Positions 1 to 37,259 of a stretch of DNA of 37,259 bases are shown here, in pieces. The position numbers were made by a program, and so were the translations under genes. Positions within the stretch are counted from its first letter, which is position 1. Each line of letters opens with the position of its first letter. The stretch lies in the NCBI GenBank assembly GCA_031276815.1, contig JAISMJ010000092.1, positions 1 through 37,259 on the forward strand, written 5' to 3'. The DNA is from Treponema sp. Lineage in GTDB: Bacteria; Spirochaetota; Spirochaetia; Treponematales; Breznakiellaceae. Under the pieces are notes generated by a model. The model was not told the origin of the DNA, searched no databases, and was given only the letters and a program-made list of their open reading frames with translations.

Positions 1-524
1 CTAGCCCAGATCGTTTGACTAATCTAATCTTGATCGTTCATCTGCTCTAACCGTGATCTGTTGGCTGATTCAATTCTGATCGCTTGACTGATCTAGCCAT
101 GATCAGTCGACTGATCTAAGCCTGATCAGTTGACTGATCTAGTACTAGATCAGCCGACTGATCTAAGCCTGATCAGTCGACTGATCTAACCGTGATCAGT
201 TGACTGATCTAATTCTGATCCCTCATCTGTTCTAACCTTGCTCGGTTGACCGATCCAATTCTGATCGCTTGACTGATCTAAGCCTGATCAGTTGACTGAT
301 CTAATTCTGATCGCTTGACTGATCTAGCCGTGATCATTCATCCGCTTTAACCGTGATCGGTTGACCGATCCAATTCTGATCGCTTGACTGATCTAGCCGT
401 GATCAGTCGACTGATCTAATTCTGATCCCTCATCTGCTCTAACCGAGATCTGTTGGCTGATTCAATTCTGATCGCTCACCCGATCTAGCCCTGCTCATTC
501 ATCCGCTCAAGCCCTGATCGCTCA
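1..524. repeat. Array A: 23-bp GATC-rich palindromic tandem repeat
   Basis: About 22 head-to-tail units of 23 bp run from the window edge (so the array is truncated) to about 524. The best units carry the perfect 16-bp palindrome GATCAGTCGACTGATC (units starting at 100, 170 and 400) followed by a 7-bp spacer such as TAATTC or TAGCCG. Unit starts fall at 31, 54, 77, 100, 123, 146 (24 bp), 170, 193 and so on up to 515. A trimeric 69-bp higher-order repeat is visible (units at 31/54/77, 216/239/262, 331/354/377 and 423/446/469). I count about 35 GATC sites. It lies downstream of the minus-strand LolA-like operon. The 131 bp between it and that gene are GC-rich and hold nothing I recognise. Confidence 0.95.
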
Positions 525-655
525 ACACATGGCGGCAACGTACGCCGGCGCGTAAGCCCGCGACCGCCCGCATGGGATGCGTTGGCTTGCGCGGGGCGAT
601 TGCGCCGCGGCATTGCAACAGCGCGGCTCTTGTCCGCGCCTCGCGCGCCGCTTCA

Positions 656-1408
656 TTACCGCTCCAGATTGCGCTGGCTAAAGACCGAATCCGCGATGGG
701 CTGATCAAGCGCCACCTGCCGCATAACAAAGGTCGTTTTGCTCCCCTTACGCAGCAGATCGCGCATTTCATACTCAACCGGAAACCGGCGCCCTTCGATG
801 AGCTGGGCGCGGAGCAAGGTAAATTCCTTGAGCTTCGCGCCGGAGAGCGCGTAGAGTTCGTAACGCGCCAGATCGCCGTGTTCTTTATCGATCCAGAGTT
901 TCCGTGTGGGATAGCTTTCCGTCTTCTTCTTTGCGGTGAGTTCGAGAATCCATACCTCCCTCCCATTGAAAACGCCGCTTCCGGTCAGTACCGGCGTGTA
1001 GCGGGCGGAGAGTTTCTCGTTCTCAATGGCGTCCTCATACGACAGATCGGAACCCATCATGGATTCTTTCAGCATGTGCCCCGAAATGAGCATCACTTCC
1101 TCCGTATCGGGCGAATACACGTACAACCGCGCGTTCTTCTTGAGGTACTTGGTTCCGTAGTCTTCAGGGTTGATAAACTCAATGAAACTGTCGCTGTTCC
1201 CCCGCGCCCACGCCTTCAGGGTCTTGACGTACCGCCGGTTCTGATACTCTATGATCATATCGCTTTCATACTGAATGGTGGAGAAGATTTCGTTCTCATC
1301 CACCCGCCGCAGCAGTTCCGCTGCCGAGGGCGTCTGCGCGTTGAGCGTCTGCGCGTGAAGCGCGGACAGCAGCGCCGCCGCCAGCCATACCGTTACATTC
1401 GTTTTCAT
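656..1408 (-). CDS. LolA-like outer-membrane lipoprotein-sorting protein
   Basis: A 250-residue exported protein. The start is the ATG at 1408, because AGGAGG (1415-1420) sits just upstream and the N-terminus MKTNVTVWLAAALLSALHAQ is a clean signal peptide. A longer reading from 1441 would bury it. The body is rich in beta strands with paired aromatic and charged residues (RKLWIDKEHGDLARYE, VWILELTAKK), typical of the COG2834 LolA/LolB-like half-barrel that binds lipid or lipoprotein acyl chains in the periplasm. It is the last gene of a four-gene minus-strand operon with an ABC ATPase and two FtsX/MacB-like permeases, which suggests it accepts a hydrophobic substrate from that transporter. 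The family call rests on pattern and context. The substrate (lipoprotein or another lipid) is inferred. Confidence 0.8.
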   Translation of the reverse strand: MKTNVTVWLAAALLSALHAQTLNAQTPSAAELLRRVDENEIFSTIQYESDMIIEYQNRRYVKTLKAWARGNSDSFIEFINPEDYGTKYLKKNARLYVYSPDTEEVMLISGHMLKESMMGSDLSYEDAIENEKLSARYTPVLTGSGVFNGREVWILELTAKKKTESYPTRKLWIDKEHGDLARYELYALSGAKLKEFTLLRAQLIEGRRFPVEYEMRDLLRKGSKTTFVMRQVALDQPIADSVFSQRNLER

Positions 1409-1505
1409 AATAAACCTCCTATAGTCTATGCGTTTCCACAACGCGCGCGCTCAAAACGCCGCGTTGCGTATAAGGGCGTACAGGACGCATCGCATCCTGC
1501 GCCAG

Positions 1506-2780
1506 TTACCGCCGCAACGCCTCCACCGGCTCGACAAACGCGCTTTTGAGCGAAGGGAACAGGGTGAACAGGGACGAGACGACGACGCCCAGAAGCCAGC
1601 TCCGCGCCAGAGCGCCGATGCTGAAACGGAAGAAAATCGCATTGGCCGCGGGCATTGCGGCAAACGCGCTTTCACCGGCAATGGACGTCCAGCGCAACGG
1701 GACATGCTGCCCTATGACCGTAACGATTCCGCCGAGAACCATGCCAACGGTTGCGCCGGTCATGGCGAGGAACAGGGATTCGAAGAAGAACACCGTAACG
1801 ATTTCCCGCCTCATCATGCCCAGACTGCCCATCATGCCGATTTCTTTGATCCGCTCGTGGATGATCATGGTGATCGTATTGACGATGAGCAGGCACGCCA
1901 CAATGAGGAACACCAGATACATCGCATAGTATACCGGCTGGTACATGTCCATCATCACGATCCAATACTGATCCGTCCATTCGGTAATCACGTCGTCCGC
2001 GTTAAAGAAGGGCGCCATGTCGCGGGCTATGCGGGCGCTCATGTCCGGAGACTCCGCATACACGACTATCTGCTGGCTGGCGTCGTTCAGCGAGAGCAGG
2101 CGCTGGAGGCGCGTGAAGTCCACGATGATCGTCTCCCGATCCATTTTTGCGTAATCGAACCGGAAGACGCCGGTCACTACCGGCGCCCAGAGTTTGTCCG
2201 AGAACTGGGATGAAACGGTCTTGAGAGGGATGCGGTCGCCGATCTTCAGCCCCGTCTTTTCCGCAAAGCGCAGCCCAATGGCGCACTCATTGCTGTCCGG
2301 CGCGGGATAGCGCCCTTCCACAAGCCCGTCCGTTTTGTCCGTGAAGTTGAAGTTGTGTACCGCCGTCTCCTCGCCCATAGTAACGCCCCACAGTCCCGCG
2401 TGTTTGACGACGCTTTCCTGCAAGGTCGCATAGGCGCTGATGCGGGGAAACGCGGCGCGGACGCCGGGTATGGCTTTGATCCGCTCCATCACGGACGCAA
2501 GGCTCGCGCCTTCCGCAACGGGGTACTGTACCGGCGAGTATTCGCTCTCCGCTTCATAGCGGGCTGACACCGCCCGCACATGCCCCAATTCAAACGTCTG
2601 CACCACGTCGTGCATACTTTGAAGCATACCGTCAATGAGCGATGAAAAAAAGATGATGAAAAACACCGCTATCGCCACCGCCGCGACGCAGAACATGGTC
2701 CGGCGCATGTTCCGAAATATGTTTCGGAACGCTATTGTTATGAGGGCTGCCGTTCCCCCGCGTTGTACCGCTTTGTTCAT
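1506..2780 (-). CDS. ABC transporter permease, FtsX/MacB (LolC/E-like) family
   Basis: A 424-residue inner-membrane permease. The topology is MacB-like: one TM helix near residues 29-50, a large periplasmic domain (about 55-275, MacB_PCD type), then three TM helices near 285-310, 330-360 and 390-412. The cytoplasmic coupling segment after TM2 reads ERIKEIGMMGSLGM, the FtsX-family signature that contacts the ATPase. AGGAGT precedes the ATG. It follows the first permease by 93 bp, and the LolA-like gene starts 97 bp downstream, so all four genes are probably one transcript. The two permeases differ in periplasmic domain size, as expected for a LolC/LolE-like heterodimer. Mechanotransmission of lipoprotein is an inference from family and context. 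Confidence 0.88.
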   Translation of the reverse strand: MNKAVQRGGTAALITIAFRNIFRNMRRTMFCVAAVAIAVFFIIFFSSLIDGMLQSMHDVVQTFELGHVRAVSARYEAESEYSPVQYPVAEGASLASVMERIKAIPGVRAAFPRISAYATLQESVVKHAGLWGVTMGEETAVHNFNFTDKTDGLVEGRYPAPDSNECAIGLRFAEKTGLKIGDRIPLKTVSSQFSDKLWAPVVTGVFRFDYAKMDRETIIVDFTRLQRLLSLNDASQQIVVYAESPDMSARIARDMAPFFNADDVITEWTDQYWIVMMDMYQPVYYAMYLVFLIVACLLIVNTITMIIHERIKEIGMMGSLGMMRREIVTVFFFESLFLAMTGATVGMVLGGIVTVIGQHVPLRWTSIAGESAFAAMPAANAIFFRFSIGALARSWLLGVVVSSLFTLFPSLKSAFVEPVEALRR

Positions 2781-2873
2781 ACTAATACTCCTGTTTCAAT
2801 TTATGCGCCCGCCGAAAGCGGGGCGTCTCGCCGTTGCCGGCGGCTATGCCGCCCGCCGCTGACAGAGCGGTAG

Positions 2874-4616
2874 TCATTCGAACCTCATGCTTTCCGTGAT
2901 CGCGTGCGTGGTTGCGCGGCGGGTGGGAAAAAACGCCATGAGGGAGGAAAGGACGGTCGCCGCAACGCCGCTGCCGATAATGGTTGACGGCTTCCATGTT
3001 CCCCGAAAGATGCCCGCAACGCGGTACCCCATAGCGCCGCCCATCTGTTCCATCATTTCAGAGAAGTCAACGCCGTATTTAACCATAGGATAGTTGATGA
3101 TACAGCCCAGAACTATTCCCAAGAGGGAGCCGAGCAGGCCGAGGAACGCGGCTTCCATCATATAGGTGAGTATGACCTGTCCGTCCGTCATGCCCATCGC
3201 CCGCATCATGCCGATCTCCTTGGTGCGTTCCAGAATGGCGAGGAGCATGGTATTGGAAATGCCGAAGAGCGCGAGGAAGAACAGAAGAAAGGTGAGAACC
3301 CGCGTCTGAGCCGAGTCCATCGCCTCAACCCCCAGATAATCGGCTGCGTAGTCGGTCCAGAAGAACACGTCAAGGCTCGGATCAAGGGTGAGACCCTGCC
3401 GCGCCAGCCCCGCGTCCAGCGCCGCGCGGATAGCCCGCGCGGTTTCCTTCTTGCTGTTCATGTCCGCTACGCCGAGCGCTTTGTCGCGGATGATGAGTTC
3501 CGTTACATGACCGTCAAGCATCATGCCCGCTTCGTCCTGTAACACGTCCATGGGCATATAGCCTATATTAAAATTGTTATAGGGATCAGGGGAATTGATT
3601 ATCCCCACAACCTTTGCGTTAATCACCTGATTAACGTGTCTGACCGCGCCGGAAAAGTCAACGCGGAGCATGGCGGCGAGCGCCGCGTCACATTTCGCCT
3701 CGTCCGTCTCGACCAACAGGTATGCGTGGGTCGGTTCGTCAAACTCATACGCCGCTCCGATAAGCGCCTGTTCCCGCGCCGTCAGCGCGTTCCAGAGGTT
3801 CGCGTCCCATGTATCCTTGCGGATACTGTCCGGCGCCATCTTGTAGTCAATGACCGCGGAGATACGTACGTCGTTGAACCCCGCGTCATCAATCAGTTTC
3901 CAAAGCCGGTCAATGTCCTCTTGCGGCGTGTCCCGTTTCAGCATCATCTTGCCCTTCGCCCGTTCTTCGGCGTAGTCCCGCGTTTCCGCGAACTGCGCTT
4001 TCGCTTCCATTTCCGCGTAACAGGAGCGGACAAACGCCGCATCATCGGGATTCGCCGTACTAGCGGCAATCAACGCCTCCAATTCGCGTACCGTGGGGCG
4101 CGTGGGAATCCCTATCTTGAGTTTCTCCGCGGTCATGGCGCCCATGGTTACGCCGAACTCGCCGTTCTTGATGGCGCGCCCGAATTCGACATAGCCGGTA
4201 TACGCCAGCGTCCGCGCTTCCGCGTCCGGATCAACCGCGTTCATCACCATAGGCGCGGAGCCGTTCATGGAATAGACGGTTCCCGAAAAGGTATAACGCG
4301 GCGCTACGTTGTAGCCGGCTTCATCCAGAATCTGCGCGTAGGTTTCCCAGCCCGCGAAATTCTCGTACGCCGGCATTTCGTCTTTCTTGTCAAAGTAGAG
4401 CCTTGTTTGCAGTTTCGCCGCGCCCATTTCGTAATTGATGATGTTCCGCCGCGATTCCAGCGCCATCCCCGCAAGCCAACTGTCCATCCAAATATACACC
4501 GTTACGCTTATCATAATGGCAAGACAAGTAATAACGGTTTTGACTTTATGCCGCGCCAAATTACGCAGCGCCATGCGTTTCAATTCCCAAACGCTCTGCA
4601 ATGTGCCGGACATCAT
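2874..4616 (-). CDS. ABC transporter permease, FtsX/MacB (LolC/E-like) family, large
   Basis: A 580-residue permease. TM1 lies near residues 25-45 (VKTVITCLAIMISVTVYIW), followed by an unusually large periplasmic part (about 50-430) and three C-terminal TM helices near 437-460, 484-510 and 543-565. The coupling motif ERTKEIGMMRAMGM follows TM2. The ATG overlaps the TGA of the ATPase gene by four bases (ATGA at 4613-4616), indicating translational coupling. The periplasmic domain is about 100 residues longer than in ordinary LolC/E and contains an alpha-helical Glu/Lys-rich insertion (around 170-230), so it may handle a lineage-specific substrate or partner. The 93-bp gap after it holds a GC-rich stretch with no evident promoter. 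Confidence 0.88.
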   Translation of the reverse strand: MMSGTLQSVWELKRMALRNLARHKVKTVITCLAIMISVTVYIWMDSWLAGMALESRRNIINYEMGAAKLQTRLYFDKKDEMPAYENFAGWETYAQILDEAGYNVAPRYTFSGTVYSMNGSAPMVMNAVDPDAEARTLAYTGYVEFGRAIKNGEFGVTMGAMTAEKLKIGIPTRPTVRELEALIAASTANPDDAAFVRSCYAEMEAKAQFAETRDYAEERAKGKMMLKRDTPQEDIDRLWKLIDDAGFNDVRISAVIDYKMAPDSIRKDTWDANLWNALTAREQALIGAAYEFDEPTHAYLLVETDEAKCDAALAAMLRVDFSGAVRHVNQVINAKVVGIINSPDPYNNFNIGYMPMDVLQDEAGMMLDGHVTELIIRDKALGVADMNSKKETARAIRAALDAGLARQGLTLDPSLDVFFWTDYAADYLGVEAMDSAQTRVLTFLLFFLALFGISNTMLLAILERTKEIGMMRAMGMTDGQVILTYMMEAAFLGLLGSLLGIVLGCIINYPMVKYGVDFSEMMEQMGGAMGYRVAGIFRGTWKPSTIIGSGVAATVLSSLMAFFPTRRATTHAITESMRFE

Positions 4617-5296
4617 GCGGCCTCGTCGCGTTCAACGCGACCGTCGCGGATATGTACCACGCGGCGGGCATACTCCATGACCATCTGATCGTGGGTAGAA
4701 AAAATAAACGTTGTTCCTTCGCTCTTGTTCAACGCCAGCATCAGTTCAAGAATCTCCCTGCCTATCGTGGAATCAAGATTCGCGGTCGGCTCATCAGCCA
4801 AAATAAGCGCGGGGCATTTCACTAATGCGCGGGCGATAGCTACCCGCTGCTGCTGTCCGCCGGACATTTCTTTGGGACGGCGGTTTTCCATGCCGCTGAG
4901 TCCCACATCGCTCAACGCGGCGCGTGAACGCTCCCGTATCTCCTTCCTGTCTACGCCGAGCAGGGTAAGCGGAAACGACACGTTCTCAATACAGGAAAGC
5001 ACCGGAATCAGGTTATACGCCTGAAAAATAAAGCCGATGCTCCGGCGGCGAAGCAGGGCGAGCTGTTTTTTGGAAAGCTCCGCCGTATTGATTCCCGCGA
5101 TACTGAGAGACCCGGCGGTAAGCGTATCAAGGCATCCCGCAAGATGCAGGAACGTCGACTTACCGCTGCCCGAAGGACCCGCAATAACGGCGAATTCGCC
5201 GCTCTCAAACCCCAGCGATATCCCGCGCAAGGCATGTACCGCTATTCCATTCAAATCATAGTCTTTAACGACGTCAACCGCCTGAACGGCTTTCAT
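4613..5296 (-). CDS. ABC transporter ATP-binding protein, LolD/MacB type
   Basis: A 227-residue nucleotide-binding subunit with all ABC motifs: Walker A GPSGSGKST (about 40-48), Q-loop in IFQAYNL, signature MSGGQQQR (about 144), Walker B ALILADEP, D-loop TANLDS and H-loop STHD. Length and sequence fit the LolD/MacB/FtsE branch that powers FtsX-type permeases rather than solute importers. It is the first gene of the minus-strand operon, with a good ribosome site (AGGAGGATACTT before the ATG) and a promoter at 5343-5371. It overlaps the next gene by 4 bp. Confidence 0.95.
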   Translation of the reverse strand: MKAVQAVDVVKDYDLNGIAVHALRGISLGFESGEFAVIAGPSGSGKSTFLHLAGCLDTLTAGSLSIAGINTAELSKKQLALLRRRSIGFIFQAYNLIPVLSCIENVSFPLTLLGVDRKEIRERSRAALSDVGLSGMENRRPKEMSGGQQQRVAIARALVKCPALILADEPTANLDSTIGREILELMLALNKSEGTTFIFSTHDQMVMEYARRVVHIRDGRVERDEAA

Positions 5297-5342
5297 AAGT
5301 ATCCTCCTTCAATGAAGCGCATTGTTCTAATAAACTAATACA

Positions 5343-5371
5343 ATAGTAACCAAGCTATGACAATAAGTCAA
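5343..5371 (-). promoter_or_regulatory. Sigma-70-type promoter of the ABC/LolA-like operon
   Basis: Reading the minus strand, TTGACT (5371-5366) and TACTAT (5348-5343) are separated by exactly 17 bp, about 45 bp upstream of the ATPase start codon. No competing motif was seen in the 220-bp gap to crcB, which otherwise holds nothing I recognise. Confidence 0.7.
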
Positions 5372-5518
5372 TACCTTTTTTAGATATTTTCCTACTATTC
5401 TTTGAAGGGAAAAGCGAAGTATCAAGCGCATAATAAGAAGGGTAGCTATATTTTCATAATAAGGTAATCCGGGAAGGTTATGCCGGTACAGCTTCCGTAT
5501 CAAGACGTTTGCCGTTAT

Positions 5519-5890
5519 TTACAGTAAGACTGTATTCAACTTCATGCCTAACAATACACATACTATACCCAACACATTATGGAGCAATATGTGTATTATT
5601 GCCTGTTTGATATTTCCATTTGTAATATATTGTACCGTTTCTAACGAATATGTTGAAAATGTTGTGTATCCGCCTAGAAACCCCGTTATTACGCCTAATT
5701 TCCATTTGCTGTCTAGTGAGAATAATTCAAAGAGAGGCGTTAGAAATCCTATTAATAATGCTCCTATGCAGTTTACAAACAGTGTTCCTAAAGGATATTT
5801 GTTATTGATACACGCAGTAATACATTGAGTTGATACATAACGCAGTAATGCTCCAAAGCCGCCGCCGATAATCACACATACATATCGCAT
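5519..5890 (-). CDS. crcB: Fluoride ion channel CrcB/FluC
   Basis: A 123-residue, four-TM protein with the family motifs: GGGFGALLRY near the N-terminus, PLGTLFVNCIGA in the second helix and the central GFLGGYTTFSTYSLE, which contains the Na+-site and phenylalanine-box residues. FluC proteins form dual-topology dimers that export fluoride. AAGGAGATTATAG precedes the ATG. The gene is clearly more AT-rich than its neighbours and uses A/T-ending codons throughout, which suggests recent acquisition. I looked for the fluoride riboswitch (crcB motif) in the upstream gap and did not find a convincing one. TTGACA on the minus strand (5965-5960) could be a -35 element, but the matching -10 is poor. 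Confidence 0.93.
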   Translation of the reverse strand: MRYVCVIIGGGFGALLRYVSTQCITACINNKYPLGTLFVNCIGALLIGFLTPLFELFSLDSKWKLGVITGFLGGYTTFSTYSLETVQYITNGNIKQAIIHILLHNVLGIVCVLLGMKLNTVLL

Positions 5891-6044
5891 CTATAATCTC
5901 CTTGTTCAGAGCTTTTATCAGAACGTTTATCCTCAATGTACTTGGTCTTTTACATGGTTTGTCAACGTAAGGGTATGTCTTTCATGTTTGCATCATAACA
6001 TGGTGCATAACACCGATACCCACATCAAAGTCGACAAAGACGGT

Positions 6045-6090
6045 CTATCTTTTCTGATAAAAAAACTATCTTTTTCATAAAAAATCTATC
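6045..6090 (+). repeat. Three direct repeats of CTATC(TTTT) upstream of the glgC promoter
   Basis: CTATCTTTT at 6045, CTATCTTTTT at 6066 and CTATC at 6086 are spaced 21 and 20 bp apart, two helical turns, each followed by an A-rich stretch. The third copy overlaps the -35 hexamer of the glgC promoter. They could be activator or repressor half-sites, though low complexity is an alternative explanation. Confidence 0.45.
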
Positions 6091-6117
6091 GACAGAATAG
6101 CAAACTTCCTTTATACT
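6089..6117 (+). promoter_or_regulatory. Sigma-70-type promoter of glgC
   Basis: TCGACA (6089-6094), a 17-bp spacer, then TATACT (6112-6117), about 50 bp upstream of the glgC ATG at 6169. Confidence 0.65.
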
Positions 6118-6168
6118 ATGAATATATACACTCCGGTAAAGACCGGATATTTTATCAGGGAGAAAACT

Positions 6169-7437
6169 ATGTCTGAAGTTTTATCTATTATATTAGGCGG
6201 TGGAAAGGGTACCCGTTTGTCTCCTTTAACTAAGGACCGGTCAAAGCCGGCTGTTCCATTCGGAGGAAAGTTTAGGCTTGTCGATATACCGATTTCAAAT
6301 TGTATCAATGCGAATCTGCGGCAGATATATATTTTGACTCAGTTTAATTCGGCATCTCTACATCTGCACATAGCCAAAACGTATACCTTTGACTCATTCT
6401 CAAAAGGCTTTGTAGAAATTCTCGCTGCCGAACAGACGCCGGAGCATACCGATTGGTACCAGGGGACGGCGGATGCGGTGCGGAAAAATTTCCAGCATTT
6501 CAGGACAGCGCATCCCGAGTATTACCTGATCCTTTCGGGTGATCAACTCTACCGTATGGACTTGCTTGATTTTTTGAGTAAGCATAAAGAGTCCGGCGCG
6601 GCTATTTCCATAGCCTGTACTTCGGTGGGCAGGCAGGACGCCAGCCAGCTTGGTATCCTCAAGGCGGATAAAAAGAACGTTGTTACGGAATTTCTTGAGA
6701 AACCGGGTCCTTCAAAAGATATTTCCAATTTCAAGGCGCCGGCGGAGATTACACCCGATAAGAATAAAGATTACTACCTTGCGTCAATGGGCATCTATGT
6801 GTTCAACGCCAAAACAATGGAAGAGTGTCTGAACAACGACCTCGCCGATTTTGGGAAAGAAATCATTCCAGAGGCGATCAAGCGGTTAAAAGTAAACGCC
6901 TATACGTTCAATGATTATTGGGAAGACATTGGGACTATCAAGAATTTTTACGAGGCGAATCTTGAGCTTACTACGATGAGACCGCGCTTCAATATTTACG
7001 ATGAACGGAGTCCGATTTATACGCACCGCCGCAATCTCCCGCCCTCAAAAATCAATTATGGCAGCATCAGCAAATCTATTACGGCGGAAGGGTGCATCAT
7101 CACTAATGCCACAATAAGCAACTCCATCGTTGGTTTGAGGACGTTGATTGAGAATGGGGCGAGTCTCAATGGCGTGATTTGTATGGGAGCGGATTACTAC
7201 GAATCGGAAATTACTAAAAGAACGAATATCGAAAAGCAAATTCCGAATATCGGCATAGGAAAAGGTTCTATTATCAAAGGCGCGATTATTGACAAGAATG
7301 CGGCGATTGGTGAAGGCTGCCGTATCGGTATAGATAATATACCACGAAATGACGGTGATTACGGTAATTATCATATTATTGACGGCATTATTGTTATCCC
7401 GAAAAACGCGGTGTTGTATCCGGGAACGGTAACATAA
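6169..7437 (+). CDS. glgC: Glucose-1-phosphate adenylyltransferase (ADP-glucose pyrophosphorylase)
   Basis: A 422-residue enzyme making ADP-glucose from glucose-1-phosphate and ATP, the committed step of glycogen synthesis. The start at 6169 is chosen for AGGGAG at 6157-6162 and because the family N-terminus MSEVLSIILGGGKGTRL begins there. The upstream in-frame ATG at 6118 lies within the promoter. Visible motifs are nucleotide-binding GGGKGTRLSPLT, DRSKPAVPFGGKFRLVD, the substrate region ILSGDQLYRMD, glucose-1-P-binding FLEKP and YWEDIGT, then a left-handed beta-helix C-terminal domain from about residue 300 (ISNSIVGLRTLIENGA, IGKGSIIKGAIIDKNA). It resembles the bacterial and plant small-subunit type. 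It appears monocistronic. Confidence 0.96.
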   Translation: MSEVLSIILGGGKGTRLSPLTKDRSKPAVPFGGKFRLVDIPISNCINANLRQIYILTQFNSASLHLHIAKTYTFDSFSKGFVEILAAEQTPEHTDWYQGTADAVRKNFQHFRTAHPEYYLILSGDQLYRMDLLDFLSKHKESGAAISIACTSVGRQDASQLGILKADKKNVVTEFLEKPGPSKDISNFKAPAEITPDKNKDYYLASMGIYVFNAKTMEECLNNDLADFGKEIIPEAIKRLKVNAYTFNDYWEDIGTIKNFYEANLELTTMRPRFNIYDERSPIYTHRRNLPPSKINYGSISKSITAEGCIITNATISNSIVGLRTLIENGASLNGVICMGADYYESEITKRTNIEKQIPNIGIGKGSIIKGAIIDKNAAIGEGCRIGIDNIPRNDGDYGNYHIIDGIIVIPKNAVLYPGTVT

Positions 7438-7464
7438 AAAAGGGGCAGCGGATTTCCGCTGCCC
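7436..7464 (-). terminator. Intrinsic terminator between convergent glgC and the barrel gene
   Basis: GGGCAGCGG (7443-7451) pairs with CCGCTGCCC (7456-7464) around a 4-nt loop. On the minus strand the hairpin is followed by six T (A run at 7436-7441), so it is a proper terminator for the 7505-8902 gene and a strong hairpin at the end of glgC. Confidence 0.8.
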
Positions 7465-7504
7465 TCCTTCGATACCCCATTGATAGGCGGCGCCCGTCGC
7501 TGAA

Positions 7505-8902
7505 TTAAAAACTAAAGCTCATCTTGACGAACAACCCTGTTATTTCATACATGTTATTGGCTATCTCGGTATCCGTCTGCTTGTATTTGATGTGGGCATC
7601 CGGTCTGCTCTCAAGCGTGTAGTTCATGGCAAGCCCCTTGTTGTTATTGAATCCGATGATAAAGCGGACGTTTTTCTGGAATTGCAAGCCGGTATACACT
7701 TCCCAGCCTATGTTATCGGCAAAGGAAAAGGTGTGTTCATAGCCGCCATTGTCGCGTGAGGGCTCCGCCGTCTGCTTGGTCTTCCACACCGCATCCGTCA
7801 GCGTACCCGCGACAAAACCCGCGCCCACAAAGAAGCGTCCCATAAACGTACAGTATGCGTCAAGAGACAACGAGGCGATTGAAAGCGGATCGCGGTAGAT
7901 ATGGCTGATGTTGGAATACGCGCCGGCAAGATTCACGTCAACAGTAAAAAACGGCGCCGCATACCGCAGCCCCGCGCCATACCCGAAGCTGAACGTCTCG
8001 CGGAAATCCGTAGTCTTATCATTGGCTGCGCCGGCAAGTACGTCTATGTTCTTTTCATAAAAGCCTGCGGAAAGCCCCACGGGAATAGAGATACTCTCGC
8101 CCACCGGCAGGGTGTATTTCACGCTTGCGCCAAAAGAATTGCCGGAATAGATGTTCGCCCCATTGAGCGCATAGAGAATCTCCGCTGAAAGGGCGTGCCT
8201 TTCAAGAAACGTGAAATCCCGCATGGCAACGGCTGCGTACAGTTGCGGCGCATATTCGCCGAGAACAGGCTGACCATGGACGGAAACGCTGCCGTCCGAG
8301 TCGTACAAACGCGGGATAGCCTCGTCGAAAAGGTAGTTGGTGGTAAGCGCCGCGGAGATGTACGGCTTACCCGCGTCATACTCGGCTCCAATCGTATAGT
8401 TGTAGGTATTTGCCGTCTTGAGCATGTACAGCACGGATTCCGTCTCGAACTTTGATATTTTGCCCACATAATAGCTTTCGCTGCGGTACTTACCGGCTTT
8501 CAGGAACAGATTCACCGGGGCGGCGTCAAACCCCAAGCCGTCAATGACGTTTATCCTGCCCCATGCCGCGTCAAACGTCAACGCGAAATCCGATTTACCG
8601 GACGGCTCAAGCTGAAGCGGCACATAAAAAGAACCGGGTTTGATGGTTGCGGCGATTTTGAAAAAACCTTCCGCAAAAGGAACCGGTTTATAAGAAAGGG
8701 AAAGAGCCGCGTTAGTGTAGAACCCGTTTTTCTTATCTATATAGGCTCCATCTCCGGTTCCACTCGGCAGTATCTGCATTTCGCCGGCATTGCCGAGTGT
8801 GTATATGGTGGTAACATCCCCACGGATCGTAACCGGCGTTTCCTGTGAAAAAAGCGGGACAAGCGCGGTCATCAGACACAGCAGCGCCGCAATGTTTTTC
8901 AT
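7505..8902 (-). CDS. Treponemal outer-membrane beta-barrel protein
   Basis: A 465-residue exported protein. The start is the ATG at 8902, because AGGAGA lies 6 nt upstream and MKNIAALLCLMTALVPLFSQ is a signal peptide cut before ETPV. Upstream in-frame Met codons lack spacing or a ribosome site. The mature protein alternates polar and hydrophobic residues in many 8-12-residue strands (FFVGAGFVAGTL, FTVDVNLAGAYS, VRFIIGFNNNKG) and ends VKMSFSF, the terminal-Phe strand recognised by the BAM machinery. No enzymatic motif is seen. It may be a porin or channel, but the family is not identifiable by eye. Confidence 0.8.
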   Translation of the reverse strand: MKNIAALLCLMTALVPLFSQETPVTIRGDVTTIYTLGNAGEMQILPSGTGDGAYIDKKNGFYTNAALSLSYKPVPFAEGFFKIAATIKPGSFYVPLQLEPSGKSDFALTFDAAWGRINVIDGLGFDAAPVNLFLKAGKYRSESYYVGKISKFETESVLYMLKTANTYNYTIGAEYDAGKPYISAALTTNYLFDEAIPRLYDSDGSVSVHGQPVLGEYAPQLYAAVAMRDFTFLERHALSAEILYALNGANIYSGNSFGASVKYTLPVGESISIPVGLSAGFYEKNIDVLAGAANDKTTDFRETFSFGYGAGLRYAAPFFTVDVNLAGAYSNISHIYRDPLSIASLSLDAYCTFMGRFFVGAGFVAGTLTDAVWKTKQTAEPSRDNGGYEHTFSFADNIGWEVYTGLQFQKNVRFIIGFNNNKGLAMNYTLESRPDAHIKYKQTDTEIANNMYEITGLFVKMSFSF

Positions 8903-9060
8903 ACTCATTCTCCTATTAACATACTCACGGTCAACAGGGTAGAAGAGGGAAAGAAGACGCATTGTACGCTATACCGCGCCTTTCTTTGCGCCGCTCTCCC
9001 TCGCTTTTTTCACATAGTTATATGAATTCTCAATACTGTTGACATGATAAAATAATTCAA

Positions 9061-9081
9061 GAAAAGCCGCCCTTGGGCGAC
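9061..9081 (-). terminator. Intrinsic terminator after the Ig-like lipoprotein gene
   Basis: On the minus strand GTCGCCC and GGGCGGC form a short hairpin immediately followed by TTTTC, 13 bp beyond the stop codon of the 9094-11343 gene. Confidence 0.65.
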
Positions 9082-9093
9082 TTTGTAGCGTTA

Positions 9094-11343
9094 CTAATAT
9101 TCCACTTTTATTAAATAGAGATTTATGCCGCTAGCTTTTGAGTAAATATATAGCGAGGCCGGACCTCCCGTATATGCAAAGGTATTGCTAGAAAGAGTAC
9201 TACTATCATCTGTAGTTGCTATTGTACCTAATTCCGCCTCTGCCGTAGCAACGCCTATATTACGCACGTTCCCATTGCTACCGGTAATGAGGTATACTCG
9301 TATCGTACAATCTCCGGTAACGTCAAATTTTAGAGCGCGTTTTGTTGTATCGCCGGTACCTTGAAGCTGTAAGCGGTGAGTAAAGGTATAGTCATCCAGA
9401 GATTTACCACTGGTACCAATCTTCATAGTATTAGTGCCATCAGCTATAAATGTTAAACCATCAATAGTTGTAGTGCTGGTTATATCCCCCGTTAAAGTAG
9501 TAAATTGGTCATCCGAGAAATTCCATTCTTTGTTCTCGCCGCTTCCGCCTGCGGAAACAGTAATTGATTTAGTTACGGTTATCGTGGTTGGAGTGGTTCC
9601 ATCAGTGGTTGTTGCTTGTGCCGTAAGCGTAACGCTCCCTGCCGCAAGTCCCTTGACCGTTACTTCCGCATTGGTAACCGGTTCACTTTGCTCTGCCCCT
9701 TCTACGATAAACTTAGCCTTGTCGGGATCACTCAGACTCCATGTAATAGCCGGATTCGTTACGGTAGGCGGAATATCCGTGGTGAACGTCTCAGTAAGGG
9801 TAACTGTAACGCTATCGTTACCAACAATGGCAAATTGCTCCACAGGCACATAATCAGCCGTTACCGTTATTTTGAGGAAAGCTTCAGCCGCCGCTTGATC
9901 ATCATTTGAAATCATCTGGATATATATGTCGCCCGGAGCGGTAACAGTAACATGCCCTTGTCCGTCTACGGTAATAGAATCAGAGCTTACATGCGCCTCC
10001 TCTAGGGAAACAGCGAATGAAGCGCCCGGTTCGTCAGCGTAGGACGGAATAATAATAGGAACAAGATCAATGCCGGATTGCGCCTCTGACCAACGGAACA
10101 GGGCGGTTTGCGGCGCGATTGCGGTACCGGTTCCCGCAGGAGTCGTAATGTCTCCGTTTTGTCGTATGCCGATACTGACGGCGGCAACCGGAACGGGTCT
10201 CGGCGTAGAAGCGGGCGTATAGAATACCGGAGAACCGGTGAGCTCATTCTCCCATACTCGTATCTGGGAAATTTCCGCCTTTACTCCCATAAGCGCGACG
10301 CCTAAGAAAACCGGCGTATTAGCAAGCACCGACCTCTCAGGTTCCGGATTCTGATTTGTCTCGGTTGGCTCCGGCGTGTATTTGACCAGCTTGCTTGCAT
10401 CGGCGGAAAGCAGTTGCCCATTCTTGCCGATCAATACTTCAGTACGGAAACCTTCGCTTGTACGGGTTACTTCCAATATATATTCGTCGTTTTTCCCCAC
10501 GGGCAGATTCAAGCCCGCAGCAGACGCCACCTCAGTGGGCTTACTCACCACCGACCGGATCGCATAGGGTGTAATCCCGCCGCTTCCGCCGCCTGTCCGG
10601 TAAAACACGCCGCCAACCTTCGATAATTCTCCGGGCTTTTGCGAACCTTCCTCACTCGGCGTAAACCCGCCTACGATGATGCCCTTACTCGTACTAGTAC
10701 TTGCTTGGGTCTCGGTCATTTTTACCCGCGCGCTTATCTTGAAATTACCGGTAAAAAGGTGGTCTATATAGAGAAATGTCGTATCATCAAAACCGGTGCT
10801 TGTTGAAAAAGTACCGGTCGGTCCTGCCGCGCTTGTCGTGTTGAAGAAGCTGTTTATCAAGTACCGGTTGTCGACCAACGCGGGAAGCGCGGTTGTACCA
10901 TCCTCTGAGCCGTCATGCGTTGTAGCGTTTGCGCCATTGTACTCGAATTGCAAGGCATACTGCGAAGCGGTATACACGACAGTAACCGCTATACTAGCTG
11001 TTACAGACGGGTATTCGACAGACGTTGCCGTAACAGTAACCGGTTGGGTTGTCGGCTCTGATCCGGCGGTTATTTCACCGGTAGTTTGGTTGACCGTTAC
11101 TTTGGAGGGATCACTCGAACTCCACTGGAACGTTGACCGGGCGTTTGTAGGCGTCTTCGTTATTTCCGGGGTGAACGAAGCGTTTATGACTAGTTCCTTC
11201 GTTGACGGAACGATTGATATGCCGCTTAATGCCGGCGGGGGGGGGGGGGGGTCGTCGTCTCCGCCAGAATTGCACGCCATGATGAGTACCATCGTTGCCG
11301 CTGCCAGCAGGACGGTACACCCACATAATAATTTCTTTTTCAT
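9094..11343 (-). CDS. Large surface lipoprotein with Ig-like (BIG2-type) domains and C-terminal beta-sandwich
   Basis: A 749-residue lipoprotein: signal peptide and lipobox LIMAC with Cys24, then a short Asp/Pro linker encoded by a 15-nt C run, a BIG2-like domain (about 38-125; FQWSSSDPSKVTVNQTTGEI is characteristic), a laminin/concanavalin-like middle region (about 128-370), and further BIG2-type repeats (about 400-590; ITWSLSDPDKAKF). The last 150 residues (ENKEWNFSDDQFTTLTGDI to NLYLIKVEY) resemble the beta-sandwich that accompanies pectate lyases in gut bacteroidetes and treponemes. It sits in a cluster with a PL9 pectate lyase, so carbohydrate adhesion is plausible. TAAGGAGTAATGTT precedes the ATG. 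The linker homopolymer makes it a likely phase-variable gene; it is in frame here. Confidence 0.85.
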   Translation of the reverse strand: MKKKLLCGCTVLLAAATMVLIMACNSGGDDDPPPPPPALSGISIVPSTKELVINASFTPEITKTPTNARSTFQWSSSDPSKVTVNQTTGEITAGSEPTTQPVTVTATSVEYPSVTASIAVTVVYTASQYALQFEYNGANATTHDGSEDGTTALPALVDNRYLINSFFNTTSAAGPTGTFSTSTGFDDTTFLYIDHLFTGNFKISARVKMTETQASTSTSKGIIVGGFTPSEEGSQKPGELSKVGGVFYRTGGGSGGITPYAIRSVVSKPTEVASAAGLNLPVGKNDEYILEVTRTSEGFRTEVLIGKNGQLLSADASKLVKYTPEPTETNQNPEPERSVLANTPVFLGVALMGVKAEISQIRVWENELTGSPVFYTPASTPRPVPVAAVSIGIRQNGDITTPAGTGTAIAPQTALFRWSEAQSGIDLVPIIIPSYADEPGASFAVSLEEAHVSSDSITVDGQGHVTVTAPGDIYIQMISNDDQAAAEAFLKITVTADYVPVEQFAIVGNDSVTVTLTETFTTDIPPTVTNPAITWSLSDPDKAKFIVEGAEQSEPVTNAEVTVKGLAAGSVTLTAQATTTDGTTPTTITVTKSITVSAGGSGENKEWNFSDDQFTTLTGDITSTTTIDGLTFIADGTNTMKIGTSGKSLDDYTFTHRLQLQGTGDTTKRALKFDVTGDCTIRVYLITGSNGNVRNIGVATAEAELGTIATTDDSSTLSSNTFAYTGGPASLYIYSKASGINLYLIKVEY
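11237..11251 (-). repeat. Homopolymeric G15/C15 tract inside a lipoprotein gene
   Basis: Fifteen consecutive G on the plus strand encode part of the proline linker directly after the lipidated Cys of the 749-residue lipoprotein. A gain or loss of one base would truncate the protein just after its signal peptide, an ideal on/off position. Confidence 0.9.
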
Positions 11344-11374
11344 AACATTACTCCTTAAAAAAATGTCATTCTAT

Positions 11375-11398
11375 AAAAATCGCTAACAGCGAATTTTT
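11375..11398 (-). terminator. Terminator downstream of DUF4469 gene and array B
   Basis: On the minus strand AAAAATTCGCT-GTT-AGCGATTTTT forms an A/T-flanked hairpin with one bulged base and a T run. It lies after array B, so array B is expected to be transcribed as the 3' UTR of the DUF4469 gene. The same A-rich left arm could also act for the opposite strand. Confidence 0.6.
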
Positions 11399-11448
11399 AT
11401 CCTTATTCATCAGGGCGTTCCGGTTCCGCCCTCATTGCTCACGCGGCG

Positions 11449-11540
11449 GTGAGAGACGCTCTCACCGCATAGTGAGAAGCTCTCTCACCACATAGTGAGA
11501 GACGCTCTCACCCCGTAGTGAGAAGCTCTCTCACGCAGGG
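11449..11540. repeat. Array B: four 23-bp hairpin repeats at the 3' end of the DUF4469 gene
   Basis: Four units of exactly 23 bp start at 11449, 11472, 11495 and 11518. Units alternate between GTGAGAGACGCTCTCAC (arms GTGAGAG/CTCTCAC) and GTGAGAAGCTCTCTCAC, each followed by 6 bp (CGCATA, CACATA, CCCGTA), giving a 46-bp higher-order repeat. The last unit covers the stop codon of the DUF4469 gene (11531-11533). A partial CTCAC at 11439 lets the first unit pair alternatively. RNA from either strand would form serial hairpins. Confidence 0.93.
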
Positions 11541-12262
11541 GTGGGAGGTTCCGGTGAAGAAACGGTTAATTCCTTCTCAAACGTAAAAGTATGCGGCGTT
11601 TTGAGCGCCTTTCCGGCTCCATACTGGGTAATTATCTTCACGCGGTACGCGCCGGCTGAAAGTTCGGGGATAACCGCGATGATTTCCGAGGGGTTATTAA
11701 CCACAATGTCCGAAGGGTCCACTTTGACCGGATCGCCTGCAACCGGAACAAAGTACAAGCCCACGGACGCATCGTTCCCCGCGATCTTGAGTTTTACGCC
11801 GGAGAGTTTTACGTTCCGGCCGGGCGTCAGCTTCTCGTTCACAGAACCGCTCTTTATGTCCGTTACGCCGGTAATCACCGTGCCGCTGATCACCGCGGCT
11901 ACTTTCTTGACCTTGACGCTGGCGATTGCGGTATGTAACGCGGTGCCTGCATGAAGGTTGAGCTTGACCGTGTGCCGGGACGGATCAAACGTATCGTCAG
12001 GACCCAAAAATACGCCCTGTATGCTGGGAAACGCATTGAACAGTAGAAAATGAATCGCCCCGCCCTCCGCAATGATCTGGGCTATGACCTGCGTTGCGGC
12101 TTCCAGCACGGCTGCGACATCTGAACGGGTCAAACCCGCCCCAATCTGCATGATACGCTCGGTGAGATCTTCGCGAGTATATGAAATGACGTTGATCACC
12201 TGCGCCCGATAATCCCTTTTATCCTCAGTAAGAAGATTTTCCTCAAGGGTGTACTCTAACAT
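11531..12262 (-). CDS. HU-like DNA-binding domain plus DUF4469 (Ig-like fold) protein
   Basis: A 243-residue cytoplasmic-looking protein with no signal peptide. Residues about 1-115 match the HU/IHF-like N-terminal domain seen in bacteroidetes and treponemes (MLEYTLEENLLTE, YTREDLTERIMQIGAGLTRSD, then FPSIQGVFLGPDDTFDPSRH). Residues about 125-230 are an Ig-like DUF4469 domain (GRNVKLSGVKLKI, NNPSEIIAVIPELSAGAYRV). The molecular role of the family is unknown; DNA binding is inferred from the HU-like fold. GAGGAGAAAGCGTT precedes the ATG. It begins 16 bp after the pectate lyase gene, so the two are probably co-transcribed. Its stop codon lies within the hairpin repeat array B, making that array a candidate target or regulator. 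Confidence 0.82.
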   Translation of the reverse strand: MLEYTLEENLLTEDKRDYRAQVINVISYTREDLTERIMQIGAGLTRSDVAAVLEAATQVIAQIIAEGGAIHFLLFNAFPSIQGVFLGPDDTFDPSRHTVKLNLHAGTALHTAIASVKVKKVAAVISGTVITGVTDIKSGSVNEKLTPGRNVKLSGVKLKIAGNDASVGLYFVPVAGDPVKVDPSDIVVNNPSEIIAVIPELSAGAYRVKIITQYGAGKALKTPHTFTFEKELTVSSPEPPTPA

Positions 12263-12278
12263 AACGCTTTCTCCTCTA

Positions 12279-14894
12279 TTACAATGCGGTTTCGTCCGCA
12301 GTATGTAATCCCACAGCTCCGGGTTGCGTCCCGTTGATGTTTTTTGTTTTCATAAAGCCGTTCAGTACAAACGAACCATCGTCATGCCGTTCAATGAACG
12401 TTCCCCGTATTGAAGGATCAAAGGGCGCGGCGTCCGCCAAAGGCAGCGCCGCAGACACGATGTTCCGCTCGACCGTGATGACCGACTCGCTCTTATTACG
12501 GGAGGCGTTATTACGCCACACGTACCCGACCGCGGTTAAAGTGGTGTCCCACCACACGCCGTCATTGCTATGCTCGCCGGAATCCGCAGAATACATGGAA
12601 AGTACGCGAGTTACCTTTGCGTCAAGCCCCTCAGGAGCGCTCGTGCCTGAGCCGTATATCGCGTAGCCTCTGCCGGCGTTTTCGTACGCGGTGCAGTTGG
12701 TAAGGATGAGCGCGGGGTTTGAATTGCTGGTAAAGCCGTCCGCGCCGTTGAGAAACGCCAGGGAATTGACGATAGTATGCTTGACGGCTATGCCTTCGCC
12801 GCCCATCTTGAAGCCGTTGCCGCCCGATGCGGCGAACACCGCTTCGCCTGATCCGTCCGCATTAAAGTAGTACCCGTTGCTGTAGGCTATGCAATATTCA
12901 ACCGTTACGGCTCCTATCGCGCCGGTTTCCTTCTTGGTAAAGAGGTCCCAGCCGTCATCGCAGTTGTGGTGCGCGACGCACCATGTAAATGTATTGCCGT
13001 TGCCCACTGTGAGCTTCGCGGCGAAACCGTCCGCGTCTTCGCGGGCTTCGTCTTTGTTGTTAAAGGATTCGCAGAACGAAATAGTATTATGGGAGGGCCA
13101 CAACGCCTTAGGCTCCGCGCTTTCTCCGCTTATCTGCAAGCCGGTATCGCCGTTATTGTAGGTTTTTACCCATTCAACAACGTTATGGTGTCCCATGACG
13201 GTGAGCCCCTTCCGTTTAACCGGAGCTGTGCCTCGCACATGTATCCCGCTTATCTTCCAATAATCCCCTCGCAGTTCAAAGCCCTTGTTTTGGGGATTAC
13301 CCTGAAAGTCGATGATCGCCTTGTCGCGATGTTCCGCTTTCAAAGTTTTGAGATTTCCCTCGCTGCCGTTATTGTAGCGCGGTATTGACACAGCGAGCGG
13401 CGTGTATACGCCATCCTGCATGATCACGGACTTTCCCGCCTGTACGTAGGCGATGCCTGTATCAAGGTCAACGGGATTATCCCGCGTCCCCGCATTGGAT
13501 GCGCGTCCGGTAGGAGACACCCAGATATTGCCTTCGGCGTCTCCCATTGTTTTTTTATTGACGATAAAGGAGAGGGAAAGCGGCGTGGTAGAAGACAAGA
13601 GGTACTGGGATTGAGACTGGTTGTTGTCAGGGTAGAACATAAGGCGGAACACGTTGTCCCCGTCGCGGAGTCCCGATGCGGGTACGGTAAACTGCGTAAA
13701 CGGTACCGAGACCGCGTTGGACTTCTCAACCATCCACTCGCCTCGTCCCGCCTCTTCCGGCAGCGCCGTACCGTTGAGAGAGACGGCAAGCGTCCCCTCT
13801 ACGTTTGATCGGGCGACAAGGGTATAGTCAGAAGACGCCGAAGCGGATGGGGAATATATGTTTAAGGAAGGCTCGATAAGAACAGAATCAGGTATGACGC
13901 GGGGAGCGCAATCATCAACGTTAGCTTCAGAATAGCTGATGTTCCGTACAGTAATTTCCGCGCTGCGCGCCGCAAAAAAACCTATGTAATAATGGTCTTT
14001 ATTTATTGCGGTTAAAAGATCTGGTTCAGGTATGAAGTAGTCGAACCGTTGGCCGGCATAACCCCCCCCCCCCCCCGCGCCGCGTACAGTTTGGAGGATC
14101 ACGGCGTTAAAGCCGGAATTCGTCTTCTCCAGCGTCAGGCTATATTTTGATCCCGCGCTTGGAAAATCGGGGCGGTCGTTCATCGTGGGATAGGGCGAAT
14201 AATCCGGCAGTTCACGGGGAGTAAAATCAAACACGGCTTTTGAGGCGTCGGCTATCTTACCCGGGTCATTATCAGTTATACATTCGCCGGTTGGATCCGT
14301 AACGCCGGTACGCCAATATACCCGCGCGCCCCGTTTCACGCCGCCGACCATTATCATGTTTCCCGTACCGCCGGTAGACCCCGCATAATACTCGCCGTCA
14401 GCCTCGACGCCTCTCAGCTCTTCCATAGTGTACCCCGGATATTGCGGCACGTAGTCCCGCGCCATAAGCCCGAAACCTTCCTGCCCGTTCAATTCGGTAC
14501 GGCCGTTCTGCAAACCAAAGAATTTAACTTCCACTTCAGCGGAAAGCGAAAAATTCATATTCGCGTCAACTTCCTTAAAGTAAAACGTTATGCCGTCCTC
14601 ACTGCCCGCAATTTTTCCCGCGCTGCTAGTGCTATTGTTGGCATAAAGCGTGATGCTACCATCTGGTTCTATCGTCGTTTTATTGCTCGGCGCTTTGTTG
14701 GCGCTTGTCCCGAAGTTGAGCCGATGCATGTTCGATGCGTTCAACTCCACGGCATGGAAGGCATTGGGATTGTTTTCCGTATATTCGCCGAAGCCGGAAA
14801 ATGCGTTACATGAACATAATGCGGATATTATAACAAGAGCTTTGACCAACACACAAAGCGTGGTTATGGACAAACCGAATATTTTTTTATTCAC
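12279..14894 (-). CDS. Pectate lyase, polysaccharide lyase family 9, lipoprotein
   Basis: An 871-residue secreted lipoprotein. The start is GTG at 14894 with AGAGGG upstream; the lipobox is ALCSC (Cys29). Residues about 40-325 form a concanavalin-like sandwich, about 330-445 an Ig-like linker, and about 455-860 the right-handed parallel beta-helix of PL9. The Ca2+-binding segments DADGFAAK (620-627) and CDDGWDLF (645-652) and the GNGFKMGG segment with the probable catalytic Lys696 are all present, so beta-elimination of polygalacturonate is predicted. A C15 tract (14062-14076) encodes a Gly run at about 273-278 and could switch the gene off before the catalytic domain. It is followed by the DUF4469 gene. 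Confidence 0.9.
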   Translation of the reverse strand: MNKKIFGLSITTLCVLVKALVIISALCSCNAFSGFGEYTENNPNAFHAVELNASNMHRLNFGTSANKAPSNKTTIEPDGSITLYANNSTSSAGKIAGSEDGITFYFKEVDANMNFSLSAEVEVKFFGLQNGRTELNGQEGFGLMARDYVPQYPGYTMEELRGVEADGEYYAGSTGGTGNMIMVGGVKRGARVYWRTGVTDPTGECITDNDPGKIADASKAVFDFTPRELPDYSPYPTMNDRPDFPSAGSKYSLTLEKTNSGFNAVILQTVRGAGGGGGYAGQRFDYFIPEPDLLTAINKDHYYIGFFAARSAEITVRNISYSEANVDDCAPRVIPDSVLIEPSLNIYSPSASASSDYTLVARSNVEGTLAVSLNGTALPEEAGRGEWMVEKSNAVSVPFTQFTVPASGLRDGDNVFRLMFYPDNNQSQSQYLLSSTTPLSLSFIVNKKTMGDAEGNIWVSPTGRASNAGTRDNPVDLDTGIAYVQAGKSVIMQDGVYTPLAVSIPRYNNGSEGNLKTLKAEHRDKAIIDFQGNPQNKGFELRGDYWKISGIHVRGTAPVKRKGLTVMGHHNVVEWVKTYNNGDTGLQISGESAEPKALWPSHNTISFCESFNNKDEAREDADGFAAKLTVGNGNTFTWCVAHHNCDDGWDLFTKKETGAIGAVTVEYCIAYSNGYYFNADGSGEAVFAASGGNGFKMGGEGIAVKHTIVNSLAFLNGADGFTSNSNPALILTNCTAYENAGRGYAIYGSGTSAPEGLDAKVTRVLSMYSADSGEHSNDGVWWDTTLTAVGYVWRNNASRNKSESVITVERNIVSAALPLADAAPFDPSIRGTFIERHDDGSFVLNGFMKTKNINGTQPGAVGLHTADETAL
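14062..14076 (-). repeat. Homopolymeric C15/G15 tract inside the pectate lyase gene
   Basis: Fifteen C on the plus strand (G15 in the coding strand) encode consecutive Gly codons around residue 275, upstream of the catalytic beta-helix. It is the same length as the tract in the neighbouring lipoprotein gene. The reading frame is intact as given. Confidence 0.9.
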
Positions 14895-15217
14895 AGTATC
14901 CCTCTGGATATAATGTACCGTCTTTTAGGAAAAAGATAGTGCTATCTTTTTGCACTTTTCCGACATACTCCTAAACGCTACGCCGCAATCCTTTACGGTA
15001 CAAGAGGTATCAGGTAGAGACTGTCAGTGGATGTGCGAGCGGGCGCTATAAAGCGGTTAGCAGAACACGGCGCAGCGGAGAATTGTCCCCCACGTTAAGG
15101 CTGCATATAAAAGCGGGGGTTGCGAAAAGCGGAGCAAGGCTACAGCGAGCGGGAGCAGCGTCAAAAACGGCGCCCTCCCTCCTTACTTTTTTTATTGCGT
15201 TAATACCGGACAGTCTT
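14895..15217. other. 323-bp intergenic region with palindrome and dispersed repeat copy
   Basis: Contains a perfect inverted repeat AAAAAGATAG-TG-CTATCTTTTT (14930-14951), upstream of the pectate lyase start. It could be an operator or a bidirectional terminator for the 15218 gene. It also holds one copy of a 23-bp dispersed repeat (15151-15173). I see no gene here. Confidence 0.6.
15151..15173 (+). repeat. Dispersed 23-bp intergenic repeat, copy 1
   Basis: GGGAGCAGCG followed by TCAAAAACGGCGC recurs at 26353-26375 with one mismatch (A to G). Both copies are intergenic. Function unknown. Confidence 0.6.
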
Positions 15218-16990
15218 CTATTCCGCAACAAGAGCCGTACATCCCGCAAAAGCAGTACCGGCAACGGTTGCGCTTTCCGGCATGTATACGCTAACCAGAT
15301 TGTTGCAGTTCTTGAAGGCAGCGTCATCAATTTGCATTACGCTGGGTAGTGAAATAGTAGCGAGCGCGGTACAGCCGCTGAACGAATGATGTCCAATGGT
15401 TGCGACTTTTGGAACGTATACGGACGTCAAGGCTACGCAATTATAAAACGCTCCATGTACGTTGTCTTTCGTGGTATTGGCGATGTTTGTTGCTTCAGGC
15501 AGAGAGACGGATGAAAGATTCACACACCCATCGAATGCTCCCCGTTCTACCGTCAAGACGCCGGGCATATCTGCGAAAACAAGCGCCGTACAACCAAGAA
15601 GCGCATTACTATCAAGCTTGGTAATGGAAGCCGGAAGAACAACCGAAACGACGTACTGTTTTCCCGGGGCAGTTGTAGGAGTGATACTGACAAACGTGTT
15701 TCCACTGCTGCCGCTTAAATCCAGCGCGACGTACCGGTTAAGCGCATTGTATAACGTCCGCAAGGTGTTTCCGGTTGTTCCGCTACCGGATATATTTACG
15801 CCATTCATGGTAACATGGTAGGGATACTCTTGCGTATTGGGCGGGAGCGCGGCAAGCGCTTTGGCAAGACTTTCAACACTATCCGCTTCTATACTCGCGG
15901 GCGGATCAACAGACAAGAGTATCTCCCGCCCGTGCGGTACGCCGTTTTTCACACCGGCAAACGATAAAAAGTGCCTGCCGCTGTGTAATCCATATGCGTT
16001 AATGAAAAACGCCGCTTCCGTGTTGTTTCCGCTTGATGCAGGAGCAACCGGTTGTCCGTCCAACCAACATTCGATCCGTGTAAAACCCGTTACCGTTAAG
16101 GACAATGATGAAGGAACGCCTTCGGCGCCGGTTCCGGTGAGGATCACAGGTCCGGGAGGCAATCCCCGTATGTCGATGACTTCTCCGGCGCCGATACTGA
16201 TCTCAAGCGCGGAAGATTCCGGTTCGGCATCGTGCGGGGGGAAATCACCCATCGTAAACTCCATGTCCGGCAATGCGGTAGTAGTACCGGAATAGATGTA
16301 CACGACTTCACTCCGTCCGGTCTCCGCGCCTCCTGATGACAAGGTAATCTCCACGAGGTAATAACCGGGCGGCAGGCTCACGGAGCCTTCGCTTTGTTCA
16401 AGCATATCGACTTCGCTATACGGTGAAAACGCGCCGTCTTTCAATACCGAGAGTAGCATACTACCGCTTTCGACCGCATCAGCCGGAAACCGTACACGCC
16501 ACGTAAACGTGCCATGTATACCGCTTTCCGTGACTGGTTTATTCATCACAATCTCGGCTTGGGTTGTTCGCCCTGCGACTACCGTTACCTCGACGCTGCC
16601 GCATACCGCTGGTACGGGTACCGAACCCGCGGAATTTGTCCAGCCCGTAGCGGTTATGATCCACGTACCCGGTTCAAGCGCGATCTCTACGCTTGTTTTG
16701 TGTTCCAAAACGACATCCGGCGCGCTTTTTCCGTTTTCGCCGGTAAAGATCAGCGTATATTTGACAAAATCTCCGGTATCGGGGTAGACAGTACGCTGGT
16801 TCGACCCAGCGATCCGAATCAGCGCCCGTCCTGCGGCGTCTTCCCGATCCTGATGATCATTGTCTGAACACGCCGTAAACATACCGGCGTACAACAAGGC
16901 GAGCGCGACTGCCAGCGCAGTCAATGCGCCGCGTAAACCGCAGGAGATGTTCTCCTGTCTGTGCTTTTTAATTGGTATTTGTTGTTGCAT
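15218..16990 (-). CDS. BspA-like leucine-rich-repeat surface lipoprotein
   Basis: A 590-residue lipoprotein starting at the ATG at 16990, chosen for GGAGG 8 nt upstream. The signal peptide ends in lipobox FTAC with Cys41. Residues about 60-390 are a series of beta-sandwich-like segments (YTLIFTGENGKSAPDVVLE, PPGYYLVEITLSSGG). From about 440 to the end come TpLRR/LRR_5 repeats of BspA type: LPASITKLDSNALLGCTAL, CVNLSSVSLPEATNI, CTALATISLPSVMQIDDAAF. BspA-like LRRs mediate adhesion in treponemes and oral or gut anaerobes. The protein ends in a final LRR cap (CTALVAE), so it is probably complete. It precedes the pectate lyase gene in the same direction, but 323 bp separate them. Confidence 0.88.
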   Translation of the reverse strand: MQQQIPIKKHRQENISCGLRGALTALAVALALLYAGMFTACSDNDHQDREDAAGRALIRIAGSNQRTVYPDTGDFVKYTLIFTGENGKSAPDVVLEHKTSVEIALEPGTWIITATGWTNSAGSVPVPAVCGSVEVTVVAGRTTQAEIVMNKPVTESGIHGTFTWRVRFPADAVESGSMLLSVLKDGAFSPYSEVDMLEQSEGSVSLPPGYYLVEITLSSGGAETGRSEVVYIYSGTTTALPDMEFTMGDFPPHDAEPESSALEISIGAGEVIDIRGLPPGPVILTGTGAEGVPSSLSLTVTGFTRIECWLDGQPVAPASSGNNTEAAFFINAYGLHSGRHFLSFAGVKNGVPHGREILLSVDPPASIEADSVESLAKALAALPPNTQEYPYHVTMNGVNISGSGTTGNTLRTLYNALNRYVALDLSGSSGNTFVSITPTTAPGKQYVVSVVLPASITKLDSNALLGCTALVFADMPGVLTVERGAFDGCVNLSSVSLPEATNIANTTKDNVHGAFYNCVALTSVYVPKVATIGHHSFSGCTALATISLPSVMQIDDAAFKNCNNLVSVYMPESATVAGTAFAGCTALVAE

Positions 16991-17167
16991 TATAATAACC
17001 TCCATACGTATATAGAAGGTTAGGATGTAATTTGCATTGAATAGATGAGAAAAAAGCAGCTTTTCATAGCATTTATGACGACTTGCGTCATTATGATGAC
17101 ATTTATTCCCGTGTGTGCGACACAAGGGAATAATGATGTTCATACGACGCGACAGCGCCGGCGGCAG

Positions 17168-17202
17168 TTCCGCGGCAGTATTCTCCGAATTCCGCCGCGG
17201 AA
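17168..17202. repeat. 9-bp inverted repeat just after hpf
   Basis: TTCCGCGGC (17168-17176) and GCCGCGGAA (17194-17202) enclose 17 bp, immediately beyond the hpf stop codon. No T run follows on the minus strand, so it is a possible 3'-stabilising stem or weak terminator rather than a canonical one. Confidence 0.5.
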
Positions 17203-17206
17203 TATA

Positions 17207-17497
17207 CTATCTTCTTTCTTTAACTTTTTCTTTTTCTTTACTTATCTTCTCATCAAGAACGTCAAGCATCTTATCAATGGCTGCATGAAGATCAAAATCC
17301 CGTTCTTTAACATGAACCGATAAACCCCAGCGAAAATTAACCGTGGCTTCGGCTGAAAATTCTTTTTCGTGAGTCACGGTGATGAGCAGATCAATGATCA
17401 TGTTCTCCGCATTGTGAATTCGGGAGAGTTTTTTTTCAACATAGTTTTTTGTTTCATCCTTCAATGTAAAATGAACCGCTTTAATTTCTGTATTCAT
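17207..17497 (-). CDS. hpf: Ribosome hibernation-promoting factor HPF/RaiA (short form)
   Basis: A 96-residue protein, the usual short HPF length, with the beta-alpha-beta-beta-beta-alpha pattern: NTEIKAVHFTLKDETKNYVEKKLSRI, MIIDLLITVTHEKEFSAE, VKERDFDLHAAIDKMLDVLDEKI, then a basic tail. HPF binds the 30S decoding region and promotes dimerisation or silencing of ribosomes in slow growth. The start at 17497 is set by GGAGGTATCT immediately upstream; a TTG four codons earlier would lack a ribosome site. It lies 54 bp downstream of rpoN in the same direction, a pairing also known from proteobacterial rpoN loci. Confidence 0.92.
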   Translation of the reverse strand: MNTEIKAVHFTLKDETKNYVEKKLSRIHNAENMIIDLLITVTHEKEFSAEATVNFRWGLSVHVKERDFDLHAAIDKMLDVLDEKISKEKEKVKERR

Positions 17498-17551
17498 AGA
17501 TACCTCCAAAAATATATTAAGCCTTATGGGCTGAATCCCAATACTGTGTGG

Positions 17552-18898
17552 CTATCTGGTGAATGACGACCCCATATCCAGTTCATGCCGGTATTTCGCT
17601 ACCGTACGGCGCGCCACCTTGATGCCTTGTTCACCGAGCTTGTCCGCTATGCGCTGATCCGAAAGCCGTCTCTTGTCGTTTAGGATTATCTCCTTGATCT
17701 TCGCCTTTACGCTCTCTTTGGAAATCTGTGAAATCTCCCCGCCGTAGCGATTTATAGAATTGGTAAAAAAGTATTTCATACTAAAAAGTCCCCATTCGGT
17801 CTGCATGTACTTTCCGTTTGCTATGCGGGAAACGGTGGATTCATGAATCTCAAGCTCCCCGGCTATGGTTTGCTGGGTCAGCGGGACAAGGTTGCCCGGC
17901 CCCTTCTCGAAAAATTGTGTCTGATGATTGACGATTGCTTTTGAGACTTTAAGAAGGGTCCGGTTTCGTTCATTAATGGCGTTAATAAACCACTGCGCTT
18001 CTCTGATATTCTCCTTTGCAAAACTCCGCGCCGCTTTACCGGACTTTTCTTCGGCTATTTTCATAAAGAAGCGATTGATGCCAAGCACCGGAATTTCTTC
18101 ATCATTAAGGATAATGATAAATTCCCCTTCTTTTTTGATAACTTTTATATCAGGGACGATAAAACGGGTCTCTTTTAAGGAAAAAAGGCGTCCGGGAAAA
18201 GGATTTAATTCCTTAATACACGCAAAAAATGCGCGCGCCTCGTCTTCCGCGCGGTTCATTTTTTTCGCAGCTTCGGCAAATTTTCCCTTTTGTAACAGTC
18301 CAAGATAGCCGAGCGCTTCTTCGGCGCCTTCCGGCGCGCCGGGGAGGAGCCGTATCTGCGTACGCAGGGATTCTTCGTAGTTTGCGGTACAGGTACCGAC
18401 CGGATCGAGCGATTGGACAATATGTACGGCGTTTTGAACGCATCCGCGATCTTCATCTTTCAGTAGCTCGTCTACGCTCACCAGATGAAAGCCGTTTTCA
18501 TCAAGATTTTGAATGAGCGTTTCACACAGGGAACGAGTCTTTGCATCTAGCGATTCCGCCTGTAACTGCCACAGCAGGTGTTCTTGCAGGCTTTCAGTTC
18601 GTGTAAGCGCGCCTTCAATAAATTTGAACTGTCGATCAGACGATTCTTCGCCGTTTTCATAGCTAAACCCCGGATCGGACGTTGCCTCAAAATATACGGC
18701 TTCTTCCCTCGTCGGCGGCGCATCCTCAAACGAAATATGAGCCGGCTCCTCTTGAATCTCAAGCGCCGGATTTCGTTCAAGTTCCTCCGCTATTCTTTCC
18801 TCCAGAGCAAGTACTGGAACTTCCATAAGATTGATAGCAGCAACAAGCTGTGTAGTAAGCCGTAAATCTTGTCTCTGGATCAGAGTCTGGGCTAACAT
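17552..18898 (-). CDS. rpoN: RNA polymerase sigma-54 factor
   Basis: A 448-residue sigma-54. The start at 18898 follows AAAGGAGGTTCTTCC. Region I is the Gln/Leu-rich N-terminus (LAQTLIQRQDLRLTTQLVAA), region II is acidic (about 50-80), then come the core-binding domain, an HTH around 340-365 (STVSRIANGKYMQTEWG) and the diagnostic RpoN box ARRTVAKYR at about 429-437. It directs transcription of -24/-12 promoters with an enhancer-binding ATPase; no such activator is in the window. A TTGACA promoter lies just upstream. It is divergent from the pfk gene and probably co-transcribed with hpf. Confidence 0.96.
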   Translation of the reverse strand: MLAQTLIQRQDLRLTTQLVAAINLMEVPVLALEERIAEELERNPALEIQEEPAHISFEDAPPTREEAVYFEATSDPGFSYENGEESSDRQFKFIEGALTRTESLQEHLLWQLQAESLDAKTRSLCETLIQNLDENGFHLVSVDELLKDEDRGCVQNAVHIVQSLDPVGTCTANYEESLRTQIRLLPGAPEGAEEALGYLGLLQKGKFAEAAKKMNRAEDEARAFFACIKELNPFPGRLFSLKETRFIVPDIKVIKKEGEFIIILNDEEIPVLGINRFFMKIAEEKSGKAARSFAKENIREAQWFINAINERNRTLLKVSKAIVNHQTQFFEKGPGNLVPLTQQTIAGELEIHESTVSRIANGKYMQTEWGLFSMKYFFTNSINRYGGEISQISKESVKAKIKEIILNDKRRLSDQRIADKLGEQGIKVARRTVAKYRHELDMGSSFTR

Positions 18899-18916
18899 GG
18901 AAGAACCTCCTTTTTT

Positions 18917-18947
18917 ATAGTACAATCCTTTTACGCGGTTTTGTCAA
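18917..18947 (-). promoter_or_regulatory. Sigma-70-type promoter of rpoN-hpf
   Basis: On the minus strand TTGACA (18947-18942) is followed after 19 bp by TACTAT, or after 17 bp by TGTACT, then by the AAAGGAGG of rpoN. The leader would be very short. Confidence 0.6.
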
Positions 18948-19060
18948 GAAAAACTATCGGCTGTTTAGGTATATTTTTCATTATATAAGAGGTAGCCATC
19001 CAACCCAATGCTTTAGCTTTGAGATAGAAAACGCACGAGGCGATTGTCTAACAATAACGC

Positions 19061-19089
19061 TTGACTTTTACAAAAATATGAGGTACACT
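19061..19089 (+). promoter_or_regulatory. Sigma-70-type promoter of pfk
   Basis: TTGACT (19061-19066), a 17-bp spacer, TACACT (19084-19089). The predicted leader of about 135 nt to the ATG at 19231 holds nothing I can identify. The rest of the 332-bp rpoN/pfk divergent region is featureless to me. Confidence 0.65.
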
Positions 19090-19230
19090 ACCCGTAAGAA
19101 GAGATACTGTTGCGGCGGAAGGAATAGGAAAAGTTTTCAGACTATGAACAAGCCTATGTCTAGCCTGACGGTTTTACATGTGGATAGCTGACAACATGAA
19201 ACCCTATATAATAAAGCAAAGGAGTTCCCT

Positions 19231-20574
19231 ATGGCTGAAAAACGCGAGTTTGATTTTACTATTGAAGAATTAGGAAAGCGAAATATTACATCGCCTATCA
19301 TTATGTCGAAAGAACGGGGCGATCAGATCGCTAATTACGTTACCGATAATCAGTTTATTATGCTGAATCCGACAGTAAAGCTCGGATCCCAGCCAAGCTT
19401 GAAGCGGAGTCAGGTTCTTGAAGTGGCGGGACCGCGGGAAAAGATATTTTTCCAGCCTCCCCATGTTCATGCAGGAATCGTGAGCTGCGGCGGTTTATGT
19501 CCGGGCATTAACGACGTAATACGCGCCATTGTCCGATGTCTGTGGGAGCGCTACGGCGTCCATCGCATCAGCGGTATCCGTTATGGATATAAGGGCTTTC
19601 TACCGGAATACGCCTATGAGCCCCGCGAACTGGATCCTGACAATGTTGACAACATTCATAAGCTTGGAGGCACGTATCTGGGAAGCGCCCGCGGCGGCGG
19701 TAAAGAAGTGGGCAAGATCGTTGACGCCATGGAGCAGTTGAATCTCAACATGCTCTTTACCATAGGCGGAGACGGAACCCAGCGCGGTTCCCTCGAAATC
19801 GCCGAAGAGATAGAGCGGCGCAGGCTTAAAATAGCGATGATCGGTATTCCAAAGACCGTTGACAATGACTTTGCCTTTATCCAGAAATCCTTCGGCTTTG
19901 ATACCGCGGTTGCTAAAGCGGTTGACGTCATTGCTTCAGCGCATATGGAGGCAAGTTCCCAGATCAACGGCATTGGATTGGTAAAACTCATGGGACGGGA
20001 GTCCGGCTTTATCGCGGCTCATGCGGCGCTTGCAAGCCATGAAGTCAATTTTGTCCTTATTCCTGAAGTGCCGTTCAATCTTGAGGGGTACAATGGATTC
20101 TTCCACCACCTTGAAGAACGGCTCCGGAAGCGGAAACATGCGGTCATCCTCATTGCGGAAGGCGCATTACAGGATCAGCTTGCATCCGGTGAGAAGGATG
20201 CGGGCGGCAATGTTAAGTTCGGCGATGTCGGCACGTATCTCCGAGATCGTATTGAGAAACATTTCAAGGCAATCAAGACGGAGATCAACCTTAAATATAT
20301 TGATCCCAGCTACATCATCCGCTCGGCGCCCGCTTCGCCCATTGACTCCGTGTACTGCGAACGGCTTGGCAATGCGGCTGCTCATGCGGCAATGGCAGGT
20401 AAAACCAAGGTCGTCATCGGTCTTGTAAACAACGAATTCGTCCATATCCCGATGAAAGCCGCTATTTCCCACCGCAACCATGTTGATCCGGAAGGCAGTC
20501 TGTGGCGCGATATGCTTGACGCGACGCATCAGCCTGCGCTCATGGTGAACCGGTTCGAGCCGTCAGGAGCGTAA
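19231..20574 (+). CDS. pfk: 6-phosphofructokinase (PPi-PFK-like family)
   Basis: A 447-residue phosphofructokinase of the long PFKA subfamily common in spirochaetes, phosphorylating fructose-6-phosphate. Motifs: [16 protein letters not shown] (about 86-101), [10 protein letters not shown] (178-187), GIPKTVDND with catalytic Asp (205-213) and MGRESGF (254-260). The second residue after GGD is Gly, the usual ATP-type choice, whereas PPi enzymes carry Asp (GGDDS). The PKT preceding DND is the PPi-type choice. This mixed signature is typical of the clade that also holds plant-type ATP-PFKs, so ATP is more likely but not certain. AAAGGAG precedes the ATG. It has its own promoter and terminator and is divergent from rpoN. 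Confidence 0.93.
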
Positions 20575-20588
20575 ACCCATCGTTTGTG

Positions 20589-20616
20589 GCGCCGGTAATG
20601 CCGGCGCTTTTTTTTT
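20589..20616 (+). terminator. Intrinsic terminator of pfk
   Basis: GCGCCGG-TAATG-CCGGCGC followed by nine T, beginning 14 bp after the stop codon. Confidence 0.93.
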
Positions 20617-20682
20617 GAACCGAGCCGTTTCCACATTCCGTCTGGAGCGATACCGACGGAAGGATTTGTACGCGGTGGAAAT

Positions 20683-20869
20683 ATGAAAATCAGTATCACC
20701 AAAGTCTTAAAAATACTTAAACGGGAAAAGCATACGATAAGGATAGAGGGAAATAATTGCCGGATACGTCCAGCATTTCGGAGAACCTATCGTTTCTCCA
20801 AGAAGCTCTGTTCAATCACTGAAAATCTTTGACATAGCTTTTTTTACATTCATACATGACTTCATGTGA
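20683..20869 (+). pseudogene. Remnant of an IS1-like transposase C-terminus
   Basis: Reading from ATG 20683 gives EKHTIRIEGNNCRIRP then AFRRTYRFSKKL, which matches the conserved C-terminal block of IS1-family transposases (Tyr/His-Thr, Arg-Ile-Glu, Asn, Arg, then the FSK motif). That frame stops at 20832, but in shifted frames the expected continuation is still legible: FNH, a TGA where Trp is expected, then FDIAFF (from 20828). Only the last third of a transposase is present and it carries a frameshift and a stop, so it is non-functional. I saw no terminal inverted repeats. It fills the 356-bp gap between pfk and the next gene, with AT-rich sequence on its 3' side. Confidence 0.6.
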
Positions 20870-20930
20870 GACCAATCATACTTTTTTCATATGAAGTAAA
20901 TGCCAAATAAAATACCACGCGCCACTCTGT

Positions 20931-21689
20931 TCACTTCCACACAACCTCATATAGGAGCGGTTTTTCCAGTACCAAGAGGTCAATTACCGGAATGGTAAAT
21001 TCGGCGCGTTGTGCGGGTGTGCCGGAAAAAGTTCCGCCTTGAACGGAAGTAATGGCACCGGGGACGTCAAGGGTAAGACGGATCATTGCGGTTTCAAGAT
21101 CAGCGGCAAGCGCATCGCCGAGCCTTCTGTTGCTTTTGAGCATGTTATATGTCGCCTTAAGCTGCCGCAGATATTCGGCTTTGGTCTGGATGTACTGCCA
21201 ATCCGTTGTCAGTCCGGGAGCCATGAGAGCGGAAAAGTAATCCGCTATGTCGGGCGATAGGAGGCTCACGAGCTGCGGGGCGATTGTACGAGTCAGTGTA
21301 ATGGATAGCCGCCCGCCGCTTCCGGTTTGTTTATAAGTGATAAACCGCTGCGTTTGGATGCCGGGCGCATCAAGAAAATCATTTACCTGCGAGATGGTTA
21401 GGCTTCCGTCTATGCTTGAAGGCGTTATATTACGCATGGCGGCGGTCTTGACGCCGCGGATGCTCCGCAGGGACGCTACAATGGTCCGCGCGTCAAGAAT
21501 AGCGGCGGACGGCGTATTCATAGATACCGCGCCTATGAGCGCCGCAACCGAAGGCTGTAGCGCGCTTTGAATAGTTATATCTGCGGAGCCGTCTTCCCGC
21601 AACACCCCGTTGATTTGCCCCGAACACGAGGCAAACGCGCACATGAGCATGACAAAAAGCGGCAAAAGCGCCAATACGTTGTTTTTCAT
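20931..21689 (-). CDS. Treponemal lipoprotein of unknown function
   Basis: A protein of about 252 residues with an N-terminal signal and lipobox-like CAFASC (MKNNVLALLPLFVMLMCAFASC), so a lipoprotein is likely. The start is uncertain: ATG 21689 gives the cleanest signal peptide, with GGAG 12 nt upstream, but in-frame ATGs at 21707 and 21722 are possible. After the Cys comes GQINGVLREDGSADITIQSALQPSVAALIG, reminiscent of the secreted LppM/DUF3153-like pattern of a small beta domain built around a polar-hydrophobic strand with a following helix. I would not assign it on that alone. It is divergent from the membrane protein gene at 21888. Confidence 0.65.
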   Translation of the reverse strand: MKNNVLALLPLFVMLMCAFASCSGQINGVLREDGSADITIQSALQPSVAALIGAVSMNTPSAAILDARTIVASLRSIRGVKTAAMRNITPSSIDGSLTISQVNDFLDAPGIQTQRFITYKQTGSGGRLSITLTRTIAPQLVSLLSPDIADYFSALMAPGLTTDWQYIQTKAEYLRQLKATYNMLKSNRRLGDALAADLETAMIRLTLDVPGAITSVQGGTFSGTPAQRAEFTIPVIDLLVLEKPLLYEVVWK

Positions 21690-21887
21690 CGTTTTAGTTG
21701 TCTCCATACATACGTTATTCATAGCCGCCGGATGACGCTCCTTATGCAAAGACGCCGGTATCGCCTCTCAATCCATTATGAAGGAGGGAACAGTCTTCCG
21801 CTACCTGCACTATAACTAATAACAAGTTTTTTAGACCATAGTTACGGACGTATTGAAAATATGCATGGTATCGGCTATCATCATAGT

Positions 21888-22733
21888 ATGACGTTGAAAG
21901 AAAGAAACGTATTCTTCAAAATCGGTTTGTGTATGGCAATGCTGGCGATTGCGGCGGTTGCAGCTTCATTAGCCGCTGTTTTCCGCGTTTATCCGCTGGT
22001 ATATCCCATACTCATTGAAGAAGCGGTTCAAAGACCGGGAGGACTGCTTATGGGTATGCTGAAGGGTTCGGTGGCGCCTTCGGCATACGGCGCTTTCGTA
22101 TCCGTACTCGTATCAGTAGCCTACTCGTTTGTGGTTGGTCTATGTATTTATCTTTCTTTTGAAAAAACCCAGTCCCCTGAAATACTGTACATCGCTTTTT
22201 TCGTCATGTCCTTTGCCTTTGAAGCCTGCCGTGTGCTGCTCCCGTTCATCAAGGTCAACGAGTATCCCGCCGTATACCTGTTTATTACCGGCAGAATAGC
22301 GCTGTTCGGGCGCTATTTTGGTGTTTTTTCGCTGCTTGCGGCAAGCATCTATGCGTCCGGTTTCAATACCCGGGAACAAAAATATACCATTATTATACTC
22401 ATATCGGTGAGCCTCATGTTTGCGCTCAAAGCACCTCTTGACGGTTTTTCGTGGAATACCGCGCTCAATGTGATACAGGGGTATTCGGCGCTCTTCAACG
22501 CCGTTGAAATCAGTATCGCGGTCATTACGCTCACCGGTTTCCTCATCTCCGCTATGACGAGGGGGAGCACGGCGTACCTTTTCATCAGTGCCGGAGCCTT
22601 GCTGGTGTTTCTGGGAAGAAGTTTCCTGCTTAATGCGGATATATGGGTTGCATCCATACTCGGCGCGCTTCTCCTTGCCGCCGGTACGTGGCTTGTGTGT
22701 ACCAGACTGCACAGCGTGTATCTCTGGCTGTGA
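21888..22733 (+). CDS. Multi-pass membrane protein of unknown function
   Basis: About 281 residues with seven or eight predicted TM helices (for example FKIGLCMAMLAIAAVAASLA, GAFVSVLVSVAYSFVVGLCI, ILYIAFFVMSFAFEAC, YTIIILISVSLMFAL, WVASILGALLLAAGTWLV). The layout resembles the 7TM membrane sensor regions seen in spirochaete proteins, but no attached output domain is present. ATG 21888 gives a compact cytoplasmic N-terminus (MTLKERN); an in-frame ATG at 21861 is an alternative, and neither has a clear ribosome site. The stop is 7 bp before corA, so the two are co-transcribed. Confidence 0.7.
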   Translation: MTLKERNVFFKIGLCMAMLAIAAVAASLAAVFRVYPLVYPILIEEAVQRPGGLLMGMLKGSVAPSAYGAFVSVLVSVAYSFVVGLCIYLSFEKTQSPEILYIAFFVMSFAFEACRVLLPFIKVNEYPAVYLFITGRIALFGRYFGVFSLLAASIYASGFNTREQKYTIIILISVSLMFALKAPLDGFSWNTALNVIQGYSALFNAVEISIAVITLTGFLISAMTRGSTAYLFISAGALLVFLGRSFLLNADIWVASILGALLLAAGTWLVCTRLHSVYLWL

Positions 22734-22740
22734 GGCGGCG

Positions 22741-23715
22741 ATGCGTTTTTCTCTTATTGGATATGATCCGGTCGGCGCATGGCAGAAAAGCGCGGAAACC
22801 GTTGAAGAACTGCTCTCATACCGGAATCCCGCGGGTATCACATGGATCAACGTTGACGGGATTGAGGATGCGGCTGCTATCAATACCCTGTCGGAGCTCT
22901 ACCGTATTCATCCGCTTACGGTGGAAGACATTCGGGACGTCGGGCAGAGACCGAAGGTTGAGGAGTTTGAAGACTATCTCTTTATCACGTTTAAGGCGGT
23001 GAACCGCGCCTGTGATGAAGAACATAGATTTGAGCAGATAAGCATCATTCTTACGGAGAACACGGTGATCACCTTTCAAGAATTTCCCGGGGATTCATTC
23101 GATCCCCTACGGCGCCGTATTATGAGCAACGCCGGTAAAATCCGCAGAATGAGCGCGGACTACCTTGCGTACGCGATAATGGATTCCATTGTTGACGGGT
23201 ATTATCTGATTTTGGACGACCTGACCGGTACCATAGATGAGTTTGAGGAGCGGGCGCTTGATGAAAACGACGAATCGCTCATGCCCGATTTTCAGAAGGT
23301 AAAACAAAGCCTTATCCGCGTGAAACGAGTGGTGTCGCCTTTGCGAGAGAGTCTTGCGGTACTCATGCATCTGGAATCGCCGCTCATAAAACCCGAATTG
23401 AAACCTTTCCTTAAAGACCTGCATGACAATGTGATGCAAACCGCCGAAACAGTGGAGAATTGCCGCGAACTCCTTGCGGGCGTCATGGAGATCAACCTCG
23501 CCACCATGTCAACCCGCATGAACAAGGTGATGAAGATGCTCACTATTATTTCAACTATTTTCATTCCGCTGACGTTTATTGCCGGCGTTTACGGCATGAA
23601 TTTCAGGTTTATGCCGGAACTTGAGTGGCGTTACGCCTATTTCATCGTGTGGGGGGTAATGGCTGCCATTGCCATAGGGATGGTGATCTTTTTTAAGCGG
23701 AGGCAGTGGCTGTAG
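22741..23715 (+). CDS. corA: CorA-type magnesium/metal ion transporter
   Basis: A 324-residue CorA. The start at 22741 has GAGGCGG just upstream; a longer in-frame reading overlaps the previous gene and is not needed. The N-terminal cytoplasmic alpha/beta domain contains HPLTVEDIRDVGQRPKVEEF, the long stalk helix spans about 185-265, and TM1 ends in the family-defining YGMNF selectivity motif (about 288-292), followed by TM2 and the basic tail KRRQWL. It forms a pentameric Mg2+ (Co2+, Ni2+) channel in the inner membrane. The stop overlaps or abuts the next gene. Confidence 0.95.
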   Translation: MRFSLIGYDPVGAWQKSAETVEELLSYRNPAGITWINVDGIEDAAAINTLSELYRIHPLTVEDIRDVGQRPKVEEFEDYLFITFKAVNRACDEEHRFEQISIILTENTVITFQEFPGDSFDPLRRRIMSNAGKIRRMSADYLAYAIMDSIVDGYYLILDDLTGTIDEFEERALDENDESLMPDFQKVKQSLIRVKRVVSPLRESLAVLMHLESPLIKPELKPFLKDLHDNVMQTAETVENCRELLAGVMEINLATMSTRMNKVMKMLTIISTIFIPLTFIAGVYGMNFRFMPELEWRYAYFIVWGVMAAIAIGMVIFFKRRQWL

Positions 23716-23717
23716 GA

Positions 23718-24788
23718 ATGATGCTTACAAGCAGCGATGAAGACATCCGAATCGCCGCGGACGCGATCAAGGCGGGGCGGCTTGCCGCCTTTCCCACCGA
23801 GACCGTGTATGGTCTTGGCGGCGATGCGTTTACCGTTTCCGCTCTGGCGAAGATTTTTGAGGTAAAGCAAAGACCGCGCTTTGATCCCCTCATTGTCCAC
23901 ATTGCCGCTCTGTCCGCGCTGGACATGGTCGCGGATATTGAGAAACTGTCTTCCTCCGCGCGGGAAAAACTCGACGCGCTTTGCCAACGCCTGTGGCCCG
24001 GACCGCTCACCGTGGTGCTGCCGAAACGCCATGCGCTTCCGGCGCTGGCGACAAGCGGGTTACCGGCGGTTGCGGTACGCTTTCCCGCGCACCCTGTCGC
24101 GCAAAAACTTATCCGCTATTCAACGGGCGCTGTCGCCGCTCCAAGCGCAAACCCCTTCGGCTATTTAAGCCCGACAAACGCCGTCCACGTCCAAGAACAA
24201 CTAGGCGGGCGCGTCGATTTCATCATTGACGGCGGACGCTCCGGCATAGGCGTTGAGTCGACGGTACTGGATATTACGGAAGAGCCGCCGCGCATAGTAC
24301 GACCGGGCGGCGTTCCCCGCGAGGCGCTTGAGGCGCTTATCGGTCATGTAGGGACGGGCGTTCCGCCTCCGCCGGATTCGGCGTCCGCGCCTCGCGCGCC
24401 GGGGCAGCTTACGAGCCACTATGCGCCGAAAACGCCGCTCTTTCTGCATGACGCCATGCTGGATATTTCTTTTAATCCCGATGAGGCGTACCTTTTCTTT
24501 GATGAAGAAACGCTCGGCATCTGGAACAGGCGGAACATGCAACATATCCGGCATACGGGCGGGCGTATGTTCACCCTCACACGCGGGACGAATAAAGGGA
24601 CAGCGGACAAAACCCTTGAAGCAGCGGCAAACTTGTTTGATATGCTGCACATCATCGACAAAATCAAAGCGTCCGCCATACACGCGCAAAAAGCGCCGGA
24701 TAGCGGGCTGGGAATTGCAATCAACGACAGGCTGACAAGAGCCGCGGCGAAAAGGATGTACCATGCGGGCGTTGACGGCATGTTTTGA
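23718..24788 (+). CDS. L-threonylcarbamoyladenylate synthase (Sua5 type)
   Basis: A protein of about 356 residues with both Sua5 domains. The YrdC-like catalytic domain (about 1-200) shows GRLAAFPTETVYGLGGDA, KQRPRFDPLIVHI, WPGPLTVVL and SANPFGYLSPT. The linker PGQLTSHYAPKTPL closes the active site, and the smaller C-terminal Sua5 domain follows. It makes threonylcarbamoyl-AMP from Thr, bicarbonate and ATP for the t6A37 modification of ANN-decoding tRNAs. The start is ambiguous: ATG 23718 or 23721 has TAGGA close by, whereas GTG 23706 overlaps the corA stop with GGAGG too near. It is translationally coupled to corA either way. Confidence 0.93.
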   Translation: MMLTSSDEDIRIAADAIKAGRLAAFPTETVYGLGGDAFTVSALAKIFEVKQRPRFDPLIVHIAALSALDMVADIEKLSSSAREKLDALCQRLWPGPLTVVLPKRHALPALATSGLPAVAVRFPAHPVAQKLIRYSTGAVAAPSANPFGYLSPTNAVHVQEQLGGRVDFIIDGGRSGIGVESTVLDITEEPPRIVRPGGVPREALEALIGHVGTGVPPPPDSASAPRAPGQLTSHYAPKTPLFLHDAMLDISFNPDEAYLFFDEETLGIWNRRNMQHIRHTGGRMFTLTRGTNKGTADKTLEAAANLFDMLHIIDKIKASAIHAQKAPDSGLGIAINDRLTRAAAKRMYHAGVDGMF

Positions 24789-24824
24789 TGCGTATGGCTT
24801 TCTTCATGCCGCCCCTTTCCGGCT

Positions 24825-24852
24825 TTGACAACACCCAACAATATCCTATACT
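24825..24852 (+). promoter_or_regulatory. Strong sigma-70-type promoter without an obvious gene
   Basis: Consensus TTGACA (24825-24830), a 16-bp spacer and TATACT (24847-24852), 36 bp after the Sua5 gene. The transcript would run through a short doubtful frame (24912-25112) into array C and the 25461 gene, so it may be the promoter of that gene with a leader of about 600 nt. Confidence 0.6.
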
Positions 24853-24911
24853 CTACAATCGGAACGCCTTTTCCGCGCATCGCGGTTATTTCGTTTCTTG
24901 CCTACGGAACC

Positions 24912-25112
24912 ATGTATATGACCTCGACGCTTTTTCAGACGACTAGTTACGCGGCTCCGGCATTCGCGGTATCGCTGGTACAGGAACCGGTGTTAATGCC
25001 AATGGCGCTTTTGGGAACAGCCCTTATGGGCGTACGCGGTATCGCGCGGGCGATTCCCGCAGGGGACGAGTCCCGCAAGCGGCATACCGGAAAAAACTGT
25101 ACGCCGGGGTAA
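24912..25112 (+). CDS. Doubtful small membrane protein
   Basis: A 66-residue frame beginning MYMTSTLFQTTSYA with one hydrophobic stretch (PVLMPMALLGTALMGV) and a basic tail. It lies downstream of a strong promoter, but the ribosome site is poor (ACGGA) and I recognise no family. It may simply be leader sequence. Confidence 0.22.
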   Translation: MYMTSTLFQTTSYAAPAFAVSLVQEPVLMPMALLGTALMGVRGIARAIPAGDESRKRHTGKNCTPG

Positions 25113-25161
25113 CGCCCGCTCTCCGGCTACGCCGAAAAGCAGGTGTCCGGCGCGTTTTTAA

Positions 25162-25455
25162 GCCATAGCCTAAAAAATTAAAGCCATAGCCTAAAGAAAA
25201 AACGCCATAGCCTAAAAAATTAAAGCCATAGCCTAAAGAAAAAACGCCATAGCCTAAAAAATTAAAGCCATGGCCTAAAGAAAAAACGCCATGGCCTAAA
25301 GAATTAAAGCCATGGCCTAAAGAAAAAACGCCATAGCCTAAAAAATTAAAGCCATGGCCTAAAGAATTAAAGCCATAGCCTTGAAAAAAAACGCCGTGGC
25401 GTATAAAATAGAAGCCATAGCATATAAAACAAAGTCCATAACCTAAAATAAGGAG
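25162..25455 (+). repeat. Array C: fourteen 21-bp repeats ending in a ribosome-binding site
   Basis: Fourteen consecutive units of exactly 21 bp start at 25162 and end at 25455. Each begins GCCATAGCC or GCCATGGCC. The second half alternates between TAAAAAATTAAA and TAAAGAAAAAAC, giving a 42-bp dimeric higher-order repeat over most of the array. The dyad around GCCATGGC extends imperfectly into the flanking TTAAA/CTAAA. The last three units decay, and the final one (25435-25455) ends in AGGAG, which is the Shine-Dalgarno sequence of the gene at 25461. The plus strand has in-frame TAA stops in the units, so the array is not coding in that frame. Confidence 0.95.
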
Positions 25456-25460
25456 TATGT

Positions 25461-26105
25461 ATGAGCAATGATTTTATTCCCGCTTCCGAAGCGGAATTTC
25501 TCTCCTTCGCCACGACCTTTAACGCCGGAGTAACCGCCCACGGGACGTTGTTGGGCATTCCCGCAGTCCTCCAGACCGGCAATACGGCGAAACTGACGGC
25601 TTACACCGCCGCCTACCACATCGCCGAGTCCCCCAACGCGGGCAAACTCGACCGTGAAGACCGCCGGGAAAAGCGCGAGGACTTGACGAAAAACATCCGC
25701 AAGATCAAGAACGCCTACCTTGACGCCGACCCGCTGGACGCGGTAACGCCGGAAATCCTCATGGACTGCGGTCTCCCCGCCAAAGACCGCATCCGCACCG
25801 ATATTCCCGACCCGGTGGAAGTCGTCCCGTTCACCCTTGAGGGCGGCGAATACCTGCAAATTATCGTGAACCACCCTGCCCGCCCGCCGCGTTACAACGG
25901 CGCGGTGGCCCGCTACAAAGCCGGCGGTCCGGCTCCCGCGACCCACAAAGAGCTGACCGAGAGCAAACTGCTCACACGTCCCCGTGAAATCCTCACCTTC
26001 GAGGACACGCAGTTGGGTCAGACGCTCTACATCGCGCTGTACTGGCAGAATGAAAAAGGCCGGCTGGGTCCGCCCTCGCCGATACAGGCGCGGGTGATTG
26101 CATAA
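25461..26105 (+). CDS. Conserved protein with helical N-terminus and Fn3-like C-terminus
   Basis: A 214-residue soluble protein with no signal peptide. Residues about 1-100 are helical with conserved-looking FIPASEAEFLSFATTF, AYTAAYHIAESPN and a highly charged helix (LDREDRREKREDLTKNIRK). After a Pro-rich turn (RTDIPDPVEVVPF) the C-terminal half is beta-rich and ends LYIALYWQNEKGRLGPPSP, like a fibronectin type III or Ig strand pair. I recall proteins of this style as uncharacterised families in treponemes and bacteroidetes, with no known function. The gene is noticeably richer in G/C-ending codons than its surroundings. Its ribosome site AGGAG (25451-25455) is the end of repeat array C, so expression and the array are linked. 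A hairpin terminator follows. Confidence 0.8.
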   Translation: MSNDFIPASEAEFLSFATTFNAGVTAHGTLLGIPAVLQTGNTAKLTAYTAAYHIAESPNAGKLDREDRREKREDLTKNIRKIKNAYLDADPLDAVTPEILMDCGLPAKDRIRTDIPDPVEVVPFTLEGGEYLQIIVNHPARPPRYNGAVARYKAGGPAPATHKELTESKLLTRPREILTFEDTQLGQTLYIALYWQNEKGRLGPPSPIQARVIA

Positions 26106-26131
26106 GGGTACAGGGAAATATCACTAACAGT

Positions 26132-26172
26132 AAAAAGCGTTTTTCAACATAATACTTGGAGACGCTTTTTTT
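26132..26172 (+). terminator. Probable terminator after the 25461 gene
   Basis: AAAAAGCGT (26132-26140) pairs with ACGCTTTTT (from 26162) around a 21-nt loop, with a T run continuing to 26172. The loop is longer than usual. Confidence 0.55.
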
Positions 26173-26451
26173 ATGTCTATTAAAACGTATAGCGCATAAA
26201 TGGTATACAACATTATATAAAAAATGGAAAGTAAATTATATATAATTAATTATTTATTGTAATAAGCATTAGTTGTACGCCTCAAGAACCCGCTTAGTTT
26301 TATTTTGTTATTATAGGGCTTTACAAATATGGAAATAATCTTGTGAGATTGGGGGAGCGGCGTCAAAAACGGCGCGGCATTGAGTCAAGGCGTCCGCGCT
26401 TTCCCGCAATGCGCTCCCTCTCCGCGCTGTGATGAGGTGTATTGATACGGA
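26173..26451. other. AT-rich intergenic region with dispersed repeat copy 2
   Basis: The first 170 bp are strongly AT-rich without a recognisable element. The second 23-bp dispersed repeat copy (GGGAGCGGCG then TCAAAAACGGCGC) is at 26353-26375. The last 75 bp are GC-rich and lead into tyrA. No gene seen. Confidence 0.5.
26353..26375 (+). repeat. Dispersed 23-bp intergenic repeat, copy 2
   Basis: One mismatch to 15151-15173. Both copies are in the same orientation and upstream or downstream of unrelated genes. Confidence 0.6.
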
Positions 26452-27303
26452 ATGATGAAGAACATTGAAGATTGTACTATCGGCATCGCCGGTTTAGGAC
26501 TGATGGGCGGCGCCATTGCCATGGCGTTGCGCGGAAACGTGCGGCGCATACTCGCATACGATATTGACGGGGCTGTGCTTACGGCGGCGCGGGAAGATGC
26601 GGTCATTGACAGGGGGTTCGCACACCCCCAAGATATGCTTGCGTTATGCGACGTGGTGTTCTTGTGCCTCAACCCTTCGACCATCCTCGCCTTCTTGGAC
26701 GCATGGATGCCCTTCTTTGAGCCGGGAACCCTCCTTACCGACATAGCCGGCGTCAAAACCCCTATTGTGCGCGCGATGGAAACCAAGCTGCGCCCTGATC
26801 TTGATTTCGTTCCCGGTCATCCCATGGCGGGAAGCGAAAAAGGCGGCTATGCGCAGGCGCGGTGTTGCAGCTTCACGGGCAAGAACTACATACTCACCCC
26901 CTTGAAACGCACCAAACCCGAAAGCGTCGACTTTATCAGAAACATCGTCTATCGCATGGGATTCAGCCGCATAACCGAAACAACTGCGGAAGATCACGAC
27001 CGGAAAATCGCCTTTACGAGCCAGCTCTGCCACGTCATTGCCGCCGCGCTCATTGATTGCGAGCCGGATGGCGCTATCGCCAGCTTCGGAGGGGGCAGCT
27101 TTGAAGACCTCACCCGTATCGCCATGCTCAACGCCCCCCAGTGGACCGAGCTTTTCCTTGAAAACAAACATGAACTGCTGCGCCGGATCGCGCAATTTGA
27201 AGGCAGCCTCGACGCCCTGAAAACCCTCATTGAGACGGAGCGAACGGACGAGTTGCAGGCGTACCTACAGACGGTACGGGAACGAAGGGCGCGGATGACG
27301 TGA
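26452..27303 (+). CDS. tyrA: Prephenate/arogenate dehydrogenase
   Basis: A 283-residue NAD(P)-dependent dehydrogenase of tyrosine biosynthesis. The Rossmann fingerprint GIAGLGLMGGAIA lies near the N-terminus, with acidic DID at the end of beta2 (YDIDGA), favouring NAD. Catalytic-domain motifs are LTDIAGVKTPIV, the signature PGHPMAGSEKGGYA (about 125-138), and TTAEDHDRKIAFTSQLCHVIAAAL with the substrate-pocket His residues. There is no ACT or chorismate mutase domain. The start ATG 26452 (ATGATG) has only a weak ribosome site. It overlaps the following membrane protein gene by 4 bp. Confidence 0.93.
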   Translation: MMKNIEDCTIGIAGLGLMGGAIAMALRGNVRRILAYDIDGAVLTAAREDAVIDRGFAHPQDMLALCDVVFLCLNPSTILAFLDAWMPFFEPGTLLTDIAGVKTPIVRAMETKLRPDLDFVPGHPMAGSEKGGYAQARCCSFTGKNYILTPLKRTKPESVDFIRNIVYRMGFSRITETTAEDHDRKIAFTSQLCHVIAAALIDCEPDGAIASFGGGSFEDLTRIAMLNAPQWTELFLENKHELLRRIAQFEGSLDALKTLIETERTDELQAYLQTVRERRARMT

Positions 27304-27920
27304 GCGCATCATCTATACTGGATCAATGCGGCAGCCGCGATTTAGGCATCGCCGGACTGCTCATCATGCCGTCTCTGGTATTCAATCCAAACACATTCGG
27401 CAGAACCGCCCAATTTCTGTTATTCTGGCTTTTCGCCTCGCTTCTGGGCAAGAAAAGCAATACGGCGATGACCCTGTTCGTCATTGCCGGCATCGTGCTG
27501 TTCAATTTGCTTGCGCCGTATGGGCGGGTGCTGGCGTCGTTCGGCGTTTTTAAGGTAACAGAAGGCGCTTTATTGACGGGACTCCACCGTGCGGTAACGC
27601 TGGAAGGGCTTATCATGCTCTCAAAGGCGAGCATCCGCAACAACTTACGAGTACCGGGCGCGCTTGGAGGACTTTTAGGCGAATCGCTCCGCCTATTCGC
27701 GGCTCTTACCGGACGAAAGCGCCGCATATCGCCTAAAACCCTTGTCGCGGACATTGACACGGTACTCTTTGACATAAGCGGAACGATTCATGATGATTCC
27801 GCGCCGCCGGACGCCGCAAAAAAGACGAGCGCCGCCGGAATCGTCATGCTTGCCGCAGCGGCGCTGGCGTCATGGGGTATATTCGCGGCGGGGCTTATAC
27901 TGCACACTTCGGGCATATAA
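27300..27920 (+). CDS. Membrane protein of unknown function, coupled to tyrA
   Basis: A 206-residue protein starting at GTG 27300, overlapping the tyrA stop (GTGA). It has about four to five hydrophobic helices (IAGLLIMPSLVF, FLLFWLFASLLG, TLFVIAGIVLFNLLAPYG, GIVMLAAAALASWGIFAAGL). The central segment ALLTGLHRAVTLEGLIMLSKAS recalls the T-component (CbiQ/EcfT) style of energy-coupling transporters, which is a guess. No enzyme motif is visible. The overlap implies co-expression with tyrA, though a functional link is not evident. Confidence 0.7.
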   Translation: MSASSILDQCGSRDLGIAGLLIMPSLVFNPNTFGRTAQFLLFWLFASLLGKKSNTAMTLFVIAGIVLFNLLAPYGRVLASFGVFKVTEGALLTGLHRAVTLEGLIMLSKASIRNNLRVPGALGGLLGESLRLFAALTGRKRRISPKTLVADIDTVLFDISGTIHDDSAPPDAAKKTSAAGIVMLAAAALASWGIFAAGLILHTSGI

Positions 27921-28125
27921 CGCACACCGATCAGACGTCCGCATGACGGCGCATTTTATTATATGAATAAGAGGTTACGCGCCGCGCCGATTCGTCCCGA
28001 ATGACGGCGTCGTTCTGTACGGCATATATCCGAGCGGCGCACATTCTGTCCGCACAGGCGTAACACTGCACGCACACGTGTCCATACGGCGCGGTGAATA
28101 TATAACCATACACGAATCTGTGCAG
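27921..28125. other. Intergenic sequence before array D
   Basis: GC-rich region between convergent genes, with no terminator or gene that I can support. Array D follows. Beyond it, 28447-28687 is AT-rich and also empty, so the convergent gap of 767 bp is mostly array. Confidence 0.5.
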
Positions 28126-28446
28126 GATTGAAGATAAATCTGCGTGGAGTGGGAGTGAATCCACATAGATTGAAGTTGAATCCGCGCAGATTAGAAGTAA
28201 ATCTGCACAGATTGAAGTCGAATCCACACAGATTAGAAGTGAATCTGCACAGATTGAAGTCGAATCCACGCAGATTGAGAGTGAATCTGCACAGATTGAA
28301 GTCGAATCCACGCAGATTGAGAGTGAATCTGCACAGATTGAAGTCAAATCCACGCAGGTTGAGAGTGAATCTGCACAGATTGAAGTCGAATCCGCGCAGA
28401 TTGAGAGTGAATCTGCACAGATTGAAGTCAAATCCACGCAGGTTGA
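28126..28446. repeat. Array D: fifteen 21-bp repeats between convergent genes
   Basis: Fifteen consecutive 21-bp units start at 28126, with a partial sixteenth at 28441. Two unit types alternate: GATTGAAGTCGAATC + CACGCA and GATTGAGAGTGAATC + TGCACA, a 42-bp dimer. Each unit is a dyad GATT-N7-AATC plus a 6-bp spacer, and AATCTG-CA-CAGATT forms a second inverted repeat across unit borders. Differences among copies are nearly all transitions. All reverse frames and two forward frames are open simply because the period is a multiple of three, and none has a start signal, so I do not call a gene. Confidence 0.95.
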
Positions 28447-28687
28447 ATATAACGCAAAAATTACTTTGCATAAAACGATAGTTAGGAAATGAGACGGATT
28501 CATACATTAACTGTTCCATTAAAAAAGAATTATCGCTAGCAATTAGTATTATTAACTATATACTTAATTCAATATAGGAGTTGCCAGATAGAACTTCTGA
28601 ATTACAGAAAGCACGGCACGAGCGTTTCTTCAAGGAAAATAGGTTCTCTCCTGCCGCGCCGAAAGGTAACGCCTCACGCTCCGCTTC

Positions 28688-29257
28688 TTAAAAATCCTCA
28701 AAAACGCCTTCAATATCCAGCATGTCGGGGATTATGTAGGCTATACCGCCGCTCTTTTTGACCCGTATCTCGGCATATCCTTTGGAAACCATGTCGTCAA
28801 GTTCCTTTTTAGCCTGATCCAAAGATATATTTGCGGACAAAGCCACATCGCTCGGAGACAGGATGCCGTGACTCTGTTTTGCGGACTTTAGGATAGCGCG
28901 TTCAATACTGCCCACCTGCTCATCGCCGTCGGACCCGCCCGCGCCAAAGAGACCGTCTACAATGCCTCCCGCATAGGATGCGCCGCGGGATCCGTCTTTT
29001 CTGAAACGCCTGCCTAAACGCCTGCCTTGCTCGTACGCGCCATCGGCATACCCGTTCAATAGGGCGCGTTCCATGTTAGCCTTCCGTACCTGTCCGCCTA
29101 ATGTAAAAAAATCATATATAGAGCCCACCATACAAAGCCCGCCGGTAAACATCCACAAGAGACCGGTCGGTACTTTTCCTAAATAAAAACGGTGTAATCC
29201 CAATGCGCCGCAGCCGGAAATCAACCATAAAAGATATGCAATGCCTACACTGTACAT
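28688..29257 (-). CDS. TM2-domain membrane protein with C-terminal helical domain
   Basis: A 189-residue protein. Residues about 1-55 form a TM2 domain: two hydrophobic helices around GLHRFYLGKVPTGLLW with the family motif G-x-HRFYLG, and DFFTLGG after the second helix. The remainder is cytoplasmic, with a Gly/Arg/Asp linker (about 75-115) and a small winged-helix-like C-terminal domain (IERAILKSAKQSHGILSPSD, ISLDQAKKELDDMVSKGYAEI). That order fits a membrane-tethered helix-turn-helix fold, but DNA binding is unproven. AGAGAGGTTCCGTT precedes the ATG, and a TTGACA promoter lies upstream at 29419-29447. Confidence 0.85.
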   Translation of the reverse strand: MYSVGIAYLLWLISGCGALGLHRFYLGKVPTGLLWMFTGGLCMVGSIYDFFTLGGQVRKANMERALLNGYADGAYEQGRRLGRRFRKDGSRGASYAGGIVDGLFGAGGSDGDEQVGSIERAILKSAKQSHGILSPSDVALSANISLDQAKKELDDMVSKGYAEIRVKKSGGIAYIIPDMLDIEGVFEDF

Positions 29258-29383
29258 AACGGAACCTCTCTATAAAAGTGAGCTACCCAATGCTAAAGCG
29301 AAGGCTTCTTGTTTCACAGACTACACGTAAACCGGCAGAGCAAGCCCTGCCAATCCGGCGGTTTCAGCCTCCGCAAGCATTGT

Positions 29384-29404
29384 ATTCTTGCGCCCCGCAA
29401 GAAT
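29384..29404. repeat. Perfect 9-bp stem inverted repeat in the TM2 leader
   Basis: ATTCTTGCG-CCC-CGCAAGAAT sits in the 307-bp divergent gap, about 130 bp upstream of the TM2 start codon and downstream of its promoter. It would be a stable hairpin in the 5' leader on the minus strand, or an operator. Confidence 0.6.
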
Positions 29405-29418
29405 CTTTAATTCTCCCC

Positions 29419-29447
29419 ATAGTATACTTTTCTATCTTTCTTGTCAA
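29419..29447 (-). promoter_or_regulatory. Sigma-70-type promoter of the TM2 gene
   Basis: On the minus strand TTGACA (29447-29442) and TACTAT (29424-29419) are 17 bp apart; TATACT overlaps with 15 bp. The rest of the gap to the plus-strand gene at 29565 shows no clear promoter. Confidence 0.65.
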
Positions 29448-29564
29448 GCCTTATATCCACAACCCTTAAGCCTTGGGCTTTACGGCGACCTTTTATAAAT
29501 AACTGTTACAAGAAAGTCAATATCACCTCTTCACTTTTCCTCAATTTATCATTATGCTACTTAC

Positions 29565-31649
29565 GTGTCTACACGATGCTCTCTTTTATGGTCCGTGCTT
29601 TCTTTACTAGTCTTATGTCCGTCTGCAGCCTACACACAAGAACAGGTACAGTACCGTATGCTCGCGCAGCAGTTGACCGAAAGGGGTGTCCCGTTTGAAG
29701 AGCGGGCGCTTTTTTCCGCATACGGCGGTTTCGGCTCGTCAATACATGTTTTTATACCCGCCGCTTCTCAAAATCCGCCGGGAACTACGTTTGTACTTGC
29801 GGTTCCGCTTTCCGGAACGGGAGACTTTGCTTTTGAAGCGGCGCTTGACTTTGCCGAATCAGCCTGTGCGCTGGCACACCGCCTGCCGGTTGATATCAGG
29901 ATAGCGTTTCTAGGGGACGAGCTGTCTTCCCTGCCTTCAGATAGGAGAGAGAATGTCCATACTGGTTTACAGGACTTGTACGATCTGCTTCCCTATCCCG
30001 AACAAACGGCGCTCTGGTACCTTTATCTGAAAAACAAACCGCGGAAACTGAACTTCATACAAGGAGCAGCCGGTATGGTTACTCCGCTGCAAATGCTGCA
30101 AAACCTACCGATGCTGTGTCAACGCTATGCCGTCCCCTATGCTTTTCCAATGACTAGTAACGAGCTTTTTCACCTGAAACTGGCTGATGGTCCAGATGTC
30201 TATGCGTTTTCCAAACCACGAGGAATCAACACGATGGTCATTACCGATGGGGAGCATGACGAACATGCCGAGGGAAATTCCGCGGGACTGCCGGATGCAT
30301 CCGCTTTTGCCGGTATGCTCCTTGCATATGCGTCTCAACTCGATCTTTCCTCCGATCCTGATACTCATTACATGATGGTATCTACTGTTAATGGAAAAAT
30401 ACGTTTTATTTCGGGATATGACTTTATCATAGTGCTGCTCGCAAGTACCGCGCTTCTCACTGCATTTTTTCTGGTACTGACCATAGTACGCAGGCGAATC
30501 ATGGCAATACGATGGCATATTTTCTTGTGTTATTCATGGATTATTGCGCTTAATCTCATGGTATTGATGCTGGCTTTGGGATTAGTGCATCTGTTCTTCT
30601 TCATAACAGGAGAACGCCTTTCGCCCAATACCATAACGGCGCTTCTCCTCATTGCAGCCGGAGTGATCCTGTACTCCTTGTTCTTTCTTGTTCTTGACAG
30701 TATTACCATACCCGGAAAATCGTACTTTTACGGGTATGCGGCAATAATGGTGGGACTGCTGGATATACTCATCCTGATATCGTTCAATATTATTCTCATA
30801 CCGATCTGTACCGGCGCGTTTGTATTTATCATCATCGGCGCCTTGTGGAAAAATGCTATTGTCTGCTATCTTGCAGGCGCTATGATACCGCTTCAAGCCT
30901 TCGATTTTTTTTACAATCTGTTTAAAAATAGCAATGGTTCCCTTTCGCAATTCATTATAAGTAACAATAGTATGAATATTCTGGCGGTTTCCATCTTTCT
31001 GCTTCCTGTACTGTTTACATTTCACAGAGGAAAACTGCTCCTGCAAAAGCGCATAATTCCGTTCACACAACGGAAGACCGCTATATCCGATAGATCACAA
31101 AAATCAGCGCGTATGGTTATATTTGCCGTCATATTCATCGTACTATTCACCGGTACGGTGCGGCTTTTGACGTTCTACGCGCAAACGTCTCCAGAACCCG
31201 CCATGAACGGAGCGGTACGGCGCATCATTGAGGAAAACGGCGGCGCTGATGAGCTGCTTGCGATTCATACACAGGAACGTCTGTTTCTGGCGCGCCGTAT
31301 ACTTAATGTGGATATTGATGCGGCGCAGCTCCCTGTACGGCTTGATATATTCTTGCAGAGTGATGATGAGCGTGTTCCGGTTATCTATTCGGCTGTGTTT
31401 GGAAACAAGTACATGCCCTACCGGTACGATGAGGAGCGGCGGAACAGAATAGAGTTCATACTCGGCGAAAATCCGCCTGATCCATTCTCTTTTACGCTCG
31501 TAATGCCCGCTGATTTTTCGGGAACGCTGAACGTTAGCGCGCTCTACACGTCCTACGATGCCGCCATCGACAAGCAGGGCGAACCTAAAACCGAAGATTA
31601 TGTCCTCACCATAGCAAGAAGTATAATTATTGTGAATAATACTCGTTGA
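29565..31649 (+). CDS. Exported M28-peptidase-like domain fused to a multi-TM domain
   Basis: A 694-residue protein. GTG 29565 gives a signal peptide (LLWSVLSLLVLCPSAAYTQ); no clear ribosome site was seen. Residues about 25-270 read like a degenerate M28/GPAA1-type peptidase domain: TTFVLAVPLSGTGDFAFEAA, then IRIAFLGDELSSLP, where active enzymes have HxD, D and EE metal ligands. Those ligands are not evident, so catalysis is doubtful. About eight or nine TM helices occupy 275-490 and 515-540, and a beta-rich exported C-terminal domain (about 555-690) follows. The architecture echoes M28-TM proteins and GAA1. Function unknown. The promoter of the next gene overlaps its stop codon. Confidence 0.7.
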   Translation: MSTRCSLLWSVLSLLVLCPSAAYTQEQVQYRMLAQQLTERGVPFEERALFSAYGGFGSSIHVFIPAASQNPPGTTFVLAVPLSGTGDFAFEAALDFAESACALAHRLPVDIRIAFLGDELSSLPSDRRENVHTGLQDLYDLLPYPEQTALWYLYLKNKPRKLNFIQGAAGMVTPLQMLQNLPMLCQRYAVPYAFPMTSNELFHLKLADGPDVYAFSKPRGINTMVITDGEHDEHAEGNSAGLPDASAFAGMLLAYASQLDLSSDPDTHYMMVSTVNGKIRFISGYDFIIVLLASTALLTAFFLVLTIVRRRIMAIRWHIFLCYSWIIALNLMVLMLALGLVHLFFFITGERLSPNTITALLLIAAGVILYSLFFLVLDSITIPGKSYFYGYAAIMVGLLDILILISFNIILIPICTGAFVFIIIGALWKNAIVCYLAGAMIPLQAFDFFYNLFKNSNGSLSQFIISNNSMNILAVSIFLLPVLFTFHRGKLLLQKRIIPFTQRKTAISDRSQKSARMVIFAVIFIVLFTGTVRLLTFYAQTSPEPAMNGAVRRIIEENGGADELLAIHTQERLFLARRILNVDIDAAQLPVRLDIFLQSDDERVPVIYSAVFGNKYMPYRYDEERRNRIEFILGENPPDPFSFTLVMPADFSGTLNVSALYTSYDAAIDKQGEPKTEDYVLTIARSIIIVNNTR

Positions 31650-31675
31650 CAAAGAAGGGGAAACCTTTTTATACT
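31646..31675 (+). promoter_or_regulatory. Sigma-70-type promoter of the CNB gene
   Basis: TTGACA (31646-31651), an 18-bp spacer and TATACT (31670-31675). The -35 element includes the TGA stop of the preceding gene. The CNB start codon follows at 31693. Confidence 0.7.
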
Positions 31676-31692
31676 AGTAAGTAGAGGAAATA

Positions 31693-32922
31693 ATGGCTGA
31701 ATTACAGCTTACTTTTGTTAATTTTAAGCAGAATGCATACATCGTGGTTGAAGGGCATAAACAAATAGCGGATCGTTTTTTTATCATCCGCTCGGGAAAG
31801 GTACGCATATCTAAAAATGTACAGGTTGTTCAAGAAGAAGGCGGAAACATTCTTGGACCCGGGGACTTTTTTTCGGTTGTGTCTACCATGTCGAGTCATT
31901 CTCAGATAGAGACCGCCCAAGCAATAACTGATGTTACGCTTATTTCAGTGCATAAAGATCAGTATAGCCAGCTTATAAAGAACAATACGCCGGTCGCTAT
32001 GAAGATCATCATGCAATTTTCCAAACGTATGCGTTATCTGGATGAAGCGCTTGCCCGTATAACGCTGAAAAACACAACGACGGAAGATCCGGCTCATCTT
32101 TTCAGCATAGCTCAGTACTACATGAAACTAAAACAGTACGAGCAGGCGTATTATGCTTATCATCAATATGTTACATACTGTCCCCAAGGGCTGCATGTTG
32201 AGGCGGCGCAGACTACTATGGTAAAAATCGCCCGTTTCGCCACAAACGTGAGATTCGACTATAATCCGAATGAACTTATCAGGATCTATCCTAAAAATAC
32301 CATGCTTTTCTGCGAAAACGAACCGGGAGATGAACTGTTCATCATACAAAAAGGGTCGATAAAGATCACAAAGATAATAGAAAATAAGGAAGTGCTTCTT
32401 GCCGTACTCAAAGCCGGAGATATTTTCGGAGAAATGGCGCTGCTTGAATCAAAACCCCGTTCCGCAAGCGCGATTGCCTACGATGAGTGCGCCGTTATAG
32501 CGGTAAATAGGGCTAACTTTCAAAAAATGGTGGTTTCCCAGCCACAGATGATAGCGCGTCTTACCACCCTTTTAGCGGAACGTATCTGGCTCATCTATAA
32601 ACAACTCGCAAACACCCTTATTGATGACCCTTTAGGGCGCGCTTATGATATGCTCTTGATGCAGCTTGAGAAAAACCGTATAGAGGATTTGACGAGCGGA
32701 CAGACGTATATATTTGATTTTGGTCTCAAGGAATTGACGACCATGTTAGGGCTGCCCCCATCGGAAAGCTCCGTAATCGCAGCCGGACTGCTCAAAAACA
32801 GACACATTCAGATTCATGATGATAAAATCTTTGTACAGACCATTTCGGAAATTCTCAAAGAAGTCGAGATGTTCAAGCGGCTGCAGGCGCGTGAGAAAGC
32901 TCTTGCCAGCGGCAGAAGGTAG
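31693..32922 (+). CDS. Crp-like protein with two cyclic-nucleotide-binding domains and HTH
   Basis: A 409-residue cytoplasmic protein: degenerate CNB domain 1 (about 1-115; RFFIIRSGKVRI, LGPGDFFSVVS), a TPR-like helical pair (about 135-180; DPAHLFSIAQYYMKLKQYEQAYYAYHQY), CNB domain 2 (about 190-320) and a winged helix (about 325-395). Domain 2 has an intact phosphate-binding cassette, IFGEMALLESKPRSASAIA, with the Glu and Arg needed to hold a cyclic nucleotide; domain 1 lacks them. Proteins with this layout are conserved in treponemes. The ligand and targets are unknown. GAGG lies before the ATG and a good promoter overlaps the previous stop codon. Confidence 0.85.
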   Translation: MAELQLTFVNFKQNAYIVVEGHKQIADRFFIIRSGKVRISKNVQVVQEEGGNILGPGDFFSVVSTMSSHSQIETAQAITDVTLISVHKDQYSQLIKNNTPVAMKIIMQFSKRMRYLDEALARITLKNTTTEDPAHLFSIAQYYMKLKQYEQAYYAYHQYVTYCPQGLHVEAAQTTMVKIARFATNVRFDYNPNELIRIYPKNTMLFCENEPGDELFIIQKGSIKITKIIENKEVLLAVLKAGDIFGEMALLESKPRSASAIAYDECAVIAVNRANFQKMVVSQPQMIARLTTLLAERIWLIYKQLANTLIDDPLGRAYDMLLMQLEKNRIEDLTSGQTYIFDFGLKELTTMLGLPPSESSVIAAGLLKNRHIQIHDDKIFVQTISEILKEVEMFKRLQAREKALASGRR

Positions 32923-32958
32923 CGCGTCGCAGCGCAGCCGCGCCGCCATGGAGGTAGT

Positions 32959-33513
32959 ATGCGTACATTTTTTCTGTTAGTTTGTTTATCAACAGCCGTA
33001 TCCGTTTATGCACAAGCCGATCCCGCCGAAAGCTCCCAAGACGGCGTCCCGGGTCTTCCCATAGCGTATCGAGGACTGTCGCTCGGCATGAGCCTTGACG
33101 CGCTGAAAACCGCCCTGTCCAAAGACGCTCTTTTTGGCTACCGCGGCGATGATGACGTTTCCTTCATACCGTCACGGGAAGAAAGTTATCTGGAAACTAC
33201 GGGTACCTCTTTTATCAGACGGGCGCTTTTTCAAATAAAGGCGGATATGGTGTATATAATGACCTTTACTCTGAATACATCGCTCATCGATCATTATTCC
33301 GTCTTTACCACGCTGGTTAAAAAATACGGCGAACCGCTCTCCCTCGATCCGAAACAGGCTGTTTGGGAAGACGATGCGACACAGATATCCCTTGAACGTC
33401 CGCTTACCATAAAATACATTGATAAAACGACCTTTACTGCGGTTGCCGATGGCTATGATGCAAGAAAGACCCATGAAATACTGATGAGAGAGGATTTTTT
33501 AAGTGATTTCTAA
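32959..33513 (+). CDS. Exported protein of unknown function
   Basis: A 184-residue protein with signal peptide MRTFFLLVCLSTAVSVYAQ and GGAGG before the ATG. The mature part (YRGLSLGMSLDALKTALSKDALFGYRG, VFTTLVKKYGEPLSLDP, AVWEDDATQISLERPLTIKYI) follows the pattern of small bacterial proteins in which a helix-strand unit precedes a KYG-x-P loop and a W-x-DD strand. That looks like a periplasmic fold also seen in other proteobacterial and spirochaete hypothetical proteins. It overlaps the DUF192 gene by 11 nt, so the two are co-translated. Confidence 0.72.
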   Translation: MRTFFLLVCLSTAVSVYAQADPAESSQDGVPGLPIAYRGLSLGMSLDALKTALSKDALFGYRGDDDVSFIPSREESYLETTGTSFIRRALFQIKADMVYIMTFTLNTSLIDHYSVFTTLVKKYGEPLSLDPKQAVWEDDATQISLERPLTIKYIDKTTFTAVADGYDARKTHEILMREDFLSDF

Positions 33514-33973
33514 CACAAGAATGTTTCTGGTAAAAGCAGGGGTATTTCTTGCCTTGCTTTGCTATCCGCTTTCCTGCTTCTCCTCAACATCCTTTAAGAC
33601 AGCGGAGCTTTCTATTACAACCGCAGACGGCGCCGTCATCCCGCTATCTGTGGAAATCGCCGCAACCGAAGAAGAGCGGCGACAGGGTCTCATGTTCAGA
33701 ACAGAACTCGAAGACGGCAAAGGCATGATATTCTTGTTTGAGAAAGACCGCATTCTATCTTTTTGGATGAAAGACACGCTTATCCCCCTGTCGATTGCCT
33801 TTCTTTCCTCTGAGGGACGCATCACGGAAATCCGCGACATGGAACCGCGGAGTCTGGCTACCGTCATGTCGGAACGCTCCTGCCGTTACGCGCTGGAAGC
33901 GCCGCAGGGCTGGTTCGCCAGAGCCGGCGTCGGCGTTGGCGACCGGGTTGCCGTTGAACATCTGATGCAATGA
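33503..33973 (+). CDS. DUF192 family exported protein
   Basis: A 156-residue exported protein. GTG 33503 has GAGAGG 9 nt upstream; ATG 33521 is an alternative. A signal peptide (VKAGVFLALLCYPLSC) precedes the DUF192 domain, with hallmark RQGLMFRTELEDGKGMIFLFE, LSFWMKDTLIPLSIAFLSSEG and a C-terminal ALEAPQGWFARAGVGVGD. The family is a small beta-barrel of unknown biochemical role, sometimes found near stress or chaperone genes. It overlaps the preceding exported protein gene and lies 10 bp before clpC. Confidence 0.9.
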   Translation: MISNTRMFLVKAGVFLALLCYPLSCFSSTSFKTAELSITTADGAVIPLSVEIAATEEERRQGLMFRTELEDGKGMIFLFEKDRILSFWMKDTLIPLSIAFLSSEGRITEIRDMEPRSLATVMSERSCRYALEAPQGWFARAGVGVGDRVAVEHLMQ

Positions 33974-33983
33974 CCGGATCGCT

Positions 33984-36461
33984 ATGTATATCGGATTGAC
34001 GAAACGCGTGGAGCGAATCATAGCGGTAGATGCACAGAACGAAGCGCGGCGCTGCAATGTCGACGAGATTCTGCCCGAACATATCGTTATTGCCATTTTG
34101 AAAAACGGAAACGGACGCGCCTGTAGAGCGCTTACGTTCTTGAGCATAGATCTGGATGACTTTTCCCGCTACATCGGCAACGCCCTTATCTATATAGGCG
34201 GAATCATACGCGAGGGTGAAATCCCCTTTTCCCAGCGGACAACCTATATGCTGGAAACCGCAGCGGAAGAAGCCCGCATGATGGAAAACGCTCTGATTGG
34301 TACCGAACACCTCCTGCTCGCGGCTATGCAAGAGCCGGGAACCATACAAACCTATCTTCTACGCAAAGACATAGACATACGCCGTGTTCGCATGACCATT
34401 CAGATGGAAATGCCGGTTGCAAGAGACGCCCATACCCATAGTCAAGAACACGGCGGCGGCAAAAACATCACAGCCCGCGTCAGAGTAAGACCCGCGGTAT
34501 ATCCCCGCCTTACGCCGGTACTGGACGGATTTTCCCGCGATCTCACCGCTGCGGCGCAGGACGGTAAACTTGAACCGGTCATAGGGCGGGAGAAAGAGAT
34601 TACCCGCATGATGCGTATCCTTGCCCGCAAAACCAAAAACAATCCGGTATTGGTGGGAGAACCCGGCGTAGGAAAAACCGCCATTGTGGAGGGGCTTGCC
34701 CAGCTATACGTATCAGACGCGACCGATGTTCTTGAACGCAGCCGCATCGTGTCGCTTGACATAGGCGCCTTGATTGCGGGTACCAAGTACCGGGGTGAAT
34801 TTGAAGAGCGCGTCAAGAACATCATTGAAGAGCTCAAACAGTCGGGCGACATCATCCTGTTCATTGATGAAATTCACACGGTCATCGGCGCGGGAAACCC
34901 TGAAGGTACGCATGACATCGCGAGTATGCTCAAGCCCGGACTTGCGCGCGGCGAATTCCGCTGTATAGGCGCAACGACCGCCGCCGAATACCGCAAATAC
35001 TTTGAGAAAGACGCGGCTCTGGAACGCCGTTTCCAACCCGTCATGGTACATGAGCCAACTATTGAAGAAACGCTCGCCATTCTCACCGGCATCAAAGCGT
35101 CCTACGAGGCGTTTCATCATGTGCGCTACTCGGATGAGGCTGTTCGCGCCGCGGTACGCTTGAGCCAGCGCTACCTTCCCGAGCGATTCATGCCTGACAA
35201 AGCCATTGATATGCTTGATGAAGCCGGCGCTTTTCTGAAAACGGACGCGGTCGAGATGCCGCCCGAAGTCTCCCGTTTTGAAACCGAGATGCTGCGCCTC
35301 CGTCAGGAAAAAAATCTTGCGGTCATAAGCGGGAAGCTTGAAAACGCGTTTCACATCAGGGAAAAGGTGAAATATTTCCATACCCGCGTCATTGAAGCCA
35401 AACATGCGTGGGAACGGTATGCGAATAACGTATATCCCCTCGTTACCAAACGCCATGTACAGGAAATAGCATCGGAAGTAACGGGCATACCTCTTGCCCG
35501 TCTTGACGGTATAGAAGCGAAGCGGCTGTTGCGCCTCGAAGAAGAACTCCGTACAACGGTTATCGGTCAGGATGAGGCGATTTCCCACATCGCATCCGCG
35601 CTCCGGAGAGCGCATTCCGGCGTCTCCTCCCCGCTGCGTCCGCTCGGCTCCTTCATGTTTCTGGGTCCTACGGGCGTGGGCAAAACCCTTCTTGCAAAAC
35701 GGCTTGCCGCCTTTCTTTTCGGCAGCGAAACAGACCTGCTCCGCCTCGACATGTCCGATTACATGGAGAAATACAACGCGGCGCGTTTAGTCGGCGCTCC
35801 GCCCGGGTATATCGGCTACGGCGAAGGCGGCGTTCTTACCGAAACGGTTCGAAAAAAGCCCTACCGCGTGATCTTGTTTGATGAAATTGAGAAAGCGCAC
35901 CGCGATGTCTGCAACCTCCTGCTGCAAGTACTTGAAGAAGGCGAGCTCACGGACAGCATGGGGCATACGGTTAATTTCCGTAATACGGTCATCATCATGA
36001 CGAGCAACGCCGGCATCAAGGACATACGCCGCGCGTTCCGGCTCGGTTTCCGCTCCGGCGATGCCGTTATGAGCCGCGGGGAATTCGAAGCCGCGGCAAA
36101 AGAAGAACTGCGCCGCGCGTTCAGCCTCGAATTCCTCAACCGTGTAGACGATGTTATCGTCTTCAGCGCCCTTACGAAGGATGACATCGGCGCTATTCTC
36201 GATATACAGGTACAGGAGCTTTCAAAGCGGCTCCATGACCAGACCCTTACCCTCGCCATAACGGAAGCCGCGCACGCCGCTCTTATCGAAAAGGCGTGGG
36301 ATCCCTCATTCGGCGGACGCCCCTTACGGCGTACCCTGCAAACCGAGTTGGAGGACCCCATAGCGCGGCTCATTCTTAACGGATCAGTATCCCCCGGGTG
36401 CGTATTCCGCATCGACGCGCCTGCGGGAGAGATCACGGTACAAGCGGAAGCGTCTTCATAA
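33984..36461 (+). CDS. clpC: ATP-dependent Clp protease ATPase subunit, ClpC/ClpA type
   Basis: An 825-residue Hsp100 unfoldase with a Clp N-domain (about 1-145), AAA+ domain 1 with Walker A GEPGVGKT (225-232) and Walker B ILFIDEIH, a short coiled middle region with a UVR-like stretch ([25 protein letters not shown]), AAA+ domain 2 with Walker A GPTGVGKT (about 561-568) and Walker B VILFDEIE, and a C-terminal D2-small domain ending [22 protein letters not shown]. An LGF tripeptide (about 686) in the second AAA+ domain suits docking to ClpP. The short middle domain points to ClpC rather than ClpB or full ClpA. It lies 10 bp after the DUF192 gene and is probably the end of that operon. Array E follows 148 bp downstream. 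Confidence 0.94.
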
Positions 36462-36609
36462 CAGGCGGAACGCCGGATACCGGTTCACCGCCGCCGCTGA
36501 TGACGTCCGCCCCATACGTCTTCGCATGTTTTACGCATCCTCATTTTTATCTATAGCCAGATAGACTTTGGTATTCAGCCGCCTCGCCGGATATCCGTAT
36601 AGAGTGGTT

Positions 36610-37140
36610 ATGAGTTAAAAGCCATAACGGATAAGTCAGAAGCCATAACGGATAAGTCAGAAGCCGTAGCGAATGACTTAAAAGCCATGGCTAATGACTT
36701 AAAAGCCATGGCTAATGACTTAAAAGCCGTAGCGAATGAGTTAAAAGCCATAACGGATAAGTCAGAAGTCATGGCGAATGACTTAAAAGCCATAGCGAAT
36801 GACTAAAAGTCATGGCGAATGAGTCAGAAGCCGTAGCGAATGACTTAAAAGCCATGGCTAATGACTTAAAAGCCGTAGCAGATGAGTCAGAAGCCATAGC
36901 GAATGAGTCAGAAGCCATAGCGAATGAGTCAGAAGCCGTAGCGGATGAGTTAAAAGCCATAACGGATAAGTTAAAAGCCATAGCGAATGAGTCAAAAGCC
37001 ATGGCTAATGACTTAAAAGCCGTAGCAAATGACTTAAAAGCCATAGCGGATGAGTCAAAAGCCATAGCGGATGAGTCAAAAGCCATAACGGATGAGTTAA
37101 AAGCCATAGCGAATGAGTTAAAAGCCATAGCGGATATGTG
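36610..37140. repeat. Array E: about 25 repeats of 21 bp downstream of clpC
   Basis: A half-unit at 36610 is followed by 24 units starting at 36621 and a partial last unit ending near 37140; one unit (36789) is 20 bp through loss of a T. The pattern is GCCATAGCGAATGAGTTAAAA-like with alternatives GTA/ATG for ATA, ACG/GCT for GCG, GAT for AAT, AAG/GAC for GAG and TCAGAA for TTAAAA. Units with CCATGG carry the 10-bp palindrome AGCCATGGCT. In the plus frame the array reads as heptads such as ANDLKAM, ADESKAI and ANELKAI, conservative I/M/V, N/D and K/E changes typical of coiled coils. However, no start signal precedes it and the 20-bp unit breaks the frame. The core is shared with array C. Confidence 0.95.
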
Positions 37141-37237
37141 AGGCGGTATCGTCAAAAGGAAGGAAATAACGTAAGATAACACGATGAAAGAAAATGGAAA
37201 AATATTAGACGGACACGACATCTTGACGACACCGCCT
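37141..37237. repeat. 15-bp inverted repeat after array E
   Basis: AGGCGGTATCGTCAA (37141-37155) is repeated inverted as TTGACGACACCGCCT (37223-37237) with one mismatch, 67 bp apart. The enclosed and following DNA also contains direct repeats TTAGACGGACAC (37205) and TTAGACGCACAC (37242). It could be a hairpin leader, the ends of a small element, or the edge of a further array beyond the window. Confidence 0.55.
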
Positions 37238-37259
37238 AGTGTTAGACGCACACACGGCT
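37184..37259 (+). CDS. Possible start of a truncated gene
   Basis: ATG 37184 opens a frame to the window edge (MKENGKILDGHDILTTPPSV). The nearest GGAAGG is too far upstream for a normal ribosome site, and the frame overlaps the inverted repeat. It may be a gene start or nothing; I cannot tell from 25 codons. Confidence 0.2.
   Translation, partial: MKENGKILDGHDILTTPPSVRRTHG

Follow-up and report, generated by a model that had tools for sequence, protein, structure and literature searches.

REP and BIME elements, with their RAYT genes, are dyad repeats that belong with a gene family but are found dispersed without the gene as well. Iteron and centromere-like operator arrays consist of tandem sites spaced at about two helical turns, with dyads and a cognate protein nearby; in type III toxin-antitoxin systems a small gene is preceded by a tandem repeat array; and CRISPR arrays have dyad-bearing repeats of a length similar to the units described below, with unique spacers. 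Proteins combining an HU-DNA_bdg domain with DUF4469 (PF14848 and PF14734; structure 4fmr) are known, and the HU superfamily is reportedly the subject of a paper by Burroughs et al. in 2017. A limited literature search on DUF4469 found no paper, which does not establish its absence from print.

The window (the whole 37,259-nt stretch of Treponema sp. DNA analyzed here) contains five tandem arrays (Table 1). With their relatives elsewhere, these fall into two kinds of genetic unit that are independent of each other; either kind consists of one small-protein gene and a tandem array with a fixed period and a variable sequence, and in both kinds the small protein has an N-terminal domain and an Ig-like/FN3 C-terminal domain. 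Each step length, 21 or 23 bp, is tied to its own gene family, and is so in more than one bacterial phylum; this suggests two unrecognized kinds of array-plus-protein unit. Like the REP/RAYT repeats, the arrays are dyad repeats both linked to genes and free of them, but they run head to tail with one fixed period, and a Y1/HUH transposase, the domain that would place them with REP/RAYT, is absent from the Pfam hits of 48 members of the family linked to 21-bp arrays (here named the FN3 family). They share with iteron and centromere-like arrays the tandem sites of about two turns, the dyads, and a nearby protein that is presumably cognate; unlike these, they are many per chromosome, each with its own unit, and Pfam recognizes no replication or partition gene in the window. 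As in type III toxin-antitoxin systems, a tandem array lies upstream of a small gene, but the period is shorter, the product is a predicted FN3 protein and no recognized toxin, and there is no RNA-strand bias. The dyad-bearing units are similar in length to CRISPR repeats, but follow each other head to tail (21 or 23 bp) without unique spacers, which sets them apart from CRISPR arrays. Compared with the HU-DUF4469 proteins as known, of which the array B gene and most genes beside 23-bp arrays are members by Pfam, the added feature is a tandem 23-bp dyad array at the 3′ end.

Table 1. Arrays and associated genes in the window
Feature	Position	Strand	Description
Array A	1..524		23-bp units, core GATCAGTCGACTGATC; solo in contig
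Array B	11449..11534	-	23 bp x 3.7 units (TRF); at stop codon of HU-DUF4469 gene
HU-DUF4469 gene	11531..12262	-	HU-DNA_bdg + DUF4469, Ig-like fold; adjoins array B
Array C	25160..25448	+	21 bp x 13.8 units (TRF); directly upstream of FN3-family gene
AAGGAG	25450..25455	+	Probable ribosome-binding site of FN3-family gene (position check)
FN3-family gene	25461..26105	+	214 aa; three-helix bundle 10-87, FN3 domain about 114-214
Array D	28153..28446		TRF 42 bp (2 x 21) x 7 = 14 units of 21 bp; solo
Array E	36610..37132		21 bp x 25 units (TRF); solo in contig

All five arrays were recovered by TRF with the periods first read from them (array D as twice its 21 bp); array A is reported at 1-427 (23 bp x 18.5), reaching 524 in rows of longer period. 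The original prediction was of one array family, possibly bound by one shared protein class. Non-coding 21- and 23-bp arrays with an excess of dyads do occur genome-wide, but as two separate systems, and a single design for all five was dropped: 23-bp arrays accompany HU-DUF4469 genes, at the 3′ end, and 21-bp arrays accompany the FN3 family, at the 5′ side.

Both domains of the HU-DUF4469 gene next to array B pass the Pfam gathering score (PF14848, E 6.2e-27, 94.5 bits vs. 30; PF14734, E 5.1e-27, 94.2 bits vs. 22.6), and it has a solved relative in PDB 4fmr (E 1.3e-21). In gene orientation, array B starts 3 bp ahead of the last base of the stop codon. An early hint that an HU-like protein might be involved was well placed for this class: across 44 HU-DUF4469 genes (40 fetched places and 4 others), a 23-bp array lies within 400 bp downstream in 34, within 50 bp of the stop codon in 29, and upstream in one. 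For background, 3 of 195 ORFs, a set that includes HU genes, have an array within 40 bp of the stop. Here too the linkage outlasts deep divergence: the named HU genes from Bacteroidota (Parabacteroides) and Treponema have arrays in six of six cases, five of 23 bp and one of 24 bp. Array A has DNA relatives on contigs C117 and C87, and the C117 relative sets in 2 bp after the stop codon of an HU-DUF4469 homologue; on the window contig no HU homologue was matched beyond the gene in Table 1.

The FN3 family is unannotated and multi-copy, with up to 52 matches in one genome. The start codon of the window copy follows array C by 12 bp, and most start codons in the family are preceded by a purine-rich, AGGAG-like sequence. 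In the predicted model of this protein (pLDDT 94.5), the C-terminal domain, unrecognized by sequence models, matches a solved FN3 fold (Z 12.1, rmsd 2.4, 94 aligned residues). The helix bundle has no solved-fold match at E ≤ 0.001 in Foldseek, which does not make the fold new; a Foldseek search with the whole model, in which a ToxN-like fold was looked for, listed FN3 domains. Pfam gave a best E of 0.0024 and no named family for 48 members; three proteins had no NCBIfam match and a best PHROGs E of 0.41; PADLOC found nothing for P0001, L151, and L162, and a weak CARF match (E 0.0064) for L279. No DNA-binding domain was recognized in the family.

In 70 of 78 FN3-family genes from 21 genomes (the window copy and 77 fetched places, 60 in other genomes and 17 in its own, which are part of all places matched), the 400 bp ahead of the gene contain the end of a 21- or 42-bp array; the background figure is 9 of 195 ORFs, and 1 of 73 family genes has an array downstream. 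The median distance from the end of a 21-bp array to the start codon is 82 bp. A named set, which largely overlaps the 78 genes and comes from the same assemblies, has an array at 49 of the 53 loci with at least 250 bp upstream (7 shorter loci being set aside), 47 of the 49 with a 21-bp period. The linkage survives deep divergence, across phyla: it is found at 21 of 31 distinct loci (at least 150 bp upstream) of remote members in Planctomycetaceae and Prevotellaceae MAGs and single-contig genomes, and at 9 of 16 located loci in other genomes of the planctomycete phylum. Beside 22-bp arrays in planctomycetes, no FN3-family gene was recognized in the six sampled stretches examined.

Arrays also occur without a linked gene, as do A, D, and E in the window. 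Array D has relatives on four contigs (C111, C19, C128, and C129), while E belongs to an array family found upstream of FN3-family genes on C77 and C11 (L151, L154); neither has an FN3-family gene remnant within 1.1 kb, for E as far as the contig extends. The expected preference for the two periods holds beyond the window: in 287,545 bp from 20 other contigs of the same genome, taken by number (TRF score ≥50, at least 2.5 copies), there are 25 tandem arrays, 11 with a 21-bp and 10 with a 23-bp period, jointly 21 of 25. None of the 11 21-bp arrays of this unbiased sample adjoins a recognized FN3-family gene, and one has a gene remnant. A further 216,818 bp from three genomes where the FN3 family was not found (G025, G037, and G021) contains no 21- or 23-bp arrays; outside the sampled stretches, G037 has a 23-bp array (L445) adjoining an HU-DUF4469 gene. 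Spacing is kept, with about 0.02 indels per mismatch within arrays (50 vs. 2743 in one set, 14 vs. 651 in a second). A step of 21 bp fits two helical turns, and 23 bp is about 2.2 turns; phasing of sites on one face of the helix, suggested as the reason for both, is thus possible for the shorter period but fails for the longer, and was rejected as a common cause.

A dyad core had been read in every unit; what is seen is an excess over shuffles in the population. At p ≤ 0.05, dyads are found in 16 of 81 non-redundant 21-mers (Fisher p 2e-5; Wilcoxon 1e-8 on a second score) and 13 of 30 23-mers (Fisher 6e-12), leaving 65 and 17, respectively, without a significant one. Taken singly, neither the C consensus (p 0.64) nor the A consensus (p 0.21) is above shuffles, and the same holds for the E-type unit L151 (p 0.95); the core of array B is that of L418 (dyad p 0.005). 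The 23-bp dyads carry compensating changes: when 23 units linked to HU genes are anchored only on their spacer, they pair at 61%, vs. 31% after partner shuffling (0 of 2000), the corresponding values for 21-bp units with one GASTC being 46% vs. 35% (1 of 2000). The count of pair types in the HU-linked test does not exceed that of shuffles, 673 of 2000 of which attain it, and pairing is 35-37% in two slid registers. Unit sequence turns over faster than the linked proteins, and units can differ to chance level beside proteins that are still 92-94% identical (L123/L125, L162/L163). This is difficult to reconcile with a neighboring protein that reads its array by sequence, unless few residues decide the recognition. 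Co-variation of protein and array as simple sequence recognition is unsupported.

The explanation we prefer, and to which we give about an even chance, is that the arrays are tandem operator-like sites acting as DNA, probably bound by the product of the adjacent gene, and regulating or organizing their own locus. Each array would be a row of such sites, spaced by the footprint of the bound protein, for which the adjoining gene's product is the likeliest candidate; Ig-like domains could bridge neighboring proteins along the row, which would serve self-regulation or local DNA organization. Unit sequence would drift fast by concerted evolution, with compensating changes restoring the dyad. The HU-DUF4469 protein has a DNA-binding domain; for the FN3-family protein, DNA binding is a guess by analogy. 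Against the operator reading, many arrays are solo, C and E have no significant dyads, and 23 bp is unexplained by helical phasing.

Action as RNA appears rather unlikely. The arrays would then be transcribed, the 21-bp one as a 5′ leader of the FN3-family mRNA and the 23-bp one as a 3′ UTR of the HU-DUF4469 mRNA, and would form hairpin chains acting to control mRNA stability, transcript termination, or translation, or binding the encoded protein in the manner of a repeat-RNA antitoxin. The positions, starting at the stop codon or ending ahead of the start codon, would suit this; the folds of units are somewhat stronger than expected from shuffling (mean z -0.78); and among 23-bp dyads G.T outnumbers A.C (35 vs. 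21, p 0.08), so that RNA may have a role there. However, sense and antisense strands fold equally well (z -0.78 and -0.71) and the 21-bp dyads show no G.T preference (90 vs. 111 A.C), and for these reasons DNA-level action is favored. An Rfam scan of the window at gathering score gave 0 matches, and 12 of 60 loci, vs. 5.7 expected, have a promoter-like site between array and gene; this is only suggestive of a sigma-70 promoter, but at such loci (e.g., L105 and L124) the array would not be part of the mRNA. Heptad (coiled-coil) peptides encoded by the 21-bp arrays are scarcely credible, even if 21 bp is seven codons, one reading frame of D and of part of E spells heptads, and sense frames are slightly more open than in controls (1.54 vs. 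1.37 of 3): over all six frames, 81 arrays have 2.83 open vs. 2.73 after column shuffling, 7 of the 81 have no open sense frame, array C is among those interrupted, a one-base deletion breaks the frame of E, and 23 bp is no multiple of three. Coding was rejected on this near-equality with shuffled controls, extending to the 21-bp arrays a non-coding nature already argued from period for A and B.

That array and gene form a mobile or gene-conversion-prone cassette, with solo arrays as its offspring, as REPs relate to RAYT genes, we hold to be quite unlikely. It would account for the copy number, for one array family occurring both with and without the gene, for the presence of the FN3 family in Planctomycetaceae and Prevotellaceae MAGs, and for several close copies in different surroundings whose similarity ends no more than 4 bp from the stop codon, as in 14 of the 25 most similar pairs listed (about 7 distinct). 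But in other close pairs (L162/L163, L233/L234) the match runs on for hundreds of bases downstream; Pfam finds no transposase, recombinase, or nuclease domain in 48 members; and searches of phages (with P0001), plasmids (L151), and viral contigs (A2), one protein or alignment each, gave no matches. No clean empty site was obtained: the FN3-family gene is not upstream of TyrA (26452-27303) in 9 of 9 relatives found, but neither is Sua5, and since synteny differs the comparison says nothing on this point. A functionless by-product of slippage or gene conversion acting on any dyad seed, in keeping with the fast turnover of units and the many solo arrays, is very improbable given two exact periods with almost no others, a set placement (side and position) beside each of two gene families across phyla, and the few indels within arrays.

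The arrays could account for breaks in assembly, the window contig starting inside array A and ending shortly past array E. The 23-bp array offers HU-DUF4469 proteins a testable partner. The pairing of a gene family, across phyla, with arrays fixed in period but free in sequence is a strong sign of an unknown DNA-protein (or RNA-protein) system. A more specific form of the operator-like reading, which we put forward tentatively and consider doubtful, is that two classes of self-addressed DNA-protein unit have arisen convergently, in each of which a small protein with an Ig-like C-terminal domain reads the tandem dyad array of fixed period adjacent to its own gene, the spacing being a conserved code and the sequence a fast-changing address that concerted evolution renews; if true, each genome would have tens of private loci coated with protein, and this in at least three phyla.

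Tandem arrays are linked to two gene families, with side and period fixed for each, and this linkage can be regarded as established. All five arrays that the original prediction described in the window, with their periods, were recovered by TRF. The window comes from a fragmented genome (2.37 Mb, 131 contigs, 80.6% complete). Array families A, C, D, and E recur in related form elsewhere among its contigs, and B occurs once.

The first gene family encodes unnamed proteins predicted to combine a three-helix bundle with an FN3 domain (the FN3 family). A tandem array ends ≤400 bp upstream of 73 of 78 of these genes (21 genomes), with a period of 21 bp in 68 cases and 42 bp in 2; a downstream 21-bp array was found for 1 of 73, and the background in the window's genome is 9 of 195 ORFs. 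In the window, array C ends 12 bp before its FN3-family gene, which a clear AAGGAG site precedes. For two of the five remaining genes the contig stops early (leaving 36 and 164 bp of upstream sequence), one (L152) has an array 763 bp off, one (L153) has an array shrunken to 2 copies, and one has no array. Among remote family members, 21 of 31 distinct loci with at least 150 bp of upstream sequence have a 21-bp array, one further locus has a 20-bp array, and another a 22-bp array; the link also holds at 9 of 16 loci located in further planctomycete-phylum genomes. Remote matches L271-L273 include linked arrays in single-contig genomes (3,855,671 and 4,059,867 bp), and the arrays were therefore not created by short-read assembly. 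The 22-bp arrays tabulated below stem from two planctomycete-phylum genomes also carrying remote FN3-family members; 22 bp may be a third period class.

The 23-bp class accompanies genes for HU-DUF4469 proteins, six of them verified beyond the window gene. The array lies in the fetched downstream flank of 35 of 44 such genes (at most 400 bp behind the stop codon in 34 and at most 50 bp in 29), and upstream of 1 of 44; one of the nine genes lacking it has just 5 bp of flank. In the window's genome, 11 of 12 have it. Of two HU genes examined from G037 and two from G040 (another family of the same order), L445, L436, and L437 have the array and L446 does not. A tblastn search of annotated public records yielded six HU-DUF4469 loci, all in plasmid-labelled replicons (five in Parabacteroides distasonis TSDC17.2-1.1, one in Treponema saccharophilum pTS2); all six have an array 5-43 bp behind the stop codon (23 bp in five, 24 bp in one), its unit sequence private to each.

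An unbiased contig sample (287,545 bp) held 11 arrays of 21 bp, 10 of 23 bp, and four of other periods. None of the 11 had a recognised FN3-family gene beside it, and one had a remnant; arrays therefore also occur alone, and the ten 23-bp arrays show that a second class exists. The G020 sample held three arrays in 60 kb; those of G025, G037, and G021 held none with a 21- or 23-bp period, nor did ~56 kb each from G001 and G004, both FN3-family carriers.

Features observed in the window and at other loci
Locus	Coordinates	Observation
Window	9094-11343	gene; proline run encoded just behind lipoprotein-like signal
Window	11237-11251	15-base G run within a gene; possible phase-variation tract
Window	14062-14076	15-base C run within a gene; possible phase-variation tract
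Window	25461-26105 (+)	FN3-family gene
L026 (C112)	1703-3026	21-bp array, 63 copies, reaching contig end
L168 (C117)	601-2082	A-like 23-bp array, then 28-copy array of 46-bp period; directly behind HU-DUF4469 homologue
L321	14230-15630	ORF; start resembles FN3-family protein (MSGDFLPADDSGCDAFF), then unrelated-looking sequence with signal-peptide-like stretch; 21-bp array starts 12 bp behind
L352	8002-8235	22-bp array
L353	263-533	22-bp array
L355	13773-13857	22-bp array
L379	4493-4865	22-bp array

The FN3-family protein received no Pfam, NCBIfam, or PHROGs name. Its AlphaFold model (pLDDT 94.5) shows a bundle of three helices followed by an FN3 domain; the predicted domain resembles a solved FN3 fold (Z 12.1, rmsd 2.4, 94 residues), and the bundle by itself had no Foldseek match at E≤0.001. 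The family is multi-copy (50 matches in the window's genome) and present in 27 of 59 relatives, all in GTDB-style family f1 (27 of 36 inside, 0 of 23 outside); a phylum-wide draw of 392 genomes gave matches in 12, 10 of them in f1. Three Planctomycetaceae MAGs (with 30, 10, and 7 matches) and one Prevotellaceae MAG (11) carry it as well, and remote matches occur in 7 of 293 further genomes from the planctomycete phylum. The family's presence in these four MAGs (G423-G426), with some genes similar in sequence to Treponema copies (L218 is 48% identical to the query), hints at cross-phylum transfer or at errors in binning.

The array property under conservation is spacing: 81 non-redundant 21-bp arrays have 2743 mismatches vs. 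50 indels, and 35 HU-linked arrays 651 vs. 14, ratios biased downward by TRF's preference for regular arrays. Reading frames are not clearly kept in 21-bp arrays (open frames 2.83 of 6 vs. 2.73 in controls; sense 1.54 of 3 vs. 1.37). At L162 and L163 the proteins are 94% identical and the flanks similar, yet the units agree at 11 of 21 positions; unit sequences turn over fast.

Over the population of units, dyad content exceeds that of shuffles. With the spacer CTAYGC as sole anchor, 23 of 35 HU-linked units could be aligned over 7 stem pairs (e.g., GTTAGAG/CTCTAAC, ATTAGAG/CTCTAAT, TGGAGAG/CTCTCCA, TTTCAGA/TCTGAAA). In tests inflated by kinship among the sequences, these were Watson-Crick in 61% of cells vs. 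31% with partners shuffled (0 of 2000), and 19 21-bp units anchored on GASTC gave 46% vs. 35% (1 of 2000). Slid registers of the HU-linked units gave 14-37%, and their count of pair types was no higher than in shuffles.

A rival explanation is that the arrays act as RNA. Sense and antisense strands fold equally, and mispairs in 21-bp dyads have no G.T excess (90 G.T vs. 111 A.C), which favours a DNA role for this class; with 35 vs. 21 in 23-bp dyads (p 0.08), that class may act as either DNA or RNA. Array and gene might also form a selfish cassette, or the arrays be a by-product of mutation. Binding of the array by the neighbouring protein is plausible for HU-DUF4469, because it has a DNA-binding domain; for the FN3 family it would follow only by analogy. 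Fast unit turnover beside a near-constant protein speaks against a strict reading of sequence, and in favour of recognition by spacing and dyad shape, or through few residues. To our knowledge, from a limited literature check, no nameable known kind couples a sequence-free fixed period with a gene family in this way.

Follow-up and report, generated by a model that had tools for sequence, protein, structure and literature searches.

Poly-G/C tracts in two neighbouring surface-protein genes of a Treponema sp. as probable contingency loci of a 78-tract phasome

Two neighbouring genes of a Treponema sp. genome (G000) each carry a 15-nt homopolymer tract. The two tracts are most probably poly-G/C contingency loci, which vary in phase by slipped-strand mispairing and form part of a phasome of 78 tracts whose lengths lie near a preferred value of 15. 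Phase variation by tract slippage had been suggested in a preliminary description of this DNA. It is the best-supported reading in view of the frame dependence of the products, the presence of OFF genes, the different frames seen in sister species and the tracts kept or moved at orthologous loci. The local two-gene system envisaged in that description was too narrow, as the 78 tracts are distributed genome-wide.

The window tracts and their genes

The window, which is the whole 37,259-base stretch of DNA that was analyzed, corresponds to contig C92 of the 2.37 Mb genome assembly (131 contigs). The first tract (11237..11251) lies in a lipoprotein gene (9094..11343, minus strand) that encodes 749 amino acids and contains a Big_2 Ig-like domain at residues 41–108. 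The second tract (14062..14076) lies in a gene (12279..14894, minus strand) encoding an 871-amino acid right-handed β-helix protein that is Pel9A-like (polysaccharide lyase-like) and has both a signal sequence and a lipobox-like LCSC motif. With both genes on the minus strand, the plus-strand G15 of the lipoprotein gene corresponds to C15 in coding orientation (Pro codons ~ 32–36), and the plus-strand C15 of the lyase-like gene to G15 (Gly codons ~ 274–278). The longest remaining G or C run in the window is 6.

The coordinates and the 15-nt lengths first given for the two tracts were both correct, as was the placement of the second tract ahead of the catalytic domain, the β-helix of the lyase-like protein spanning residues ~ 458–746. 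The first tract had been placed directly after the lipidated Cys, and is in fact located 7 residues past the lipobox Cys (VLIMAC-NSGGDDD-PPPPPP). Adhesion and pectin degradation, the functions proposed for the two products, stand as domain-level guesses; they derive from the Big_2 Ig-like domain and from a β-helix (Beta_helix, 3.5e-10) whose Pel9A-like match (8.5e-06) scores 25.4 bits and barely passes the cut-off of 25.2.

A gene with HU-DNA_bdg and DUF4469 domains (11531..12262, minus strand) occupies the interval separating the tract genes and follows the lyase-like gene at a distance of 17 nt. A BspA-type leucine-rich-repeat gene (15218..17143, with the start at 16990 or 17143), which is devoid of a tract, lies upstream on the same strand.

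Frame dependence of the products

The computed products of both window genes are switched on or off by a change of one base. The lipoprotein gene yields 749 amino acids with a tract of 15, 38 with 14 and 77 with 16. The lyase-like gene yields 871, 293 and 289 amino acids, respectively, and the products at 14 and 16 stop ahead of the catalytic β-helix. The assembled sequence has an open frame for both genes, a point against the contingency-locus reading. Slipped-strand mispairing during replication would add or remove one base of the tract and shift the reading frame. The lipoprotein would thereby alternate between the 749-residue form, ON at 12, 15 or 18, and a stub of 38–77 residues, and the lyase-like protein between the 871-residue form and a stub of ~ 290 residues lacking the catalytic β-helix. 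Slippage would serve as the mutational step, the population would switch reversibly, and the benefit would come from diversification of the surface.

The same dependence on frame is observed in other tract genes. Those in the ON state include two solute-binding proteins (L055, with 454 amino acids at 15 versus 40 and 38; L057, with 382 versus 57 and 52), oppD (351 versus 37 and 39) and a short epimerase-like gene (197 versus 57 and 47). Two genes are out of frame at 16 and open at 15, L088_4980 (18 versus 506 amino acids) and L080 (78 versus 309). A radical-SAM gene stops after 188 amino acids at a G14 tract, and the sister genomes have open frames of ~ 400–450 amino acids there, with no tract. 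The lipoprotein L033 is ON at 16, and its paralogue L058 is OFF, with 17 amino acids at 15 and 590 at 14. Thus, both frames occur in nature between the paralogues L033 and L058 and, as described below, in oppC across sister species, whereas the window genes themselves are seen in the ON frame only.

A separate population of tracts in the genome

A search of the genome for runs of at least 9 returned 80 places, and run lengths were counted in 405 kb of sequence surrounding these 80 places. The number of G/C runs falls from 234 of length 5 to 32 of length 6, 5 of length 7, none of length 8, 2 of length 9 and none of lengths 10–12. It then rises to 78 tracts of 13–16 nt (3 of 13, 16 of 14, 52 of 15 and 7 of 16), and none is longer than 16. 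Because G/C runs dwindle to near nil at 8–12 before these 78 appear, a chance origin is excluded; the tracts are a separate population centred on 15, and the lengths between the two modes are almost absent both in and out of genes. The window tracts among them are homopolymers far above chance length, each inside a gene. A/T runs in the same 405 kb end at 9.

Of the 78 tracts, 12 are no more than 200 nt away from a contig end, compared with 1.7 expected, which indicates that assembly was interrupted at tracts; mixed lengths, repeats or low coverage would have this effect. The contigs concerned are C2, C20, C21, C23, C25, C47, C62, C68, C100, C114 and C121 (both ends).

Placement and gene classes

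According to coding calls from a simple purpose-made gene caller, 27 of the 78 tracts are inside genes, a depletion relative to the 76% of sequence that is coding, and 51 are outside. In 38 of 156 strand tests, an open frame led into the tract from a start codon that has a Shine-Dalgarno-like motif, a moderate excess over the 15% obtained at random positions. Pfam families among the tract genes comprise glycosyltransferases, an acyltransferase, a methyltransferase, a nucleotidyltransferase, solute-binding proteins, an ABC ATPase, a histidine kinase and a YidC-like membrane protein. By class, the tract genes (glycosyltransferases, transporters, lipoproteins and regulators) fit the surface, glycan and transport functions typical of phase-variable genes.

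Several extragenic tracts (L032, L042, L046, L081, L084, L088 and L094) lie within short frames that have a Shine-Dalgarno-like motif. These frames encode a short peptide start followed by five prolines, for example MNKSYLEFDPPPPP. As poly-proline could stall ribosomes, leader-peptide control at extragenic tracts is conceivable from the sequence. Relatives of the HU-DNA_bdg/DUF4469-type window gene (L083, L085, L074 (3007) and L054 (6468)) have a tract upstream of the start, a coding-strand C tract located 77–81 nt before the start in three copies and 153 nt before it in one.

Tract numbers and lengths in related genomes

Tracts of at least 12 occur in all 11 of the other same-genus genomes searched, with 20–179 in each. 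Many other genera of the family contain dozens (271 in G062), and most genomes in the other families of the order have 0–5. The commonest length, determined in the relatives from a subset of tracts with contig-end junk excluded, is 12 in G010, 14 in G062 and G006, 15 in G000, G001 and G201, and ~ 18 in G199. The spread of lengths in G062 and G001 is about as narrow as that in G000, and it is broader in G199, G201 and G006. Since the mode can be 14, selection on the reading frame alone does not fix the preferred length.

These preferences, which differ from one species to another, suggest that tract length has a set-point imposed in trans by the replication or repair machinery, and that this set-point would create and maintain the whole phasome, a proposal that we put forward tentatively and regard as somewhat doubtful. 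If it is true, the switching of scores of genes would be tuned together. A G-quadruplex was considered as the reason for the value of 15, since an intramolecular quadruplex with three tiers and one-base loops needs a run of at least this length, but the peaks at 12 in G010 and 14 in G062 do not support it. Loss of mismatch repair, that is, a mutator genome, was rejected, judging by MutS: MutS_I is present in G000 and in all the same-genus genomes, therefore MutS loss is not the cause of the tracts.

Orthologous loci in sister species

The tract of the lyase-like gene is species-specific. Its orthologues in four Treponema sp. MAGs (L125–L128) lack a tract, and in L125 and L126 an ordinary G6 is found at the corresponding loop. 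Being species-specific, this tract could be recent and neutral. The lipoprotein orthologues in L125–L127 also lack a tract.

Other loci display persistence. An in-frame G15 in the acyltransferase gene is common to G000, G001 and G002, with differing adjoining residues, and a G006 tract with a matching flank falls inside the match found in that genome. Five sister species carry an N-terminal tract at the same site of oppC, with an open frame at G15 (G001 and G002) or G9 (G003) and a closed frame at G14 (G004 and G006). The G000 oppC has no tract; a tract is located instead inside oppD of the same operon, where G000 has AVGGGGGISYSL and the five sisters have AVGG-VSYSL or a similar sequence. At the sugar-binding protein gene, the G000 tract is positioned just past the signal peptide and four sisters have a tract 183–460 nt upstream of the start; a fifth (L155) also has one, though with a miscalled start. 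The comparison shows tracts that are retained between species at certain loci and moved at other loci, and suggests that they arise from short G runs. Under the contingency-locus reading, short G runs would give birth to tracts, and a genome-particular equilibrium length would produce the two-peaked length spectrum.

Alternative explanations

A mutational drive devoid of adaptive switching, in which replication expands short G runs to a set-point and tracts pile up where they do little harm, would account for lengths that are bimodal, narrow and genome-specific in and out of genes, for species-specific births such as those in the lyase-like and oppD genes, and for the strong depletion in coding sequence, which also counts for the contingency-locus reading. 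Nonetheless, we consider it unlikely. Such a drive does not explain why tracts at orthologous sites are kept while their flanks diverge (acyltransferase and oppC), why the G000 operon that lost the oppC tract has one in oppD, or why the affected genes belong to typical phase-variable classes. Nor does it remove switching, as tracts of this length would still shift the frame. The conserved acyltransferase tract and the oppC/oppD relocation favor selection for switching, though they do not separate it fully from mutational drive.

The location of both window tracts, in frame and either separating domains or following a signal peptide, is also what would be expected of flexible poly-Gly or poly-Pro spacers that change in steps of three and tune length rather than act as on/off switches. 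However, most tracts are extragenic, several genes have a closed frame, 14 is the modal length in G062 and G006, and a linker needs no single repeated codon, all of which make this reading very improbable. That the tracts are artefacts of sequencing or assembly is more improbable still. The assembly is fragmented, with the excess of tracts at contig ends noted above, and some contig-end poly-G in related genomes resembles junk. However, coherent coding sequence is present on both flanks, and separate genomes share tracts at orthologous sites. Artefact, one of the outcomes named at the outset as refuting phase variation, is contradicted and excluded by this recurrence in separate assemblies together with tracts of 16–21 nt in G049, a single-contig genome of the same family.

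Relation to known phase-variable systems

Poly-G phase variation has been studied mostly in pathogens, with immune evasion as the usual explanation, and the preferred tract length in Campylobacter is ~ 8–11. The contingency loci of Neisseria, Helicobacter and Campylobacter resemble those described here in that G/C tracts switch the frame of surface and glycan genes. The present tracts differ in organism and niche, in the longer preferred length of 15 and in a preference that varies between related species. Homopolymeric tracts have been reported in 29 coding regions of Helicobacter canadensis (PMC2823697), and phase variation in 115 genes of Neisseria meningitidis (PMC5084427). TprL and poly-G tracts have been treated in Treponema pallidum (PMC7864442), likewise a spirochete with poly-G tracts in or near surface-protein genes (the tpr family and others), for which changes in length have been proposed to alter expression. 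In contrast, the genome described here belongs to a different family of the order, contains 78 tracts with one narrow preferred length and many sugar-transport and glycan genes, and comes from a probable gut symbiont rather than a vertebrate pathogen.

Judging from related MAGs, the pattern of kinship and the literature, the host spirochete probably belongs to the Breznakiellaceae and is probably a termite-gut symbiont, apparently a mutualist. A literature search, with subscription journals mostly outside its reach, found no report joining termite spirochetes to phase variation, and the recent spirochete genome papers examined do not mention it. The mechanism is known; what seems to be new is its scale and a length set-point particular to each genome. 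In apparent mutualists of the termite gut, so large a phasome suggests drivers other than immune evasion, for example phages, protist attachment or fluctuating substrates. With 20 to 179 tracts per genome and differing preferred lengths, the genus is a natural series for tracing the birth, loss and relocation of contingency loci gene by gene. Apparent frameshifts in MAGs of termite-gut spirochetes may be switch states and not pseudogenes.

Flanking sequences and duplicated loci

Immediately 5′ of the G run, 64 of the 65 G000 tracts left after deduplication have C or T and one has A (p ~ 1e-10 versus one third), as exemplified in the window by positions 11236 and 14077. The two bases 3′ of the run are mostly AT or TA. 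The 5′ bias differs in relatives, with C nearly always in G201 and mostly T in G199.

Twenty-three tracts are linked by related flanks and are interpreted as duplicated loci, for example L035, L037, L048, L063, L076, L087 and L092. Low-complexity frames adjoin the tract in several of them, for example repeated ADESKAI or ARTPFAQ units. A mobile element carrying the tract was rejected as a general source, because the other 55 tracts, including both window tracts, are outside this linked set. Between the DUF4469 and lipoprotein genes, at 11449–11534, a 23-bp unit that has inverted-repeat halves, GTGAGAAACGCTCTCACCACATA, is repeated 3.7 times in tandem.
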